This document shows positions 1-64,000 of a stretch of 64,000 bases of DNA, in pieces. The stretch spans positions 1-64,000 of the forward strand of contig JAGBJI010000006.1 of the NCBI GenBank assembly GCA_017934545.1. The letters are read 5' to 3'. Numbering within the stretch: position 1 is the first letter of the stretch; every line of letters starts with the position of its first letter. The notes below the pieces were generated by a model. It was given only the letters and a program-made list of their open reading frames with translations, did not search any database and was not told the origin of the DNA. The position numbers and the translations under genes were made by a program. This DNA is from Bacteroidales bacterium. Lineage in GTDB: Bacteria; Bacteroidota; Bacteroidia; Bacteroidales; P3.

Positions 1-1
1 A

Positions 2-64
2 GTAAAGGAACTGCGGAGAAGAGTGTTGAAGAGCGAGGAAGAAGAAATTATTAAGCAGAAATAA
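2..64 (+). CDS. possible C-terminal end of a gene cut by the window edge
   Basis: Frame 2 is open from the left edge and stops at 62-64, giving a charged 20-residue tail rich in Lys, Arg and Glu. Frame 1 is also open (stop at 52-54), so the reading frame is not certain. A terminator at 216-256 follows on the same side. Nothing can be said about function. Confidence 0.2.
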   Translation, partial: VKELRRRVLKSEEEEIIKQK

Positions 65-215
65 AGGTAAAGAAAATGTCTTTGGTAGGGATAAAATATT
101 GTTATAAAGAAGCAAAAGCGTAAAGAATATATTGTGATTGGTGGGTGCGGGGAAGTTTTGTTTAAATAAGACTTGTTCAATATGGTATGCGGGAATATTG
201 CCGAGCAGAAATAAT

Positions 216-256
216 AAAAAAGGAGAGAGATTAAAAAATAAATCCTCTCCTTTTTT
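216..256. terminator. bidirectional rho-independent terminator
   Basis: The arms AAAAAAGGAGAG and CTCTCCTTTTTT, extended by GATT/AATC with one bulged A, enclose an A-rich loop. A-runs on the left and T-runs on the right let it work in both directions. It would serve the minus-strand gene ending at 288 and anything entering from the left edge. The rest of 65-287 shows no convincing gene. Confidence 0.75.
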
Positions 257-287
257 GGTTATTGTGATTTTATATGGTCACATTGGT

Positions 288-1241
288 TTACTGAACTATG
301 AGTTTCTTTTTGGCGGAGCCTTGACGGGTGCGGATTAGCAAGGTGTAGTTGCCTTTAGGGTATAGGCTGACATCCAATGATGTGCTGTATGCGTTGACAG
401 GTTTTGTGTCAAGGAGTTGACCTATCATGTTGTACAGTTCTATTGACTCAATATTGAACGAACTTTGCACTGTCACTTCACTTGTTGCAGGGTTCGGATA
501 AACATTAGAAAACTTTGCAATATCTGCGTCGTTCAGTCCTGCCACATATAATGACGGGTCATATTCGCCTATTATTGGAAATAACATAAGTACATTTCCG
601 TCTGTTATGTCTTTCCACGTTTCGTCTTTACCTGATAATTCTCCGTTTTTTTCATACACAAACACTTGATGTCTTGGTAAAAAGTCTGTATAGTTTTCTT
701 TGCATTTATCGTTAGTCATGGAAATAAGTGCGTGTGTGGTCAGATATTTATCGAATCCGTCTTTGCCGGGTTTTGGAGCTTGAACGTAAACATAGAAATA
801 ACCTTTTACATTTATAGGTTCATAGAAAAAGTATTCAGAAAATTTTATGTCCGAACCTGAAATTACTCTTATTGAATCCTTGATATAAACGTATGATTTC
901 ATATTTGTGTCCATAATGCCGAATTTGAACGGTGGAAGTTTCTCGTTCGGATAATTGTATCTTGTAACAAGTGCAGCAATACCAATTACTGTAAGAGGTT
1001 TTTCTGTATAATAAGGTTGGGCATAGTCAGTCATCCTGTTTCCGATATCTACCGTTTCTAATGTGAAAAAGTATGAATAACTAGATACATTCATATCAAA
1101 ACTCATACATGGATTTTCCCCCTGATATATCTGCGGCAATAAGTATTGATTTACATGCGGGAAATATGTATTGGTATCAATCTGTCCGAATAGATTGATT
1201 GAAGCAATGCTTATAATTGCTAATAAAACTAACTTTTTCAT
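288..1241 (-). CDS. secreted protein with T9SS type A C-terminal sorting domain
   Basis: This 317-residue protein begins with a signal peptide (about residues 1-19, ending LFGQ). The middle (about 20-230) is not recognised. The last ~80 residues are a T9SS type A sorting domain: the motif VYPNPATSEVTV, then a beta-rich stretch with LYNMIGQLL and a closing GNYTLLI...KKLIV. Such domains send proteins through the type IX secretion system to the cell surface, where the domain is normally cleaved. The ATG at 1241 directly precedes the signal peptide. It lies 35 bp downstream of the other secreted gene on this strand (1277-2593) and is probably co-transcribed with it. The function of the mature part is unknown. 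Confidence 0.85.
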   Translation of the reverse strand: MKKLVLLAIISIASINLFGQIDTNTYFPHVNQYLLPQIYQGENPCMSFDMNVSSYSYFFTLETVDIGNRMTDYAQPYYTEKPLTVIGIAALVTRYNYPNEKLPPFKFGIMDTNMKSYVYIKDSIRVISGSDIKFSEYFFYEPINVKGYFYVYVQAPKPGKDGFDKYLTTHALISMTNDKCKENYTDFLPRHQVFVYEKNGELSGKDETWKDITDGNVLMLFPIIGEYDPSLYVAGLNDADIAKFSNVYPNPATSEVTVQSSFNIESIELYNMIGQLLDTKPVNAYSTSLDVSLYPKGNYTLLIRTRQGSAKKKLIVQ

Positions 1242-1276
1242 TGGTTTTGTTCCTTTCTAATTTTTTTATTAATAAT

Positions 1277-2593
1277 TTAATTTTGACATTCATATGAATA
1301 AAATTCATTTAATATTACAGATGATATTATATTTGGTGCTAAAGGATAGCCTATGTATGTTGTGTCATAACTAATAGTTCCTAACTTTTTGAATGAAGTT
1401 GCAGGGGATTCTATCAACAGCTTGGTTGAAAAACAGGAAGAATTGTAGTTGTTGATTTGCGAATCAAACCAATAGACAGCATCATTGGATGAACTTCCAT
1501 AGCCATAACAATGCCCTGCAGCGATAAAATAAGTGTGGTGCGGAGTTATGGTTTTGAGGTGGTAATTAAAAGCAGGAATTGTATCAAGCGGCAATACAGC
1601 CGTTAGAGAATCATTATAAGGAAAAGGTTGATAAATATAATCATTGATAAGTACTCCCCGCGACAGACAGTGAATTGTCTGATTTTCATCATCGCGACAA
1701 AGGTCAAGAATATTGTGACGGTAAACAGAATCAACGACAAAATTGTCCAAGACATTCAATGAATTTAAATCAACAATAGCAAATTCATCTTTGGAATCGC
1801 TTCGCATAAATCCGATAAATGCCTGATTGTTATTTGTGAAAACATCATAAAACCCTCCACCCGGCATTTCTTCAATAAAATATTTAGAGTCTAAATATTT
1901 TGATATAGTTCTGAATCTATACCCGTGATATTGTTGTATATTGTTTTTATCGTGTGCAAAAATACAGCATTGTGTTGTAGAAAGAGTTCCTAAAACAGAA
2001 ACATAATCTTCGGTTACTATTATATCATTCAATGTACGTAATGTTTCATAGACATCAACGGCATAATTAGTTAAATCTATATCCAAAAAATGTGTGGAAT
2101 CTGCTATTGCCGCAAGCTTCATTATTCCGTCATTTTTATATGCACGTATTTTCTTTAACTCTCCGCAAGGAAGATTTGTCGGTAATTCAACTATATTAAT
2201 TGGTATACTACCGGAAAATAAATGCATATAATTTTCGATTCCAATAACATTTATGGGAGTTGAGTTTTCTTTGCCGCAAAAGACAATATGGTTGTAAAAA
2301 ATATCAAAATCCGTAATTATATAATTTGGAATTCTTGCAACATTGACAGTATTAGTTCCTTCTTTCGTAAGAAAGAACAAAGAATTACTAGTCCCTGCTT
2401 CATGTGCAAGAGTAATAACATAATCCGGATTATCAGGTATACACATTACTTTAGGAGCAAAACCTGTGTCAATACTGTAATAATAATTTAACCTTTGGGC
2501 AGATACTGCAGATGTATAACTTATTTGCCCGTGTGCTGCACTTATTAATAATAGTAGTGCTGCGAAAAATAACGATTGTTTAAATTTTAACAT
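1277..2593 (-). CDS. secreted protein of unknown function
   Basis: This 438-residue protein has a clear signal peptide (residues 1-22, ending AAHGQ). I recognise no domain in the rest. It is rich in aromatic residues, Asp and Asn and has several cysteines, as expected of an exported beta-rich protein. There is no T9SS sorting domain at the C-terminus. It is the first gene of a likely two-gene operon with the T9SS cargo gene at 288-1241. A good Bacteroidota promoter lies about 80-110 bp upstream (2671-2701, minus strand). A shared surface or periplasmic role for the pair is inference from context. Confidence 0.7.
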   Translation of the reverse strand: MLKFKQSLFFAALLLLISAAHGQISYTSAVSAQRLNYYYSIDTGFAPKVMCIPDNPDYVITLAHEAGTSNSLFFLTKEGTNTVNVARIPNYIITDFDIFYNHIVFCGKENSTPINVIGIENYMHLFSGSIPINIVELPTNLPCGELKKIRAYKNDGIMKLAAIADSTHFLDIDLTNYAVDVYETLRTLNDIIVTEDYVSVLGTLSTTQCCIFAHDKNNIQQYHGYRFRTISKYLDSKYFIEEMPGGGFYDVFTNNNQAFIGFMRSDSKDEFAIVDLNSLNVLDNFVVDSVYRHNILDLCRDDENQTIHCLSRGVLINDYIYQPFPYNDSLTAVLPLDTIPAFNYHLKTITPHHTYFIAAGHCYGYGSSSNDAVYWFDSQINNYNSSCFSTKLLIESPATSFKKLGTISYDTTYIGYPLAPNIISSVILNEFYSYECQN

Positions 2594-2670
2594 AATTTTA
2601 ATTTTTTTTAATATTAAATAAATTAACTGTTTATATTGATTATATCAATCAATAATATGTTTCGTTGCTG

Positions 2671-2701
2671 CAAAAATACATATTTATTTTTAAACTGCCA
2701 A
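2671..2701 (-). promoter_or_regulatory. Bacteroidota-type promoter for the 2593-288 secreted-protein operon
   Basis: On the minus strand the -7 box is TATTTTTG (2671-2678), matching TAnnTTTG. A TTG (2699-2701) lies 20 bp upstream in the -33 position. The start codon at 2593 is about 78 bp downstream. Confidence 0.6.
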
Positions 2702-2780
2702 GAAAAATCAAAAGAAATCAGTTATCAAAACATTATAAACACAATATTAAAAAATGGAATTATAAAGAAGAAAAAAATTG

Positions 2781-2902
2781 TTTTCAGAAAAGAAAAATAA
2801 AAAACATATGTTTTTCTTTTCAAAAACATATGTTTTTTGATTAAAATTCATATGTTTTTTTATAAAAATACATATGTTTTTTTGAAATACGTTCAGAAAA
2901 GA
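2781..2902. repeat. 22-bp lattice array, family A (CATATG core), copy A1
   Basis: Four CATATG cores start at 2805, 2827, 2849 and 2871, exactly 22 bp apart. Each lies between an A-rich and a T-rich run, although two left flanks are imperfect. A cap TTTTCAGAAAAG sits at 2781-2792, and a second cap with CAG at 2894-2896 lies one lattice step beyond the last unit. The array lies between two divergent promoters (minus 2671-2701 and plus 3075-3105). The rest of the 2594-3156 gap holds no gene. Confidence 0.92.
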
Positions 2903-3074
2903 AATCTTTGTTTGGTTGAAATAATCTTAAAGAGTGTCAAAAAGAAAAAATACAGGCGGAAAGCAGAATGAATACAGTGAGTTTTTTACGGTGTATTCGT
3001 TGAATTTCAATAGGTAAGATGTAGAGTAAAGGCGTAGCAAGGAGGAAGAATTTGCAATAAATAGTCAAAAAAAT

Positions 3075-3105
3075 TTTGTTGATAGAAAAATTTACCGTAA
3101 TTTTG
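3075..3105 (+). promoter_or_regulatory. Bacteroidota-type promoter of the vor operon
   Basis: TTTG (3075-3078), a spacer of exactly 19 bp, then TAATTTTG (3098-3105), matching TTTG-N19-TAnnTTTG. The first gene starts 52 bp after the -7 box. Confidence 0.8.
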
Positions 3106-3156
3106 CGTTTTAAATTTAACGTAAAGTATTAACCAAATTTAAAACAATAAAAAACA

Positions 3157-3375
3157 ATGGCAATAAAAGGAGCAATTGTAGTTGATAAAGAGAAATGCAA
3201 AGGATGCGGCGTTTGCGTAAGCGTGTGTCCGAAGCAGGTTATCGCTTTATCAAAAAACGTAAACGGAAAGGGTTATAACTATGCGGAAATGATAAACGGC
3301 GATTGCATTGGCTGTGCTTCATGCGGAATGGTTTGCCCCGACGGAGTGATAACGGTTTACAAAGCTAAGGTCTAA
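3157..3375 (+). CDS. vorD: 2-oxoacid:ferredoxin oxidoreductase, ferredoxin (delta) subunit
   Basis: This 72-residue two-cluster ferredoxin has the motifs C14-x2-C17-x2-C20-x3-C24-P and C50-x2-C53-x2-C56-x3-C60-P, each binding a [4Fe-4S] cluster together with a Cys of the other motif. It passes electrons from the TPP-bound substrate to external ferredoxin. It is first in a four-gene operon with the alpha, beta and gamma subunits (gaps of 12-21 bp), an arrangement common in anaerobic Bacteroidota. Whether the complex prefers branched-chain 2-oxoacids (VOR) or 2-oxoglutarate (KOR) cannot be decided from sequence by eye, so the symbol is provisional. Confidence 0.85.
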   Translation: MAIKGAIVVDKEKCKGCGVCVSVCPKQVIALSKNVNGKGYNYAEMINGDCIGCASCGMVCPDGVITVYKAKV

Positions 3376-3395
3376 CTAAAAAACTTAATTCAAAA

Positions 3396-4481
3396 ATGGC
3401 AAAAGAGTTAAAATTAATGAAAGGTAACGAAGCGATTGCAGAAGCAGCGATTCGTTCCGGTTGTGACGGGTATTTCGGTTATCCTATTACCCCGCAATCA
3501 GAAGTAATGGAGCATCTTATGGCTGAAATGCCGTGGGAAAAGACAGGAATGGTAGTTTTGCAGGCCGAAAGTGAAGTTGCATCAATTAATATGGTATATG
3601 GCGGTGCTGCAACGGGTAAAAAAGTTATGACTTCTTCATCTTCACCCGGAATGTCTTTAATGCAGGAAGGTGTTACTTATTTGGCAGGAGCTGAACTTCC
3701 TTGCTTGGTAGTCAACGTTATGCGTGGCGGCCCGGGCTTGGGAACTATCCAACCTTCACAGGCAGATTATTTCCAAACGGTAAAAGGCGGCGGACACGGC
3801 GATTATCAGCTTTACACCCTTGCACCTGCAAGCGTACAGGAGATGTATGATTTCGTATTCAAAGCATGGGAGATTGCATTCAAATACCGCAACCCTGTGA
3901 TGATATTGTCCGACGGTGCCATAGGTCAGGTAATGGAAAAAGTCTATGTAGGCGATTACGTACCGCGTTGGACCGACGAAGAAATAGCAAAGAACGCTCC
4001 TTGGGCAGCATTCGGTAAACCTGCATCAAGAGAACACAATATAATAACGTCATTGGAGTTGGATTCTGCACGTCAAGAACAAAACAACCACCGTTTCCAA
4101 GCTAAATACAGAGAAATGGAAAAGAACGACACATTGTACGAAGAGATAATGTGCGATGATGCAGAATATGTATTCGTTGCTTACGGTTCGTGCGCACGTA
4201 TTGCACACAAAGCCGTACAACTTGCAAGAGAAAAAGGAATAAAAGCAGGTTTGTTAAGACCTATCACATTGTTCCCGTTCCCAACCGCACCAATCAAGGC
4301 GTTGGCACAAAGAGTAAAAGGTATGCTTTCAGTAGAAATGTCTGCAGGTCAGATGGTACAAGACGTAAAACTTGCATCCGAATTCAAATGTCCTGTTGAA
4401 TATTTCGGACGTTACGGCGGTATTATTCCTACACCGCAGGAAGTTGTTGAAGCATTGGAAAACAAATTAATTAAAGGTTAA
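3396..4481 (+). CDS. vorB: 2-oxoacid:ferredoxin oxidoreductase alpha subunit (VorB-like)
   Basis: This 361-residue protein matches the alpha subunit of the pyruvate/2-oxoacid:ferredoxin oxidoreductase superfamily. The N-terminal pyrimidine-binding domain carries GYPITPQSEVMEHL near residue 28 and the stretch SSSSPGMSLMQEG. A C-terminal transketolase-like domain follows, with AYGSCARIAHKAVQLA and LLRPITLFPFP. With the beta subunit it binds thiamine pyrophosphate and oxidatively decarboxylates a 2-oxoacid to an acyl-CoA, which supports amino-acid fermentation or reductive carboxylation in anaerobes. Proteins of this layout are usually annotated 3-methyl-2-oxobutanoate dehydrogenase subunit VorB. 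A 2-oxoglutarate enzyme remains possible. Confidence 0.88.
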   Translation: MAKELKLMKGNEAIAEAAIRSGCDGYFGYPITPQSEVMEHLMAEMPWEKTGMVVLQAESEVASINMVYGGAATGKKVMTSSSSPGMSLMQEGVTYLAGAELPCLVVNVMRGGPGLGTIQPSQADYFQTVKGGGHGDYQLYTLAPASVQEMYDFVFKAWEIAFKYRNPVMILSDGAIGQVMEKVYVGDYVPRWTDEEIAKNAPWAAFGKPASREHNIITSLELDSARQEQNNHRFQAKYREMEKNDTLYEEIMCDDAEYVFVAYGSCARIAHKAVQLAREKGIKAGLLRPITLFPFPTAPIKALAQRVKGMLSVEMSAGQMVQDVKLASEFKCPVEYFGRYGGIIPTPQEVVEALENKLIKG

Positions 4482-4494
4482 CACGAAGAAAGTT

Positions 4495-5322
4495 ATGTTT
4501 AACGAAGAGATAGTAAAACCGGAAAATCTTGTTTACAAAAAAACAAGTGTTCTTACCGATGCCGTTATGCACTACTGTCCGGGATGTCCTCACGGTACGA
4601 TTCACAGAATAATAGCAGAGGTAATAGATGAAATGGGCATACAAGACAAAGCAATAGGTATTGCACCTGTAGGTTGCTCTGTATTGGCTTACAATTATTT
4701 TAACGTAGACTTTGTAGAGGCAGCACACGGAAGAGCTCCTGCACTGGCTTCGGCAATACAAAGACTTCACCCTGACCATCACACATTCACTTATCAGGGC
4801 GACGGTGATTTGGCTGCAATAGGTACGGCTGAAACCATTCACGCATGTAACCGTGGCGAAAACATCATCATATTCTTTGTAAACAATGCTATCTATGGTA
4901 TGACGGGAGGTCAGATGGCTCCTACCACTCTTGTAGGTATGAAATCTGCAACCACTCCTTACGGACGTAGAGTTGATTTGAACGGATGGCCTTTGCAGAT
5001 TACTGAATTGGTTGCTCAATTACCGGGAACCGATTTCGTAACCCGTCAAAGTGCATCTTCTCCTGCAGATGTCAGAAAGGCAAAAGCAGCGGTAAGAAAA
5101 GCATTCGAGAACCAAGCAGCAAAGAAAGGTACTCAGTTCGTTGAATTCGTTTCTACTTGTAACAGCGGTTGGAAGATGACACCTGTTGCTTCTAACGAGT
5201 GGATGCGTCAGAATATGTTCCCTAAATATGTTCCGGGCGACATTAAAGTAGACGGACAGATAGTAAGAGAGTACAATCCTGCAGACAGTAAAGTTATCAG
5301 AGATTTAGTAGCAGTTAAATAA
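4495..5322 (+). CDS. vorA: 2-oxoacid:ferredoxin oxidoreductase beta (TPP-binding) subunit
   Basis: This 275-residue protein starts with a short arm carrying YCPGCPHG. It then has the TPP/Mg-binding signature GDGDLAAIG, followed about 25 residues later by VNNAIYGMTGGQ. The diphosphate and Mg of TPP bind here, while the alpha subunit supplies the pyrimidine pocket. Length and motifs fit the VOR/KOR type beta subunit. It lies 13 bp after the alpha gene and 20 bp before the gamma gene, so the operon is clearly intact. The ATG at 4495 is the only start consistent with this spacing. Confidence 0.88.
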   Translation: MFNEEIVKPENLVYKKTSVLTDAVMHYCPGCPHGTIHRIIAEVIDEMGIQDKAIGIAPVGCSVLAYNYFNVDFVEAAHGRAPALASAIQRLHPDHHTFTYQGDGDLAAIGTAETIHACNRGENIIIFFVNNAIYGMTGGQMAPTTLVGMKSATTPYGRRVDLNGWPLQITELVAQLPGTDFVTRQSASSPADVRKAKAAVRKAFENQAAKKGTQFVEFVSTCNSGWKMTPVASNEWMRQNMFPKYVPGDIKVDGQIVREYNPADSKVIRDLVAVK

Positions 5323-5342
5323 CCCATAAATTAATTACGATA

Positions 5343-5894
5343 ATGACAGAAGAAATAATAATAGCAGGTTTCGGAGGACAAGGAGTTTTATCTATGGGTA
5401 AAATACTTGCTTATTCCGGTGCAATGCAAGGAAAAGAAGTCAGCTGGATGCCTTCTTACGGTCCTGAAATGCGTGGAGGTACTGCAAACGTTTCAGTAAT
5501 CATTTCTGACGAGAGAATATCTTCACCTATTATCAGCCAATTTGATACGGCAATAATCCTTAACCAGCAGTCTTTGGATAAATTTGAAAGTGCTGTAAAG
5601 CCTGGTGGTCTTCTTATCTACGACCCTAACGGTATTACTAAAGCACCTACAAGAAAAGATATCAACGTTTATAAGATTCCTGCAACGGAAAAGAGTGCAG
5701 AGATGGGAATGGCAAAAGTTTTCAATATGATGGTATTGGGTGGATTTTTGAAAATCAAACCTGTTGTAACGGAAAATTACATCAAAGAAGGTTTGGAGCA
5801 TTCGCTGCCTGAACGTCATCACAAACTTATCCCAACCAACCTTGACGCAGTCGCAAAAGGAAAAGAGTTGATAGAACCGGTAAACGTACTTTAA
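5343..5894 (+). CDS. vorC: 2-oxoacid:ferredoxin oxidoreductase gamma subunit
   Basis: This 183-residue protein begins with the family signature IIIAGFGGQGVLSMGKILA, followed by SWMPSYGPEMRGGTANV. Both are typical of the gamma domain that contacts CoA and completes the 2-oxoacid:acceptor oxidoreductase. It is the last gene of the operon and is followed 30 bp later by a strong terminator (5924-5963). All four subunits are therefore present and the complex should be functional. Confidence 0.88.
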   Translation: MTEEIIIAGFGGQGVLSMGKILAYSGAMQGKEVSWMPSYGPEMRGGTANVSVIISDERISSPIISQFDTAIILNQQSLDKFESAVKPGGLLIYDPNGITKAPTRKDINVYKIPATEKSAEMGMAKVFNMMVLGGFLKIKPVVTENYIKEGLEHSLPERHHKLIPTNLDAVAKGKELIEPVNVL

Positions 5895-5923
5895 TCAAAA
5901 CAATATAATAAAGTACAAATAAG

Positions 5924-5963
5924 AAAAAACTTCCGTTGTAGGTTTTACGGCGGAAGTTTTTTG
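5924..5963 (+). terminator. rho-independent terminator of the vor operon
   Basis: A 12-bp perfect stem, AAAAAACTTCCG (5924-5935) with CGGAAGTTTTTT (5951-5962), encloses a 15-nt loop. The T-run of the right arm completes the signal. Confidence 0.85.
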
Positions 5964-6018
5964 TATAAAGAAGTAATTTAATATTGTTTGTAAAGCAAAA
6001 CTGATAAAAAGTTTATTT

Positions 6019-6258
6019 ATGCCGGAGTTATTCAGATTCTATGGATTTGTTTTTATGTTCTTTTCGTTGGAACACGAACCTATACATTTGCATGTGATAG
6101 GCAAGGACGGACAGGCTAAATTTGTATTGGAAAAAGATGAATTTGTGCTGCAAGAAAGCAAGAACATAAAACTTAATGATTTGAAACGTATTGCAAAAGT
6201 TATAAAGGATAACCACGATATTATAATAAGCCGTTGGAATGAATACTTTAATAAATAA
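6019..6258 (+). CDS. DUF4160 family protein
   Basis: This 79-residue protein carries the DUF4160 pattern: an N-terminal LFRFYGFVFMFF, then EHEPIHLHVIGKDGQAKFVL, and a C-terminal helix with IAKVIKDNHDIIISRWNEYF. The family is a small, frequently transferred unit nearly always paired with a DUF2442 gene, as here, where the next gene overlaps it by 20 bp. The pair resembles toxin-antitoxin modules in size and overlap, but I know of no established activity, so that role is only a possibility. The pair lies between the vor terminator and a family A array. Confidence 0.8.
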   Translation: MPELFRFYGFVFMFFSLEHEPIHLHVIGKDGQAKFVLEKDEFVLQESKNIKLNDLKRIAKVIKDNHDIIISRWNEYFNK

Positions 6259-6499
6259 AGAAAATATAAAAGACATTGTGTTTGCAAATGAATATATCAC
6301 TGTTGTGATGCAGACAGGAGAAAAATATTCACAAAGTTTGAAATATTATCCGTCGTTACGGCTTGCAAACAATGAAGAGCGGAACAATTATAATATTTCG
6401 CCGCTTGGTTTGCATTGGCATAAGTTAGACACGGATATTTCCTTTGAGAGTTTCTTTTATGACTTTTCCCAACCTTTTGTTTATCACCAAATACCGTAA
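6239..6499 (+). CDS. DUF2442 family protein
   Basis: This 86-residue protein overlaps the end of the DUF4160 gene by 20 bp. It shows the DUF2442 layout: a beta-strand start (IKDIVFANEYITVVMQTGE), a central YYPSLRLANNEERNNY, then the hallmark GLHWHKLDTDISFESFF. DUF2442 proteins are small, are thought to bind DNA or a partner protein, and usually accompany DUF4160. The overlap implies coupled translation. A regulator or antitoxin role is inferred from family context only. Confidence 0.8.
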   Translation: MNTLINKENIKDIVFANEYITVVMQTGEKYSQSLKYYPSLRLANNEERNNYNISPLGLHWHKLDTDISFESFFYDFSQPFVYHQIP

Positions 6500-6649
6500 T
6501 TGATTTCGGCATTATTTGAACCGACAGTAATAATTAATTGCCACCATGTGTTGTCTTTTCCCATATTGCACACATAGGCAGTATCGCTTATTTTTTTACA
6601 TTTAACAGAGAGTAATATAGTACGATTGTTTATATTGTCCGTTAATTCA

Positions 6650-6770
6650 CTTTGTGAATCTATTTTTAAAAAACATATGTATTTGAAATAAAAAACATAT
6701 GTTTTTTGATTAAAATACATATGTTTTTTTGTGAAAATACATATGTTTTTTATTTCTGTTTTCTGAAAAG
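6650..6770. repeat. 22-bp lattice array, family A (CATATG core), copy A2
   Basis: CATATG cores start at 6674, 6696, 6718 and 6740, exactly 22 bp apart. A left cap-like TTTGTGAA is centred at 6655 and a right cap TTTTCTGAAAAG lies at 6759-6770, both one lattice step outside. It lies between convergent genes. The remaining gap 6500-6900 holds only a doubtful minus-strand reading frame. Confidence 0.92.
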
Positions 6771-6900
6771 AATTTTTTTAATGGGTAAACAGTGTATTCA
6801 TACCTATTTTTATTAGGCAGGCGGTGCATGTATACAGGGCGGTAAAGGCGTTAATTGACAGTGGGTTGTGAATGTATTGGCGTAAAGTGATATGGGCTGA

Positions 6901-7632
6901 TTAAAAATCTTTCTTTTTAACACAGCGGACACTGCGTCCGAAAGCTCTGAATCCGTATACGGTGACGTTGGTGGTTATTTCCGCTTTGTTGAAATCCATA
7001 CAACCCGACATGCCTTTGCTCATCACGTCGCCCGCCCAATAATAGCCGCGCATGCCTTGATATTGGAAGTTGCCTGTAAAAGCATTCCTCAATCCCGCAC
7101 ACGGTAAATCCAATTGTCCTTTGCCGAACGATATGTAATAAGCACCCGTTCCCGTCGGTTTTATCTCGTAGCCCAAGTCAGCAACCGCTCTCCACTCTTT
7201 TTCGGTGGGCAGACGGTAGCCGCAAGGGCAGGGGTTGTTGGTGGAAAGCGAGTCGTTCCACAAGTCATCATCGGGACGGACAATCCAATCGTTAGCCCGT
7301 GACGAGTCAACGATGAATTCGTTGTTGGCAGGGCGGTATGTTAAGGCTATGGTGTTGGTGGTGTCGCTCAACCGTTTCTCGTGTCCGTCGGTCGCTCTGC
7401 CCCATTGGTACAAATCGCCCCACGAATCAGAAGAGGTGATGTCGTTGCTCAATGCCCCGAGGTTGCGGTCTAAAAATATCAGCACACCTTCCGATGTCTG
7501 TATGGGCGGAAGTTCGTAATATGTAAAGGTTCCGTTTTCGGTTATGATGGGTTTTGAAAATCCTGCATCATAATTCTGTGAATACAAAGCCGTGTTTATC
7601 AGCATTAAGACGGCAAAACAAAACTTTTTCAT
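6901..7632 (-). CDS. secreted FISUMP-domain protein
   Basis: This 243-residue protein has a signal peptide (about 1-19, ending ALYSQ) and one copy of the Fibrobacter succinogenes major paralogous (FISUMP) domain. Visible hallmarks are FLDRNLGAL, GDLYQWGRATDGHE, GYRLPTEKEWRAVADLGYEI (from residue 138), a GYYWAGD equivalent and the closing SVRCVKK. The domain is common in surface lipoproteins and secreted proteins of Bacteroidota and Fibrobacter, and its function is unknown. The start overlaps the stop of the upstream gene (7629-8846) by 4 bp, so the two are translationally coupled. Confidence 0.8.
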   Translation of the reverse strand: MKKFCFAVLMLINTALYSQNYDAGFSKPIITENGTFTYYELPPIQTSEGVLIFLDRNLGALSNDITSSDSWGDLYQWGRATDGHEKRLSDTTNTIALTYRPANNEFIVDSSRANDWIVRPDDDLWNDSLSTNNPCPCGYRLPTEKEWRAVADLGYEIKPTGTGAYYISFGKGQLDLPCAGLRNAFTGNFQYQGMRGYYWAGDVMSKGMSGCMDFNKAEITTNVTVYGFRAFGRSVRCVKKKDF

Positions 7633-8846
7633 AGGCTTTTAATGTCTTTGAATTTATGTATTTTGAACGAAGGGTTAAGAGTTAAAACGACACCGAGTCC
7701 GAACGACAGACTGTTGTCTTCTTTGTCAACGGATGTTTCTTTGTCCGTTTTGTAAAAAATTTCTCCCGTAAGCGACAGGGTATAGTTTGAACGGGACAAA
7801 TCGGTGGATTTGTCCAAATTGATATTGTAATTAAAGGCTCCGTAAAGCATTCGGTTGTGCGGGTAAGTGACGTTGGCTTCGCGTTGTGCAATGTTGGCAA
7901 AGAAATTTGTGCCGAACAGAGTTGCCATATCCTTACTGTCGTAATATCCGACGGTAATTCCGTATTTTTTATTCTCATACGCAATGGTCGGAAACAGAGC
8001 ATGACCCGATGAAAAGTACCATGTGTCGTTTTTCAATGCCTTGCAAAACAGGTAATCAAACGACAAAACAATGTCCGATGACTGTCTGCCGATGTTATGC
8101 AACGAAAAACTTCCGCCCAAACGGCCGTTAATCCAATGGTCAAGCGGTAAAAAAGATATGGTGTCCAATTCTCCGCCGTGGTGTTGCCACATAAGCGAGT
8201 AGTTAAAGGCGTAAGAATATTTTTTTTGCTCAATTAAAGAATGCACGCCGCCGCTTAAACCCAAAACAAACGCCTCACGGTCAATGTCGTTTACGAAGTT
8301 GAAGTTTTGCCAATTAAGCCATACATCGTTGAACCAATAGTTTGATTGGTACAACAGTTGTATTCCTTCCTCGGCATCGGCACTGTAAACCAATTCTTTG
8401 TTGTAGAGCGGTACGGGAAGGTAATGGCAGTGGCTGTTGACCAAGTTTCCCATTATAAGATTGAGTTTTGGGTTTATCTGCCAGTTGATTTGCATGTACG
8501 GATGGCGGTGCAATTGGTTTTGGGTGTGGGTATCCGAATAGTAAGGCACGCTTACAAAAGAGTATTGTCCGTATCGGTCGGCTCCCCAATACCGAAGAAA
8601 GTTGCCGCCTATGCTTACGGTGAGATTGTTTAAGGGTTGGTATTGCAGATGCGGTATTATACGCATGCCGCCCAGCGTATAACCGTAAGCAATCTTGCGT
8701 TTGTATTCGTTGTTTTTATAAAAACTTTGAACGGAAACATTAAACGAAAGCGTATTTTTATCTTTTGCGTCAATGTTGACATTTTGTGCAGATACTGCTG
8801 CACAAAATGTCAAAGCCGTAAGTAACAAACAAACTCTTTGTTTCAT
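7629..8846 (-). CDS. putative outer-membrane beta-barrel protein
   Basis: This 405-residue protein has a signal peptide (about 1-20, ending AAVSAQ). It is followed by many short alternating amphipathic strands rich in Tyr, Trp, Asn and Gly, such as LTVSIGGNFLRYWG, LNLIMGNLVNSH and YSYAFNYSLMWQHHGG, and it ends in a strand-like segment. This looks like an outer-membrane barrel, but I do not recognise a named family. The next gene downstream (FISUMP protein) overlaps it by 4 bp, so barrel and secreted partner are probably made together. No convincing promoter is visible in the 81 bp up to the next gene. Confidence 0.65.
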   Translation of the reverse strand: MKQRVCLLLTALTFCAAVSAQNVNIDAKDKNTLSFNVSVQSFYKNNEYKRKIAYGYTLGGMRIIPHLQYQPLNNLTVSIGGNFLRYWGADRYGQYSFVSVPYYSDTHTQNQLHRHPYMQINWQINPKLNLIMGNLVNSHCHYLPVPLYNKELVYSADAEEGIQLLYQSNYWFNDVWLNWQNFNFVNDIDREAFVLGLSGGVHSLIEQKKYSYAFNYSLMWQHHGGELDTISFLPLDHWINGRLGGSFSLHNIGRQSSDIVLSFDYLFCKALKNDTWYFSSGHALFPTIAYENKKYGITVGYYDSKDMATLFGTNFFANIAQREANVTYPHNRMLYGAFNYNINLDKSTDLSRSNYTLSLTGEIFYKTDKETSVDKEDNSLSFGLGVVLTLNPSFKIHKFKDIKSL

Positions 8847-8874
8847 ATCTTAATTGTATATAAACTCTTCATAT

Positions 8875-8907
8875 AAAAAAAGCCCAATGTATTATTGGGA
8901 CTTTTTT
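8875..8907 (-). terminator. terminator downstream of mutA
   Basis: Read on the minus strand, a stem built from AAAAAAGTCCCAAT and ATTGGGCTTTTTT (one bulge) closes a short loop and ends in T residues. It lies 21 bp after the mutA stop codon. Confidence 0.65.
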
Positions 8908-8927
8908 GTGTAAATACTGTCGGTCAA

Positions 8928-10775
8928 TCAACCCAAAAGGTCGTTATTGTAAGCGGTCAATGCTTCCAAAGCGTTGGTTCTTACGTTTATGTAGCCCGTT
9001 ACGCCCAAGGCATTGAATTCCTCTTTTAGTGAATCTTCAGGGTTGCCCGCTACTATTATGTGTTTTATCTTTCCTTTCACTTCAGGCAGAGCCTGTTTAA
9101 CAAACTCCGCATATTCTTCGTCGGAAGAACACAGTACCAAGATGTCCGGTTTTTCTTCCAACGCCTCTTTGCAACCTTGGATTATGTCGTCAACGGGTTT
9201 GCTTATGATTTGATAGCCCGCAACTCCGAAGAAATTGGTAGAAAATCCCTGACGTGCGTTACGCATTGCAAGATTGCCGTAAAGCAAGTTATACACTTTA
9301 GGTTTTTTCTGCGATTTGATGACATCTATTCTCAATTTTTCAAACGGTTGTGCGGCACGCAGCGGTGTCAAAGTTTTGAATTCTTGGCTGTCGTTACTGT
9401 CTTTGCAATCTTGTTTCTCAATATTGACATCCTGTTCGGTTATGTTAGGATATTGGTTTGTGCCTACGATAACCGTTTTGCGTTTTGCTATGTCTTTGGC
9501 TCTTTGGTTTTCGGTTGCCAAAACTGTATCCTGTATATAGTTCTCACGTATTGCTTGTTCGTAACCGCCTTTGCGTTCGGTTTCAAGGAAATATTCCCAT
9601 GCTTTTTCGGCAATATTGTTTGTCAAAGTTTCAATATAGTACGAACCTGCCGCAGGGTCTACGATTTTATCCAAATAAGACTCTTCTTTAAGCAATATCT
9701 GTTGGTTTACGGCTATTCTTCGTGAGAATTCGTCCGAGTGTTTGAACGCCGTATCGAACGGTTTGACGGTAATGCTGTCCGCTCCTGCGATGGCAGCCGA
9801 CATGGTTTCGGTAGTGGTACGCAACATGTTGACATAAGCATCAAAAACCGTTTTGTTGTAAACCGTATCTTCGGTGTGGATAAATATTTTGGCTGCTTTT
9901 TCTTCTTTGCTGTACTGACCTGCAACTGCCGACCACAAAAGTCTTGCCGCACGTATCTTGGCTATTTCCATAAAGTATGTGCTTCCCGTGTCAAAAACTA
10001 TCATCATACGCTCTGCACAGTCTTCGGCTTTTATGCCCCGCTCAACCATGTTGTACATATATTCGTTGGCACATGCCAAAGTAAATCCCAATTGCTGCGA
10101 AATGCTGCTGCCGGCATTGCCGAAAATGTTTCCGTTTACGGTTATGGTTTTGAACATCGGCAAATTGTCCTTTGCAAACTGCATGATTCTTGCCGCCGTA
10201 TCCATGTTTGATTTCACTTCACCCCAAAACTTTCCGTTTGTCAACGCATAGCAATAAGGGTCAAAGTTGATGCTGCCCTTTACGGTTGCAGGGTCAATGT
10301 TTTTGTTTTTCAAATACTGAACAAATATCTTCAACAAGGCTTCGTAATCTTTGGCTTTGATGAAATTAACCCTTATATACTGCGGATAAATGCCGTCAAA
10401 CAATTGCTCCAAATCGTTTTCTGTCTGCACAAGGCTTGCGTCAAAACCAACGGAGTTGACACCTCTGTCCAAATCCTGCAAGGCAACGGCGTTTTGTGTC
10501 TTTATGTCCGCACAGTCCATATCCGCACGGATTTCCCAATCGTTGTTTTTTTCGTGGTGACCGCGTACGTACGGAATTTGGTCAGGATTGGTCTGCAAAT
10601 AATCCAAATCTTTTAAATCGTCTTGGCGGTAGTAAGGCTTTACGTTAAAATTCTCTATGGTCTTCCATATAAGTTTTTTCTCGTAATCGGCACCTTTAAG
10701 GTCTTTTTCTATGGCCTGTTCCCATTGTTGCGTACTGACTTCGGGGAACTCGGCAAACAATTTGTCGTTTTTCAT
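8928..10775 (-). CDS. mutA: methylmalonyl-CoA mutase small (beta) subunit
   Basis: This 615-residue protein matches the small subunit of heterodimeric methylmalonyl-CoA mutase. It has an N-terminal EFPEVSTQQWEQAIEKDLKG, a central TIM-barrel region with the SISQQLGFTLACANEYM stretch, VDPAAGSYYIETLT, and a C-terminal Rossmann-like B12-domain remnant without the DxHxxG cobalamin ligand. Lack of the ligand is normal for this structural subunit; the large subunit MutB is catalytic. The complex interconverts methylmalonyl-CoA and succinyl-CoA in the propionate pathway. In Bacteroides and relatives mutB directly follows mutA, but here a terminator (8875-8907) follows and no mutB is in the window. 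A promoter lies at 10810-10841. Confidence 0.92.
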   Translation of the reverse strand: MKNDKLFAEFPEVSTQQWEQAIEKDLKGADYEKKLIWKTIENFNVKPYYRQDDLKDLDYLQTNPDQIPYVRGHHEKNNDWEIRADMDCADIKTQNAVALQDLDRGVNSVGFDASLVQTENDLEQLFDGIYPQYIRVNFIKAKDYEALLKIFVQYLKNKNIDPATVKGSINFDPYCYALTNGKFWGEVKSNMDTAARIMQFAKDNLPMFKTITVNGNIFGNAGSSISQQLGFTLACANEYMYNMVERGIKAEDCAERMMIVFDTGSTYFMEIAKIRAARLLWSAVAGQYSKEEKAAKIFIHTEDTVYNKTVFDAYVNMLRTTTETMSAAIAGADSITVKPFDTAFKHSDEFSRRIAVNQQILLKEESYLDKIVDPAAGSYYIETLTNNIAEKAWEYFLETERKGGYEQAIRENYIQDTVLATENQRAKDIAKRKTVIVGTNQYPNITEQDVNIEKQDCKDSNDSQEFKTLTPLRAAQPFEKLRIDVIKSQKKPKVYNLLYGNLAMRNARQGFSTNFFGVAGYQIISKPVDDIIQGCKEALEEKPDILVLCSSDEEYAEFVKQALPEVKGKIKHIIVAGNPEDSLKEEFNALGVTGYINVRTNALEALTAYNNDLLG

Positions 10776-10809
10776 ATTGATAATGTGTTTTTATTTCTTT
10801 TTCAGTCCA

Positions 10810-10841
10810 CAAAGTTACACATTTTTTTCAATATCGCACAA
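10810..10841 (-). promoter_or_regulatory. Bacteroidota-type promoter of mutA
   Basis: On the minus strand the -7 box is TAACTTTG (10810-10817) with a TTG at 10839-10841, 21 bp upstream. The mutA start is 35 bp downstream of the box. Confidence 0.65.
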
Positions 10842-10939
10842 TTTTACGGCCGATATTTTTCATTTACATAAATTTTATTATCTACCGTGCGGGTGCTTTT
10901 TCATGTTTTACAACTGCCCTACGGCGTTTGGTTTTTGCC

Positions 10940-11041
10940 TTTTCAGAAAAGAGTTTGAAAAAAATCAGATTTTTTGCCTCAAAAAAATAGTTTTTTTTAG
11001 TCAAAAAAATAGTTTTTTTTGAAATTACTTTCGCAAGGGGC
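10940..11041. repeat. 22-bp lattice array, family C, copy C1 (hybrid caps)
   Basis: Three A-run/core/T-run units are centred at 10967 (TCAGA), 10989 (TAG) and 11011 (TAG). The left cap is TTTTCAGAAAAG (10940-10951), the kind seen with families A and B. The right cap is CTTTCGCAAGG centred at 11033, the family C kind. All steps are 22 bp. It lies between divergent genes (mutA and the GAF reductase); nothing else is seen in 10842-11166. Confidence 0.88.
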
Positions 11042-11195
11042 AAAAATTAAACGCCGTAGGGCGAAATTGAAATGCCACAGGGCAAAAATCAAGTGATAAA
11101 AAACGAAAACCAAGCGTTAAAAAGGAGGAGTGCAGTCGGGGTTTATTTCATTTCAAAAAATAATGTTATATTTGCAAAACGTAAATAAATACAGT

Positions 11196-11669
11196 ATGGC
11201 GGAAGATATAGTTATTCTTGGCAACACCAAAGAGGAAAAATACTCAAATGCGTTTTTGCAGATAAAAGCCTTGCTCAATGCAGAAAAGGATTTAATAGCG
11301 TCAATGGCCAATACGGCGGCGGTTCTGCACTTTGCGTTCGGCTTTTTTTGGACCGGGTTTTACCGCGTTGACGGCGAAGAATTGGTCTTGGGTCCGTTTC
11401 AGGGACCTTTGGCGTGCATGCGTATAAAAAAGGGCAGGGGAGTGTGCGGTACGGCGTGGCAGGAAAAACGTACGGTGTTGGTTGACGACGTTGAAAAGTT
11501 TAAAGGCCACATAGCATGTTCGTCTTTGTCCAAAAGCGAAATAGTCGTGCCTTTGGTAAAAGACGGTCAAGTGCAGGCGGTATTGGATATTGACAGCGAC
11601 AAATATTCGTTTTTTGACCTTACGGATAAAAAGTGGTTGGAGAGAATTGCGGAACTTTTTACATTGTAA
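11196..11669 (+). CDS. GAF-domain free methionine-(R)-sulfoxide reductase
   Basis: This 157-residue single GAF domain retains all three catalytic or resolving cysteines of free-Met-R-sulfoxide reductases: C74 (LACMRIKKG), C84 (GVCGTAWQ) and C108 (HIACSSLSKSEIVVP). The enzyme reduces free methionine-R-sulfoxide, using thioredoxin as electron donor. The ATG at 11196 was preferred over an in-frame codon at 11130 because a TATATTTG -7 box lies at 11167-11174, which places the longer start upstream of transcription. The next gene, tsaB, follows 49 bp later with its own possible -7 box TAAATTTG (11683-11690). Confidence 0.88.
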   Translation: MAEDIVILGNTKEEKYSNAFLQIKALLNAEKDLIASMANTAAVLHFAFGFFWTGFYRVDGEELVLGPFQGPLACMRIKKGRGVCGTAWQEKRTVLVDDVEKFKGHIACSSLSKSEIVVPLVKDGQVQAVLDIDSDKYSFFDLTDKKWLERIAELFTL

Positions 11670-11718
11670 CCGAAAATTTTTGTAAATTTGCAAAACGGTA
11701 ATATTTTTTATTGTACAA

Positions 11719-12420
11719 GTGAGAGAAAAAGAACCATTAATAATAAACATAGAAACTGCAGCTGCCGTGTGTTCGGCGGCATTGACCAAAGGAGAAACCG
11801 TTTTGAACTATGTGGAGTGTACCACGCCCAACGCACATTCACAAATGCTTACTTTATTATTGGAAAAGGTTTTCTTAAATACTTATTACAGTATGGGCGA
11901 AGCAGACGCCGTAGCCGTAAGCAAAGGTCCGGGGTCGTACACGGGCTTAAGAATAGGCATGTCTTCGGCAAAGGGCATAGCATATGCGTTGGACATACCT
12001 TTGATATGTATAGACACCACCTTGATATTGGCACAGGCTGCCCGTCAAAAATACGCTGACAGCGTTTATATGCCGATGATTGATGCACGGAGAATGGAAG
12101 TGTATACGGCGTTGTACGATAAGGATTTGAATACGTTGCGTAAGATTTCGGCGGATATTGTCAATGAAGACATTTATGCCTCAATTCCTGCCGACAGAAT
12201 AATACTTGCAGGCGACGGAGCGGCTAAATGCAAGGCGGTTCTTACCGACAGCCGCTATGTGTTGGCACAGGACGTTTATCTGTGTGCAAAACATATGGCT
12301 CATTTGTCTTCAAAGTTTTACAAAGAGAAAAAGTTTGAGTCCGTAGCATATGCCGAACCTTATTATCTTAAAGAGTTTATTGCTGTAAAAAGCACCGTTA
12401 AAGGATTATATGACAAGTAA
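11719..12420 (+). CDS. tsaB: tRNA threonylcarbamoyladenosine biosynthesis protein TsaB
   Basis: This 233-residue protein of the ASKHA fold starts with LIINIETAAAVCSAAL and carries the diagnostic VSKGPGSYTGLRIGMSSAKG near residue 70. TsaB is the scaffold partner of TsaD and TsaE in the last step of t6A37 modification of ANN-decoding tRNAs. The start is a GTG (11719), with no in-frame ATG nearby. It is followed 5 bp later by trmB, so two tRNA-modification genes are coupled. Length is normal for Bacteroidota TsaB. Confidence 0.92.
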   Translation: MREKEPLIINIETAAAVCSAALTKGETVLNYVECTTPNAHSQMLTLLLEKVFLNTYYSMGEADAVAVSKGPGSYTGLRIGMSSAKGIAYALDIPLICIDTTLILAQAARQKYADSVYMPMIDARRMEVYTALYDKDLNTLRKISADIVNEDIYASIPADRIILAGDGAAKCKAVLTDSRYVLAQDVYLCAKHMAHLSSKFYKEKKFESVAYAEPYYLKEFIAVKSTVKGLYDK

Positions 12421-12425
12421 ACAAC

Positions 12426-13100
12426 ATGGGAAAGAATAAATTAGAACGTTTTGCGGAGAACCTTACATTTGAAAATCTGTTCCAAGTGCCTTATGAGCAG
12501 ATAAAAGACGAGGATTTTCATTTAAAAGGCAAGTGGAAAGAAGAATACTTTAAAAACAACAACCCTTTGGTGTTGGAACTCGGCTGCGGAAAAGGCGAAT
12601 ATACAGTAGGGCTTGCCCGCAAATATAAAGACAGGAATTTTATAGGCATAGATATCAAAGGTGCAAGGTTGTGGCGTGGTTGCAAGACTGCAGTGCAGGA
12701 AAATCTTTCCAACGTTGCCTTTATCCGAACGCATATTCAGATGCTTAACTCCTTTTTCGGCAAAGACGAAGTAGACCAAATATGGATTACTTTCTGCGAC
12801 CCGCAGCCCAAAAACGAAAACCGCAGGCTGACATGTCCGAGATTTTTGGATTTGTATTCAAAAGTACTTGCTCCCAATGCCGTTTTGCATCTGAAAACCG
12901 ACAGCAAAGAACTGTTTGATTATACTTACCAGACTTTGCAACAACAAGGTCATGGCATATTGTTTGCTACCGATGATTTGTACGCAGACACTGCTACGGA
13001 AGATGCGGAAAAGATACAGACCTTTTATGAAAAAATGTTTTTAGACGAGGGAAAGAAAATAACTTACATACGTTTTACGTTAAACAAAGAAGGAAAATAA
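12426..13100 (+). CDS. trmB: tRNA (guanine-N7-)-methyltransferase
   Basis: This 224-residue SAM-dependent methyltransferase has motif I LELGCGKGEYTVGLA (about residue 51), then FIGIDIKGARLWRG and the TrmB signature WITFCDPQPKNENRR near residue 118. It ends with an RFTLNKEGK tail. It makes m7G46 in the variable loop of tRNAs. It lies 5 bp after tsaB and 22 bp before a TPR protein gene, in one apparent operon ending at the 14160-14199 terminator. Confidence 0.93.
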   Translation: MGKNKLERFAENLTFENLFQVPYEQIKDEDFHLKGKWKEEYFKNNNPLVLELGCGKGEYTVGLARKYKDRNFIGIDIKGARLWRGCKTAVQENLSNVAFIRTHIQMLNSFFGKDEVDQIWITFCDPQPKNENRRLTCPRFLDLYSKVLAPNAVLHLKTDSKELFDYTYQTLQQQGHGILFATDDLYADTATEDAEKIQTFYEKMFLDEGKKITYIRFTLNKEGK

Positions 13101-13122
13101 TAATTCAAAAAACAATACAACG

Positions 13123-14136
13123 ATGAAAAAGACCGTTTTAACGCTTGCTTTGATTATATCAAGCATGACGCTTTTCGCACAAAGCGAAGAAGAAAACACA
13201 ATCAAATGGATTAACACTTACAGTGAGTACAACAATGCACAGAATTGGGATGCAATGATTCAAAACTTTGACCAGTGCATCAAAGAAATTCCTTCGTGGG
13301 ATTTTGCGTATTATTACAAAGGTATGGCGGAATATCACAAAAAAGATTATGCCAATGCCGTTAAAGATTTGAACACCTTTACTTCAAAGATAGATTCGGT
13401 AAGTGCGGCATATCTTTTCTTGGCACAAAGTTACAACGGATTGAAACAAACCGACAAAGCCCTTGAAACATTGGCGTTGTACACCCAAAAAGAACCCGAA
13501 GACAAAAACGGATATATAGAAATGGCAAATTCCTATATACAGATGAAAGATTACGACAACTACATTCAGATGATGAACAAAGTGGTTTCGTTAGACCCGA
13601 AGAACGAATCGGCTTACAAAAACTTGGCTTCGGCTTACGGAATGCAGAAAAAATGGCAGGAATCCATAGACAACTTGAACAAAGCCATAGAACTTAATCC
13701 GCAAAATGCAGACTATTACTTTGACAGAGCCACTGCAAACTATTCAATCAAAACACCAGAAAGCGTAAAAGCAGCAGTTGAAGATTTTGACAAGGCTGAA
13801 CAATTGGGCAAAACCGATGCTAAACTTTACAACTATAAATATGCATGCCATTCAGTGTTGAAAGATTACAAGGGAGCGATAGAAGATTGCAACAAATTGT
13901 TGGAAATAAACCCTGAGGATATGACCGTAACGTATTACAGAGGCGATGCCAACTACAAATTGCAGCAGTTCAAAGAAGCAATACCTGATTTGGACAAAGT
14001 GATTGCATCGGACAAAGTGGACAACCGCGTAAAGATAAACGCTCTTAACAGACGCGGAGCATGCAAACAGAAACTTAACGATTTGAAAGGAGCTCAAGCA
14101 GACATGGAAATGATTAAAAAACTGCAGGGAAAATAG
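13123..14136 (+). CDS. secreted tetratricopeptide-repeat protein
   Basis: This 337-residue protein has a signal peptide (about 1-20, ending TLFAQ). About seven TPR-like helix pairs follow, for example DFAYYYKGMAEYHKKDYANA, NESAYKNLASAYGMQKKWQE and YYDFDRA-like repeats ending in NALNRRGACKQKLNDLKGA. TPR solenoids bind other proteins, and this one is probably periplasmic. The partner is unknown. It is the last gene of the tsaB-trmB strand run, 22 bp after trmB, and is followed by a strong bidirectional terminator. Confidence 0.85.
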   Translation: MKKTVLTLALIISSMTLFAQSEEENTIKWINTYSEYNNAQNWDAMIQNFDQCIKEIPSWDFAYYYKGMAEYHKKDYANAVKDLNTFTSKIDSVSAAYLFLAQSYNGLKQTDKALETLALYTQKEPEDKNGYIEMANSYIQMKDYDNYIQMMNKVVSLDPKNESAYKNLASAYGMQKKWQESIDNLNKAIELNPQNADYYFDRATANYSIKTPESVKAAVEDFDKAEQLGKTDAKLYNYKYACHSVLKDYKGAIEDCNKLLEINPEDMTVTYYRGDANYKLQQFKEAIPDLDKVIASDKVDNRVKINALNRRGACKQKLNDLKGAQADMEMIKKLQGK

Positions 14137-14159
14137 AATAAAAATTTGCTTTTCATATA

Positions 14160-14199
14160 AAAAGAGTTGGTTTAACCTGGGGTTAAACCAACTCTTTTT
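14160..14199. terminator. bidirectional rho-independent terminator
   Basis: A perfect stem of about 17 bp (AAAGAGTTGGTTTAACC at 14161-14177 with its complement at 14181-14197) closes a 3-nt loop, with A- and T-runs on both sides. It separates the convergent TPR gene and pgi. Confidence 0.9.
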
Positions 14200-14219
14200 A
14201 GTTTTAGACAAAATGTTTA

Positions 14220-15518
14220 TTATTTCTTGCCCAACAAGGCGAACATCTTTTTCTTGTAATTCTCAACTCCGGGTTGGTCAAAAGGATTTATTCCCAACAT
14301 ATATCCGCTTATGGCACATGCCAATTCAAAGAAATATATCATTTGGCCTATGTTGTATTCGTCCGTTTTGTCAATACAAATCTGCAATTGCGAAACTCCG
14401 CCTTCCAAATGTGCCTGACGGGTGCCTTCTTCGGCCTTGTGGTTGATGTCGGTTAAGGAAAACTTGGTCAAATAGTTCAAACTGTCGTCGTCAACCGATT
14501 GTTCGGCTATGTTTATTTCTCTTTTCGGGTTGTCAACATGGATAACGGTTTCAAACATCAGCCGTTGTCCGTCCTGAACGTACTGTCCCATGGAATGCAA
14601 ATCAGTAGTGTTTGTCACACTTGCAGGAAACAATCCCTTGTGTTGCTTTCCCTCGCTTTCGCCGTACAGTTGCTTGAACCATTCGTTGAAATAAACCAAA
14701 TTAGGCTGATAGTTGACCATCAGTTCTATGGTTTTGCCTTGATTGTAAAGGTAATTTCTTGCAACGGCATACTGAATTGCAATATTGTTTTCATTATCTG
14801 CGTTGTTCAAAAGTTCTTCGCTCATCTGCAAAGCACCTTTGGTAAGTTTTCTTATGTCAAATCCCGCAACTGCAATCGGCAGCAATCCTACGGGAGTCAG
14901 CACCGAATATCTTCCGCCTACGTTGTCGGGGATTACATATGTCTTGTAACCTTCTTTGTCGGCAATGGATTTCAATATTCCTCGGCTTTTGTCCGTTACG
15001 GCAACAATACGTTTTATTGCTTGGGCATGTCCGTATTTTTTTTCCAGATGATTGCGAAGCAATCTGAACGTTACAGCCGTTTCGGTAGTCGTTCCGGATT
15101 TGGAAATAACGCAAAGTGAGTAATCTTTTTTGTCAAGTACGTCCAATAAATCTGCAGTATAGTCGGCGTTAAGCGTGTTTCCTGCATAAAGAATTACGGG
15201 ATGTTTTCTTTCAGATATCAAGGTGTCAAAGTTATGTTTCAATGCTTCAATGACCATACGCGCCCCTAAATACGAACCTCCTATACCTGCGACAACGAAA
15301 ACTTCACTGTCTTTGCGTATTTGCTCTGCCAATTGTTCTATATCCACAAGCTGACAGTCTGTTATCTCGTTTGGTAAATCAATCCATCCCAAATAATCAT
15401 TGCCTTTTCCTGATTTTGTTTTCAGCATTTCTAACGATTGAACGGCTTTTTCACGCAAGGTTTTCAGTTGTTCTTCATTCGGGCGTTCCGAAGCGGAATA
15501 TTCTGTTTTTATTTTCAT
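14220..15518 (-). CDS. pgi: glucose-6-phosphate isomerase
   Basis: This 432-residue protein belongs to the short bacterial glucose-6-phosphate isomerase group (about 430-450 residues). Visible signatures are VVAGIGGSYLGARMVIEAL near residue 77, VISKSGTTTETAVTFRLLR, GGRYSVLTPVGLLPIA and the C-terminal PFDQPGVENYKKKMF. It interconverts glucose-6-P and fructose-6-P in glycolysis. It starts 9 bp after the rlmD stop and is the last gene of the rpmH-rlmD-pgi run, ending at the 14160-14199 terminator. Confidence 0.94.
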   Translation of the reverse strand: MKIKTEYSASERPNEEQLKTLREKAVQSLEMLKTKSGKGNDYLGWIDLPNEITDCQLVDIEQLAEQIRKDSEVFVVAGIGGSYLGARMVIEALKHNFDTLISERKHPVILYAGNTLNADYTADLLDVLDKKDYSLCVISKSGTTTETAVTFRLLRNHLEKKYGHAQAIKRIVAVTDKSRGILKSIADKEGYKTYVIPDNVGGRYSVLTPVGLLPIAVAGFDIRKLTKGALQMSEELLNNADNENNIAIQYAVARNYLYNQGKTIELMVNYQPNLVYFNEWFKQLYGESEGKQHKGLFPASVTNTTDLHSMGQYVQDGQRLMFETVIHVDNPKREINIAEQSVDDDSLNYLTKFSLTDINHKAEEGTRQAHLEGGVSQLQICIDKTDEYNIGQMIYFFELACAISGYMLGINPFDQPGVENYKKKMFALLGKK

Positions 15519-15527
15519 AATATGATT

Positions 15528-16946
15528 TTATTTAATTGTTAACGAAACTATGTTTTCTATATGATGGGTGTGCGGAAACATGTCTACGGGTTGGACATTG
15601 TTAACTTTGTAGTCTTGTTGCAACATTTGCAAATCTCTGGCTTGCGTTGCTGGGTTGCAGGATATATATACTATTTTTTTAGGGTGTATCTTCATTATCT
15701 GTTTAACCACGCTTTCCGCCATTCCGTTGCGCGGCGGGTCGGTTATGATTATATCCGGCCGTCCGTTAGTTGCCACAAATTCATCCGTAAGTACCTTTGC
15801 CATGTCCCCGGCGAAGAAAACAGTGTTGTCAATGCCGTTTTCAACAGAATTAATCCTTGCATCTTCAACGGCATCTTCCACATATTCTATTCCTACAACT
15901 TTTTTTGCTTTGTTTGCAATGAAGTTTGCAATTGTTCCGGTGCCTGTATACAAATCGTAAACCGTATCTTCAGAGGAAATATCTGCGAAATCCGCTGCTT
16001 TGGTGTATAGTTTCAACGCTTGCGGAGGGTTGGTTTGATAAAATGTTTTCGGTCTTATCTTAAATTTAAGCGGTTCTTGGTCTGTTGAAGCGTATCTTGG
16101 CATGTACTCGGTTATATGGTCTTTGCCGTAAAACACATGGAATTCCCTGTCGGACAAAGAATCGTTCATCTTATCGTTGATACAATATTGCAAAGATGTT
16201 ATTTGTGGAAATTCATCTCTGATTTCACCCATTACTTTTTTGATTATATCTTGGTTGTTTTCGGCAAAAGCCAGCAAAACCATCACTTCGCCCTGCATGG
16301 TTGTACGTATAACCAACGTACGCATAACACCTGTGTGATTCTTTATATTATAATAAGGAATATTATGCGTGATTGTCCGTTCTCTGACAAAGTTCCGTAT
16401 ACGGTCGGATATACCCTGTTGCAACAGACAGGTGTCTATGTTCAGCACTTTGTCAAACAATCCGCTTACATGAAAGCCCAACGCAGGCAAAGCGGCGTTG
16501 TCTTTGGAGTAATCTTTCACCCAAGCACGGTCGGAAAAGGTAAACTCCAATTTATTTCTGTAATAAAAAATATTATCCGAACCGATTATGTCCGACATAT
16601 TGTCACATTCCACCTTGCCAATGCGGACTAAACTGTCATAAACCTGCTGTTGTTTGTAATACAACTGCCATTTGTAGTCAAGCATCTGCCACTTGCAGCC
16701 GCCGCAATAAGTAAAATGCGGACATTTTACTTCGCTGCGTTTATCGGAATACTGTTTAATATCCAGTACACGGGCATAACAATAAGATTTTTTCTGTTTG
16801 TAAACTTCTATATCCGCCACATCGCCCGGTACAACGTAAGGAACGAATATCACTTTGTCATTATATTTGAGCAAAGAGTTGCCTTCGGCTGCAAATCCCT
16901 CTATTGTGACACTGTTTAAAGTATACTTGTTTATTTTTTTTGACAT
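15528..16946 (-). CDS. rlmD: 23S rRNA (uracil-C5)-methyltransferase, RlmD/TrmA family
   Basis: This 472-residue protein has an N-terminal TRAM domain, a [4Fe-4S] motif C75-x5-C81-x2-C84 (CPHFTYCGGCKW), and a C-terminal SAM domain with VYDLYTGTGTIANFIA, DPPRNGM and the catalytic-Cys motif YISCNPATQARDL. These enzymes methylate uridine 1939 of 23S rRNA. The related site-specific enzymes RlmCD or TrmA cannot be excluded. The ATG at 16946 is preferred: an upstream in-frame ATG at 16976 would add an unconserved hydrophobic decapeptide before MSKKINK. It lies between rpmH and pgi on the same strand. Confidence 0.9.
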   Translation of the reverse strand: MSKKINKYTLNSVTIEGFAAEGNSLLKYNDKVIFVPYVVPGDVADIEVYKQKKSYCYARVLDIKQYSDKRSEVKCPHFTYCGGCKWQMLDYKWQLYYKQQQVYDSLVRIGKVECDNMSDIIGSDNIFYYRNKLEFTFSDRAWVKDYSKDNAALPALGFHVSGLFDKVLNIDTCLLQQGISDRIRNFVRERTITHNIPYYNIKNHTGVMRTLVIRTTMQGEVMVLLAFAENNQDIIKKVMGEIRDEFPQITSLQYCINDKMNDSLSDREFHVFYGKDHITEYMPRYASTDQEPLKFKIRPKTFYQTNPPQALKLYTKAADFADISSEDTVYDLYTGTGTIANFIANKAKKVVGIEYVEDAVEDARINSVENGIDNTVFFAGDMAKVLTDEFVATNGRPDIIITDPPRNGMAESVVKQIMKIHPKKIVYISCNPATQARDLQMLQQDYKVNNVQPVDMFPHTHHIENIVSLTIK

Positions 16947-17035
16947 AATTAAATGAATAAATACAAAAAAAAGCACTGCAATTTAGTCATTACAATGCCT
17001 TTTCTCTTCATTATAAACAGCATAATATCTGTTTT

Positions 17036-17179
17036 CTACTCATCAGAAACCGTTAATTTTTTTCTTCCGTGTCTTCTTCTTGCGTTCAATATCTTTCTTC
17101 CTGATGTCGTAGACATTCTTTCTCTGAAACCATGCTTATTCACTCTTTTTCTTCTTGATGGTTGAAACGTTCTTTTCAT
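17036..17179 (-). CDS. rpmH: 50S ribosomal protein L34
   Basis: This is a 47-residue reading frame. It starts [18 protein letters not shown], continues [13 protein letters not shown] and ends [10 protein letters not shown], which is unmistakably L34, with the family's very basic composition and normal length. It lies in the 16947-17332 gap between rlmD and a divergent TPR gene. A well-formed promoter lies upstream (17230-17259, minus strand). L34 is a component of the large ribosomal subunit. It is the first gene of an rpmH-rlmD-pgi run, not the rpmH-rnpA arrangement common in other phyla. Confidence 0.96.
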
Positions 17180-17229
17180 TGTTATATGTCTTTTCTAATT
17201 AGTACTTGCGATTTTGAAATTTCAGTTTG

Positions 17230-17259
17230 CAAAATTATAAATAAATTTTCGTATTACAA
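17230..17259 (-). promoter_or_regulatory. Bacteroidota-type promoter of rpmH
   Basis: On the minus strand TAATTTTG (17230-17237) is preceded, after exactly 19 bp, by TTG (17257-17259). The rpmH start lies 50 bp downstream. Confidence 0.75.
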
Positions 17260-17277
17260 TGATTTTTTTTCATTTTT

Positions 17278-17308
17278 TTTGTCAGTGTTTTAAATTTTTG
17301 TAATTTTG
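17278..17308 (+). promoter_or_regulatory. Bacteroidota-type promoter of the TPR-secG pair
   Basis: TTTG (17278-17281), a 19-bp spacer, then TAATTTTG (17301-17308). The first start codon is at 17333. It is divergent from the rpmH promoter. Confidence 0.8.
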
Positions 17309-17332
17309 CACCTTTGAAAATGCTGATTAGTC

Positions 17333-17956
17333 ATGGATAAGATAAAACTTAACGAACTTCTTTCAATGGACGACTCTATCGTAAGTATGCAAGACCTTGT
17401 TTTGATTGACAGGTTGTCTGTCAAATATCCTTACTGCAGTATTTTTAAGGTTTGCGGTGCTAAATTCGCCTCAATAGTAGGAAGTTTCAACAAGCAAACG
17501 TGGCTTCAAAACGCAGGAATATATGTTTCGGACAGAGAATATTTAAAAAACACCATTACTTCGGCGGTTAACAGGGCAAAAAACCATGTTGCAGTGCCGT
17601 CAGAGTCGAAGAAAAAAGAAGATATTATCACCAAAATAAATTCTTACCAGGATAAACAGTTGAGCGATAACCCTACAAAACAGGAGTTGCTTGATAAATT
17701 TTTGCAGATAGACAATCCGAAGACCGTTGCAGACAAAGAGCCGGAATCAACTGTGCAGACTGATGACACCATTGACAAAGCTATAAAGAAAAGTGTTGAT
17801 TCGGAGTTCAAAATAGTGACCGAAACCATGGCTAAAATCTACGCCAAACAGGGTAACAAGGCGAAAGCCATAAAAATTTATCAGCAATTAATGCAGCAAA
17901 ATCCGAAAAAAAGTATTTACTTTGCAAATCAAATTGAAATATTGAAGAATAATTAA
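17333..17956 (+). CDS. cytoplasmic TPR-like protein upstream of secG
   Basis: This 207-residue protein without a signal peptide starts MDKIKLNELLSMDDSIVSMQ and ends in one clear TPR-like helix pair (TMAKIYAKQGNKAKAIKIYQQLMQQNP). The middle is charged and probably unstructured. Proteins of this shape are commonly found just upstream of secG in Bacteroidota, and I know of no assigned function. It lies 30 bp before secG and shares its promoter (17278-17308). Confidence 0.75.
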   Translation: MDKIKLNELLSMDDSIVSMQDLVLIDRLSVKYPYCSIFKVCGAKFASIVGSFNKQTWLQNAGIYVSDREYLKNTITSAVNRAKNHVAVPSESKKKEDIITKINSYQDKQLSDNPTKQELLDKFLQIDNPKTVADKEPESTVQTDDTIDKAIKKSVDSEFKIVTETMAKIYAKQGNKAKAIKIYQQLMQQNPKKSIYFANQIEILKNN

Positions 17957-17986
17957 CAAAATAATCACAAAAAAACTTAACGAAAA

Positions 17987-18298
17987 ATGTTTATAGTAAT
18001 CACAGTAGTAATTATGTTAGTGGCAATATTGCTTGCCCTAGTTGTGTTGATACAAAACGGTAAAGGCGGCGGACTTGCTGCTAATTTCGCTTCACAAAAT
18101 CAGGTGATGGGAGTAAGAAAAACGACGGACTTTTTGGAAAAAGCAACATGGTTTTTAGCCGTTGCTATGATTGTTCTTTGTCTTTTGTCATCTGCATTGG
18201 TACCCGGCAGACATTCTTCACAGGATATTCAGAACAGCGGTCTGAATATAAACACTAACTTACCTGCTTCAAACCAGAATTCAGGTCAAACAAAATAA
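17987..18298 (+). CDS. secG: preprotein translocase subunit SecG
   Basis: This 103-residue protein has the SecG layout: TM1 (about 2-24), the conserved loop LIQNGKGGGLAANFASQNQVMGVRKTTDFLEKAT, TM2 (about 53-72), then a polar low-complexity tail. SecG assists SecYE in protein export across the inner membrane. It is last in the two-gene run, followed 25 bp later by a perfect 32-bp palindrome (18324-18355) that has no T-run. Confidence 0.93.
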   Translation: MFIVITVVIMLVAILLALVVLIQNGKGGGLAANFASQNQVMGVRKTTDFLEKATWFLAVAMIVLCLLSSALVPGRHSSQDIQNSGLNINTNLPASNQNSGQTK

Positions 18299-18323
18299 TT
18301 GATAAAGCGTCTTAACGGCATGG

Positions 18324-18355
18324 ATATACACTGCAAAATATTTTGCAGTGTATAT
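18324..18355. repeat. 32-bp perfect palindrome, related to the one at 19588-19633
   Basis: The 16-bp half site ATATACACTGCAAAAT is repeated inverted without a loop. The ATACACTGCA part recurs in the arms of the hairpin on the other side of the SGNH hydrolase gene. No T-run follows, so it is not a classical terminator, though RNA from it would form a hairpin. Confidence 0.75.
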
Positions 18356-18449
18356 GTGTTTGGCACAAGTGGCAAAACCGACGTAAGATTTGCACGGCAG
18401 CCAATCGGAAAATAATTTCATTTAAAATAATTCAAAAACAATTAATACC

Positions 18450-19520
18450 ATGAAGAGTTTATACATTTTTTCAAAGCACATCAGCTTGATTGCTATAGCA
18501 TTGTTATTCTTTTACAATGTTAATGCACAGAAGTTAAATGTGCTTTTTGTCGGCAATTCATACACTTCAACAAACAATTTACCCGAATTGCTGAAAAATC
18601 TTGCACAGGATAATCAAATATCTTTGTCATACAACTGTTTCACTGCGGGAGCCTCAAGGTTTATGAAGCATTGGGAAAACGAACAATTGCAACATGAAAT
18701 AGCTTCGGGCAGATACGACGTCTTGGTATTGCAAGGTCAAAGCCAAGAAGTTGCATTTCCTTACGGACAGTTTATGGACGAAGTTTACCCGTATGCCTAC
18801 AAGTTGGACTCATTGTTTAAAGCCAACAATCCTAACGGACGCGTCGTTTACTTTATGACGTGGGGTTACCGCTACGGAGATGCAATGAATTGTCCTTTTT
18901 ATTCGCCTTTCTGTGCTTATGAAACAATGTCCGACGAGTTATGCACAAACTACTCCATGATGGCGTCGGATTTTCAAAGCGAACTCTCACCTATAGGCAG
19001 TGCATGGCTGCATTTGTTCATGCAGGACTCGCTTTCGTTTGATTTGCACTCTGCCGACAACTCCCATCCTAACCTTAAAGGCAGTTATTTCTCCGCATGC
19101 GTGCTTTATACCACCTTGTTCAAAAACCAAATACAGTCTTCGTTTACGGCAGGGTTGCCGTCGGATACAGCACAATATTTTCAGCAGTGGGCCAATAAAC
19201 TGTTTACCGATTACGATTTTGCTGATTGCCAATTTACTTCGTCCATGCCGCAGGACACTTCGTCCTTGCAATCGGTTGACAACGCGGATGTAAATGTTTT
19301 TTACGACGCTTTCGTTCAGGCATTGCACATATCATCGGCAAAAAACCGCAATATTTCAAAAGTTGAACTCTATAACTTGAATGGCGTTAAGGTAAAAGAA
19401 ACCTTTAACAACGCTGATACTCACATGGTACTACCCGTAAACGAATTGAATACAGGTTATTATGTAGCCAAAATATATTTCGGCCAAACTGCAATCAGTT
19501 ACGGCTTTATTAAAAAGTAG
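18450..19520 (+). CDS. secreted SGNH/GDSL-type hydrolase with T9SS type A sorting domain
   Basis: This 356-residue protein has a signal peptide (1-26, ending VNAQ). An SGNH-type esterase domain starts with VLFVGNSYT, whose S37 is the likely nucleophile, and ends with HSADNSHPNLKGSY, which supplies the Asp/His pair. The last ~70 residues resemble a T9SS type A sorting domain (KVELYNLNGVKVKETF, then LNTGYYVAKIYFG). It probably deacylates a carbohydrate or lipid at the cell surface; the substrate is unknown. It is monocistronic and flanked on both sides by hairpins with related arm sequence. Confidence 0.8.
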   Translation: MKSLYIFSKHISLIAIALLFFYNVNAQKLNVLFVGNSYTSTNNLPELLKNLAQDNQISLSYNCFTAGASRFMKHWENEQLQHEIASGRYDVLVLQGQSQEVAFPYGQFMDEVYPYAYKLDSLFKANNPNGRVVYFMTWGYRYGDAMNCPFYSPFCAYETMSDELCTNYSMMASDFQSELSPIGSAWLHLFMQDSLSFDLHSADNSHPNLKGSYFSACVLYTTLFKNQIQSSFTAGLPSDTAQYFQQWANKLFTDYDFADCQFTSSMPQDTSSLQSVDNADVNVFYDAFVQALHISSAKNRNISKVELYNLNGVKVKETFNNADTHMVLPVNELNTGYYVAKIYFGQTAISYGFIKK

Positions 19521-19587
19521 ATTCCGTAGCAGTTAAAAATCTGTTTTATTTTTTTGAACGGCATATCCGTTTAAAAGGTTTGATTAA

Positions 19588-19633
19588 CAACTGCAGTGTA
19601 TAACGTAGATAAATATTTTATACACTGCAGTTG
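19588..19633. repeat. hairpin related to the palindrome at 18324-18355
   Basis: The 15-bp arms CAACTGCAGTGTATA (19588-19602) and TATACACTGCAGTTG (19619-19633) enclose a 16-nt loop. They share TATACACTGCA with the palindrome upstream of the SGNH gene. No T-run follows. Confidence 0.75.
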
Positions 19634-19727
19634 CCGTTTCTATTTCTGTATGTTTATAAATTGTTGGACAATTGAATGATGTTGTTTGTTGATATACAAA
19701 TATTTAGAACACCATAATTAGAATTTA

Positions 19728-19870
19728 TTTCAGAATAGAAAAAAACTTATTTCAGAAAACGAAATAAAAAAAACATATGTATTTTTTTAAAAAAACATAT
19801 GAATTTTAATCAAAAAACATATGTTTTTTGTTTTAAAAACATATGTTTTTTATTTCCCTTTTCAGAAAAG
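19728..19870. repeat. 22-bp lattice array, family A (CATATG core), copy A3
   Basis: CATATG cores start at 19774, 19796, 19818 and 19840. Caps with CAG occur at 19731 and 19753 on the left and 19863 on the right, so the lattice runs over seven steps of 22 bp. It lies between the convergent SGNH and czcA genes. The rest of 19634-19944 holds no gene. Confidence 0.93.
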
Positions 19871-19944
19871 AGAATTTTTTAATTTGGTTTTGATATAGTT
19901 TTTTAATGTATTGATGTGATTATATTATCATTTAAAATAGGTTT

Positions 19945-22900
19945 TTATGCACGTTGTTTTCTTTTATATCTCATTTCAACTATCAGAGGAAAGATAAAGA
20001 GTGTGAAAAGTGTGGCAGTGATTAAGCCGCCTATTATAACTATTGCAAGGGGACGCTGACTTTCACTGCCGATTCCAGTACTCAATGCCGCAGGAAGCAA
20101 ACCCAGTGTCGCCATCATCGCAGTCATCAACACCGAACGTATCCTTGAATGCATCGCTTTGGTAACTGACAGGTGCAGGTCTTTGGTTTTCTTTAGGTAT
20201 TGCTTAATCTCCGAAAGCATAATCACACCGTTTTGAATACAGATGCCAAATAACGCAATAAAACCTATACCTGCCGAAATTGAGAAGTTAAATTCCGTAA
20301 GCAAAAGCATAAGTATTCCGCCTGTGGCGGCAAAAGGCACATTTAAAAGCACAAGAAGAGAATCTTCAATGTCGGAAAATAAAGAGTAAAGCAGCAAAAA
20401 TATCAACAGAATACTTATCGGAATAACTTCAAGTAAGCGTTTGGAAGCACGCTTTTGGTTTTCAAAATCTCCTGTCCAAGTAATCCGTAAATTCTTATCT
20501 TGCTTTATTTTCTTATCCACTTTATTTATGGATTCATTTACAGCACTGACCATATCACGTCCGCGGACGGAGAATTTCACTGCCGTATATCTTTTGTGAT
20601 TATCCCTGCATATCATAAGCGGACCTGTAATCGTTGAAATGTCTGCAAGTTCCGAAACGGGAATCATCGCACCTGTTGAACTGGGAACTAAAATCTTTGC
20701 AATCTCTTCCTTGTTTGAGCGGAAATCTTCGCCGTATCTGACAACCAAATCAAATTTCTTTTCGTCCTCATACACTTTCGTTGCCGTCTTTCCGCCGATT
20801 GCCATCTCTATTATCGCTTGCATATCCGCCTTTTCCACACCGTAGCGTGCCAGAGCGTCTTCTTTGATATTTATCTGCAATTCCTGTTGCCCCACGTTGT
20901 GAATTACGCCCAAATCCTCTATACCTTTTATATCTTTCATCACATTTACAATCTTTGCAGCCGCATCTTCCGAAGCGTAGATGTCATTTGAAAACACCTT
21001 TGCCACAATTGAACCTTTTACACCGCTGACAGCCTCTTCTACGTTGTCGCTTATCGGTTGCGAGAAGTTGAAATCCACACCCTGATACTTATTTAACGCT
21101 TGGCTAATTTCATCTGTCAAACCGTCCTTGCTGATTTTACGCTTCCAATCTTTCTTATTTTTAAGTTTAACAAACAATTCTATATTGTAAAAACCCGTTG
21201 CGTCCGTTCCGTCATTGGGTCTGCCCGCCTGTGTTAAGCATTCCTCAACTTCATCAAAGGAATTAATAATACTGCGGAACTCATCTGCAAACTTTACCGA
21301 CGCATTTAATGAAATACTTTGCGGCATTGTGGCACGGATATAAATACTTCCTTCGTTCATTTGCGGCAAAAACTCACTGCCCAGCAGAAAATACGCACCG
21401 ATTCCGCAAAACATAACCGCAAAAGCAACAATTACCGCCGTCTTTGCACGGTTTTGAACAAACGAAAAGCCTTTGACGGCAGCGTTATTGACGTTTTTCA
21501 AAAAGAAATTGCTTTTTTCTCTGACGTTTTTGCGAAGTAAAAGTGATGAAAGGGCAGGAACCAACGTCAAGGTGAAGATTAACGCACCCAACAAGGCAAA
21601 TCCCAACGTGAAAGCCAAAGGAGAGAACATTTTGCCCTCAACTTTTTGAAACGAAAACACAGGAATCAACGCCGTAATGATGATTAATTTGGCGAAAACC
21701 ACACTTGTAGCCTTGTCAGTTGCGGTTTTTCTAATCATAGAACCCTTTACACGGTTGTCAAACTTGAATTGACCGATTTGTAAAGACTGTTTTGCCAAAT
21801 AAACATACAGACTTTCAACCATAACCACCGCTCCGTCAATAATGATTCCGAAATCTATCGCACCCATTGACAGAAGATTGGCACTCATGCCTGCAATTTT
21901 TAAACAGATAAAAGCAAACAGCAACGCCAACGGTATAACCAACGCAACAATCACCGTACAACGCCAATCCACCATAAAGATAAACACAACCAATGTAACT
22001 AACAAAATACCCTCCAGTAGATTTCTCAACACCGTATGCGTAGCCGTTGTAACCAAATCACTTCTGTCGTAAAACGCTTCAATATTTACGTCATCAGGAA
22101 GGTCATTTTCATTAATCTCTTTAAGTTTTGTTTTAAGCGAAGCAAGAGTTTTTTCAGTGTTGCCGCCTTTTCTCATCACTACAATCCCTTCCACAACATC
22201 GTTATCTGCATTTCTTCCGACCTGTCCTAATTTTGGTTGATGAAACTGACGTACTTGTGCAAGATTTCTCACAAGTATCGGCACTCCGTCAATGTTTTTT
22301 ACAACTATATCGCCGATTTCTTTAATGTTGTTGAGCAATCCTATACCTCTGACCACATAATTTTGATTGTTTTTCTCAATTACATCGCCTCCGACGTTAA
22401 GATTTGAATTTGCAAGGGCGTCGTACAACTCCAAAGACGTAATTCCGTAATGCAAAAGTTCGTTTGGATTAACCGAAACCTCAAAAGTTTTCACTTCACC
22501 TCCGAAACTGACAATATCAGCCAAGCCTTCCACTTCCCTCAAACGCCTTTCAATGACCCAATCCTGCAAAGTTTTCAACTCCCGTACTGATTTATTGCCG
22601 CTTGAAAGCGTATAGCGGAAAATTTCTCCCGTAGGACCGTAAAGCGGTTGCACTTCGGGCGAAACATCTTCGGGGATGTCGGCATCGGCAAGCAGATTAA
22701 ACACCTGCTGACGTGCAAAATCATCATTGACACGGTCATCAAAGACAACGGTTACCACACTCAAGCCGAACAAAGTCGTAGAACGTATATCCGTCTTTTG
22801 TTGTGCGGCATTCATTGCCACTTCTATGGGAATGGTAACAAACTTTTCAATCTCCTGTGCCGAACGTCCCTGCCACTGAGTAATGATTGTCACTTTTGTA

Positions 22901-23040
22901 TTGGTAACATCGGGGAACGCATCCACGCTTGTCGTTTTGAAAGCCCACACTCCGACAATTGCAACGGCCACCGTCAAAATCACAATCAAGTATTTGTTTT
23001 TCACCGAGTAGGTTATAATATTTCTGATTAACTTTTTCAT
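19945..23040 (-). CDS. czcA: CzcA/CusA-family heavy-metal efflux RND transporter
   Basis: This 1031-residue inner-membrane RND pump has the usual twelve membrane segments in two halves and two large periplasmic loops. TM4 carries D396-FGIII-D402-GAVVMVE409, the pattern of divalent-cation pumps (Zn, Co, Cd or Ni) rather than of CusA-type Cu/Ag pumps. The N-terminal DVTNTKVTIITQWQGRSAQE and the porter-domain motifs are intact. It expels metal with proton import, together with the adaptor (23387-24223) and the outer-membrane channel (24257-25507). An unusual 346-bp gap carrying a family B array separates it from the adaptor gene. Metal specificity is inference. Confidence 0.92.
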   Translation of the reverse strand: MKKLIRNIITYSVKNKYLIVILTVAVAIVGVWAFKTTSVDAFPDVTNTKVTIITQWQGRSAQEIEKFVTIPIEVAMNAAQQKTDIRSTTLFGLSVVTVVFDDRVNDDFARQQVFNLLADADIPEDVSPEVQPLYGPTGEIFRYTLSSGNKSVRELKTLQDWVIERRLREVEGLADIVSFGGEVKTFEVSVNPNELLHYGITSLELYDALANSNLNVGGDVIEKNNQNYVVRGIGLLNNIKEIGDIVVKNIDGVPILVRNLAQVRQFHQPKLGQVGRNADNDVVEGIVVMRKGGNTEKTLASLKTKLKEINENDLPDDVNIEAFYDRSDLVTTATHTVLRNLLEGILLVTLVVFIFMVDWRCTVIVALVIPLALLFAFICLKIAGMSANLLSMGAIDFGIIIDGAVVMVESLYVYLAKQSLQIGQFKFDNRVKGSMIRKTATDKATSVVFAKLIIITALIPVFSFQKVEGKMFSPLAFTLGFALLGALIFTLTLVPALSSLLLRKNVREKSNFFLKNVNNAAVKGFSFVQNRAKTAVIVAFAVMFCGIGAYFLLGSEFLPQMNEGSIYIRATMPQSISLNASVKFADEFRSIINSFDEVEECLTQAGRPNDGTDATGFYNIELFVKLKNKKDWKRKISKDGLTDEISQALNKYQGVDFNFSQPISDNVEEAVSGVKGSIVAKVFSNDIYASEDAAAKIVNVMKDIKGIEDLGVIHNVGQQELQINIKEDALARYGVEKADMQAIIEMAIGGKTATKVYEDEKKFDLVVRYGEDFRSNKEEIAKILVPSSTGAMIPVSELADISTITGPLMICRDNHKRYTAVKFSVRGRDMVSAVNESINKVDKKIKQDKNLRITWTGDFENQKRASKRLLEVIPISILLIFLLLYSLFSDIEDSLLVLLNVPFAATGGILMLLLTEFNFSISAGIGFIALFGICIQNGVIMLSEIKQYLKKTKDLHLSVTKAMHSRIRSVLMTAMMATLGLLPAALSTGIGSESQRPLAIVIIGGLITATLFTLFIFPLIVEMRYKRKQRA

Positions 23041-23192
23041 CTTTTGATTCTTTGTTTGTTATCGTTATTATTTACTTTTAATACCGTTATTTGCACGGAT
23101 GTCAACGGTTTCTTTGAAATTTTTATGGTTTGCAATCAGAACAAATCTTCGTAAAGCGGCTCTTTAAATTATTATAATCAACATTTATTTAT

Positions 23193-23298
23193 AAAAAAGT
23201 CAGGTTTTCATAGTAAAAAAGTCACACTTTTATATGGTAAAAATCACATTTTTATATGCATAAAGTCAGGTTTTTATATTATAAAAGTCACACTTTTG
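23193..23298. repeat. 22-bp lattice array, family B (GTCACA-type core), copy B1, inside the czc operon
   Basis: Five cores start at 23199 (GTCAGG), 23221 (GTCACA), 23243 (ATCACA), 23265 (GTCAGG) and 23287 (GTCACA), exactly 22 bp apart, each with A-rich left and T-rich right flanks. No caps are evident. The array lies between the stop of the adaptor gene and the start of czcA, which are read in the same direction; nothing else is seen in 23041-23386. Confidence 0.9.
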
Positions 23299-23386
23299 TT
23301 ATAATACATTGCGATTGTAACAATATTTTTCCGCCGTCAGAATAAAAAAAGATAATTATTAGTTTATATTTTTTATATCCGACGTG

Positions 23387-24223
23387 TTATAAAATGACGT
23401 TTGCAAACATTCCGGGGCGGAGTTTTTTGTCTTTGTTGGCTATCTGCAACCGTATTTTCAGAGTTTTGCTCTCTTTTTCCAAAACAGGATATATGCAATC
23501 CACTTTTGTGTTGAACACAGTGTCGTCAAACGCCGTTATCTTCACCGTTGCAGGCTGGTTTTCCTTGATTTTGTGAATGTCTTTGGCATATACATCCGCC
23601 AAAATCCACACGCTGCTGATGTCAGCAATGACAAACATCGGGTTTTCGTCCTCTTTGTTTACAAAACTTCCCTGAAAAATATTTTTACTCACCACATAAC
23701 CGTCGCAAGGAGCCTTTATAGATGTGCCGTATAGCGAAGATGTTTTTATAAGGCGTTGTTTTTCGGCTTTTAAAACGGCATTCTCTTGTTCAATCTCCGC
23801 AAGTTCTTTTTCGGAGATAACACCTGCGTCGTACATTTGGCGGCATTGTTGCAGTTTTCTCACACTTACGCTTAACAATGCCTCGTTTTCCTTTATTTCC
23901 TTGGCTAATTGCTCCGACATCTCGCCTTGCAAAATGGCCAAGACTTGATTTTTGCGTACTTTATCGCCCGTTTGAACGTTCAATTGTAAGCATTTGGCGT
24001 CAAAAGGTGTGAAAATCTTTCCCATTTTGGTTTCATCGCAGACAACTTCTCCGTTAAGAATTAATTTTTGCGTGTTTTCGCCGCCGTTTTCCTTGAAAAT
24101 ATCTTTAATATTTACGGTTTCGCTGTTGCTTTCTGATGTTTTGTTGTCGTTTTCCGCCGTTTTATTGCCGCAAGACAACATAAAAATTCCGCAAAAAGCG
24201 ATTGGAATTATTTGTTTGTACAT
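23387..24223 (-). CDS. czcB: efflux RND periplasmic adaptor subunit (CzcB/CusB-like lipoprotein)
   Basis: This 278-residue membrane fusion protein has a lipobox LSCG with C18 as the lipidated residue. A barrel-sandwich/lipoyl half-motif follows (LQLNVQTGDKVRKNQVLAIL), then a helical hairpin (about 110-165), the second half-motif GTSIKAPCDGYVVSKNIFQG and a beta-barrel domain ending RPGMFANVIL. It bridges the inner-membrane pump and the outer-membrane channel. It is shorter than typical CusB, with no extra C-terminal domain. It lies 33 bp after the TolC-like gene. Confidence 0.9.
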   Translation of the reverse strand: MYKQIIPIAFCGIFMLSCGNKTAENDNKTSESNSETVNIKDIFKENGGENTQKLILNGEVVCDETKMGKIFTPFDAKCLQLNVQTGDKVRKNQVLAILQGEMSEQLAKEIKENEALLSVSVRKLQQCRQMYDAGVISEKELAEIEQENAVLKAEKQRLIKTSSLYGTSIKAPCDGYVVSKNIFQGSFVNKEDENPMFVIADISSVWILADVYAKDIHKIKENQPATVKITAFDDTVFNTKVDCIYPVLEKESKTLKIRLQIANKDKKLRPGMFANVIL

Positions 24224-24256
24224 ATTATTATAATATTTCGTGATTATACATTATTA

Positions 24257-25507
24257 TTAAAAGGAAAAAATTTCTTTATTGGCGATTGCGTTGATACGGC
24301 TTGCCGTTTGAAGCAAGTTTTTCTCCGTCAGAAGTTGCAAAAGACGCTTTTGACGGTAGTTTTCTGCGAAATTTTGCCAGTCAATCAACGAAATATTGCG
24401 GTTAATCAACTGCTCACGCATATCTTTTGCAAGTTTGTCGTTATCAATCAAGGTCTGCGAGTTGTTACCGGCGTACATAGTGCAGTATTTCCGCAGGTTT
24501 TCAATGCAAAATGCCAATTCTTGTTTGTAAGTATTGATAAGAAATTCGCGTTTTTGCAAAAGAATCTCGTTTTCCGCCTTTTTGGTTGCGATATTTCCCT
24601 GATTGCGGTTGAAAACGGGCAATTGAACGGAAAAACCCGCCAAAAAAACGTTGTAAGCAATGCTTCCGTTTTTGTCCCATTCGGTTTTAAAATTCCAAAC
24701 GGGCAGATTGTCTTTCTCAAACTCCTTTACGGCGTAATGATTGGCCCTTTGTTCGCCGTCAAGAGCCATTACACTGTAAGGAAAAGCGGGCAAACTGTCG
24801 TTAATTGCCGAAAGCAAGAAATCGTTTGCCTGCTCAAAAACACTATTTACATTAAGTACGCTATGAAAATCAGAATTTGCGTTTGTATTTAACAGTTTTA
24901 AGATTTCAAAGTAAGCGTTCTGCTTGTTTATTTGCACTTCTGCGGCTTCGTTTTGCAAGTTAAAAAGTACGGTTTGCAGATTGGAGAGTTCCAAAGCCGA
25001 GATATTTTTGTTTTTGTATTGGATTTCAAACGCCGAAACTATATCCGAAAGCGACGAAATCTCATCTGCGTACAGTTTTTCCGCATTATAATAATATGAA
25101 TAGTCGGCTAAATGTCGCAAAAGCTCGTCGGACAATTCGTATTGCAGAGATAAAAGTTCGTTTTCCTTACTTTGTTGCAGGAAGTTGTATTTTCGTTTTG
25201 ACATCTTGGTTTTTGAGAAATTTTTTATCGGAATTTCCAACTCTATATCGGTTTCTCCCTGCTTGGAGAGGTCAAAATAAGTGCTGTTTATCGGATTATA
25301 AATATTATGAATAGCCGTTGCGGTCGGATTTTCCCACATTTGGCTTTGCTTTTTCTCCGCCTCAATGATGTCTTTTTCCGCTTGGAGTTGTTTAATTGCG
25401 GTATTGTTCTCAAAAAGCAACGATTTCAATTCACTAAACGGCGTTCGGGTTTGACAAAAAGCCGTTATACTGATAAAAAGTGCGGTTATAAAAATGTATT
25501 TTCGCAT
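24257..25507 (-). CDS. czcC: TolC-family outer-membrane efflux channel (CzcC-like)
   Basis: This 416-residue protein has a signal peptide (MRKYIFITALFISITAFCQ). Two long heptad-rich helical regions follow (around LQAEKDIIEAEKKQSQM, and later LLQKREFLINTYKQELAF), typical of TolC/OEP proteins that form the outer-membrane tunnel. The ATG at 25507 is preferred over an in-frame ATG at 25531, because it starts the signal peptide directly and the -7 box (25529-25536) overlaps the longer version. It is the first gene of the czcC-czcB-czcA operon, divergent from a MATE exporter. Confidence 0.88.
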   Translation of the reverse strand: MRKYIFITALFISITAFCQTRTPFSELKSLLFENNTAIKQLQAEKDIIEAEKKQSQMWENPTATAIHNIYNPINSTYFDLSKQGETDIELEIPIKNFSKTKMSKRKYNFLQQSKENELLSLQYELSDELLRHLADYSYYYNAEKLYADEISSLSDIVSAFEIQYKNKNISALELSNLQTVLFNLQNEAAEVQINKQNAYFEILKLLNTNANSDFHSVLNVNSVFEQANDFLLSAINDSLPAFPYSVMALDGEQRANHYAVKEFEKDNLPVWNFKTEWDKNGSIAYNVFLAGFSVQLPVFNRNQGNIATKKAENEILLQKREFLINTYKQELAFCIENLRKYCTMYAGNNSQTLIDNDKLAKDMREQLINRNISLIDWQNFAENYRQKRLLQLLTEKNLLQTASRINAIANKEIFSF

Positions 25508-25528
25508 AGTAATTTTATTTTTGCGTTG

Positions 25529-25536
25529 CAAAATTA
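25529..25536 (-). promoter_or_regulatory. -7 box for the czcCBA operon
   Basis: TAATTTTG on the minus strand matches TAnnTTTG and lies 21 bp before the chosen czcC start. No good -33 TTG is visible at the usual spacing, consistent with an activator-dependent promoter. Confidence 0.5.
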
Positions 25537-25567
25537 CTGTTGAATGTCTGTTTAAGAGAGTAAAAAT

Positions 25568-25599
25568 TGATTAGAAAACTTTAATACATGATTAGAAAA
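25568..25599. promoter_or_regulatory. candidate operator: 11-bp direct repeat with 21-bp period
   Basis: TGATTAGAAAA occurs at 25568-25578 and again at 25589-25599, i.e. two helical turns apart on one face. It lies upstream of the czc -7 box, where an activator of a promoter lacking a -33 box would bind. No regulator gene is adjacent. Confidence 0.5.
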
Positions 25600-25736
25600 T
25601 TCTAAACTTTCGGATTTTATGCATTAAAATGCGGCATTAGTGCGGATTTTTGTAAATTTGCATACGGAATTTGTTGAACTTAAAATATTACAATCAATAA
25701 TCAAGCAAAATAAATACGAGGGATACCGAAAGGATA

Positions 25737-27071
25737 ATGCAAAAGAAAAATCCGTATCTGCAAAATCTTACGCTGGCTCTGCCGATTATGCTTTCATCTT
25801 TAGGACAACAGTTGGTGCAAATGGTTGACACGTTGATGGTAGGGCGTTTGGGAACAACACAATTAGCAGCTATTTCATTCGCTTCTGCACTTACTTACAA
25901 CGCTCTGATGATTGGCATGGGTATTTCGCTTGCCCTGACGCCGTTAACAGGACAGAATTATGCCAAAGGTAAAAAAGATGTATTGGTTAGCCTGTTTGAA
26001 AATTCATTATCACTAAACACTTTGCTCGCTGTGGTGTTGGTTGCGGTGTTGTTAGCTTTGATGCCGTTTTTACATCTTTTCGGTCAACCCGCTGCGGTGA
26101 TTGAAGAGTGCAAACCTTATTACGCCGTAGTATCTCTGTCTTTTATTCCGATGTTATGTTTTTTGACTTTTAAACAATTCCTTGAGGGGATGGACAATAC
26201 TAAAGTTGCGATGATAATAACCGTTTCTGCCAACGTGTTGAATATTTTTCTGAATTGGGTTTTTATCTTCGGAAAGTTCGGCATAGAACCTATGGGAGTG
26301 TTCGGTGCGGGACTGTCAACGTTTATATCCCGTGTGCTTTCGCCTGTAGCGTTTATCATTTATGTAAAAGCACACAAAGAGTACAAAACATACATCAACG
26401 GCTTTAAACTGCAACACCTGTCACTGTATATGCACAAATGCCTGTTGCGAATAGGTGTTCCGATAGCGGGGCAGATGTTTATTGAGTTTTTTTCGTTGTT
26501 CGGCATAACCATTATGATGGGCTGGGTGTCTACGGCAGCCCTTGCCTCGTATCAGATTATCAATACCATGATTTCCACTTCGTTTCTGGCTGCAGGCGGC
26601 ATATGTTCGGCCACTACCGTATTGGTTTCGCATGCCTACGGTCTGAACGACGAAAAAGAGATAAAGAAACAATTTTATTCGGGATGGAAGATGGTGCTGA
26701 TGATTATGGGTACAGTGGCGTTAATCTTTATATTTTTCGGCAAAAACATAGCCATGCTGTTCTCCGATGACGCCGAAGTGATACAAATATCCTCCGCACT
26801 GTTTTTGGTTGCGGGTATATTCCAACTTATAGACGGCACACAGGTTTCGGGCTTGGCGGGACTGCGGGGAATCAACGACGTAGCCCGGCCTATGCTTTAC
26901 GCCGTGATTGCATATCTGTTTGTGGCTCTGCCGAGTGCTTATCTGTGCGGATTTGTGTTGAAATTAGGCACGTGGAGTATCTTTGCAGGCTTTATGTTCG
27001 GCTTGATAACGGCGGGCATTCTCTATCACACGCGGTTTTATAAGACTTTGCGGCGGAAATTCCATAAATAA
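25737..27071 (+). CDS. MATE family efflux transporter
   Basis: This 444-residue protein has about twelve membrane segments in two homologous halves. The MATE N-terminal signature is ALPIMLSSLGQQLVQMVDTLMVGRLGTTQLAAIS, and the second half has the matching GVPIAGQMFIEFFSLFGITIMMGWVSTAALASYQI. MATE pumps export organic cations and drugs in exchange for Na+ or H+. The ATG at 25737 begins MQKKNPYL. A -7 box TAAATTTG lies at 25653-25660. It is divergent from the czc operon but no shared regulation can be shown. The substrate is unknown. Confidence 0.92.
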   Translation: MQKKNPYLQNLTLALPIMLSSLGQQLVQMVDTLMVGRLGTTQLAAISFASALTYNALMIGMGISLALTPLTGQNYAKGKKDVLVSLFENSLSLNTLLAVVLVAVLLALMPFLHLFGQPAAVIEECKPYYAVVSLSFIPMLCFLTFKQFLEGMDNTKVAMIITVSANVLNIFLNWVFIFGKFGIEPMGVFGAGLSTFISRVLSPVAFIIYVKAHKEYKTYINGFKLQHLSLYMHKCLLRIGVPIAGQMFIEFFSLFGITIMMGWVSTAALASYQIINTMISTSFLAAGGICSATTVLVSHAYGLNDEKEIKKQFYSGWKMVLMIMGTVALIFIFFGKNIAMLFSDDAEVIQISSALFLVAGIFQLIDGTQVSGLAGLRGINDVARPMLYAVIAYLFVALPSAYLCGFVLKLGTWSIFAGFMFGLITAGILYHTRFYKTLRRKFHK

Positions 27072-27080
27072 CCGCAATAT

Positions 27081-27111
27081 TTTGGCATTTGAAAAAATTA
27101 TTATATTTTTG
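27081..27111 (+). promoter_or_regulatory. Bacteroidota-type promoter of the TA1 module
   Basis: TTTG (27081-27084), a 19-bp spacer, then TATTTTTG (27104-27111). The antitoxin starts at 27146 with an AAGGAG Shine-Dalgarno sequence at 27135-27140. Confidence 0.78.
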
Positions 27112-27145
27112 CAACACAATACAATCAAAAAATCAAGGAGTTGAT

Positions 27146-27418
27146 ATGGCAACAATGACATTGGAAAGAAGAAGAAACGATATTATAAGGTCTATCCGCA
27201 AAACTACGGATACAAATCTTTTGGATAAAATAGCGTCTTTGCTTAATTATGAGGCAGTCAAAGAACCTAAAGTTGAGGAAAAAGACGACACATGTATGAC
27301 AAAAGAAGAGTTTTTTGCCATGATAGACAAGTCAATGGAGGAATACGAGAAAGGACATTACCACACAATGCTTCCGAATGAGAGTTTGGACGATTTTTTA
27401 GCGAGAGTAGCACAATAA
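27146..27418 (+). CDS. antitoxin of TA module 1
   Basis: This 90-residue acidic protein starts MATMTLERRRNDIIRSIRK. The chosen ATG has an AAGGAG six bases upstream; a longer in-frame start at 27089 would lie upstream of the -7 box. The N-terminal helix shares the pattern TxERxRxDIIR with the TA3 antitoxin (31457-31726). The C-terminal half (MTKEEFFAMIDKSMEEYEKG, ending SLDDFLARVAQ) should wrap the toxin. It lies 17 bp before a YoeB-like toxin gene. The family was recognised by context and not by a named domain. Confidence 0.75.
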   Translation: MATMTLERRRNDIIRSIRKTTDTNLLDKIASLLNYEAVKEPKVEEKDDTCMTKEEFFAMIDKSMEEYEKGHYHTMLPNESLDDFLARVAQ

Positions 27419-27435
27419 AACTTGATTTGCAGACT

Positions 27436-27708
27436 ATGTATGTTATTGATTACTTGGATAAAGCCGTAAAGGATTTGACCAAATTGCAGAAATCGGAACC
27501 TAATGCCTACAAAAAAGCATCCAAACTTATAGAAGAACTGAAACAGAATCCGAAAACGGGGACGGGACATCCCGAACAATTGAAAGGCAACCGCAATAAC
27601 CAATGGTCAAGACGTATTACCGACAAACACCGTTTGGTTTATGAAATAAGAGATACGCACGTTATCGTCATCGTTATCTCTGCCTACGGACATTACGACG
27701 ACAAATAA
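27436..27708 (+). CDS. Txe/YoeB-family mRNA interferase toxin of TA module 1
   Basis: This 90-residue RelE-fold toxin has the Txe/YoeB hallmarks KTGTGHPEQLKGN, WSRRITDKHRLVYEI and the C-terminal YGHYDDK with the catalytic His-Tyr. YoeB toxins cleave mRNA at the ribosomal A site and are held inactive by the upstream antitoxin. The ATG at 27436 gives the normal length; a TTG at 27427 would add three residues. A terminator (27745-27779) follows, then a C-family array. Confidence 0.88.
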   Translation: MYVIDYLDKAVKDLTKLQKSEPNAYKKASKLIEELKQNPKTGTGHPEQLKGNRNNQWSRRITDKHRLVYEIRDTHVIVIVISAYGHYDDK

Positions 27709-27744
27709 ATTTTTTTGACATACAATTTAAAACAAAACATTCCG

Positions 27745-27779
27745 TTGCTGCAATTTTGTTATTGCAGCAAAATTTTTTT
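27745..27779 (+). terminator. rho-independent terminator of TA module 1
   Basis: The arms TTGCTGCAAT (27745-27754) and ATTGCAGCAA (27761-27770) enclose a 6-nt loop, followed by AATTTTTTT. Confidence 0.85.
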
Positions 27780-27806
27780 ATACAATATTTCTTTAACATT
27801 CAATGA

Positions 27807-28032
27807 TGATTTTAATGATTGTAAAATCATAAACAACCACCGCCCTAAGACATTTTGATTTTGCTTTTTGGCATTTAAATTTTGCCCCTTGTGAAAGTAA
27901 TTGCGAAAAAATGTGGTTTTTTGCCCTAAAAAACCACATTTTTTCACTCAAAAAATCTATTTTTTTGAGATTACTTTCGCAAAGGGCGGCGGCAAAGTGC
28001 GAAAAGGCATTAAAACAACCGCAAAGGGCAGC
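27807..28032. repeat. extended repeat copy R1 containing array C2
   Basis: The segment begins with an inverted repeat TGATTTTA/TAAAATCA, runs through array C2 and ends with a conserved ~45-bp tail (GGCGGCAAAGTGCG ... GCAAAGGGCAG). The same order occurs at 30523-30828. The array and tail also occur at 33724-33991. Confidence 0.85.
27884..27987. repeat. 22-bp lattice array, family C, copy C2
   Basis: Cores are centred at 27914 (TGTGG), 27936 (CCACA) and about 27958 (TCTA), with caps CTTGTGAAAG at 27892 and CTTTCGCAAAG at 27979. The terminal 18 bp (27884-27901 and 27970-27987) are inverted repeats with two mismatches, so the element is palindromic about its middle unit. One step is 21 instead of 22 bp. 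Confidence 0.9.
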
Positions 28033-28119
28033 GATTGGATATATTATTGCGGCAGTTAGATGTTTTTAATGAGCAGTATAAAATCGGGCGGAAGTTTTTA
28101 ATAGTTTAAATTATTTTTG

Positions 28120-28127
28120 TATTTTTG
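28120..28127 (+). promoter_or_regulatory. -7 box upstream of structured RNA 1
   Basis: TATTTTTG matches TAnnTTTG. The -33 region is T-rich without a clear TTTG. Transcription would start near 28133, just where the first hairpin begins. Confidence 0.5.
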
Positions 28128-28130
28128 CAA

Positions 28131-28300
28131 AATCTTGCAACAGTTGCAGGATTTACATAGCATTTTTGCTGTTGTTATTTGAGATTTTATAAATATCGCC
28201 AATATTAAAAACGGAAGCTCAATAATACAACAAGTAATATGCCCGTATGGGTTTTACTTGCGAGCTTCCCGGGTGTTTGGCGATACCTTTAAAATCTAAT
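28131..28300 (+). ncRNA. candidate structured non-coding RNA 1
   Basis: A 5' hairpin (28131-28153) is followed by a long nested rod. Pairings are 28182-28189 with 28290-28297, 28195-28202 with 28277-28284, 28213-28220 with 28262-28269, 28231-28237 with 28254-28260, and CCC/GGG around a GTAT loop (28242-28251). All are perfect Watson-Crick stems in the right order, which is unlikely by chance. A -7 box lies at 28120-28127. No terminator or reading frame is seen. The rod with internal bubbles resembles 6S-type RNA, or it may be a leader of the cassette starting at 28590. The family was not identified. Confidence 0.7.
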
Positions 28301-28589
28301 AAGTAGAACCCTTAATTTATTTTCTCTGCTTTTCAAATATACAGCCGCAACAATGTTAGACAGATTAACTCTGACGGATTGCTTCTTATCGGTTTTGCCC
28401 GGGTGATTAAAGAAAGTGAATCGTTGGAAATAAACAAGCAAAACAGACTTTAAAGAAGTTTATTTGTTGAAAAAATGATATTAGGAGCTATATGCAAGAA
28501 AGGAAAAAATATATAAACAGACAGCATTGAAGGTCCTGTAAAAATATTTATATAAAAGAAGTTTAACAATAGGCAAATAATTTGGAATT
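28301..28589. other. gap without recognised features
   Basis: No reading frame, promoter or stable hairpin stands out between structured RNA 1 and the cassette starting at 28590. It could be 5' leader sequence if transcription continues from 28120. Confidence 0.5.
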
Positions 28590-29249
28590 ATGTATGATGA
28601 AGAAAATATGATATGGGATGAAAATCCGTCGTTTCCTAAAGGAAAAAGTGTTACGGGAAAGAATAAACCTTATTCATTGTATGAAGAATTAAAACAAAAG
28701 TTGGATGTAAGTAATTATACAGGGGATAACTATGATAAAGAGAAGTTTGCAATCTGCAATGAATTGTATTCACAATTGTTAAGTGAGGATTGTGCCAACG
28801 AAGATAAGTTAAAACTACTGCGTAATCAGGCAATTGACAGATTGAATGTGAAATTCTCTTCCGAACATCTATATGAAAAGTTGACCGAATTCTGCAATCC
28901 TAATCAATTTAAGCAGCCGTACAATAAAGAGATAATAGATTTGTGCAATGAATGCTATGACTATATTCATAAAAACAAAGACGATGTTCTTAAATTGGAA
29001 GAAATAGAAAAATTGGATACATATAAAACATTATGTGATTGTAAAAAGGAGTATGAAGAAAAGCAACGTGCGGAAACTGAACGACGCAAAAAAGAAGAAA
29101 TATTGAGAAGAAAAAACTTGGAAGAACGCAGACAGAAGGAATATGAACAAGAAATAATAGACAAAGATACACGAGAGGGTGCGGCAGTTTTATGTATTAT
29201 AATTATAATAATAATGGTTGCTTTATGGGTTATAGCACGAAATGAATAA
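28590..29249 (+). CDS. tail-anchored membrane protein with coiled coil, first gene of the J-domain cassette
   Basis: This 219-residue protein is not recognised. The N-terminal ~140 residues are hydrophilic and helical with several Cys (CNELY, CNECYDYI). Residues ~150-192 form a highly charged Glu/Arg/Lys coiled coil. Residues ~198-216 are a single hydrophobic segment (CIIIIIIMVALWVI), leaving only a few residues beyond it. This is a tail-anchored layout with the bulk in the cytoplasm. It is the first of five tightly packed genes (28590-30488) with spacings of 21, -1, 17 and -4 bp. The cassette context suggests a membrane-bound complex with the J-domain-like protein at 29696. Function is unknown. 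Confidence 0.75.
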   Translation: MYDEENMIWDENPSFPKGKSVTGKNKPYSLYEELKQKLDVSNYTGDNYDKEKFAICNELYSQLLSEDCANEDKLKLLRNQAIDRLNVKFSSEHLYEKLTEFCNPNQFKQPYNKEIIDLCNECYDYIHKNKDDVLKLEEIEKLDTYKTLCDCKKEYEEKQRAETERRKKEEILRRKNLEERRQKEYEQEIIDKDTREGAAVLCIIIIIIMVALWVIARNE

Positions 29250-29270
29250 CTTTTTAAATAATATAAAATT

Positions 29271-29696
29271 ATGGCATTTTGGTATAAAATTGTGGAATGG
29301 TTTCAAGACCGTTCGGACAGAAAAAGACTGATAGAAAGTTTTAATGCATCTGCAAGAGAAGCATGGATAAGCGGTTCGGCACCGACAATGTTCAAAGCAC
29401 GTGTGTCTAAAGGTGACGGAAGATACAAAACGGCTATGTCAAGTTTGTTTAACAGCGGTTTTCGTATCACTACACTTGCAGGAAGACAGTTAACAAAACA
29501 GGAACTTGTGCTTATAGGTCAGGTTGTGTTGGAAAATGTGCCGTTAGTACGGCGGATGGTGGCTTTGGGATTTGACACCTTGGAAATACACAGCGATGTA
29601 GGAGCATACGGATGTAAATGGAAGTTGAGCGATTACGCACAAATCGGAATGATTGGTTACACTGCATCAAACAATAATATAGAAGGAGGTTTATAA
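29271..29696 (+). CDS. unrecognised soluble protein of the J-domain cassette
   Basis: This 141-residue protein has no signal peptide or membrane segment. A short amphipathic N-terminus (MAFWYKIVEWFQDRSDRKRL) is followed by a mixed alpha/beta region with FNASAREAWISGSAPTMF, SLFNSGFRITTLAGRQLTKQ and GFDTLEIHSDVGAYGCKWKL, and it ends Gly-Gly-Leu. I do not recognise the family. Its stop codon overlaps the start of the J-domain-like gene by 1 bp (TAATG), a strong sign of coupled translation. The amphipathic N-terminus could touch the membrane or the tail-anchored partner, which is inference. Confidence 0.75.
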   Translation: MAFWYKIVEWFQDRSDRKRLIESFNASAREAWISGSAPTMFKARVSKGDGRYKTAMSSLFNSGFRITTLAGRQLTKQELVLIGQVVLENVPLVRRMVALGFDTLEIHSDVGAYGCKWKLSDYAQIGMIGYTASNNNIEGGL

Positions 29697-30079
29697 TGAC
29701 GGAAACAATCACAACAAATGTAACAAATATTTGGTTGTATATTGCAATAACGGAATTTGTTGTTATTATCGTACTGTTTATTTTGCTGCTTATGGAAAAA
29801 TTTAAACATTCCAAAGAGGCAAAAGTAAAACAAAAACTCAAAGACGGCGATATTGATATAGGAGGAACATTTAGAATTATCAGCAAATTAGATGATGCCG
29901 CAAAGTTGCACGACAAACTGAAAAAGAAATGTCACCCTGATAAATTTGTCGGAGATAAAGACAAGGCGGAAATCGCAAATAAATTATCACAAGCGATAAA
30001 TGAGAACAAGAATAATTACTATAAACTTGTTGAATTACAACAACAGGCAATCAAAGAATTAAATATAAGTATTAATTAA
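29696..30079 (+). CDS. membrane-anchored J-domain-like protein
   Basis: This 127-residue protein has one N-terminal membrane helix (about 12-33) followed by positive charges, placing the rest in the cytoplasm. Residues ~66-115 read as J-domain helices II and III around the invariant HPD loop: AAKLHDKLKKKCHPDKF (HPD at 80-82), then AEIANKLSQAINENKNNYYKLVELQQQA. A canonical helix I is not evident, so this is a short or divergent J-domain. HPD loops activate the ATPase of DnaK-type Hsp70s, so the protein could recruit DnaK to the membrane. The HPD motif is seen directly; the rest is inference. It sits in the middle of the five-gene cassette. Confidence 0.75.
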   Translation: MTETITTNVTNIWLYIAITEFVVIIVLFILLLMEKFKHSKEAKVKQKLKDGDIDIGGTFRIISKLDDAAKLHDKLKKKCHPDKFVGDKDKAEIANKLSQAINENKNNYYKLVELQQQAIKELNISIN

Positions 30080-30096
30080 AAAGTTAAAAAACAAAC

Positions 30097-30297
30097 ATGG
30101 AAACATTAGTTTTTCTTATTATCGGAATAGGCTTGGCCTTTTTGATTGGAAACTGGGGTAAAAAGCGGAAAATAGCTTTTGGTTGGGCATTTGCAATAAG
30201 TATAATCTCACCTCTCGTCGGTGCTATTGTTGTTGCTTGCTCGGCAAAGAAAGAAGAATTCGTAGAAATGTCAAATAAAGAAGGAGGTATTAAATGA
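30097..30297 (+). CDS. small two-helix membrane protein of the J-domain cassette
   Basis: This 66-residue protein has two hydrophobic helices (about 2-19 and 29-49) separated by a basic turn (GNWGKKRKIAFGW), with a short acidic cytoplasmic tail. No family is recognised, although small phospholipase/superinfection-type membrane proteins look similar in outline. It lies 17 bp after the J-domain-like gene and overlaps the next small membrane protein by 4 bp, so it belongs to the cassette. Confidence 0.7.
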   Translation: METLVFLIIGIGLAFLIGNWGKKRKIAFGWAFAISIISPLVGAIVVACSAKKEEFVEMSNKEGGIK

Positions 30298-30488
30298 AAA
30301 TTTGGGGAATTATACTAATCATTGCCGGGATTGGCGGTTTTATTCAACTGATTGCATCCGCAGGTCAGGCTCCTGTGCATCTGGGATATACGATTATCTT
30401 TCTGGTGCTTGGAATATACCTAGTACACCGTGCAAATCAGAAAAAGCAAGAGCAGAAAGACAAAGAAAATTGGGACAAAGGAGAATAA
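30294..30488 (+). CDS. second small membrane protein of the J-domain cassette
   Basis: This 64-residue protein has two predicted membrane helices (about 4-22 and 29-47) and a very polar C-terminal tail rich in Gln, Lys and Glu (NQKKQEQKDKENWDKGE). The 4-bp overlap with the previous gene (ATGA) implies coupled translation. No family recognised. It is the last cassette gene; a repeat copy (30523-30828) follows directly. Confidence 0.7.
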   Translation: MKIWGIILIIAGIGGFIQLIASAGQAPVHLGYTIIFLVLGIYLVHRANQKKQEQKDKENWDKGE

Positions 30489-30599
30489 GTAGTAATTGCA
30501 GTACAAACGCGGGAATTTAATTTGATTTTAATGATTGTAAAATCATAAACAATTCCCGCCCCAAGACATTTGAATTTTGCTTCTTCGCAATTAAATTTT

Positions 30600-30703
30600 G
30601 CCCCTTGCGAAAGTAAACACGAAAAAATGTGGTTTTTTAAGGCAAAAAACCACATTTTTTCACTCAAAAAACCTATTTTTTTTGAGATTAGTTTCTGAAG
30701 GGG
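30600..30703. repeat. 22-bp lattice array, family C, copy C3 (hybrid caps)
   Basis: Cores are centred at 30630 (TGTGG), 30652 (CCACA) and 30674 (CCTA). The left cap CTTGCGAAAG is centred at 30608. The right cap is TTTCTGAAG centred at 30696, the CAG/CTG kind, where sister copies have TTTCGCAAAG. Units 1 and 2 are reverse complements over 17 bp. Confidence 0.9.
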
Positions 30704-30797
30704 CGGCGGCAAAGTGCGAAAAGGCATTAAAACAACCGCAAAGGGCAGTGAAAATAGGAGCGGTTGAGGTTTTGTCAATTCAATTTCTTTGCGTATT

Positions 30798-30828
30798 TTT
30801 GTCATCTGAAAAACATTTTGTATCTTTG
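30798..30828 (+). promoter_or_regulatory. promoter of TA module 2
   Basis: TTTG (30798-30801), a 19-bp spacer, then TATCTTTG (30821-30828). The 44-bp segment 30809-30852 is repeated exactly at 31405-31448 in front of TA module 3. Confidence 0.85.
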
Positions 30829-30854
30829 CAGCAAAGGCAAAACGGAAAATAAGT

Positions 30855-31094
30855 ATGAGTGTATTGGAATTAAAAGCGAGAAAGGCGGATTTGTTTGAAA
30901 CAATTGCGATGATTGATGATGAGAATATTATCAACACGTTGTTAAAAAGCGTTAAGCGTATGTTGGCAAAGCAAAACCAACAGAAAGAAGAGGTTTTTTT
31001 GCAGCAGAGTATTGCGGACGTGTTGGCTCAATTTGAAAACGGAGAAAGCAAACGTATGACCGCAAGTCAAGCCAAGCAGTTGTTAGGGTTATGA
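30855..31094 (+). CDS. antitoxin of TA module 2
   Basis: This 79-residue protein starts MSVLELKARKADLFETIAMI and ends SKRMTASQAKQLLGL. The size, the N-terminal strand-helix start and the 4-bp overlap with a YoeB-like toxin fit a type II antitoxin. It is not obviously related to the antitoxins of modules 1 and 3. Antitoxins of this class usually bind their own promoter, here 30798-30828, alone and with the toxin; that regulation is expected from the family and not shown by the sequence. Confidence 0.75.
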   Translation: MSVLELKARKADLFETIAMIDDENIINTLLKSVKRMLAKQNQQKEEVFLQQSIADVLAQFENGESKRMTASQAKQLLGL

Positions 31095-31372
31095 GTTATA
31101 TTTTGGATTTTGCAGACAGGGCACAGGAGGATTTGTTGTCAATACGTAAAGCGGGAAACAGGGCAACAATAAAGAAAGCAGCGAAGATTATAGACAATTT
31201 GGAGGCAAATCCATATATAGGAGAGGGCAAACCCGAGCGGTTGAAAGGTTACTTTGACAGAGTTATTTATTCACGCAGATTGAACCATTCGGACAGAGTT
31301 CTTTATGAAATATCGGAAGAAGATAAAACGGTGAGGATTTTTCAGTTTTTAAACCATTACGGTGATAAATAA
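31091..31372 (+). CDS. Txe/YoeB-family toxin of TA module 2
   Basis: This 93-residue RelE-fold toxin has GEGKPERLKGYFDRVIYSRRLNHSDRVLYEI and a C-terminal FLNHYGDK with the His-Tyr pair. It is recognisably related to the module 1 toxin, but divergent enough that cross-neutralisation is doubtful. It should cut mRNA on the ribosome. It overlaps its antitoxin gene by 4 bp. The TA3 promoter repeat begins 32 bp after its stop. Confidence 0.87.
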   Translation: MSYILDFADRAQEDLLSIRKAGNRATIKKAAKIIDNLEANPYIGEGKPERLKGYFDRVIYSRRLNHSDRVLYEISEEDKTVRIFQFLNHYGDK

Positions 31373-31404
31373 ACCGCAGATTTAAAGACTTTGTATGTCA
31401 AAAT

Positions 31405-31448
31405 AAAAACATTTTGTATCTTTGCAGCAAAGGCAAAACGGAAAATAA
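31405..31448 (+). promoter_or_regulatory. duplicated promoter segment in front of TA module 3
   Basis: This 44-bp segment is identical to 30809-30852 and includes the -7 box TATCTTTG (31417-31424) and the start of the leader. Upstream of it the two copies diverge, so the -33 region is different and weaker here. Confidence 0.85.
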
Positions 31449-31456
31449 TAGTAGTT

Positions 31457-31726
31457 ATGCAGACTTTAACCATAGAAAGACAAAGACATGATATTATCCG
31501 CAGGGTTATGAATATTGACAATGCTGAGCTTTTGAAGCGTTTTGATAACTATATAAAACGCGAGGAAAAGAAAGCAATAGTTAAGCAGGAAGAAGAATAC
31601 CACGATTTAACAAAAGAAGAACTGATTGCAGGCTTGGAACAGGCATTTAAAGAGGCAAAACTTGCAAGGGAAGGTAAATTGGAAGGTAAACCGATAGATG
31701 AATTTTTAGATGAAATACTCAATTAA
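31457..31726 (+). CDS. antitoxin of TA module 3
   Basis: This 89-residue acidic protein starts MQTLTIERQRHDIIRRVMNI. This ATG was chosen because an in-frame ATG at 31391 lies upstream of the -7 box. The N-terminus matches that of the module 1 antitoxin (TxERxRxDIIR), and the C-terminus again ends with a DDFL/DEFL-like helix (IDEFLDEILN). It overlaps the next gene by 17 bp. Although the antitoxin resembles module 1, its toxin is from a different RelE/ParE subgroup. Confidence 0.72.
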   Translation: MQTLTIERQRHDIIRRVMNIDNAELLKRFDNYIKREEKKAIVKQEEEYHDLTKEELIAGLEQAFKEAKLAREGKLEGKPIDEFLDEILN

Positions 31727-32045
31727 AGTTTACAAATGCTTTGAATCCGAGTTCAAGCATCTACAAAAGAAATACAGGTCACTGCCTTTGGATTTTGCAA
31801 AATTAAGAAAGCAGGTTGAGCAAAATCCTTTGATGGGGGATGATATGGGAAACGGATTCAGAAAAATACGTATGGCAATATCGTCTAAAGGCAAAGGCAA
31901 GAGCGGAGGTGCAAGAGTTATAACCTTAAATGTATTAATATCCCAAGAATCAGCCTCTATAGGCTTTTTCTATATTTACGATAAATCGGAAAAAGCAAAC
32001 ATTACAACCAAAGAACTTCAAAACATAATGAAACGTTCACTTTAA
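31710..32045 (+). CDS. RelE/ParE-superfamily toxin-like protein of TA module 3
   Basis: This 111-residue protein starts MKYSIKVYKCFESEFKHLQKKY. It has GFRKIRMAISSKGKGKSGGARVITLNV in the middle and GFFYIYDKSEKANIT near the end, a pattern of RelE-type addiction module proteins of the HigB/RelE outline. It lacks the YoeB C-terminal His-Tyr. A translation-dependent RNase role is likely but not proven. It overlaps the antitoxin gene by 17 bp. The next element downstream is structured RNA 2. Confidence 0.78.
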   Translation: MKYSIKVYKCFESEFKHLQKKYRSLPLDFAKLRKQVEQNPLMGDDMGNGFRKIRMAISSKGKGKSGGARVITLNVLISQESASIGFFYIYDKSEKANITTKELQNIMKRSL

Positions 32046-32106
32046 AAAGTGTATTAATGATAGTGTTAATGTAATGAAACGTTATATGAAAATATAAAAT
32101 ATTATT

Positions 32107-32137
32107 TTTGACATAAAGAAGAAAAGCGTTAACTTTG
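32107..32137 (+). promoter_or_regulatory. promoter of structured RNA 2
   Basis: TTTG (32107-32110), a 19-bp spacer, then TAACTTTG (32130-32137). Predicted transcription start near 32143. Confidence 0.82.
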
Positions 32138-32142
32138 TGTTA

Positions 32143-32300
32143 GGGTTGTTTCCCATTAAATTTGCGACATTAAAAGAAACAAAACACCCGTCATAACAAC
32201 ATGGTTCATAACGCCTGCGTATAATCGTGGGCTTTGTTGTTGGGTGTATGGTCGTCGCAAAACCGTGGGAAACAAAACAAGAAAGTCCCACGGTTTTTTT
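32143..32300 (+). ncRNA. candidate structured non-coding RNA 2 (6S-like rod or riboswitch-like leader)
   Basis: Nested stems, outermost first: GTTTCCCA 32148-32155 with 32266-32273; TTTGCGAC 32161-32168 with 32254-32261; ACACCC 32184-32189 with 32242-32247; AACAAC 32195-32200 with 32236-32241; and a 7-bp stem 32213-32219 with 32226-32232 closing a TATAAT loop. The transcript has its own promoter and ends in a strong terminator (32260-32300). The outer stem and the terminator share 32266-32270, so they cannot form together. This fits either a free RNA like 6S or an attenuator ahead of the surface protein at 32354. The family is not identified; Bacteroidales-1 and 6S-Flavo models should be compared. 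Confidence 0.78.
32260..32300 (+). terminator. terminator of structured RNA 2
   Basis: AAACCGTGGGA (32260-32270) pairs with TCCCACGGTTT (32286-32296), followed by further T residues. The left arm overlaps the closing stem of the RNA. Confidence 0.88.
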
Positions 32301-32353
32301 ATTTGTGTCAATGTGGGTAAATATTAGTATTAATCATTAAAATTAAAGACAAA

Positions 32354-33484
32354 ATGACAAAAAAGAAATTAAAAGTTTTAGGATTCTTTGCCGCAATCCT
32401 AATGAGTGTAAATCTATTCGGGCAAGTTTATGGAAATAAGACAATAAACGGTGTTAAATATTTTATGGATTGGTCTGATGCAACAGTAATAGGTTGTGAT
32501 GATAATATTACTTCAATAGTTATTCCATCAATGCTAACATACTCCGGATGGGAATATACAGTAATAGGTATTGAACCTGATGCATTGGCAGGTCATTCAA
32601 ACTTAATAAGCATTGTTATTAATGCAAATATTAATACTATTAAAAGTTGGACTTTTTATAGATGTAGCAACTTGAAAGAACTGACGCTTCCAAATAGTGT
32701 ACAATATATTGAACAATGTGCATTTGCTGGTTGTTCTTCATTAAAAATCCTTAATTATAATTCAGACAGTTGTACTGTTGACAAATATTGGTTGAATAAT
32801 TGTGATATATATGGTTTTGTGCTTCCTAATTCAACTGTACCATTAGAAACAATCAACATTGGTAAGAATGTGAGATATATACCTAAACATTTTCTTGGTG
32901 ATAATAAAATATTGAAAAGTATAGTCATTCCGAACAGTGTAGAAACTATTGCCGACAGTGCGTTTTATGATTGCGGGAATTTGGAAGTTGTAAAGATTGG
33001 AAACGGTATTAAAACAATCGGAAAAAATGCTTTCAAAGGTTGCAACCAGATAGATATATTGTATTGTATGGCAAAATTCCCGCCGAAGATAAAAGAAAAT
33101 ACATTTGACGGAGTGAATAAAGGCACGCATGTGTTTGTCGGCTGTGACAGAAAAAGTTTGTACGAAGCACCAGAGGCAATGTATTGGAATGAGTTTACAA
33201 ATATAAAAGAAGATTGCTCAATTACGGGATTTGAAGGCAATAATGCGGAAAATGCGTTGGAAGAAATAACGGACAATAATTCTTTTTCCGTTTATCCGAA
33301 TCCTGCAAACGATGAAGTGGTAATCCGTGCTTACGGAGATGCAGTTATTTTTAATGCCCAATGGCAGACTGTTAAAATTATTAAAAACATTAACGGTTTT
33401 AGAAAAATAAATATTTCCGGGCTTGAAAGCGGTGTTTATTATATTAAATGCGGAACTTTAACCAAGCAATTGATTGTAAAATAA
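32354..33484 (+). CDS. BspA-like leucine-rich-repeat surface protein with T9SS type A domain
   Basis: This 376-residue protein has a signal peptide (about 1-24, ending NLFGQ). Several BspA-type (LRR_5) repeats follow, for example SNLISIVINANINTIKSWTF, LKELTLPNSVQYIEQCAFAG and LEVVKIGNGIKTIGKNAFKG. The C-terminal T9SS type A sorting domain has VYPNPANDEVVI and ends GVYYIKCGTLTKQLIV. BspA-like proteins bind host or bacterial surface ligands. It lies 54 bp after the terminator of structured RNA 2, so its expression could depend on read-through there. It ends at its own terminator (33503-33545). Confidence 0.87.
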   Translation: MTKKKLKVLGFFAAILMSVNLFGQVYGNKTINGVKYFMDWSDATVIGCDDNITSIVIPSMLTYSGWEYTVIGIEPDALAGHSNLISIVINANINTIKSWTFYRCSNLKELTLPNSVQYIEQCAFAGCSSLKILNYNSDSCTVDKYWLNNCDIYGFVLPNSTVPLETINIGKNVRYIPKHFLGDNKILKSIVIPNSVETIADSAFYDCGNLEVVKIGNGIKTIGKNAFKGCNQIDILYCMAKFPPKIKENTFDGVNKGTHVFVGCDRKSLYEAPEAMYWNEFTNIKEDCSITGFEGNNAENALEEITDNNSFSVYPNPANDEVVIRAYGDAVIFNAQWQTVKIIKNINGFRKINISGLESGVYYIKCGTLTKQLIVK

Positions 33485-33502
33485 CAAGGGCTTAATTATT
33501 TT

Positions 33503-33545
33503 AAAGGAATGTAACCAATAACTTATTGGTTACATTCCTTTTTTA
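33503..33545 (+). terminator. rho-independent terminator after the LRR protein
   Basis: A perfect 19-bp stem (33503-33521 with 33523-33541; arms AAAGGAATGTAACCAATAA and its complement) is followed by T residues. It could act in both directions. Confidence 0.9.
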
Positions 33546-33762
33546 TTTAATGCCGATAGTGGTTTAATCAATAATTAAATAAGGAACAGAATCGGTTGAA
33601 CATAAATTTGCAGCCGTTTCATATGATTTAATGCTTTTTTAATCATTCTTAATTATCATTCCGCCGCACTTTTTTACTTTTAAAAGTTTTTTAATTACTG
33701 TAAAAATTCATTTAATCTCCGCCCGAAGGCATTTGAATTTCGCTTCTTCGCAATTAAATTTT

Positions 33763-33867
33763 GCCCTTTGCGAAAGTAATTGTGAAAAAATGTGGTTTTT
33801 TGCATTAAAAAATCACATTTTTTCACTCAAAAAACCTATTTTTTTTGAGATTACTTTCGCAAAGGGC
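33763..33867. repeat. 22-bp lattice array, family C, copy C4
   Basis: Cores are centred at 33793 (TGTGG), 33815 (TCACA) and 33837 (CCTA), with caps CTTTGCGAAAG at 33771 and CTTTCGCAAAG at 33859, all 22 bp apart. The terminal 18 bp are perfect inverted repeats (33763-33780 and 33850-33867). Confidence 0.92.
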
Positions 33868-33960
33868 GGCGGCAAAGTGCGAAAAGGCATTAAAACAACC
33901 GCAAAGGGCAGTGAAAATAAGAGAGGTTGAGGTTTTGTCAATTCAATTTCTTTGCGTATT

Positions 33961-33991
33961 TTTGTCATCTGAAAAACATTTTGTATCTTTG
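33961..33991 (+). promoter_or_regulatory. orphan copy of the TA module 2 promoter
   Basis: TTTG (33961-33964), a 19-bp spacer, TATCTTTG (33984-33991). Sequence similarity to the TA2 promoter ends exactly after the -7 box. No gene starts within 200 bp. Confidence 0.7.
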
Positions 33992-34221
33992 TGACAGTGT
34001 TTAGTCAGATGAAATTTCCGGCATAGTGTGGCAGCAATGTCATTGAAAAGGTATCATAGCATGTTGAAAAGAAATGTCGGCAGTTGCATTATCTGCAAAG
34101 CAAACGGATGCAAGGTTGTTTTTTATTTATGATAAGCAGGAGTACGGCAATATAAAATAAAAGATATATATAAAAAACGAAGAAACAACGCAGTATAATA
34201 ACAATAAAAAAGATTAAAGAT

Positions 34222-34854
34222 ATGAAAAAGACAGCATTAGTATTGATTTTGGCATTGACGGGATTGGGGTTGAATGCACAGAATATCAAATTGCCCGAAC
34301 CGCAAAAAGACGGCGGGGAAAGTATATTGAAAACCATCGCCGTAAGGCAATCAGACCGCAGTTTTAAGGACGGAGATATTTCCATGCAAGACCTTTCCAC
34401 TATATTGTGGGCGGGTTTCGGCTACTCGCACGGCGATAAACGTACGGCACCTACGGCAATGAACCGTCAGGATATATCGCTCTATGTTTTTACGGAGAAA
34501 GGCATATATCTTTACAACGCAAAGGACAACACTTTGGAGTTAATCAAAAAAGGTGATTACAGAAGGGACACCGACAGAAAGAACGGTTTTGCTGGCAAGG
34601 TGACAAATATAGCCATCGTTTCCGACTTGGAAAAGTTTGACGTTGAGAAAGAACATCACCGTGCCAATATTTTTGCCGCCATGTCAGCCGCTTATGTCAG
34701 CGAAAACATGTATTTGGCTGCGGACGGAATGAAAAGAAATCTCGGAACGGTGACTCGCTATGCGGCACATCAGGAAAAAGAAGTGGCGGAAATACTGAAT
34801 TTAGGAAAATATCAGCGTATATTGCTGTTCCAAACCGTAGGTTACAAGAAATAA
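34222..34854 (+). CDS. exported nitroreductase-like (SagB/ThcOx-type) protein
   Basis: This 210-residue protein has a signal peptide (about 1-20, ending GLNAQ). Its nitroreductase fold shows the FMN-binding start ILKTIAVRQSDRSFKDGDIS, LSTILWAGFGYSH, RTAPTAMNRQDISLYVF, and the late MSAAYVSENMYLAA and GTVTRYAAH. Most nitroreductases are cytoplasmic; exported ones of this type are known in anaerobic Bacteroidota. It probably oxidises or reduces a small substrate with FMN in the periplasm. The substrate is unknown. It appears monocistronic, 75 bp before pepP. Confidence 0.82.
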   Translation: MKKTALVLILALTGLGLNAQNIKLPEPQKDGGESILKTIAVRQSDRSFKDGDISMQDLSTILWAGFGYSHGDKRTAPTAMNRQDISLYVFTEKGIYLYNAKDNTLELIKKGDYRRDTDRKNGFAGKVTNIAIVSDLEKFDVEKEHHRANIFAAMSAAYVSENMYLAADGMKRNLGTVTRYAAHQEKEVAEILNLGKYQRILLFQTVGYKK

Positions 34855-34929
34855 AACGCATATACCCAAACGTAATCGGGCGTGTTATGTGAATCAAAAT
34901 CGGAAAAATAACAAATAAATTATATAAAT

Positions 34930-36321
34930 ATGTTTGCAAAGAAGACTTACGCAGAAAGACGTCAACAATTGATGAAAGACGTTTCCAAAGGATTAATCCT
35001 TATTGTCGGCAATTCGGATTCGGCATTCAACTATCAAGCCAATACTTATTCGTTCCGTCAGGATTCAACCTTTAAATATTTCTTCGGATACGACCTTCAG
35101 GGGTTGGTAGGTGTGATAGATGTTGAATCGGGCGATGAATATCTTTTCGGCGAAGAAGTAGATATAAGCGATATTATATGGACAGGTCCGGTTAAAACCT
35201 TGTCTGAAAGAGCCAAAGCGATAGGCGTAAAACACAGCGGGACGATAAAAGATTTGCGGGTTTTGATTGACAAAGCCGTATTTGCGGGAAGAAAAGTGCA
35301 TTTCGTGCCTCAATACCGCAGGGAAAACGTAGAATTTGTAGCGGATTTGCTTCATATACGCAGCGAATATATTTCGGCTTATGTATCTGTTGAACTTATC
35401 GCCGCATGTGTAAAACAAAGGTCTGTAAAAAGCGAAGAGGAAATAGCGGAAATAGAAGACGCAATTGCCACTGCATACGATATGCACACCACAATGATGC
35501 ATATGGCTGCCAAAGTGGGAACGTACGAATACCAAATAGCAGGCAAAATGGAAGGAATAGCACTTGCCGGCGGCGGACCGGTATCTTTTCCTATCATATT
35601 GACAACACACGGCGAGATTTTGCACGGTCACGACCACAGTTTGAGAATTAAAAAAGGACGAATGGTTGTTTCGGATGCAGGATGTGAGAATTTGGCGGGC
35701 TATTGTTCCGATATAACGCGTTCGGTTCCCGTCGGAGGAAAATTTGACGACCGTCAAAAAGCCGTATATCAGGCCGTACTGGATGCACAACTGTTAGTGT
35801 TTGATTTATGTAAGCCTAACGTAAAATATTCCGACATTCACAAGGCTGCCGTTCAGAAGTTGGGCGAAGGATTGAAGCAAATAGGACTGATGAAGGGCGA
35901 TATACACGAAGCAGTTGAGCAGGGAGCGATGGGAATGTTTATGCCGCACGGTTTGGGTCACATGATGGGACTGGACGTTCACGATATGGAAAACTACGGT
36001 GAGAACTACGTAGGATACGACAAGAAAAACGTCCGCTCAACCCAGTTCGGATTGGCATCGTTAAGACTCGGCAGGGAATTGAAACAAGGATTTGTTATAA
36101 CCGATGAGCCGGGTTGTTACTTCGTTCCTGCATTGATTGACATGTGGAAGGCGGAGAAAAAATGCAAAGACTTCATTAACTACACGGAAGTGGAGAAATT
36201 CAAGGATTTCGGAGGCATAAGAATAGAAGACGATGTGCTTATAACCAAGAACGGTTGCCGTTTGTTGGGCAAACCTATACCTAAAACCGTTGCGGAAGTT
36301 GAAGCCGAAATGTTGAAATAG
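34930..36321 (+). CDS. pepP: Xaa-Pro aminopeptidase (M24 family, aminopeptidase P)
   Basis: This 463-residue protein has an N-terminal creatinase-like domain (from YAERRQQLMKDVSKGLILIV) and a C-terminal pita-bread domain. All five dinuclear-metal ligands are visible: the two Asp in VSDAGCENLAGYCSDITRSV, His in MPHGLGHMMGLDVHD, Glu in VITDEPGCYF and Glu in GGIRIEDDVL. It removes N-terminal residues that precede proline. There is no signal peptide, so it is cytoplasmic. Length matches bacterial aminopeptidase P. It lies 34 bp before the T9SS plug gene. Confidence 0.92.
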   Translation: MFAKKTYAERRQQLMKDVSKGLILIVGNSDSAFNYQANTYSFRQDSTFKYFFGYDLQGLVGVIDVESGDEYLFGEEVDISDIIWTGPVKTLSERAKAIGVKHSGTIKDLRVLIDKAVFAGRKVHFVPQYRRENVEFVADLLHIRSEYISAYVSVELIAACVKQRSVKSEEEIAEIEDAIATAYDMHTTMMHMAAKVGTYEYQIAGKMEGIALAGGGPVSFPIILTTHGEILHGHDHSLRIKKGRMVVSDAGCENLAGYCSDITRSVPVGGKFDDRQKAVYQAVLDAQLLVFDLCKPNVKYSDIHKAAVQKLGEGLKQIGLMKGDIHEAVEQGAMGMFMPHGLGHMMGLDVHDMENYGENYVGYDKKNVRSTQFGLASLRLGRELKQGFVITDEPGCYFVPALIDMWKAEKKCKDFINYTEVEKFKDFGGIRIEDDVLITKNGCRLLGKPIPKTVAEVEAEMLK

Positions 36322-36355
36322 CACTTTTAGAAAGTGTTTTACACAAGATAAGACG

Positions 36356-37600
36356 ATGAAAAGAATTTTTTCGTTTGTGTTTCTGTTGGGCGTGGTCACT
36401 TGTTGGCTTCACGCTCAACTTGTTTATGAAAACAGAACCTATTCACCGCTGGTTAAAACCGTTACCTTGCGTAAAACTTCCAAATCGTTTGACGCTCCGG
36501 TCATATCTTTGCAAAAAGGCGAGCGTTTGATATTGGAATTTGACGATTTGAGGGAGGAAACCAAACGCTATGAATACAAACTGATACATTGCAATGCCGA
36601 TTGGACGCAAAGTTCTTTGCCTTCAACGGAGTATACGGAGGGTTTTGACGTGCAACCCATAGAAACGTTTGAAAATTCTTTCAATACCATTCAGCGTTAT
36701 GTGCATTATACGCAGATAATACCCTCTGCGGATATGCGTATAACCAAAAGCGGCAATTATATAATCAAGGTTTTTGCCGAGGGAAACGAAGACAACGTAA
36801 TCTTAACCCGCAGAATGTATGTCTGTGAGGACAAGACGGTGGTAAAAACGGATGTGCGTCCCTCGCAGGAAGCCTCTTTGTTTCAAACACATCAGCAGGT
36901 AAACGTAAGGGTAGAGGGTAAAGACGGAATGTTTTTTCAAAATCCCGACCGTTATATGACCGTTAAGGTTATGCAAAACAATAATGACGTTGCTGCCCAC
37001 GTGCTTAAGATGAACTCGTCGTCGGGTTCGGGCATTGATTTCAGTTACGGTACGGCCAATCAGTTTGCTGCTGGCAATGAGTTCAGAAGTTTTGACTTTA
37101 CATCGTTGAGAAGAAAGACGCAGTATGTGGCTGAATTTGATTTTGTTAACAATCAAAACACCGTATATCTGCGGGAGATGAAACTGCGTGACAGATTGCC
37201 TTATTCAAAGGAAAGCGATATCAACGGCAATTTCTATATCCGCAATGAGTACGGTGACAACGCTGGGGTGACAAGCGACTATGCGTGGGTGAATTTTGTG
37301 CTGAATACGCCGATGAGTTTGGAAGGGACGTATTTCGTTGTAGGTGCTATGACGGATTGGCGGCCTGCAGAGATGCAGTTTGCTGACGGCAAGTACAGAT
37401 TGTCGCTTTATTTGAAGCAGGGATATTACAATTACATGATTGCATTCGGTGACAGAAATGCTGCATTGCAGGACATACGCTTCAAAGAGAACGATTTTGC
37501 AATTACGAACAACGTTTACACGGTTTTGGTGTATTATCACAACTTCGCAGACGACTATGACGAACTGATAGGCTACGCTTCGGTGGAATACAATCACTGA
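36356..37600 (+). CDS. type IX secretion system plug protein (DUF5103 family)
   Basis: This 414-residue protein has a signal peptide (about 1-21, ending WLHAQ). The mature part matches the DUF5103/T9SS plug family: LVYENRTYSPLVKTVTLRK, LILEFDDLREETKRYEYKLI, HCNADWTQSSLPSTEYTEGF and the late YNYMIAFGD region. In Flavobacterium the plug protein closes the extracellular side of the SprA translocon pore until cargo passes. This window holds several T9SS cargo genes nearby (41677-55988), so the plug and its clients are close together. No other T9SS core gene is present here. Confidence 0.85.
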   Translation: MKRIFSFVFLLGVVTCWLHAQLVYENRTYSPLVKTVTLRKTSKSFDAPVISLQKGERLILEFDDLREETKRYEYKLIHCNADWTQSSLPSTEYTEGFDVQPIETFENSFNTIQRYVHYTQIIPSADMRITKSGNYIIKVFAEGNEDNVILTRRMYVCEDKTVVKTDVRPSQEASLFQTHQQVNVRVEGKDGMFFQNPDRYMTVKVMQNNNDVAAHVLKMNSSSGSGIDFSYGTANQFAAGNEFRSFDFTSLRRKTQYVAEFDFVNNQNTVYLREMKLRDRLPYSKESDINGNFYIRNEYGDNAGVTSDYAWVNFVLNTPMSLEGTYFVVGAMTDWRPAEMQFADGKYRLSLYLKQGYYNYMIAFGDRNAALQDIRFKENDFAITNNVYTVLVYYHNFADDYDELIGYASVEYNH

Positions 37601-37633
37601 CAGTTTTGCCGTCATCTGATTCTATAGAATTTC

Positions 37634-37819
37634 ACTCAGAAAAGAGTATTATTAAAGACTGATTTTGATGTTAAAAAAGTCAGTCTTTATTGATGTAAAA
37701 ATCACACTTTTTTGATATTAAAATGTGATTTTATACATGTATAAATGTGATTTTATACACATAAAAGTGTGACTTTTTATATACAAAAGTGTGATTTTTT
37801 CGGATTGAATTCTGAATTT
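37634..37819. repeat. 22-bp lattice array, family B, copy B2 (seven units)
   Basis: Core starts are at 37657 (GACTGA), 37679 (GTCAGT), 37701 (ATCACA), 37723 and 37745 (ATGTGA), 37767 and 37789 (GTGTGA), all exactly 22 bp apart. A left cap with CAG at 37637 and a right cap with CTG at 37812 lie one step outside. It is the longest array. It lies between two genes read in the same direction. Confidence 0.93.
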
Positions 37820-37886
37820 AACAGCATTGAAGCGGCGTTTTGTTAGATTTTAATCCGTTGAGGTTTAAAAATAATCGCAAATAATA

Positions 37887-37917
37887 TTTGTCAGAGTAAA
37901 TAAAATTTGTATCTTTG
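37887..37917 (+). promoter_or_regulatory. promoter of the TonB-dependent receptor gene
   Basis: TTTG (37887-37890), a 19-bp spacer, TATCTTTG (37910-37917). The longest open frame would start inside this -7 box, so the real start must be downstream (37954). Confidence 0.82.
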
Positions 37918-37953
37918 CGTTTTAAAAGAAAAAGTAAAAAGCAAAATACAGAG

Positions 37954-40359
37954 TTGAAACGGTATATAGGCTTGGTGATAATATGTCTGTTGGCTTGTAC
38001 GCAGTTGTATGCCCAGCAGATAAAGGGAACGGTGAGAAACAAAGAAGGCAAAGGCATTGAGCATGTCAGCATCGGTACTCTTAACCTCTCTTCGCCCGTC
38101 GGTACGATAAGCGACGGCAGAGGTAATTACACTTTGAAACTTAAAGCAAAGACCAAATACACCCTGCGTTTTTCGTGCGTGGGTTACCGCAATTTTGATA
38201 CTGTTATTACGTTGCAACCTTCGCAGACGGCAGTGGTTGACGTTGTGCTTGAACAGGACATAGCCAATCTGCCACAAGTGGAGATAACCGATTGGGAAAG
38301 CAGGCAGGAGGGTGTTACGAAGATAAGTGCCGAAGATGCGAAGTTGAGTGTCGGTGTCAATCAAGGGGTTGAAAACGTCATAAAGTCGCAGGAGGGCGTG
38401 TCGTCAAACAACGAACTTTCGTCGCAGTACAATGTAAGGGGAGGAAACTTTGACGAAAACCTTGTGTATGTCAACGACGTGGAGATATTCCGCCCTTTGC
38501 TTATCCGCAACGGACAGCAGGAGGGACTGTCTTTTGTCAATACCGACATGATTAGCGACATAAAATTTTCGTCGGGCGGCTTTGAAGCCAAATACGGCGA
38601 TAAGATGTCCAGCGTTTTGGATATTAAATACCGCAAACCCAAAGAGTTTGCGGGCAGTGCGTCTGTATCGCTTTTGGGAGCAAGCGTTCATTTGGAGGGA
38701 TTGATAGGTTCGCGTATGACATATCAGATTGGGTTCAGAAACAAAGTGAGTCAAAGACTGTTCAAATCCATGGACACCAAAGGCGAATATGATTCAAGGT
38801 TCAACGATTTACAGGCTTATTTGACCTATGACATAAACGAAAAAACGGAGATAGCGTTTTTGGGTAATATTTCGGACAACAAGTATCAATTCACTCCGCA
38901 AAACCGTGAAACACAATTCGGAAACATCTATTCCACTATGAATTTCAAGGTTTATTTTGACGGTCACGAGGTGGACAGGTTTACTTCGTTGTTCGGTGCC
39001 TTTATACTTACTTACAATCCGGCAAAGGATGTGCAGTTGAAATTCATATCTTCACTGTTCGGAACCAATGAAAAAGAAACTTACGACATACAGGGACAGT
39101 ATTGGTTGAGCGAAACGGGAGGCTTGGGCGAAGATGCGGAGTTTGACCGCGGCATAGGAACGTATTTGGAGCATGCAAGAAACAATTTGGATGCAAACAT
39201 ATTCAATTTGGAACACAAAGGATATAAATATTATGACAACGGCTATCTTTCATGGGGCGTTAAATACCAAACCGAACGTATAAAAGACAAGATACGGGAG
39301 TGGAAAATGGTTGACAGTGCTGATTACACCATTCCGTCCAACGCTGACGATATAGGCGTTTATGACCCCGTTACCGCACCCGTGCTTCAGAATTGGTACA
39401 ACAGTGACCATGACATTTCGTCCGACAGATTGACGGCTTTCGTTCAGCGGCAATTTTCATCTGAAACCCCAAAAGGCAAATATTTTTTCAATTTAGGTGT
39501 CCGCGGACAGTATTGGAATTACAACAAAGAGTTTTTCCCTTCGCCGAGATTGTCCGTAAGTTACAAACCGATGATAAAACAGGACATTTTGTTTAGGTTT
39601 GCAACGGGTATTTACGCACAGTTTCCTTTTTACAGGGAGTTCCGCGGTGAAACGGGCTTGTTGAACGAAGACATAAAGTCGCAGAAATCGCTGCATTTCG
39701 TGCTTTCGTCCGATTGGAACTTTAAGATGATGGACAGAAAGTTCCGCTTTATAACGGCGGCATACTATAAATATCTGTGGGATTTGATACCTTACAAGAT
39801 TGACAACGTAAGAATACGTTACACGGCACAGAACAATGCCAAAGGATACGCAACGGGTTTGGATATGAAGTTGTTCGGCGAGTTTATACAGGGCATAGAC
39901 TCGTGGATAACGCTGTCTTTGATGCAGACAAAACAGGATATAGAAAACGACAATCAGGGTTATGTGCCGCGTCCGTCAGACCAATTGCTCAATATCAGCG
40001 TTTCGTTCCAGGATTATCTGCCTGATATGCCGTGGATGAGGGTTTACCTTAATTTTAATTACGGAAGCGGTTATCCGTATTACCCACCCAACACGGACAA
40101 TGTGTACCGTATGCCTAACTATTTAAGAGCCGACATGGCTTTTACGTTCCGTATCAAAGACGAACAAGACGGCAAAATGCAGAAAAGTTTTTTGAAGTAT
40201 TTCAAACGTATGTGGGTGAATTTGGAATGGCTTAACGTGTTTAACAATAAGAACGTTATTTCTTATATGTACGTACAGGATTACAACGGAGCGGCGTTTT
40301 CCGTTCCCGATTATCTGACTCCGACGAATTTTAACGTGCGTTTGACAGTGGAATTTTAA
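37954..40359 (+). CDS. TonB-dependent receptor with carboxypeptidase-like regulatory domain
   Basis: This outer-membrane receptor of about 801 residues starts at TTG 37954. The open frame extends back to 37915, but that codon lies in the -7 box. The chosen start gives a clean signal peptide (LKRYIGLVIICLLACTQLYAQ). Domains in order: a CarboxypepD_reg-like domain (IKGTVRNKEGKGIEHVSIGT), a plug domain (NVIKSQEGVSSNNELSSQYNVRGGNFDEN), then the 22-stranded barrel ending in a strand that finishes VRLTVEF. It imports an unknown ligand with TonB energy. No SusD partner is adjacent, so it is not a classical polysaccharide-utilisation pair. Confidence 0.9.
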   Translation: MKRYIGLVIICLLACTQLYAQQIKGTVRNKEGKGIEHVSIGTLNLSSPVGTISDGRGNYTLKLKAKTKYTLRFSCVGYRNFDTVITLQPSQTAVVDVVLEQDIANLPQVEITDWESRQEGVTKISAEDAKLSVGVNQGVENVIKSQEGVSSNNELSSQYNVRGGNFDENLVYVNDVEIFRPLLIRNGQQEGLSFVNTDMISDIKFSSGGFEAKYGDKMSSVLDIKYRKPKEFAGSASVSLLGASVHLEGLIGSRMTYQIGFRNKVSQRLFKSMDTKGEYDSRFNDLQAYLTYDINEKTEIAFLGNISDNKYQFTPQNRETQFGNIYSTMNFKVYFDGHEVDRFTSLFGAFILTYNPAKDVQLKFISSLFGTNEKETYDIQGQYWLSETGGLGEDAEFDRGIGTYLEHARNNLDANIFNLEHKGYKYYDNGYLSWGVKYQTERIKDKIREWKMVDSADYTIPSNADDIGVYDPVTAPVLQNWYNSDHDISSDRLTAFVQRQFSSETPKGKYFFNLGVRGQYWNYNKEFFPSPRLSVSYKPMIKQDILFRFATGIYAQFPFYREFRGETGLLNEDIKSQKSLHFVLSSDWNFKMMDRKFRFITAAYYKYLWDLIPYKIDNVRIRYTAQNNAKGYATGLDMKLFGEFIQGIDSWITLSLMQTKQDIENDNQGYVPRPSDQLLNISVSFQDYLPDMPWMRVYLNFNYGSGYPYYPPNTDNVYRMPNYLRADMAFTFRIKDEQDGKMQKSFLKYFKRMWVNLEWLNVFNNKNVISYMYVQDYNGAAFSVPDYLTPTNFNVRLTVEF

Positions 40360-40373
40360 ACTTTTGTTGACCG

Positions 40374-41654
40374 ATGGACATACCTGATTTTAATAGTATA
40401 AGTATAAAAGATTATAAACCTGCAAAACATTATCTTTCAAATCAGATTCCAGTGTATTGTTTTGAGGATAAAGATATGGAAGTGGTGTTCTTAAAGATTG
40501 TTTTTTACAATGCAGGGACGATAATGCAGGATAAATTTTTCACAGCTTCGCTTACCAAAACCCAACTTGCACAAGATACGCGTGATTATACGGCATTGGA
40601 GCTGGCTGACAAGATGGATTATTACGGTATAAATTTCTCTCACTCGGCGTCAAACGAGCGTACGGTGCTGAATTTTTCGTTTTTAAAGCGTTATGTTCAG
40701 CAGGCGTTTGAGTTAATTGAGCAAATAGTGCTTTATCCTCTGTTTTCGGCGGACAAACTTTCACTCACTGTTGACAATGCAAGGCAGGAATTTCAGACTA
40801 AATGTATGCAAAGTTCCTTTATAGCACACCGTCAGTTTATGAAAGCGTTGTTCGGCGAAGATAATCCTTACGGACAATCGGCTGAATTGGAAGATTACGA
40901 CAGGATAACGGCGGAAGATTTAAAACAATTCTACAAAAAATATTATACTTTCAATCAGTGTTACGTTATTTTGGCGGGTAATGCGGGCAAAGACACGCTT
41001 GAGTGTTTGGAAAGCACGCTCGGCCACAGCCAATGGAACTCTGACACCGCCGTATTGACACACCCCGACATACAAATAGACACTTCGGCAAAGCACCATC
41101 GCATAATATCCGACGCAAAAGACGCCGTGCAGTCGTCAATAGTCATCGGACGGTTGTTACCTGCAATAAAACATGACGATTTCATACCTTTGACGGTTTT
41201 GAACTGTCTGTTGGGCGGATATTTTAACTCAAGGCTTATGACTAATATCCGCGAAGACAAAGGTTATACCTACGGAATAGATTCGTATATAGCTCCTTTC
41301 TCAAAGGCAAGCGTGTTTATGATTGCTTCGGACGTGACTGCGGACAAAGACAATCTGACAATAGAAGAAATAAAAAAGGAAATAGAGATATTGCAAACAG
41401 AATCTGTCAGCACGGAAGAGTTGGATACGGTCAAACATTATATAATCGGCGACATGCTACGCAGTAATGACGGCGTTTATGACATATCCGAAACCTACGA
41501 CCAGATGATTCGTTTTGATTTACCCGACAATTACAACAGTTGGTCAATGCAAAAAGTGAAGCAGGTTTCGCAAAAAGATATAACGGATACGGCAAAGAAA
41601 TATCTGAATACGGAACAGATGGTTGTATCCGTTGCAAAAAACATGAATAAGTAA
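40374..41654 (+). CDS. M16-family peptidase homologue lacking the zinc motif
   Basis: This 426-residue protein has the M16 (insulinase/processing peptidase) fold. The first domain includes VFYNAGTIMQDKFFTASLTK and HRQFMKALFGEDNPYG; the second includes LTVLNCLLGGYFNSRLMTNIREDKGYTYGI. Where active enzymes have HxxEH, this one reads TKTQLAQDTRDYTALEL, with no His pair, so it cannot bind the catalytic zinc. Such inactive halves normally pair with an active M16 subunit, but none is in the window. No signal peptide. It follows the receptor gene by 14 bp and precedes a T9SS cargo gene by 22 bp. Confidence 0.87.
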   Translation: MDIPDFNSISIKDYKPAKHYLSNQIPVYCFEDKDMEVVFLKIVFYNAGTIMQDKFFTASLTKTQLAQDTRDYTALELADKMDYYGINFSHSASNERTVLNFSFLKRYVQQAFELIEQIVLYPLFSADKLSLTVDNARQEFQTKCMQSSFIAHRQFMKALFGEDNPYGQSAELEDYDRITAEDLKQFYKKYYTFNQCYVILAGNAGKDTLECLESTLGHSQWNSDTAVLTHPDIQIDTSAKHHRIISDAKDAVQSSIVIGRLLPAIKHDDFIPLTVLNCLLGGYFNSRLMTNIREDKGYTYGIDSYIAPFSKASVFMIASDVTADKDNLTIEEIKKEIEILQTESVSTEELDTVKHYIIGDMLRSNDGVYDISETYDQMIRFDLPDNYNSWSMQKVKQVSQKDITDTAKKYLNTEQMVVSVAKNMNK

Positions 41655-41676
41655 ACAAAATAAAATAATATATATT

Positions 41677-43728
41677 ATGAAAAAGTTCGTTTTTGCGGTG
41701 ATTTGTACGGTGATGGTGCAATTTAGTTATGCACAGGGCTACAGTGCAAGCACAAAAGTTAATGATGACGGAACGGTTGATATAAAAGTCAATTCAGCTT
41801 ATGATGCCAATTTGGAGTATTTTCTTTTTGTTCATACGGATTACGGACAGAACGAAGAACAATTGGGACAAATTACGCTTGTTGACGGCAAAACCACGGC
41901 AGCTTTGCCTCAAAACGCCGTTGAACCCATACTTTACTCCATCCGTTATACATTACCCGACGCTGCTACGGAAGGCAAGACTTTGGCAATGGCACCCGTG
42001 GTGCTTTGTTCGTTCGATGCGTTGAGTTCAACGCTGAAATGGACGTTTGACACCGTTACCGCAGGAACTTTTTGGTTCTATTGGCAGGAACAAACCCACT
42101 ATATAGAGATATACCGCAAACGTTATGCCGACAACGATTGGGCATTGCTTGCGACTTTGACCGACGATGAATTTGTTTATCAGTACAAAGACGAAAGTCC
42201 GTCGGGCTGTTACACGCAATACAAGGTGAAGATATACAATAAAGACTGCGTTTTTGAGAGCAATATTGCCGAAGTATCCAAAGCGGACAACGGCCAACCG
42301 CTGACGCCTGCGTTCAATCATCAGACCAATCCCGTAACGGTGGACGTAAACACGCAGAAAGTCATCATCAATTGGCTGCCGTCAACGAGCAGCGACACAT
42401 GGGGATACGCCGTTTGCAAGACTAACGATAACGGAGTGCGGGAAGCATTGGACACGGTTTACGGCCGTGAAAGCACAAGTTATACTTGCAACAAATGCGG
42501 AAAAATGTTTGTCAACGATATTACCGTATATGCTTTTGATTCGTGCGGAAACCCTTCTACACTTTCCGACACTTACCGCAATATGGTGCTGAAATCCAAC
42601 CGTGAATCGTGCAACGAACCTTTGAAATTGACATGGAACGCCTCTTGCACCGAAATCGGTCCGGAGTCATATACGGTTTATATGGCGGGCGATGACGGCC
42701 AATACAATGCAGTTAAGACCGTAAGCGGTACATCATGCACGGTGGACGTTCCCAATGCGGACGGAACGGTAAAGATATTCGTTTCTTACGGCAACGCAGG
42801 GCTGGATTATGCGTCCAATGTAGTGGAGGTGTCAACGAGCGGTGCAGATACGTTGGACTTTGTATATTTGAACGACGCATCAGTTGACAGTACCAACATG
42901 AATGTGCGTTTGGAGTTTGAAGCGGACAACACCAAAAAAGTTCAGGGCTTTGAACTGTGGCGTTCAAGGGGCGACGGAGAATACACTAAAGTCAAAGACA
43001 TAGCTTACAACGGACAATCCGTTTACACGGTTACGGACAATTTGGAAGTCAGTGCGGCGGAATACAGTTACACATATTACGTAAAAGTGCCTGACGTTTG
43101 CAATTCGGGTACATATTCCTATTCCAACCGGTTGACAACCATCAAACCGTTGATAGACGATTCCAATAATGACAAGGTAAAAATAGCATGGAATGCGTTC
43201 AATCCTAAAGCGTGGACGGTTGACCATTACGAAGTGTACCGATATTCCGAAGGCGATTACGCCGATGCACAATTGGTAACCCAGACCAATACCTTGTCTT
43301 ATGTTGAAACCTCAAAAGGATTTGCTTCACCTACCGACAGAACGTTTTATTACATAGTTGCAGTGGGCGATTGTTACATCGACGAAGACGGACAGACGGT
43401 TTGCAATCAGGCATATTCAGCAAGCAATTTTGCTAAATTTGAAAGTATATGTTTCGTCCCTAATGCTTTTGCACCTAAAGACGGAGTTCACCAAAAACTT
43501 CAGACCTTTAAACCAGAATGTCACTTCATACGTCAGGGTACATACTCATTCAAAGTCTACAGCCGCAGCGGACAGTTGCTTTTTGAAACAAACAACGTAG
43601 ACGAAGGGTGGAACGGCGAATACAAAGGCGTTATTTGTCCTGTCGGCACATATGTTTACAAAATACAGTATGTAGACAGTGACGGAATGCAACAAAACAA
43701 AGCGGGAGCATTTTTACTTTACGATTAA
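41677..43728 (+). CDS. T9SS type B cargo protein with fibronectin-type repeats
   Basis: This 683-residue protein has a signal peptide (1-20, ending FSYAQ). Several fibronectin type III-like segments follow, for example LKLTWNASCTEIGPESYTVY and KVKIAWNAFNPKAWTVDHYE. The C-terminal ~85 residues are a type B (gliding-motility-associated, CHU_C-like) sorting domain: CFVPNAFAPKDG, YSFKVYSRSGQLLFET, DEGWNGEYKGVICPVGTYVY. It is expected on the surface or released through the T9SS, as an adhesin or matrix protein. It is last in a possible receptor-M16-cargo run and ends at a terminator (43761-43788). Confidence 0.85.
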   Translation: MKKFVFAVICTVMVQFSYAQGYSASTKVNDDGTVDIKVNSAYDANLEYFLFVHTDYGQNEEQLGQITLVDGKTTAALPQNAVEPILYSIRYTLPDAATEGKTLAMAPVVLCSFDALSSTLKWTFDTVTAGTFWFYWQEQTHYIEIYRKRYADNDWALLATLTDDEFVYQYKDESPSGCYTQYKVKIYNKDCVFESNIAEVSKADNGQPLTPAFNHQTNPVTVDVNTQKVIINWLPSTSSDTWGYAVCKTNDNGVREALDTVYGRESTSYTCNKCGKMFVNDITVYAFDSCGNPSTLSDTYRNMVLKSNRESCNEPLKLTWNASCTEIGPESYTVYMAGDDGQYNAVKTVSGTSCTVDVPNADGTVKIFVSYGNAGLDYASNVVEVSTSGADTLDFVYLNDASVDSTNMNVRLEFEADNTKKVQGFELWRSRGDGEYTKVKDIAYNGQSVYTVTDNLEVSAAEYSYTYYVKVPDVCNSGTYSYSNRLTTIKPLIDDSNNDKVKIAWNAFNPKAWTVDHYEVYRYSEGDYADAQLVTQTNTLSYVETSKGFASPTDRTFYYIVAVGDCYIDEDGQTVCNQAYSASNFAKFESICFVPNAFAPKDGVHQKLQTFKPECHFIRQGTYSFKVYSRSGQLLFETNNVDEGWNGEYKGVICPVGTYVYKIQYVDSDGMQQNKAGAFLLYD

Positions 43729-43760
43729 AATTTTTTTTCTATATTTTTTTTTCATTCACG

Positions 43761-43788
43761 GGCATGGTTTTTCGCCATGCCATTTTTT
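43761..43788 (+). terminator. rho-independent terminator
   Basis: GGCATGG (43761-43767) pairs with CCATGCC (43775-43781), followed by ATTTTTT. It ends the receptor-M16-cargo run. Confidence 0.8.
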
Positions 43789-43836
43789 GTTGTTGCCCTT
43801 TGACTGAAAATTGCCGCCCAACGGCATAATGTTTCT

Positions 43837-43941
43837 GCCCCTTGCGGAAGTAAGTGTGAAAAAACCACATTTTTTGCATTAAAAAATGTGTTTTTTTTAC
43901 TCAAAAAATCTGATTTTTTCAGGATTGCTTTCGCAAAGGGC
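43837..43941. repeat. 22-bp lattice array, family C, copy C5
   Basis: Cores are centred at 43867 (CCACA), 43889 (TGTG) and 43911 (TCTGA), with caps CTTGCGGAAG at 43845 and CTTTCGCAAAG at 43933, all 22 bp apart. Imperfect terminal inverted repeats of about 17 bp. It lies between convergent genes. Confidence 0.9.
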
Positions 43942-43993
43942 GGCGGCAAGAAGCCAAAGGGCTGCCGCCAAGTGCGTCCGGGCTGCAGAGAGG

Positions 43994-46900
43994 TTAGCGT
44001 ATAACTTCAACGCTTCCCGTAAAGTCAATATTCTTTACTTTGCTTTTGGCTGTGAACCTGTAAAAATATGTTCCCGTAGGAGTATTGGTGGCGTCTGGGT
44101 CCCAAAAGTCAGCTTTGGTACTGAATGACGAGTTGTTGTATATCATTTTGCCGTAGCGGTTGTATATTCTCAAAACAAGGGATTCAAACAATTGTTGGTT
44201 CAACAGACCGTATACTTCAAAAATATCGTTTATGCCGTCGCCGTTCGGCGTTATCACCGCAGGGAAGACTATGTCTATGACTTCCAAATTCAATACCGTT
44301 ACGCTGTCGCAGCCGTATATGTCGCTCAAGGTCAGTGTGTATATGCCGCTTTCACTTTCGTTGAATCCGTTTTCTGCATATGTTCCGCCTTTGAGTATTT
44401 GCTGTTCTATTGTATCGGTATAAGGCTCCGTTTTGGTGAACTCCAACGTTATTATACTGTCGCATCCGTTGTCATAGGTTGTAAGTTCTTGGGTGTATAT
44501 TCCGCTTTGAGAGGCGTTGAAATTGTGTTCAGTATAATCTTCGCCGCATGTTACGGCAACTATTGTGTCGTGGTACGACGGCATTAAGGAAAGATTTATG
44601 ATTGTTGTGCTGTCGCAGCCGTATACAGTGGTGTATTGTTGGACGAAAGTGCCTGATTGATAGTATGCTATGCCGCCGTACTCAAAACTCTCGCCCTCAC
44701 ACACCGATGCGTTCACGGTGTCGCTGTACGAAGGGCGGACACGTACGGTTTTGTAAGCAGTTCCTTTGCATTTTCCGTTAACATAAGCCGTTACGCTGTA
44801 CAAAGAATCGCCTTCTTTGGCAACGGTTTTCAGCGTGTCGGCGTTTAAGCCGTTGTTCCATCTAAACGTAACGTTGTCATGCGGACTTTTGGCAACAAGG
44901 ATTATCTCTTCGCCGCTGCAGATACTGTCAGGGCCTTGCACGGAGGTTATTACGTTGAAGTCAACCGCTATATCAGTTTGCAAAGAATCGTAACAATAGG
45001 AGTCGGAAAGATATGAGTACAAAGTTATGTGATAAGTTTTGTTCTTGGAAATCACAAGCGTGAAATCGTTTCCCGTATATTCGTTGCCCTGACCGTCGTT
45101 CCACACGTTTTTTTCAATATATTGTTTTACCGGAATGTTAAGCGTAGGGTCGTAATCCACGTACGGGCAAGCCGTAAAGTGAACCAGACTTTTGCAAGTG
45201 TCAACCCAATAGGTGAAAGCGGCTTTGGGTTTAATCAGCATTGCCGTTCCGCTTAAAGTGAAACTGCATTCGCTTTTGCCGATAAAGTTCATGTAACAGT
45301 AATATACGCTGTTGTCGGGTACAACGGTTATTTCCCTGTCGTACGATATGGTATCAACTTCGTTTTCTTTCACCCAACGGTATTCAAATCCGATAGGAGC
45401 GACCAAATGTACTGAATCCAATGCATCGCAACGGTTGACAGAGTATATTCTTTTGTTGGAACAGGTGATGTTGTAGTACGCATAGCCGAAATGTCCTCCG
45501 TCTTTGCAGTCGTATGTTGTCAAACGGATTTGGACGAATTGCCCGTGATAGGGCGAAAGGTCAACGCCTATCGTTGTCCAATCTTTCCATATTATATTGC
45601 TTGCACCTTCTACGGTATTCCAACCTAAATCGCCCGCAGCGTAAAAGTCGGCAAATCCGCACGCAGTGTCAATCATATTGCCCGAACTGTCCAAAATCTC
45701 CAACGTAAAACGCGGTTGGTTGGTTTTGTCGTGCGGAGGATTGGGGTCTTGCAGCACTATGGCGTATTTAAGTATGAGCATGTCGTAGTTGTTTGTGTCC
45801 GCAAAATATTTATATACCGCCGACTCGGCTTGGGCTCCTATATCGCTGTTGCCCAATCTGACCGAAGCTTTTTCACCTTCGGGTACAGTGATTAGAGGTG
45901 TGTTTGCGTCTGTCACGCCTTGCTTGTCCATCACTTTGTGATGTGCCGTTGAGGCAACAGGTTCAGTATAAATGTAAGGGTTTTCGTAAGTTCCGTATTT
46001 TATAGAGGCATTTGCCGAAGAAAAATCAGTGAAGTTAAGGCAATCATCGTACGCCGTACGGAACTGTGCAGAGCGTTCGCACGAATATTGTCCGTCATTG
46101 CAAAGGGCATACACCTTTACGGTGTATTGCGTAAAGTTTTCCAAACCTTTGATTACGGCCGTATCTTCCGCATTGGACACTACGGCAGAGTAAACCAATA
46201 GATTGCCGTTGTAGCACTCCACCAAATAGGTGTCAATGTCACTGTCGTTTCTTATCCAATGCACTGTCGCCGAAGTGGCTTGTATGTCCGTAGCCTTCAC
46301 AGTCAGCGGTATACCGCACGGATAGTTGAATTGGTAAGCATAGAAATAACTGTCGCACCAAAGTTTGTCCTTATCGGTCTGGTTGACGGTATCTCCGACA
46401 ATGAAAATAGTAAATTCGTAGCAATCCAAATCCGCTTCGAAATACGGGGCGTTGAGTTCGTATTCCTTTCCTTTGTACTTTACATACCATTTGGTGTTGT
46501 CATAATCCTGCGGCCATGATATTTTGACTTTGCCGTTAGCCGTGTCAGCAACTACGGAGTCGGGTATGACGGCAAGGCAAGGCTCTTTGAATGCCATGGA
46601 TGCGGAAAGAAACAGGCAAAAATCAGCTTCGTCAAGCGTAGTGTCGGCAGTGACGGCAAAGGTTATGTGATTGGCTTGGCCTATAGGGCATTCAAAATGT
46701 TTGGAAGTGCCGCTGTGTACCACTCCGCCGTCAAGGTTGGTGTGGTAAAACCACGTAATGCCGTCCTGCGGATAGTACCAATCAAAATAAGCCACGCCTT
46801 GGGCGGTGTCAATCTTTACGGAATCGGGTATCAAAGCAAAGCATTCCGTTCCCGTGTTCATGACTCCGCAGGCTATAGGTTCGGTTGAACACGAGCCGTA

Positions 46901-47584
46901 TACGTCGTAACAAATGTTATCCGACAAATCGTTTTCAATGGGTACATCTATAATCACCGAAGTGTCGGAAGTGGTGAGGGTTTGATATTTAGTTTCGTCT
47001 GCAAGCCATGATTTCAACATGTTGTCGGGGCAATACAAAGCATAATCCACGCTCCATGTCACCCCGCTTACCGCAGGCGACCACCATAGTTGTATTTTTC
47101 CCGGTGCTATCATCTTGGAATGCGTTTCTTCGGGCGAAATGCAGTTGCAGGCAGTCAGCAGTATGTCAAAACCTTCCGACGGATTGTCATCATCGGCTGT
47201 AAACCTTACGGTTACTTTGTTGGTAGAAGAATAAACCCTGCCTTGTTTCTGTCCCGTCAGTTGCCCTGCGTTGAGGTACTTTAAGGAGGTTTCATCGCCG
47301 TCCAATATCTCTATTTTGGCTTTGTTGGCGTTGTTGTTTATGTTGATATGGTAAATTACGCGGAAGCGCGCACTTTCTTCGGGAGCGGTAATAGTATAAA
47401 CGGCACTGTACACACGTTTGGCATGGGGTGAATCCTTGCCTCCGTCGTCGTAAATGCGGCAATAGTCCGACACAGCCTCTTGTTTGCCCTGTGTTCCCAA
47501 AAGATACACGTCCTGTGCGTTGACGCAGTGCAATATAAATAAGATTAAAACAAACGGAAATATTTTTAATTTTATGCTTTTCAT
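43994..47584 (-). CDS. giant T9SS type B cargo protein, paralogue 1
   Basis: This 1196-residue protein starts at ATG 47584; an in-frame ATG at 47614 lies within the -7 box. Order: signal peptide ending CVNAQ; a CUB-like domain (YDDGGKDSPHA, FRVIYHININNN, TVRFTADDDNPSEGFDI); fibronectin-like segments; a large conserved block shared with the two neighbours (TTYDCKDGGHFGYAYYNITC, NRCDALDSVHLVAP); three ~48-residue repeats ending GCDSxxxLNL; and a type B sorting domain (PAVITPNGDGINDIFEVYGL, RIYNRYGKMIY). Probably a surface adhesin or matrix protein exported by the T9SS. It has its own promoter (47612-47643), separate from paralogue 2. Confidence 0.87.
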   Translation of the reverse strand: MKSIKLKIFPFVLILFILHCVNAQDVYLLGTQGKQEAVSDYCRIYDDGGKDSPHAKRVYSAVYTITAPEESARFRVIYHININNNANKAKIEILDGDETSLKYLNAGQLTGQKQGRVYSSTNKVTVRFTADDDNPSEGFDILLTACNCISPEETHSKMIAPGKIQLWWSPAVSGVTWSVDYALYCPDNMLKSWLADETKYQTLTTSDTSVIIDVPIENDLSDNICYDVYGSCSTEPIACGVMNTGTECFALIPDSVKIDTAQGVAYFDWYYPQDGITWFYHTNLDGGVVHSGTSKHFECPIGQANHITFAVTADTTLDEADFCLFLSASMAFKEPCLAVIPDSVVADTANGKVKISWPQDYDNTKWYVKYKGKEYELNAPYFEADLDCYEFTIFIVGDTVNQTDKDKLWCDSYFYAYQFNYPCGIPLTVKATDIQATSATVHWIRNDSDIDTYLVECYNGNLLVYSAVVSNAEDTAVIKGLENFTQYTVKVYALCNDGQYSCERSAQFRTAYDDCLNFTDFSSANASIKYGTYENPYIYTEPVASTAHHKVMDKQGVTDANTPLITVPEGEKASVRLGNSDIGAQAESAVYKYFADTNNYDMLILKYAIVLQDPNPPHDKTNQPRFTLEILDSSGNMIDTACGFADFYAAGDLGWNTVEGASNIIWKDWTTIGVDLSPYHGQFVQIRLTTYDCKDGGHFGYAYYNITCSNKRIYSVNRCDALDSVHLVAPIGFEYRWVKENEVDTISYDREITVVPDNSVYYCYMNFIGKSECSFTLSGTAMLIKPKAAFTYWVDTCKSLVHFTACPYVDYDPTLNIPVKQYIEKNVWNDGQGNEYTGNDFTLVISKNKTYHITLYSYLSDSYCYDSLQTDIAVDFNVITSVQGPDSICSGEEIILVAKSPHDNVTFRWNNGLNADTLKTVAKEGDSLYSVTAYVNGKCKGTAYKTVRVRPSYSDTVNASVCEGESFEYGGIAYYQSGTFVQQYTTVYGCDSTTIINLSLMPSYHDTIVAVTCGEDYTEHNFNASQSGIYTQELTTYDNGCDSIITLEFTKTEPYTDTIEQQILKGGTYAENGFNESESGIYTLTLSDIYGCDSVTVLNLEVIDIVFPAVITPNGDGINDIFEVYGLLNQQLFESLVLRIYNRYGKMIYNNSSFSTKADFWDPDATNTPTGTYFYRFTAKSKVKNIDFTGSVEVIR

Positions 47585-47611
47585 AATCTGTATTTTTATA
47601 AATATGTGCCG

Positions 47612-47643
47612 CAAAATTAATATCTTTTTTGATAAAAACCAAA
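47612..47643 (-). promoter_or_regulatory. promoter of giant cargo paralogue 1
   Basis: On the minus strand TAATTTTG (47612-47619) is preceded after 20 bp by TTTG (47640-47643). The start codon at 47584 is 28 bp downstream. Confidence 0.75.
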
Positions 47644-47720
47644 CAAAAACGCAGTTTTGTCAGAATATGCTCTGAAAAATGCCCTTTTTTACTCTGCGGC
47701 AGCCCGACGTCAAACAAATT

Positions 47721-47829
47721 CCGCCCCTTGCGAAAGTAATCCCGAAAAAATCACATTTTTTGCCTCAAAAAAATAGTTTTTTTGACCGAAAAAATCAGAT
47801 TTTTTCGGGATTACTTTCGCAAGGGGCGG
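47721..47829. repeat. 22-bp lattice array, family C, copy C6 (32-bp perfect terminal inverted repeats)
   Basis: Cores are centred at 47753 (TCACA), 47775 (TAG) and 47797 (TCAGA), with caps centred at 47731 and 47819, all 22 bp apart. The outer 32 bp on each side (47721-47752 and 47798-47829) are perfect inverted repeats, so the element is nearly a complete palindrome around the middle unit. Confidence 0.93.
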
Positions 47830-47873
47830 AAAAATTTTGCCTTACGGCAGAGGTGTTCTGACATAAGGCAAAA
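47829..47873 (-). terminator. terminator of giant cargo paralogue 2
   Basis: Read on the minus strand, TTTTGCCTTA pairs with TAAGGCAAAA around a 19-nt loop (arms 47835-47844 and 47864-47873), followed by a T-run. It lies 29 bp after the stop of the gene at 47902. Confidence 0.65.
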
Positions 47874-47901
47874 TTAAAACTTAAAACTTGGGTTTCAGAT
47901 A

Positions 47902-50900
47902 CTATCTTAACACCTCTATAGTACCCGTAAAGTCAAGGGTTTTGCGTTTGGCTTTGGCTACAAACCTGAAGAAATAACTTCCGTCAGGGGTATTGGTAGC
48001 AGCAGGGTCCCAAAAATCTTCCTTGGTTCTGATATTTTCTTTTTCATATATCAGTTTGCCGTAGCGGGTATAGATTATAAGTTTGTTTTCTTCGTAAATA
48101 CTTTGGTCTAAAAGACCGGCAATCTCAAAAATATCGTTTTGTCCGTCACCGTTAGGCGTTACGAAGTTAGGGAACGACAGTTCCACCACGTGCAAATCCA
48201 AAACCAATGTTGAATCGCAGCCGTACATGTCGGTAAAGACATTGGTGTATACGCCCGTTTCCGATTCGTTGAACTCATGTTGGTCGTATGTTTCGTTTTT
48301 GAATATTTCCACGTGCAGCGTATCCACAAACGGTTCCACTCTGATGAAATTCAAGGTTACCAAAGAGTCGCAACCCCACACTGATTGCAGTTCTTGGGTG
48401 TATATACCCGTTTGCTCTTGGTCAAAACCGTAGCCTTGGTATCCTTCGCCGCAGCCTATGGCAAATACGGTATCATAAAAATTGTTTCTTATCGTAAGGT
48501 TCAGAGTTACGGTGCTGTCGCAGCCGCTTACGGATTGCAATGCCTGCGTGTAAACGCCCGTTTGGTTCTCGTTGAAATTGTTTTCAGTGTATGTTTCCCC
48601 GTTGCAGATATTGGCAAAGATAGTTGTGTCGTAAACAGGATTGACCGTAAGGTTTAAATGTACGGTACTGTCGCAACCGTTTACGGATTTAAGATATTGG
48701 ACGTACTCTCCGGTCATGTGTTCGTCAAAGTTGTTTTCCGTGTAAGAAGTTCCCTGACAAATATCGGCGGAGATAACCGTGTCGTATACGGGACATACTT
48801 CCAAAGTTAGCGTAATTACGGAATCGCAACCGTTTTCGGTTGTCAGATTTTGAACATATACGCCCGTAGCGTTTTCTTCAAAGCCGTAGAAAGCGTATGT
48901 TTCGCCTTGGCAAACGGTGTCCGAAAGATTTATATTGTATACGGGATACACCGAAAGGTTAAGCACCGTTATTGAGTCGCAGCCCGCCTGCGATTGATAG
49001 TGTTTTTTGTACTGTCCTGCGGCACTTTCGTTAAATCCGAAGTTGTTGTACGTTTCCCCTTGGCATATCTGTGCCTCTATGGTGTCGGCATAAACAGGGC
49101 TGACGGTGATGTGTTTGTATGCAGAGCCTCCGCAAGTACCGTTGTACAGCAGTTCCAAACCGTAGAGGGTGTCTTGCAGTTGCGGATATACGGTTATGCT
49201 TGACGCAGTGTCACCCGTACTCCATTTATAACTCATTCCCTGTATGTTTTGTGTGGATGCGGTCAAAAGAAGCGAATCTCCCAAACATATTTTATCATTT
49301 GCGAATATTTCTGCATTGAAATTGAACTGAATATTCAGCGGAATATGCAACGTGTCAGTGCATTGCGAAGCGGACAGGCGGCACACCAGCTTTATGTCAT
49401 ACAGTCCGTTTGCCGTGTATTCCCTTTCCACAGTGTCTTGGTAAGATATGCTTCCGTCCTCAAATATCCAAAATGCAGTGTCTACGAATTGTCTTGTGTA
49501 AACTCCCTGCGTTGAGTCAAAATCAAGGAAACTTTCGTTGCAGAAAATCACTTTTGAAGCACATGTATCTATTTTGTACGATGCTTTAGCGACAGGATTG
49601 ATGTCCAAAGGTATGGTTTCAATGGTGAAATTGCACGAAGGCTTGCCCACAAACGACGCTACGCATTGGTAAACATTGTCGTCAACGGGAACTTTTACTT
49701 CATATGTTTTGGACAAAGTGTCGGTTTTGCCTTTTTGATGCCAATAGTAATCAAAACCTAACGGTGCCTGCAACCAAACGGAATCAACTCCGTCGCAGCG
49801 GTTGAGTACATATATCTTTTTGTTGTCGCATTTTATGTTGAAATAAGCATAACCGAAGTGTCCCCCTTCGTCACAATCGTAAGTTGTAAGTCTGACGTGT
49901 ATGGTTTGTTCGTGATAAGGGGCAAGGTCAATGCCGACCGTAGTCCAGTCTTTCCATATTACTTTAGGTACAGAGTTCTCTACTTCGTTCCAACCTAAAT
50001 CTCCTGCGGCGTAAAAGTCGGCAAAGCAACATGTAGTGTCTATTACATTGTCGTTACTGTCAAGTATTTCCAACGTGAAACGCGGTTGGTTTTCTTTAGT
50101 GTGACCCGGGTCTTGCATCACAACGGCATATTTCAACACTATCATGTCCTTATCCGCCGTGTCAACGGTGTATTCGTACGATATACTTTCGGCCTTGCGT
50201 CCGACTTCCGTACTTCCCAACTGTACGGATGCTATTTCGTCGGGTGCAATACATCTTAAAAGTCCGTTGGTTGTCCAATCGTATGAGCTTGTATCATTGA
50301 TTACCGTGTGTGAACCCGTACCCCAGAAATATTTATTGGTGCCTCCGTTGTGTATGTCGTAGTTTGCTTCCCATGTGTTGTAGTACGGGTCGTCGTACGT
50401 TCCCCATGTAAGAAAAGTTTTTTCACCCGTTAAATTGGTAAAATCAAGACAGTTGTCAAACGTTGTGGTGATATAGCGTGATACATCGCACGAAGGTCCG
50501 CCCGAACACAAGGTGTAAAGGAATACTTCATATGTAGTATTCGGTTCAAGTCCGTAGATAGTGTCTTTTTCTTTACTTTTGTCAACTGTATCGTAATATA
50601 CTAAACTGTCCATCGGTTGATACAGTTTTTTGTATGCTACAATTACTTTGGAAACCGTATCATATACGGAGTTGTTTTCAGTTTCCCATGCCGTAGCTAT
50701 TGACGTAGGGGTTACACCTTCAAATCCTACACTCCAGAGTTGCGGACAAAGGGTAGGAGTTAGTATGGAACTGTTATATGAACAGTAAATATCTTTTTCG
50801 AATTTCTGCGACAAACGGTCGCAGTTGCCCGATATATCTAAATTATAAGTATAGCAAGTTCTCGGAAGAGTGATGTAAGGTTCGTATACATATACTTCCG

Positions 50901-51804
50901 TTTCGTTATATGAGAACGGGTCGTAGTAATGAACCGACCAAACGGTTGAAGTGTCGTTTTCGTCCCAAGAATAAAACACTGAATCTGCATCCCAAGCTAT
51001 GTTTAAATTGGTCGGAATTTCACAAGGACAGTAGTAATACAACCCTCCGCAACCAATGACTTCATCGTCGTGCGAGACGTAAACGTCAAAGCTTAAGCTT
51101 AAACCCGGTTTAAGATTGGATATTATAATAAAGTTTGTATCGGAATATGCGGTTTGTACGTTTGCTTCGTCACCGAAATTGTATTCTTCCTGTATGGAGA
51201 AATCATTGGTTCCCCATCCGTTGCCTCCGCTTGCGTATATCCATTCCCCGGCGTACGGATTGTAACCTTGGTGTTGCGAATAGTCAACAGCCCAATGCAG
51301 AGTTGTGTCTTTTTCGTCCCAAGATATTTTTACAGTAGTTGAATCTATGAAACTGTATTTTACGTTTTCGGGTGCTTGAGTGCCGCATTCCCACAATTCA
51401 ATCTTGAATCCGTCGTCCGTATTGTCGTTATCAGAGGTAAATTCTACAGAAACGGTGTTTGAATTTACGTAAAACAATTTCTCCATCGGGTAAGGTTCGG
51501 AAAATACAACTTCGGAATTCGTATCTCCTGCGTAGATTGTGATTAATGCTTTGTTCCAATCCCACGTTTGTAAATAGGAATGCACCAATACTTTAAATCT
51601 ATGGGTGGATTGTTTTGCGTGTACGGTGATTTTTCCGTTGCAAAGCGGCGAATAGTTTCCGTTAGCACCGCCGTCGTCGTAGATTATAAGTTCAGAAGCC
51701 GTAGTATCTTTAAATCCGTTTACGGGCATAAGCACGGAATTTTGTGCCAAAAGGGCATTGTAAGCAGATAACAATGCGGCTAATAACAATATTTTCTTTA
51801 TCAT
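47902..51804 (-). CDS. giant T9SS type B cargo protein, paralogue 2
   Basis: This 1300-residue protein has a signal peptide (about 1-21, ending ALLAQ), a CUB-like domain (IIYDDGGANGNYSPLCNG, VEFTSDNDNTDDGFKIEL) and fibronectin-like segments. It carries the conserved central block shared with both neighbours (YDCDEGGHFGYAYFNIKC, DSVWLQAPLGFDYYWHQ). Six ~46-residue repeats follow with pattern YDTxIxANICNGETYTENNF ... GCDSTVTLNL. It ends in a type B sorting domain (TPNGDGQNDIFEIAGL). Its start overlaps the stop of paralogue 3 by 4 bp, so the two are co-translated. Likely a surface adhesin. Confidence 0.88.
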   Translation of the reverse strand: MIKKILLLAALLSAYNALLAQNSVLMPVNGFKDTTASELIIYDDGGANGNYSPLCNGKITVHAKQSTHRFKVLVHSYLQTWDWNKALITIYAGDTNSEVVFSEPYPMEKLFYVNSNTVSVEFTSDNDNTDDGFKIELWECGTQAPENVKYSFIDSTTVKISWDEKDTTLHWAVDYSQHQGYNPYAGEWIYASGGNGWGTNDFSIQEEYNFGDEANVQTAYSDTNFIIISNLKPGLSLSFDVYVSHDDEVIGCGGLYYYCPCEIPTNLNIAWDADSVFYSWDENDTSTVWSVHYYDPFSYNETEVYVYEPYITLPRTCYTYNLDISGNCDRLSQKFEKDIYCSYNSSILTPTLCPQLWSVGFEGVTPTSIATAWETENNSVYDTVSKVIVAYKKLYQPMDSLVYYDTVDKSKEKDTIYGLEPNTTYEVFLYTLCSGGPSCDVSRYITTTFDNCLDFTNLTGEKTFLTWGTYDDPYYNTWEANYDIHNGGTNKYFWGTGSHTVINDTSSYDWTTNGLLRCIAPDEIASVQLGSTEVGRKAESISYEYTVDTADKDMIVLKYAVVMQDPGHTKENQPRFTLEILDSNDNVIDTTCCFADFYAAGDLGWNEVENSVPKVIWKDWTTVGIDLAPYHEQTIHVRLTTYDCDEGGHFGYAYFNIKCDNKKIYVLNRCDGVDSVWLQAPLGFDYYWHQKGKTDTLSKTYEVKVPVDDNVYQCVASFVGKPSCNFTIETIPLDINPVAKASYKIDTCASKVIFCNESFLDFDSTQGVYTRQFVDTAFWIFEDGSISYQDTVEREYTANGLYDIKLVCRLSASQCTDTLHIPLNIQFNFNAEIFANDKICLGDSLLLTASTQNIQGMSYKWSTGDTASSITVYPQLQDTLYGLELLYNGTCGGSAYKHITVSPVYADTIEAQICQGETYNNFGFNESAAGQYKKHYQSQAGCDSITVLNLSVYPVYNINLSDTVCQGETYAFYGFEENATGVYVQNLTTENGCDSVITLTLEVCPVYDTVISADICQGTSYTENNFDEHMTGEYVQYLKSVNGCDSTVHLNLTVNPVYDTTIFANICNGETYTENNFNENQTGVYTQALQSVSGCDSTVTLNLTIRNNFYDTVFAIGCGEGYQGYGFDQEQTGIYTQELQSVWGCDSLVTLNFIRVEPFVDTLHVEIFKNETYDQHEFNESETGVYTNVFTDMYGCDSTLVLDLHVVELSFPNFVTPNGDGQNDIFEIAGLLDQSIYEENKLIIYTRYGKLIYEKENIRTKEDFWDPAATNTPDGSYFFRFVAKAKRKTLDFTGTIEVLR

Positions 51805-54800
51805 TTCTTTATTAATTTTTCTGTTTTGATTTTGTTTTCAGTTTTTATTTGAATGTAATACGAACCGCTCGGCAAATTGTTAAGATTGACGGTTATTTCA
51901 TCCGCATTTGCAGGCTTTGTATATTCATTGAGTTTCTTTCCTGTAATATCCGTAAGCGTTACGGTGTAATCCGAAGAGATTCCGTTTAGTTTTAAAGTTA
52001 CGTAATTGCCTGCAGGGTTAGGGTACATGTTGATTGAAACGCCTTCGTTGTTAATTTGGTTCAATGAATTCTGATATTGAACTATGAAAGTAACAACCGA
52101 ATCGCAATTGTCTGCGGATTTAAATCCGTAAGTGTATATTCCGTTTTGTGTAATTGATATATCGCCTAAATAAATCTGCGTTCCTTCGTTGAGCATTACC
52201 TGCAATGTGTCGTCATAAAGCGGTGCTACTCTCAAGTCCAGCGATATTACGGAATCGCAACCTGAAAATGCAGTCATTGTATCGGCATAATATCCTGTCA
52301 GATACAGTTCCTGGCCGTTGAAAGTGTAGGTTTGTCCTTCGCAGACGGTTACTTTGTTGTAGTTGTGTAAGGTCGGGTTGACGTTAAGCGTCATTGTGAT
52401 TACGGAATCGCACCCGTGAATGGTTTGCAATGTGTCCGTATAAGTTCCGGGTGAAGAAATAATTCTGCCGTTGAAGTCAAAATTATCTCCTTCGCATATT
52501 TGGGCGGAAACATCTGAAGTTTTGTTGTCATACATCGCCGCCGTGATGTGAATAATACTGTCACAACCCATCGGTGTTTGCAATGTGTCAAAATATATTC
52601 CCTCTTTTTCAATCACAATATCATTGAATACAAAAGGATGTTCAGGACATATGTCAACCTCAAGCGTAGAAGTTGTGATATAATTGAAATATGCGTCCAT
52701 TATTATTGAACTGTCGCAACCTTTGTCTGTTTGTAATATTTTTATATATGTTCCGCTGCGGAAGATGTCCGTTCCGAAGAAATCCACTGTGTCGCCTACG
52801 CAGGAATAAAACGTGCTGTCGTACAGTTGGACGGGGTGTACGGTGATGTGGAAGGTGAAAACGCTGTCGTACAATCCGAATTTGGCGGTGTCAACATACA
52901 CTCCCTGTTGGTTGTAAGAGAATTGACGGTAATGAAATTCCGTTCCTTCGCATATGTCGGCGTAAATAACCGTATCGTAAACAGGAATCACCAAAAGGTC
53001 AAGCGTAACTACGGAATCGCAACCTTTGTCGGTAAGAAGCGATTGTGTATATACACCCGTAGAACTCTGATTGAAATTATGCTTATCATAAACCGAACCT
53101 TGTACTATGGTATCAAAGACGGTGTAATTATAAGACGGGTTGACCGTTATTTGTTTTTTCAGCACTCCTCCGCAACCTGCCGCAAGGTAAAGGTTGACGC
53201 TGTATTCCGTGTCCTCATCGGGTTGGACTGTTATTGCGGAAGAAGTCTGTCCGGTTGACCAAAGATAGTTGACATTGTGCGGAAAAGTGTTGTCAATTGC
53301 GACGGACAGAGTGTCCTTGTCGCCTTGGCATATAATGTCTTTGCCTTTCAGTTCGGCGGGAATGATGAAATCTATGTTTAAAGGTATGGTTAACGTGTCG
53401 GTACACTTTGATTCGGACAACACGCTTACCAATTTGACGGTATGTGTTCCGTTTTCGGTGTATTCTAGTGTCAACGAATCGCCGTAGACTATGTCCGTGT
53501 CGTTGTCAACTAACCAAAACGTGGAGTCAACGAACTGTTTGGTATACGCACCGAGCGTTGAATCAAAATCCAAATAACATTCATTGAATAAAGTTACAGA
53601 ATTGGAGCATGTATCTACTGTATATGACGCTTTGGCTACGGGTTTTACGTGAACGGGAAGGGTAGATATCGTAAAATAACAGTCGGGTTTGCCCACAAAA
53701 GAGGCAACGCATTCGTATATATTGTCGTCAACGGGTACTTTGACCTCAAATTGCTTGGACAAAGTGTCCGTCTTGCCCACTTGATGCCAATAGTAATCAA
53801 ATCCCAAAGGAGCCTGAAGCCAAACGGAATCCTCTGCATCGCAACGGTCTACTATATACAGCCGTTTGTTGTCGCACTTGATGTTAAAGTATGCGTAACC
53901 GTAATGAGCTCCCTCGTCGCAATCGTAAGTTGTAAGCCTTACGCGTATGGTTTGACCGTGATACGGAGCTATGTCAATGCCTATCGTAGTCCAATCTTTC
54001 CATATTCTTTTCGGTGAAGACGACGCTACTTCGTTCCAACCCAAGTCCCCGGCGGCATAGAAATCGGCAAAACAACATGCAGTATCTATTACCGTGTTGG
54101 TACTGTCAAGAATTTCCAGCGTAAAACGCGGTTGGTTCAGTTTTGTATGTCCCGGGTCCTGCATCACAACGGCATATTTCAACACCAACATGTCTTTGTC
54201 CGTGCTGTCAACGAAATATTCGTACGATATACTCTCGGCTTCACGCCCTACGGAACTGTTTCCCAAACGTACGGAAGCCTTTTCGCCCGGAGGAACGCAA
54301 TATAGTTGTGAGCCGGTCAGATTATCTTTTTGGTTGACGTTGCGGAACACCTTGTGTCTGTCGTCTTCTTCAAAGGCAAACCATTCGTTGTTGTCCGAGT
54401 TTATGCGGTAATAATACAGTTTTGCGTGTACGGAATCCAAAAATCCGCCGTGCGGATTGTCGTAATCACCCCATGTGAGAAAAGTTTTAGTACTTAACAA
54501 ATCCGTAAAGTCCATACATGTGCCTAAAGTTGTGGCAACGGTGCGTGATTTGACCGCTTTGCAATACGGACAAAGCATTTCTATTTGTATGTAATATTCT
54601 GTATTGCTCTCCAAGTTGCGTATGGTGTAAACCGAATCCGAATACGCTACGGTATCATACATAGGTGTTGCCGAGTAATTATCGGCTTTACGCCATGAGA
54701 TGACATATTTTTCGGTTATTGTGTCCTCTATTTTGGAACTTTTTTCCCACACAACGCATATACTGTCTGCACCTACGGATTTAACTCCTATACTTTCTTG

Positions 54801-55988
54801 TATGTTTTTATAGAAAGTTTTGAATTGGTTGTGAATGTTTAAATATCCGTAATAGGAATACCCCGTGTAATTGTCGTAAGTGCTTTCCGAAGAGTAGTAA
54901 GTGCTGGGCAAATCTCTGTATTTGGTGTACGGAACGGTATAACAACTTCTTTTTGTTGAATTTGTTGTAAAGCCATTGCACCATTCAACCGTTCCCGTTG
55001 TGTCGCCTACAATGGAGATTTTTTTGTATGTATTGCATATTAACGCCTGTGCATAGAAAGGCGTGTCAAGTTGGATAGTGTCGGTATAGTTGTCAAGGAC
55101 GTACCAAGTCACTCCCTCTATATCGTTCCACGAAAACAGCATGGTGTCAAAGGTTTCGTTGTATTTGTATGTGATACCCGCAGGGTAAACCGCCTTACAG
55201 GTATTGCAAAAACTTAGGCTATGATTGTTATTTATATAACCTCTGCACATAAGTGTATCGTTGGTTTCGGTTACCTTCACTCCGTATACATTGTAATACA
55301 GCCAACGGCATGACCCAAGCCCCGTTAACAAGACTGAATCAGCCTTTACGGTTACGGTTTTTTTGTCGTACGGTGTTGAATCGCATATAACATGATATAC
55401 AGGAGAGCAGTTATAGAATACTTGTGTGGTGTCTACGTAATCAATTACATAATAGTCCGCATCGCCCATACCGTTCCAGGACAGCAAAGCAGTGTTGGCG
55501 TCCTGGAATTTGCATGTTACGGATTTTTCAGGGCAATAAACTTCCTGCAAACCTATGACAAAACCCTCTTTGGGTGAGGCATCGTCGCTTTTGAACCATA
55601 TGGTAATGGTGTCTTTAGAGGAATAGTAAAGATAGTCAACCGTTTGGTTGGTGTTGCATATGTATACGGTGTTTGAAGAGTTGGTATCGCCGTTGCATAT
55701 ACGCAGCATGGCTATATTAGAATTGCTTGAATTTATATTTTGATGTATGGATATGCGGAAGTAATTGCCCGGCTGCGAGGTTACAAAGGTGTATGACCCG
55801 TTGCAAGAGGAAGAATAGTTGTTTTGTTTGCCTCCGTCATCGTATACAATCACTTTGCTGACTGTTTTTTGCATGTGCGAATTGACGGGCATGTGGACTG
55901 TGTCCTGCGAATGCAGGTTTGTAACCGCAGCGATACATGACAATAAAGGCAGGATATATATAACCCAAGTGCGTATATTTGTTTTCAT
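51801..55988 (-). CDS. giant T9SS type A cargo protein, paralogue 3
   Basis: This 1395-residue protein starts at ATG 55988, preferred over an in-frame ATG at 56021 because it opens a normal signal peptide (ending TNLHSQ). It has the same plan as its neighbours: CUB-like domain (KVIVYDDGGKQNNYSSSCNG), fibronectin-like segments, the conserved central block, then seven ~47-residue repeats ending GCDSxI. The C-terminus is a type A sorting domain (INMYPNPAGNYVTLKL, SGSYYIQIKTENKIKTEKLI), not type B. The two exported proteins of one transcript may therefore be anchored differently. A -7 box TATCTTTG lies at 56038-56045. Confidence 0.88.
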   Translation of the reverse strand: MKTNIRTWVIYILPLLSCIAAVTNLHSQDTVHMPVNSHMQKTVSKVIVYDDGGKQNNYSSSCNGSYTFVTSQPGNYFRISIHQNINSSNSNIAMLRICNGDTNSSNTVYICNTNQTVDYLYYSSKDTITIWFKSDDASPKEGFVIGLQEVYCPEKSVTCKFQDANTALLSWNGMGDADYYVIDYVDTTQVFYNCSPVYHVICDSTPYDKKTVTVKADSVLLTGLGSCRWLYYNVYGVKVTETNDTLMCRGYINNNHSLSFCNTCKAVYPAGITYKYNETFDTMLFSWNDIEGVTWYVLDNYTDTIQLDTPFYAQALICNTYKKISIVGDTTGTVEWCNGFTTNSTKRSCYTVPYTKYRDLPSTYYSSESTYDNYTGYSYYGYLNIHNQFKTFYKNIQESIGVKSVGADSICVVWEKSSKIEDTITEKYVISWRKADNYSATPMYDTVAYSDSVYTIRNLESNTEYYIQIEMLCPYCKAVKSRTVATTLGTCMDFTDLLSTKTFLTWGDYDNPHGGFLDSVHAKLYYYRINSDNNEWFAFEEDDRHKVFRNVNQKDNLTGSQLYCVPPGEKASVRLGNSSVGREAESISYEYFVDSTDKDMLVLKYAVVMQDPGHTKLNQPRFTLEILDSTNTVIDTACCFADFYAAGDLGWNEVASSSPKRIWKDWTTIGIDIAPYHGQTIRVRLTTYDCDEGAHYGYAYFNIKCDNKRLYIVDRCDAEDSVWLQAPLGFDYYWHQVGKTDTLSKQFEVKVPVDDNIYECVASFVGKPDCYFTISTLPVHVKPVAKASYTVDTCSNSVTLFNECYLDFDSTLGAYTKQFVDSTFWLVDNDTDIVYGDSLTLEYTENGTHTVKLVSVLSESKCTDTLTIPLNIDFIIPAELKGKDIICQGDKDTLSVAIDNTFPHNVNYLWSTGQTSSAITVQPDEDTEYSVNLYLAAGCGGVLKKQITVNPSYNYTVFDTIVQGSVYDKHNFNQSSTGVYTQSLLTDKGCDSVVTLDLLVIPVYDTVIYADICEGTEFHYRQFSYNQQGVYVDTAKFGLYDSVFTFHITVHPVQLYDSTFYSCVGDTVDFFGTDIFRSGTYIKILQTDKGCDSSIIMDAYFNYITTSTLEVDICPEHPFVFNDIVIEKEGIYFDTLQTPMGCDSIIHITAAMYDNKTSDVSAQICEGDNFDFNGRIISSPGTYTDTLQTIHGCDSVITMTLNVNPTLHNYNKVTVCEGQTYTFNGQELYLTGYYADTMTAFSGCDSVISLDLRVAPLYDDTLQVMLNEGTQIYLGDISITQNGIYTYGFKSADNCDSVVTFIVQYQNSLNQINNEGVSINMYPNPAGNYVTLKLNGISSDYTVTLTDITGKKLNEYTKPANADEITVNLNNLPSGSYYIQIKTENKIKTEKLIKK

Positions 55989-56037
55989 TTCGTTTATTGT
56001 TTGTAAATAAAATATATACATTATATATATAAATTTG

Positions 56038-56045
56038 CAAAGATA
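56038..56045 (-). promoter_or_regulatory. -7 box of the giant cargo operon
   Basis: TATCTTTG on the minus strand lies 49 bp upstream of the start of paralogue 3. No -33 TTG at normal spacing was found. Confidence 0.5.
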
Positions 56046-56122
56046 ATAAAATTAAATGTATTTTGCGGTAAAATGCGGATAAATAATCAATAAAATTTGC
56101 TTAACAGTGTTTTTACTGTATT

Positions 56123-56289
56123 ATTTTCTGATTTCAGTATGTAAAAAGTGTGATTTTATTAATATAAAAATCACACTTTTTTGATATAAAAATGTGACTT
56201 TTTATGGTCAAAAGTGTGATTTATACAGTATAAAAATGTGATTTTTATATCAAAAAAATGTGAGTTTTTTTATCTTCTTTTCTGAATTT
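56123..56289. repeat. 22-bp lattice array, family B, copy B3 (six units)
   Basis: Core starts are at 56148 (GTGTGA), 56170 (ATCACA), 56192 (ATGTGA), 56214 (GTGTGA), 56236 and 56258 (ATGTGA), exactly 22 bp apart. CTG caps lie at 56128 and 56282. It lies between divergent genes. No other feature is seen in 56046-56371. Confidence 0.93.
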
Positions 56290-56371
56290 ATTTGCGGCAA
56301 AGCATATAATAAATATTTGTTTTCTGCGTTACAATGCTTGTAAATAAACAATAAAACACACAAAACACAAA

Positions 56372-57565
56372 ATGAAGAAAAGTATAATAATACTGGCGGC
56401 GTTGACATTAGGATGTTTTTACGCCAAATCGCAGACAACTGACGGTTTAAAGATAACGGGTTACATTCAGTCGCAGGCCGAATACGCAGGCAAGGACGCT
56501 TTGCAGGTGTGGACGGGCAGTTACGACAGTGAAAAATATCACGGCAACGACCATTTTCTTACTTACGGAGTGAGAAGGGGCAGAATACGTTTTACATATT
56601 CTAAAAACAGTGCCAAGGCAGTGGTGGAAATCAACACCAGTGAAGCAGGCGTCAGCCCTATAAAAGCATACATGGGTTGGGATGCGTTGGATTGGTTGAG
56701 TTTTCAGGCAGGATTGATAAATTCTTTCTTCGGTGACGAACTTATGTACTTATCTCCGGTACAGGAAACTATGGACAGAACGGTTTTGACCCACCAATTG
56801 TTCCCGGGATTGCACGAAATAGGGTTGAAAGCCATACTTAAAGCACCGCAAAATTCTGATTTCAAGGGTTTGAAACTTGAACTTGCAGCCGTAAGCGGCA
56901 ACGGTATAAGCAAAACTCCCGACGGTCACATCAACTTTGAGTCGCATTTGAAATACGACAAAGTCAACAGTGACAATACATTCAAATACGGCGTCGGCGT
57001 TTCGTATTACAACGGCAGGGTAAACAATGCCGACACTAACTATTTTAAGTTTGAAAACGGCACATGGACACCCCATGCAGTTCAAGCCGACACCAAAAAC
57101 AAAAGAGAGTATTTCGGCGTTGACGCACAGGTGACTTTCTATCCCTCAATAGGCAAGTCAAACATAAGAGGGGAGTATTTGTTCGGTACGCAACCCTCCG
57201 TGCAAAAATCTTTTACGGCTCCGAAAAACACACAATACAATTCCTCAAATCCTTTTGCCTACGAACGTAAGTTTTCGGGCGGATATCTTTACTACGTTCA
57301 GGATTTGTTCTCACCAAAATGGCAGAGTGTGTTGAAAGCAGCGTACTATGATTTCAACACAAAGGCCGACGGCAAGACGGCAGTCAATGCTTATGATTTG
57401 AAATATACCAACTTGGGTCTTGGATTTATATACAACCCGACGGCCAATGTACGTTTGAGTGCGTTCTACGATTGGTATATCAACGAAGAAGCCGAGAATA
57501 TACCCGGTTATGACAGACAAGTGCCTAACGATGTGTTGACCTTGCGTATGCAGGTAAGTTTTTAA
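56372..57565 (+). CDS. outer-membrane porin of the phosphate-selective (OprO/OprP) type
   Basis: This 397-residue protein has a signal peptide (about 1-20, ending YAKSQ) and an outer-membrane barrel. Typical stretches are LKITGYIQSQAEYAG, VRRGRIRFTYSKNSAKAVVE, WLSFQAGLINSFFGDELMYLS and GLHEIGLKAIL, and it ends in a Phe-terminated strand (DVLTLRMQVSF). This matches the porin O/P superfamily of Bacteroidota. Ligand specificity cannot be assigned; phosphate is only the name-giving substrate of Pseudomonas members. It is monocistronic, followed 110 bp later by fabG. Confidence 0.83.
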   Translation: MKKSIIILAALTLGCFYAKSQTTDGLKITGYIQSQAEYAGKDALQVWTGSYDSEKYHGNDHFLTYGVRRGRIRFTYSKNSAKAVVEINTSEAGVSPIKAYMGWDALDWLSFQAGLINSFFGDELMYLSPVQETMDRTVLTHQLFPGLHEIGLKAILKAPQNSDFKGLKLELAAVSGNGISKTPDGHINFESHLKYDKVNSDNTFKYGVGVSYYNGRVNNADTNYFKFENGTWTPHAVQADTKNKREYFGVDAQVTFYPSIGKSNIRGEYLFGTQPSVQKSFTAPKNTQYNSSNPFAYERKFSGGYLYYVQDLFSPKWQSVLKAAYYDFNTKADGKTAVNAYDLKYTNLGLGFIYNPTANVRLSAFYDWYINEEAENIPGYDRQVPNDVLTLRMQVSF

Positions 57566-57586
57566 CGGCAGAATTTGCGGAATTTA

Positions 57587-57618
57587 TTTGTTCAAAACAA
57601 ATAAAATATGTAATTTTG
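57587..57618 (+). promoter_or_regulatory. promoter of fabG
   Basis: TTTG (57587-57590), a 20-bp spacer, TAATTTTG (57611-57618). The ATG is at 57675. Confidence 0.75.
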
Positions 57619-57674
57619 CAGCGTTGAACGACAGACAAAAACAATAGTTATAAACAATAAAAACAAACAGTATT

Positions 57675-58412
57675 ATGAGATTACAAGGTAAGACTGCCGT
57701 TATCACGGGCGGTACATCGGGAATAGGTAAAGCTACGGCTTTGCGTTTTGCTAAAGAAGGAGCAAATGTTATAGTTTGGGCAAGAAACAAAGAAAAGGGC
57801 GAGGCATTCATAGCAGACGCCAAAGCACAGGGGTTGAACATGACATTCATGCCTGTTGACGTAAGCAATTTCTCTGATGTTGAAGCCGCAGCGGCAAAAG
57901 TTAAAGACATGGGCGGTTGCGATGTGTTGATAAACAACGCAGGTATAACCAACGATTCCACACTTAAAAAGATGACGCCTGAGATTTGGCAGAGCGTTAT
58001 AGACATCAACCTGACGGGAACATTCAATTGCGTTAAATGTCTTTCACCTATGATGTTGGAAAAAGGCTGGGGAAGAATAGTAAACGTGTCTTCGGTAGTC
58101 GGATTGTACGGAAACTTCGGACAGACCAACTATGTGGCTACAAAAGCAGGTATTATAGGAATGACAAAGACACTAGGCCGTGAATTAGGACGCAAAGGTG
58201 TTACGGTCAATGCAGTTGCTCCGGGATTTATTGCTACTGACATGGTTGCCAAAATGCCTAAAGAGGTTTTGGACTGTATGATTGCCAAAGTTCCTGTGGG
58301 ACGTTTGGGAACACCTGAAGACATTGCAGCGATGTTCGTCTTCTTGGCAAGCGACGAAAGTGCATATGTAAACGGTGCAACATTCTCCGTAGACGGCGGA
58401 ATGACCGTTTAA
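57675..58412 (+). CDS. fabG: 3-oxoacyl-[acyl-carrier-protein] reductase
   Basis: This 245-residue short-chain dehydrogenase has the NADPH-binding GGTSGIGKATALRFAKEGA near residue 13, NNAGITND, the catalytic Ser in IVNVSSVVGLYGN, and Tyr-x3-Lys in QTNYVATKAGIIGMTK. The C-terminus VNGATFSVDGGMTV is typical of FabG. It reduces 3-oxoacyl-ACP in fatty-acid elongation. It is not linked to the other fab genes here but lies 1 kb from the plsX-fabH operon. It ends at a strong terminator. Confidence 0.9.
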   Translation: MRLQGKTAVITGGTSGIGKATALRFAKEGANVIVWARNKEKGEAFIADAKAQGLNMTFMPVDVSNFSDVEAAAAKVKDMGGCDVLINNAGITNDSTLKKMTPEIWQSVIDINLTGTFNCVKCLSPMMLEKGWGRIVNVSSVVGLYGNFGQTNYVATKAGIIGMTKTLGRELGRKGVTVNAVAPGFIATDMVAKMPKEVLDCMIAKVPVGRLGTPEDIAAMFVFLASDESAYVNGATFSVDGGMTV

Positions 58413-58436
58413 CTTTAAGTACAATATATTTTAAAC

Positions 58437-58475
58437 AATACAGGAGCGGAATTGTCCGCTCCTGTATTGCTTTTT
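58437..58475. terminator. terminator between convergent fabG and metallo-hydrolase genes
   Basis: AATACAGGAGCGGA (58437-58450) pairs with TCCGCTCCTGTATT (58455-58468) around ATTG, followed by GC and TTTTT. It serves mainly the plus strand. Confidence 0.88.
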
Positions 58476-58522
58476 AATTACGGTATATTGCGTCTTATGT
58501 TTACTGAAAATAAGTTTTGAAG

Positions 58523-59341
58523 TTATTGTGCGTGGATTTGCAGCCCGTCATATGCCAAAAAAACATTGGCGGGAAGGCGTTTTTGAAATGTTTCGTAAGG
58601 TCCCATCAGATGCGACATATGGGTTAAGTAAGCCACATCGGGTTTTATTTCCTCTATCAAGTCCAATGCCTGCTGCAGAGTGAAGTGTGAAAAATGTTCT
58701 TCTTCTCTTAAAGCGTTAACGACCAACGTTTTTACGCCGTTAAGTTTTTGTTTTTCTTTTTCGGAAATAGTTTTGGCGTCGGTAATATATGCAAAGTTGC
58801 CGATACGGTATGCAAGTACGGGCAGTTTGGCGTGCATTACTTCAATAGGTACTATATCTATTCCGCCCACGGTGAAATATTTGTCATTGTTTACGTCCAA
58901 AAAGTGCAGTTCAAACTCGGGTACACCCGGATACATTGGGTGAAAAGCGTAATACATCATCTTTTCCACGCCTTGCAATGCCTTTTTGTTGCCGTAAAGC
59001 GGCATTGCCTTTTGCTGCAAATAGTTGTAAGCCCTCACATCGTCCAATCCTGCGGTGTGGTCCCTGTGTTCGTGGGTGATTAATATTGCATCCAAATGCT
59101 GCACGTCAGCCCTTAACATCTGATAACGGAAATCCGGCCCCGCATCAATTGCTATTTGCAGCGGACGCAAAGCCGTTTTGTTTACAATATTTTCAAAAGT
59201 TATCAAACACGAAGTACGCAGGCGTTTGTCCCTTTTGTCGTTTGACGAGCATACTTCGCATTTGCACCCCGGTATAGGTACGCCCAAAGATGTTCCGGTG
59301 CCTAAAAAAGTGACTTTAAACGTTGATTGGGGAGTATTCAT
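58523..59341 (-). CDS. MBL-fold metallo-hydrolase (PhnP-like)
   Basis: This 272-residue metallo-beta-lactamase-fold enzyme starts at ATG 59341; an in-frame ATG at 59386 would add a non-homologous leader. The start FKVTFLGTGTSLGVPIPGCKCEVC has the Gly-rich turn and Cys cluster of PhnP-like hydrolases. The dinuclear metal motif ITHEHRDHTAGLDD is near residue 80, with later ligands in MHAKLPVLAYRIGN and YLTHMSH. It is likely a phosphodiesterase acting on small cyclic phosphates or RNA ends. It follows fabH by 58 bp and may be the last gene of that operon. Confidence 0.87.
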   Translation of the reverse strand: MNTPQSTFKVTFLGTGTSLGVPIPGCKCEVCSSNDKRDKRLRTSCLITFENIVNKTALRPLQIAIDAGPDFRYQMLRADVQHLDAILITHEHRDHTAGLDDVRAYNYLQQKAMPLYGNKKALQGVEKMMYYAFHPMYPGVPEFELHFLDVNNDKYFTVGGIDIVPIEVMHAKLPVLAYRIGNFAYITDAKTISEKEKQKLNGVKTLVVNALREEEHFSHFTLQQALDLIEEIKPDVAYLTHMSHLMGPYETFQKRLPANVFLAYDGLQIHAQ

Positions 59342-59399
59342 TGTTAAACTGTTGTTTTGAACAATACATATACTCTTGTTAAACAATCAACCTGTTTTC

Positions 59400-60389
59400 T
59401 TACAATGCCCACTTAACCAACACGGCTCCCCAAGTAAAGCCCGCACCGAAAGAAGTAAGTATCAGATTGTCCCCTTTGGTGAATTTATCTTGGTTTTCGT
59501 ACATAAGCATAGGGATAGTTGCACTTGTCGTGTTGCCGTATTTCTCTATGTTAACCAGAACTTGTTCGTCTTTTAACTCCAAACGTTCTCCCGTAGCCTT
59601 AATTATACGCAGGTTAGCCTGATGCGGAAGCAGGAAGTTGATGTCCGATTTTTGCATTCCGTTCTTTTGCAACAACTCTTCGGTCACATCAGCCATTTTA
59701 GTTACCGCCCATTTGAATACGGCTTGCCCTTCTTGGTAGATGAAGTGCTGTTTGTTCATCACGGTTTCTACAGATGCAGGGTGCAAACTTCCTCCTGCCA
59801 CCTGATGAAGATGTTTTACTCCCACTCCGTCCGAATGTAACACTTGGTCAATCACACCGTAAGGCGAATTTTCGCTGGCTTCCAACAGTACGGCAGCCGC
59901 TCCGTCCCCGAAAATAGGGCATGTAGTGCGGTCTTCGTAGTTTACAATTGATGTCATCTTCTCTGCACCGATGACCAAGACTTTTTTGCAAAAACCGCTT
60001 TCTATATATTTTGTTCCCGTAGTCAGACCGTAGATAAACCCGGAGCAACCTGCGTTGACGTCAAAGCCGAATCCGTTCTTTATACCGCACTTGTCGGCGA
60101 TTATGTTTGCCGTTGCAGGAAACTGCATGTCGGGTGTGACGGTGCAGCAAATGATTAAATCAATCTCCGACGGGGAAATATTTTTTTTCTGTAATATTTT
60201 GTTAACGACAATCTCCGCCATATCCGACGGACCTTTCTCTCCTTTAAGAATATGTCTGGTTTTAATACCGATACGGCTCATAATCCATTCGTCCGTAGTA
60301 TCAACCATTTTGCTTAACATCTCGTTGGTGATTACGTCCTGCGGGACATAACCCTCAACAGCCGTTATTATAGCTCTTGTTTTTGCCAT
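59400..60389 (-). CDS. fabH: beta-ketoacyl-ACP synthase III
   Basis: This 329-residue thiolase-fold enzyme has all three catalytic residues visible: Cys in DVNAGCSGFIYGLTTG, His in LLPHQANLRIIKAT and Asn in KYGNTTSATIPMLMY. It condenses acetyl-CoA or a branched acyl-CoA with malonyl-ACP to start fatty-acid synthesis. It lies 17 bp after plsX in the yceD-rpmF-plsX-fabH run, a widely conserved order. The C-terminal GAGFTWGAVLVKW is typical. Confidence 0.95.
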   Translation of the reverse strand: MAKTRAIITAVEGYVPQDVITNEMLSKMVDTTDEWIMSRIGIKTRHILKGEKGPSDMAEIVVNKILQKKNISPSEIDLIICCTVTPDMQFPATANIIADKCGIKNGFGFDVNAGCSGFIYGLTTGTKYIESGFCKKVLVIGAEKMTSIVNYEDRTTCPIFGDGAAAVLLEASENSPYGVIDQVLHSDGVGVKHLHQVAGGSLHPASVETVMNKQHFIYQEGQAVFKWAVTKMADVTEELLQKNGMQKSDINFLLPHQANLRIIKATGERLELKDEQVLVNIEKYGNTTSATIPMLMYENQDKFTKGDNLILTSFGAGFTWGAVLVKWAL

Positions 60390-60406
60390 TTTGTATTTTC
60401 AAAAAT

Positions 60407-61351
60407 TTACTTGTTCGCTTTGAAACTCTCGCCCAAGCGTGAGATAATGCCGGATTGGTAAATGTTTTTTGATTGCAACACCATTGATTTAACGGCTTTT
60501 TGGTTTGAAACGCCGTGTCCGATTATCACAACCTTGTTCGCTCCCAGCAAAGGCAGCCCTCCGTATATCTCGTAGTTAAATCTTTTTATGAAATCATCAA
60601 CAAAACCTCTCTTAATAATGCTTTTGGCAAACGCTTCTATGTTTTTCATTATAAGGTTGCCCACAAAACCGTCGCAGACAATGACATCGGCATTGTCTTT
60701 AAAGATTTCGCACGGTTCGGCGTTGCCTACAAAGTTGTAAGAAGCGTCTTTCATAAGTTGGTATGCGGCTTTGCACTGAAGGTTTCCTTTTCCTTCTTCT
60801 TCGCCTATATTCAACAAAGCGACACGCGGTGATTTTATGTTCAGCGTACTCTCTGCATACAGACTTCCTAACAGACCGAACTGATACAAAGTGTCGGGTT
60901 TGGTGTCAGTGTCCACGCCTACATCCAACAAAACGGTAACGCCTTCTTTTTCTTTTGGGATTAAAGCGGCAAGACAAGGCCTTAAAACGCCTTGTGCAAG
61001 CCCTACGCTGTACATGGTTCCCACAAGCATTGCACCCGAATTGCCCGCCGAAGCAAACGTATCTATTTTTCCGTTTTTCAAAAAGTTGAAACCCACCGCC
61101 AAAGACGAATCAGGTTTTACTTTGAATGCCTTTATAGGCGAATCGTGCATGTCTATGACATCGCTGCAATCCACTATGGTGAGCGAAGAAGGGTCACAAT
61201 TTTCCTGCAAAGCGATACGTTCAATATCGCTTTTGCGTCCGAAAAGGACTAATTCATCGTCTGAAGAAAGGTCCTGCAGTGCTGAAATTGCACCTTTAAC
61301 AATAGCATCGGGAGCAAAGTCGCCCCCCATAACATCCAAACCTATTCTCAT
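60407..61351 (-). CDS. plsX: phosphate acyltransferase PlsX
   Basis: This 314-residue protein starts MRIGLDVMGGDFAPDAIVKG, the PlsX signature. It also has ASAGNSGAMLVGTMY, LLDVGVDTDTKPDTLYQFG, LNIGEEEGKGN and VCDGFVGNLIMKN. It makes acyl-phosphate from acyl-ACP for the PlsY step of phospholipid synthesis. It lies 15 bp after rpmF and 17 bp before fabH. Length is normal. Confidence 0.95.
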   Translation of the reverse strand: MRIGLDVMGGDFAPDAIVKGAISALQDLSSDDELVLFGRKSDIERIALQENCDPSSLTIVDCSDVIDMHDSPIKAFKVKPDSSLAVGFNFLKNGKIDTFASAGNSGAMLVGTMYSVGLAQGVLRPCLAALIPKEKEGVTVLLDVGVDTDTKPDTLYQFGLLGSLYAESTLNIKSPRVALLNIGEEEGKGNLQCKAAYQLMKDASYNFVGNAEPCEIFKDNADVIVCDGFVGNLIMKNIEAFAKSIIKRGFVDDFIKRFNYEIYGGLPLLGANKVVIIGHGVSNQKAVKSMVLQSKNIYQSGIISRLGESFKANK

Positions 61352-61366
61352 ACTTGTAAGAATAGA

Positions 61367-61552
61367 TTACTTGTCGTCTTTCTTTTCTATTGCTAATTTA
61401 CCTCTGTAATATCCGCATTCAGGGCAAACTCTGTGTGATTGGTGAACTGCACCGCAATTGGGACAATTTGCTAACTGTACGCTTTCTACATGATCGTGTG
61501 ATCTTCTTTTTGCTGTTCTCGTCTGTGAGAATCTGTGTTTTGGATTTGGCAT
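61367..61552 (-). CDS. rpmF: 50S ribosomal protein L32
   Basis: This 61-residue basic protein starts MPNPKHRFSQTRTAKRRSHD and has the zinc ribbon C30-x2-C33 / C43-x2-C46 (NCPNCG ... VCPECGYY). All four cysteines are kept, so this is the zinc-binding form. It lies between yceD and plsX, as in most bacteria. Confidence 0.95.
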   Translation of the reverse strand: MPNPKHRFSQTRTAKRRSHDHVESVQLANCPNCGAVHQSHRVCPECGYYRGKLAIEKKDDK

Positions 61553-61618
61553 TTTATTTAAATTTTTTAGTTATTTGTTTTATCTTTATTTTGTTCTTTC
61601 TTAAAGAATTGTTTTTAC

Positions 61619-62149
61619 TCAAAGCAATTCTTTAAGTTTATCCCATCTGGGGTCTGTTTCTTTGTTTTCGGTTTTGTTCACTGCATCGAGTTTTTCCAAC
61701 ATGCCTTTGTCACAATCTTCGGCGTGAAGGTGAACCGGTGCAATGGGTATAAGCGTTACCAATTCTTCGTATATATAGTGCGATAAGTCCATCTTGGTTT
61801 CGTTTTCGTCCAAAAGCCATTGGTCAACGTCAATTTCCAGGATACCGTCGGTTGAAGATTTTTTGTCAACGTCGTCAATTTTGACATACAGTGCCGTTTG
61901 CTTGTCAACGGGTATTGAAAGTGTATTCAGACAACGGCTGCACACAACTTTCAGTTCGCCTTTGAACACAAATCCCAACTCAATCAATTTGTCGTTTTTC
62001 ACCACTTTGATTGATATGTCCGCCGCAGCGTCAGATATATCGGGGTATTGAAAATTGTCAAACAAGGCTTTGTCTGCTTTCATCTCAAAAGCATTGCTTC
62101 CTTCAGACAATTTATTGACCTCTATTATATAATCGTTTGCGTCAAACAT
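61619..62149 (-). CDS. yceD: YceD/DUF177 family protein
   Basis: This 176-residue protein has the DUF177 core ELKVVCSRCLNTLSIPVDKQ with a Cys-x2-Cys pair, and the acidic IDVDQWLLDENETKMDLSHY. The C-terminus includes PIAPVHLHAEDCDKG and ends WDKLKELL. YceD is linked to 23S rRNA maturation or large-subunit assembly in other bacteria and precedes rpmF almost everywhere. It is first in this operon, with a good promoter at 62173-62202. Confidence 0.9.
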   Translation of the reverse strand: MFDANDYIIEVNKLSEGSNAFEMKADKALFDNFQYPDISDAAADISIKVVKNDKLIELGFVFKGELKVVCSRCLNTLSIPVDKQTALYVKIDDVDKKSSTDGILEIDVDQWLLDENETKMDLSHYIYEELVTLIPIAPVHLHAEDCDKGMLEKLDAVNKTENKETDPRWDKLKELL

Positions 62150-62172
62150 ACAGTCCCAAGAATTTGAAGTTG

Positions 62173-62202
62173 CAAAGATACATCTTTTTTTTAATATAGC
62201 AA
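62173..62202 (-). promoter_or_regulatory. promoter of the yceD-rpmF-plsX-fabH operon
   Basis: On the minus strand TATCTTTG (62173-62180) is preceded, after exactly 19 bp, by TTG (62200-62202). The yceD start is 24 bp downstream. Confidence 0.8.
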
Positions 62203-62356
62203 GAATAATGTGCGAAAAAAAGACAATCTCCGGCGGTTAACAATTGTTATGCAGGTATTTAACCGAAAGGGTAGGGCGTTAAACAAAACCTATTTTGATA
62301 AGTTGTCATAATTTATAATTGACTATAAAAAATAAAATTCACTGTATAAAAATTTC

Positions 62357-62459
62357 TTTTCAGAAAATGAAATAAAAAAACATATGTATTTTTTCAAAAA
62401 AACATATGAATTTTAATCAAAAAACATATGTTTTTCGTTTCAAAAACATATGTTTTTTT
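62357..62459. repeat. 22-bp lattice array, family A (CATATG core), copy A4
   Basis: CATATG cores start at 62381, 62403, 62425 and 62447. A left cap TTTTCAGAAAA lies at 62357-62367; no right cap is clear. The units closely match those of copy A3. It lies between divergent genes. Apart from this array and the promoters, 62203-62637 holds nothing recognised. Confidence 0.92.
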
Positions 62460-62637
62460 AATTTGGTTCCGCAAAACAGTACGTCAAAAGCGTTGTTGGC
62501 ATTGCAATGCGGGGAGTTTTTATCCGATAGGTTGTTGAACGTGCAATATCAAATAAATGTTTTACTGTAATATGAAGTTGATATTTTTTTGTATTTTTGC
62601 AAAACATAAAACGTATAATCAATATTTATTACATATA

Positions 62638-64000
62638 ATGAGAACTGAAAGAAAACAAACGGGCAAAGCACGTATCAAAACCTTGTTTTTGGTGGCAATA
62701 GCTGCGGCAGGTATCAACACGGCAGCGGCACAAAACACTGCAAACCAAGATAATAAATTGGATATAGAGCATTTGATGGACGGTACGTACAGATTGAAAA
62801 TCAATGTATACCAACCTGAATTCATTGACAACGATTCCTATTCGTACTACGACAACAAGTGGCAACAGCATATTGTTGACAAAAAAGGCAACGATAAGAT
62901 TGCAGAACCCAAAGAAGAGGAAACCATAGAGGGGGCAAGATTTTCAGAAATGTCAAACGGCAACAGGGCTTATATAAAGGATAACAATCTTTTCGTTAAA
63001 AAGGCAAACAACGAAAAACAGATAACCTTTGACGGCGACAGCCTTGACATAATTATCGGTCAGAGTGTACACAGAAACGAGTTTGGAATAGACAAGGGTT
63101 TGTTCTTTTCGCCTGACGGAAGATTTTTGGCGTATTACCGTATGGACCAATCCATGGTCGGCAGTTATCCGTTGGTAAACACTATGACAAGGGAGGCAAC
63201 GCACACTCCTATAAAGTATCCTATGGCAGGTATGCGTTCGCACGAAGTGGAAGTTTGGGTATACGATTTTGACCAAGACACTAAAGTTTGCCTTAAAACC
63301 CGCAAAGATAACAGCGTGGAGCAAAGGGAAAATTATCTGACCAATGTTTGTTTCTCTCCTGACGGGCAGACGGTATATATTCAGAAACTTAACCGTAAGC
63401 AAAACCATATGTGGTTGGAGGCGTACTCATCGCAGACGGGTATGTTGAAAAGAGTTTTGTTTGAAGAGGTAAGCAACAAGTATGTAGAACCCGAACATCC
63501 GATAGCATTCATACCTAATGATGAAGGAAAGTTTTTGTATTTCTCCGAAAAAGACGGTTGGCAACACCTATATATATACGATACTTTGGGAAGAGAGATA
63601 AAACAGTTGACCAAGGGCAATTGGATGGTTAACGATATAGCGGGTTTCAACGACAAGGGTACGGTTTGCTATATTTATGCAACCAAAGACTCACCGTTGG
63701 AAAGGAATTTTTATGCAGTGAATATTAAAGACGGAAACATAACACGTATAACCCTTGACCACGGAACGCATACCGTTGCTTTCAATCCTAAAGGTACGCG
63801 TTTTATAGACTCATATTCTTCAACCGATGTGGCATACCGCACGGTTATAAGGGACGGAAAAGGAAAAATAATTAAGGAGTTGGATAATGTAAAAGACCCG
63901 TTTGACGCTTTAAGCAACAAACCCGTTATCACCGTTGACTCGCTTATTGCTTCGGACGGTACGGTTCTTTACACCCGAATGATAAAACCCAAAGATTTTA
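62638..64000 (+). CDS. S9B dipeptidyl-peptidase IV-type peptidase, N-terminal part (cut by the window end)
   Basis: An open frame runs from ATG 62638 to the window edge (454 codons visible). Residues 1-31 are a signal peptide ending NTAAAQ. The rest is a DPP-IV type beta-propeller: GLFFSPDGRFLAYYRMDQSMV, THTPIKYPMAGMRSHEVEVWVYD and LYFSEKDGWQHLYIYD. The catalytic alpha/beta-hydrolase domain (Ser-Asp-His) would lie beyond the window. It cleaves X-Pro or X-Ala dipeptides from peptides in the periplasm. A -7 box TATTTTTG is at 62592-62599. Confidence 0.9.
   Translation, partial: MRTERKQTGKARIKTLFLVAIAAAGINTAAAQNTANQDNKLDIEHLMDGTYRLKINVYQPEFIDNDSYSYYDNKWQQHIVDKKGNDKIAEPKEEETIEGARFSEMSNGNRAYIKDNNLFVKKANNEKQITFDGDSLDIIIGQSVHRNEFGIDKGLFFSPDGRFLAYYRMDQSMVGSYPLVNTMTREATHTPIKYPMAGMRSHEVEVWVYDFDQDTKVCLKTRKDNSVEQRENYLTNVCFSPDGQTVYIQKLNRKQNHMWLEAYSSQTGMLKRVLFEEVSNKYVEPEHPIAFIPNDEGKFLYFSEKDGWQHLYIYDTLGREIKQLTKGNWMVNDIAGFNDKGTVCYIYATKDSPLERNFYAVNIKDGNITRITLDHGTHTVAFNPKGTRFIDSYSSTDVAYRTVIRDGKGKIIKELDNVKDPFDALSNKPVITVDSLIASDGTVLYTRMIKPKDF

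Follow-up and report, generated by a model that had tools for sequence, protein, structure and literature searches.

The window analysed here, a stretch of 64,000 nucleotides from the draft genome of a Bacteroidales bacterium probably of ruminant gut origin, contains 13 arrays of short units (a core between A and T runs) set on a 22-bp lattice. Two of the three families, A and C, recur throughout the draft with end motifs in register with the lattice, and in C the tracts are kept while the cores diverge. We tentatively propose, with somewhat less than even confidence, that A and C are modular, MITE-like elements in which the helical phasing of the tracts, and with it a strong predicted curvature, is conserved; this curvature may let the ends meet or shape the DNA. 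The arrays of the window are as follows.

A1, 2778..2903, plus strand: four CATATG units with cores at 2805-2876; ends TTTTCAGAAAAG (centre ~2786) and TTCAGAAAAG (~2895).
A2, 6650..6775, plus strand: four CATATG units with cores at 6674-6745; right end TTTTCTGAAAAG (~6764), left side without TTCWGAA.
A3, 19745..19875, minus strand: four CATATG units with cores at 19774-19845; ends TTTCAGAAAACG (~19754) and TTTTCAGAAAAG (~19864).
A4, 62352..62455, minus strand: four CATATG units with cores at 62381-62452; end TTTTCAGAAAATG (~62362) on the low-coordinate side only.
B1, 23190..23300, no strand: five units with TCAGG and TCACA cores, between an RND pump gene and its membrane-fusion gene; without end motif.
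B2, 37650..37820, no strand: seven units with TGTGA/TCACA and ACTGA/TCAGT cores; TTCTGAA 21 bp past the right core.
B3, 56140..56290, no strand: six units with TGTGA/TCACA cores; TTCTGAA 22 bp past the right core.
C1, 10935..11042, no strand: three units, TCAGA, TAG and TAG; ends GCCTTTTCAGAAAAGAG and TTACTTTCGCAAGGGGC.
C2, 27880..27990, no strand: three units, TGTGG, CCACA and TCTA; ends GCCCCTTGTGAAAGTAAT and ATTACTTTCGCAAAGGGC.
C3, 30600..30708, no strand: three units, TGTGG, CCACA and CCTA; ends inverted.
C4, 33762..33870, no strand: three units, TGTGG, TCACA and CCTA; ends inverted, in the strict form GCGAAAGTAA...TTACTTTCGC.
C5, 43836..43943, no strand: three units, CCACA, TGTG and TCTGA; ends inverted.
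C6, 47721..47830, no strand: three units, TCACA, TAG and TCAGA; near-perfect inverted ends CGCCCCTTGCGAAAGTAATCCCG.

The first-pass annotation had counted 52 units in these arrays, and our recount gave the same number (16 in A1-A4, 18 in B1-B3 and 18 in C1-C6). It had placed all cores 22 bp apart except for one 21-bp step in C2. Among the 39 core-to-core steps, 34 measured 22.0 bp, four 21.5 bp and one 22.5 bp; one of these five lies in C2, and the half-base-pair steps arise because cores are 4 or 5 bp long. Measured by outer run edges, the steps spread from 21.0 to 23.0 bp since run lengths vary. The spacing, said never to change, holds to within half a base pair in the window, but among C chains of the host genome six of 82 core steps measured 21, 23 or 23.5 bp (76 were within half a base pair of 22), so the rule is not absolute outside the window. 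That every array lies between genes holds for the window if the ORFs of 166, 84 and 103 aa overlapping C3 and C1, which had no Pfam match at E 0.01, are spurious, as we take them to be; of the 41 arrays with period 21 or 22 in the first host sample, four overlapped a predicted ORF. A comparison with shuffled intergenic sequence and an Rfam search, both proposed at the outset, agreed with the original description. In the noncoding DNA of 11 host stretches, the window included, 35 of the 37 arrays with periods in the range 8-60 fell at 21 or 22, two periods at which 20 dinucleotide shuffles gave no array (loci L012-L023 are in no group of this count). Rfam returned no window match at gathering score.

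Dispersal was assessed in the 2.38-Mb draft assembly. CATATG-CATATG steps of 22 bp occurred 332 times, corresponding to ~111 four-unit A arrays, and CATATG pairs at other gaps of 5-29 bases numbered 9, versus 8 in a backward control. The exact three-unit C lattice matched 141 times compared with 6 for its backward control, and pattern counts put A and C together at ~250 copies. A and C are thus short, dispersed and non-coding, as MITEs are. Four units were present in 28 of 29 A chains of three or more units; one further A chain has two units and a 23-bp step.

One 22-bp step outside the arrays, TTCWGAA or TTGCGAA was present at 31 of 58 A ends and 63 of 80 C ends, with neither exact motif at that distance at the other 27 and 17. 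Within 60 bp outside A arrays, 30 of 32 TTCWGAA sit at 22 bp, and outside C arrays the same distance holds for 29 of 32 TTCWGAA and 34 of 39 TTGCGAA/TTCGCAA; only 85 TTCWGAA occur in 65,240 noncoding bases. The motifs face each other in A and C, in the manner of the terminal inverted repeats of MITEs. With the motifs one step outside the arrays, the distance from end to end clusters at 88 and ~109 bp: of 42 spans of 50-180 bp, 16 are at 88 and 15 at 107-110, the A mode being 109 and not 110. B arrays had an end motif at 2 of 10 ends (one side each of two of five arrays), counted in those passing a strict chain rule that missed known B-like places. With cores common to C and a one-sided end motif, B probably represents an open-ended or degenerate relative. 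Where flanks were short, arrays close to the end of a stretch were left out. Row L232, a repeat of L233, was dropped from module combinations, per-family orientation, end-to-end spans and tract bits, curved windows, orthologous gaps, end-type pairs and arm pairing, whereas both rows were counted in the C core-step and end-motif tallies.

The grammar of the units differs by family: the core is fixed in A, the tracts are fixed and the cores variable in C, and the number of units varies in B. Sixteen C elements were found by their 88-bp end span alone, with no requirement for runs. In these, 12 of the 22 lattice phases carry 1.89-2.0 bits and the remaining ten 0.54-1.08 bits, the high values belonging to the nearly invariant A6/T6 tracts and the low ones to cores and linkers. 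Tract conservation beside core variation points to selection on the two-turn tract lattice. In A the core is invariant, so the earlier description of the core as fixed in A and variable in C (0.5-1.1 bits) was borne out. The claim that selection acts on a two-turn spacing fared well for C, and related genomes again show periods of 21 and 22, but much of the constancy of A is common descent, because A is dispersed with four units in nearly all chains. The invariant A core is not needed by curvature alone and counts against a curvature model.

A/T tracts phased at the helical period, the trait of intrinsically curved DNA, were found in the host arrays. Tract phasing at 10.5 bp was 0.66 versus 0.41 in run-order shuffles, with 37 of 37 arrays above. 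In congeners, 25 of 31 scorable arrays were above shuffles (31 of a set put at 55 noncoding arrays under a slightly different ORF mask). Congener arrays have fewer tracts than those of the host, so that curvature may not be the common denominator. A tract vector sum served as curvature model. Of the most curved 88-bp windows (top 0.1%, n=127), 105 lay in A or C arrays, which make up 1.0% of the sampled windows, a rank that is partly built in for C arrays since these were found by their runs. In this model each tract is assigned a bend of 18 degrees.

We hypothesize that each element runs from one end motif through a set number of internal units (four in A, three in C) to a second end motif, all on a single 22-bp lattice. 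What is selected would be A6 and T6 tracts alternating regularly at 11-bp intervals, and by the simple tract model this pattern would yield a strongly and regularly curved segment of ~90 degrees. With the end motifs ~88 or 110 bp apart on the same helix face, curvature and whole-turn length would let one protein complex hold both of them, on DNA that would otherwise be too stiff to loop at this length; a transposase or another enzyme might copy the element. The same bend may then serve as an architectural element at the intergenic site, with possible effects on neighbouring genes.

Related genomes carry arrays mostly of other sequence. In the noncoding DNA of congeners, 53 of 63 arrays had a period of 21 or 22, compared with 0.4 in shuffles, and cores differ between species. 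One period per genome had been expected, but the congener G001, like G013, holds both 21 and 22; the period therefore seems to belong to the array family. The 21-bp arrays of G001 have no common end by 6-mer counts. Just as tentatively, there may be a Bacteroidales clade with intergenic elements in which DNA mechanics is what is inherited and selected, in the form of a two-turn lattice that has its ends in register: sequence would turn over between species, while the A6/T6 pattern (in this lineage) and a period of 21 or 22 bp would persist. If this is right, these would be natural and abundant DNA modules that vary in sequence yet keep their shape, and a test bed for curvature and helical phase in bacterial chromosomes and for the movement of very short elements. 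Constant tracts beside variable cores in C would separate selection on shape from selection on sequence with no experiment needed, and the way sequence changes from one species to the next makes the question accessible to genome comparison.

The arrays could also be operators, with a dimeric protein on each palindromic unit that binds cooperatively, as the first-pass annotation proposed, along sites two turns apart in a nucleoid or regulatory role; we consider this unlikely. The A core is invariant and palindromic, and host units are more palindromic than shuffles (7.3 versus 4.7; 53% of 34 arrays at p<=0.05), those of other genomes less so (4.6 versus 3.7; 26% of 94). Core choices are also few per genome, CCTA, TCACA, TCAGA and CCACA in either orientation making up 90 of 122 host C units. 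However, C cores vary beside invariant tracts, which speaks against a cooperative sequence-specific protein, as far as C is concerned. Cores also change from species to species, and a protein reading A-tracts would fit better than one reading cores.

Slightly less probable, in our judgement, is that these are ordinary MITEs in which the spacing was inherited from a founder and only the transposition ends matter. Dispersed copies and inverted end sequences would be expected of such elements, as would restriction to a species: the A pattern was found in one of 118 phylum genomes, that of the host, and strict C ends in one of 14. The B1 array is missing from the same operon junction in G001, where the gap is 60 bp and differs in sequence over its whole length (the one junction compared for an empty site or target-site duplication). 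Against this explanation, copies that differ in cores and linkers retain their tracts, and the period is common to families of different sequence. The module combinations of C all differ (35 of 35 in the host, 23 of 23 in G001), unlike a recent burst. Two transposase families gave no match: Y1_Tnp in the 14 genomes of the genus sample, several of them incomplete drafts (search control: matches in 5 of 14 known genomes), and DDE_Tnp_1 in the host genome, drafts being prone to lose insertion sequences. The absent matches to these two families, the divergent B1 gap, the A and C ends with neither exact motif and the A span mode of 109 also count against the MITE-like modular elements that we propose.

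It is improbable that the inverted ends and self-complementary units act by folding into RNA or cruciform hairpins for termination or RNase cleavage, although all five folded arrays beat all shuffles (z: C6 -14.4, C1 -3.1, C2 -8.5, A1 -3.7, B2 -5.3). Two of four pairing tests in the host weakly favour pairs formed inside one element (end module, P 0.040; cores of units 1 and 3, P 0.044), but outer linkers (P 0.59) and outer ends (P 0.09) show no clear excess over arms of different elements, nor does any of the four tests in G001 (P 0.998, 0.096, 0.865 and 0.444). Moreover, the arms of one C element are often of different type, mixed pairs (11) being as common as like pairs (11) where both ends have a known motif. 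Chance, an assembly artefact or slippage is scarcely credible: the contamination estimate is 8.1%, and the draft has two C arrays each, with identical flanks, near 160 kb (C7) and near 167 kb (C4), so that some copies are counted twice, but host shuffles gave no array at 21 or 22, the strict C form is present on five contigs, A copies have different flanks and independent assemblies carry like arrays.

Among titles and abstract openings of the open papers on repeats and on phased or curved DNA listed as matches, a scope that leaves aside subscription papers and preprints, none describes such a lattice. The first-pass statement that no named element has this grammar needs a qualifier, since the BrickBuilt MITE of Porphyromonas gingivalis comes close and, by the excerpts of its description used here, is the nearest described element to A and C (PMC4596501). 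BrickBuilt is intergenic, with tandem 23-nt units (1 to 22.8 repeats) between a leader of up to 285 nt and a tail of up to 318 nt, and with small inverted-repeat ends; 19 copies are present in ATCC 33277, and promoter activity in either direction is reported by those who described it (PMC4596501). Shared with A and C are the order Bacteroidales, the intergenic position, tandem units of about two turns and inverted-repeat ends. The unit, however, is 23 nt rather than the 22 bp of A, B and C, and the number of units is variable, in contrast to the fixed three or four units with ends on the lattice. The end register and the A6/T6 rule are features of the present elements for which the excerpts of PMC4596501 gave no counterpart. 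If the reading proposed here is right, BrickBuilt may belong to a broader class of such elements in Bacteroidales. Units of 23 nt are a poorer fit to two turns and count against a curvature model.

The pneumococcal BOX element has a modular plan like that of A and C (end box, a variable number of internal boxes, end box), but its internal box is much longer (~45 bp) and it belongs to Firmicutes. REP/REPIN elements are defined by a Y1 transposase partner, which was found in 0 of 14 genomes here. They otherwise resemble A and C as short, dispersed extragenic palindromes, judging by the available excerpts (PMC3733652, PMC3116915). Correia elements of Neisseria are likewise short, number >120 in N. 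gonorrhoeae, where most precede genes, and are reported to cause termination or RNase cleavage via hairpins; tandem two-turn units are not mentioned for them in the portion of the review compared, which also describes bending by IHF sites in MITEs (PMC10969869). Intergenic DNA of bacteria shows an AA/TT periodicity, in E. coli chiefly between genes, that has the same 11-bp period, but as described in the excerpts it is a diffuse statistical signal, whereas the present elements are discrete and have ends (PMC516772, PMC4132750).

Other candidate features were tried and rejected. A palindromic unit as class mark reached p<=0.05 in 48% of 58 period-22 arrays and in only 20% of 70 period-21 arrays. 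Orthologous gaps of the host and other genomes initially suggested conserved positions (p=0.001 for 5' gaps, with arrays on both sides in 15 pairs; p=0.09 for 3' gaps, with 8 such pairs), but the pairs were not independent of each other and arrays tend to fall in long gaps. When each gene was given a single partner and gaps were binned by length, the values became P=0.13 and 0.36; the test gave p=0.14 and 0.23 for the host against G001 alone and p=0.45 and 1 for congeners among themselves. An avoidance of convergent gaps appeared in a first host count (1 of 24) and was reversed in congeners (15 of 49). Split by family and with more sequence, the avoidance did not hold up firmly (1 of 23 A arrays convergent, p=0.052; 2 of 21 for C, p=0.26). 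We make no claim on orientation, because the ORF mask used misses small genes. In G013, arrays of the 21-bp period tend to lie in convergent gaps (5 of 12, p=0.004); the remaining families tested show no bias.

The 22-bp lattice proposed in the first-pass annotation for 13 arrays and 52 units was confirmed by sequence inspection, Tandem Repeats Finder and a unit count: 34 of 39 core-to-core steps measured 22.0 bp and the other five lay within half a base pair of that value. No Rfam family matched the window at gathering score. The source draft genome comprises 2,376,997 bases in 14 contigs, the window being its contig 8 (completeness 100, contamination 8.1). Two C arrays on each of loci L232 and L233 (G000:C7 near 160 kb and G000:C4 near 167 kb, both contigs of this draft) have identical flanks; the draft thus holds some sequence twice, which raises genome-wide counts somewhat.

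The spacing also held against shuffled noncoding DNA (20 shuffles per group), with a period of 21 or 22 bp in 35/37 noncoding arrays of the source genome (shuffle mean 0.00). The same periods occurred in 53/63 noncoding arrays from 34 loci in nine congener genomes (a count that takes in the 22-bp C arrays of one of them, G001; shuffle mean 0.40), in 7/17 from other genomes of the family or order (0.05) and in 26/65 from loci L024-L091 (0.10). Such arrays were rare in more distant samples, which were small: one of four arrays had such a period in 17 kb of noncoding DNA from ten loci of the class, and no array was found in 11 kb of ten loci from other classes or in 15 kb of noncoding E. coli K-12 DNA. 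Array sequences change between species, and both periods are present in G001 and in a further genome, G013.

Element A is a dispersed four-unit element. The source genome contains 332 CATATG pairs at 22 bp, and freeing the gap to any of 5-29 bases added only nine pairs (eight with the pattern reversed as backward control). Four units were present in 28 of 29 A chains of three or more units in a 524-kb sample; one additional chain, in the first 264 kb, had two units at a 23-bp step. Both tracts and core are constrained in A. Among 118 genomes of a phylum sample, the A pattern with its runs was found in the source genome alone. Without regard to runs, CATATG pairs spaced by 22 bp occurred in 8/61 genomes including the source, and the run pattern was absent among the matches listed for the other seven.

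Element C is a dispersed three-unit element, with three units in 38/40 sampled chains of the source genome and 23/23 in G001; to be detected, a chain needed runs of at least five and steps between 20 and 24. Core steps fell within half a base pair of 22 in 76/82 and 46/46 cases, respectively. The exact tract lattice, in which an array of four units scores twice, was matched 141 times in the source genome, 14 times in G001 and three times in G002; the remaining 68 genomes of the family sample had no match. All six matches to the backward control were in the source genome. The same plan with different outer ends (GCCGCCCCGTGGCG) and different cores was found in G001 and at locus L014. The combination of core and linker was unique in every C element scored (35/35 in the source genome, 23/23 in G001). 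That constraint in C falls on the tract lattice and not on the core is argued most strongly by 16 elements picked by an 88-bp spacing of their ends, A/T runs not being required: information content was 1.89-2.0 bits at tract positions, against 0.54-1.08 bits across cores and linkers. A moderately conserved GCC-type stretch about 50 bp outside the outermost C core suggests that the element extends one step past its end motifs.

At 31/58 A ends and 63/80 C ends, counts that include two duplicated arrays, the outermost core is followed at 22 bp by one of the end motifs TTCWGAA or TTGCGAA; A and C thus have an end motif in common. Distances between motifs clustered at 88 bp (16/42) and at 107-110 bp (15/42, mode 109). 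Of ten B ends, two carried an end motif, and B shares cores with C. Locus L093 (15059-15120) holds a 21-bp tandem array built of the end-motif-like TCTTTTCTGAAAAG.

Tract centres were phased at 10.5 bp in all 37 arrays of the source genome (0.66 vs 0.41 for run-order shuffles) and in 25/31 congener arrays (0.56 vs 0.41). When sampled windows were ranked by curvature in a vector model, 105 of the top 127 lay in A or C arrays (1.0% of windows), the C arrays having been found by their runs. At 18 degrees for each tract, the mean vector sum of 5.0-5.2 tracts would correspond to about 90 degrees. An AA/TT period of 11 bp is known from E. coli intergenic DNA (PMC516772), and negatively supercoiled DNA is a common association of the 11-bp period (PMC4132750).

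Folding as RNA or cruciform is a rival reading. All five arrays examined folded better than their own shuffles (C6 most, z -14.4) and two of four arm-pairing tests were weakly positive in the source genome (P 0.040 and 0.044), but none of four was positive in G001. Arms within one element thus paired hardly better than arms from different elements, and we rank folding low.

We place both A and C among MITE-like modular elements and take their phased tracts to be what is constrained. From their dispersal and common ends we infer mobility. Y1 transposase had no match in 14/14 genomes, DDE_Tnp_1 had none in the source genome, and no target-site duplication was visible between window and G001 at the junction of the RND pump and fusion-protein genes. 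This junction measures 343 bp with B1 in the window and 60 bp in G001, where it appears to be an empty site for B1, though the entire gap differs. The pump gene (19952-23041) is 95% identical to that of G001 and the fusion-protein gene 89-94%; other gene-length matches among the window pieces compared reach 65-86%. Recent transfer between species is possible. Our best guess at a mechanism, held tentatively, is that the bend would help the two ends meet and shape local DNA architecture.

The nearest known plan is BrickBuilt of P. gingivalis, with 23-nt units, inverted ends, 19 intergenic copies and reported promoter activity (PMC4596501). A and C resemble it in their tandem units, inverted ends and intergenic position. 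They differ from BrickBuilt as described there in the length of the unit, in having a fixed number of units, in the register of their ends and in following the tract rule. Two arrays at locus L194 (8231-8298 and 9647-9736; unit CTCACAAGCTTGTCAATTTTTAT and a variant), from another family of the order, equal BrickBuilt in their 23-bp unit length. A C array lies directly beside a methylmalonyl-CoA mutase gene in two species (window 10950-11030; contig G001:C2, 34247-34317), and BrickBuilt_7 of P. gingivalis is likewise listed beside such a gene (PMC4596501).

The neighbour of A1 is an oxidoreductase subunit gene (3396-4481) whose relatives, among the best 80 of 367, are Bacteroidales loci; five of these, 98-99% identical, come from the rumen of roe deer and water deer and the omasum of roe deer. 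By this kinship, the source bacterium probably lives in a ruminant gut. Pfam matches among the proteins scanned included type IX secretion domains, an RND pump and a TonB-dependent receptor, and a small protein at 31091-31372 matched the YoeB/ParE toxin family.
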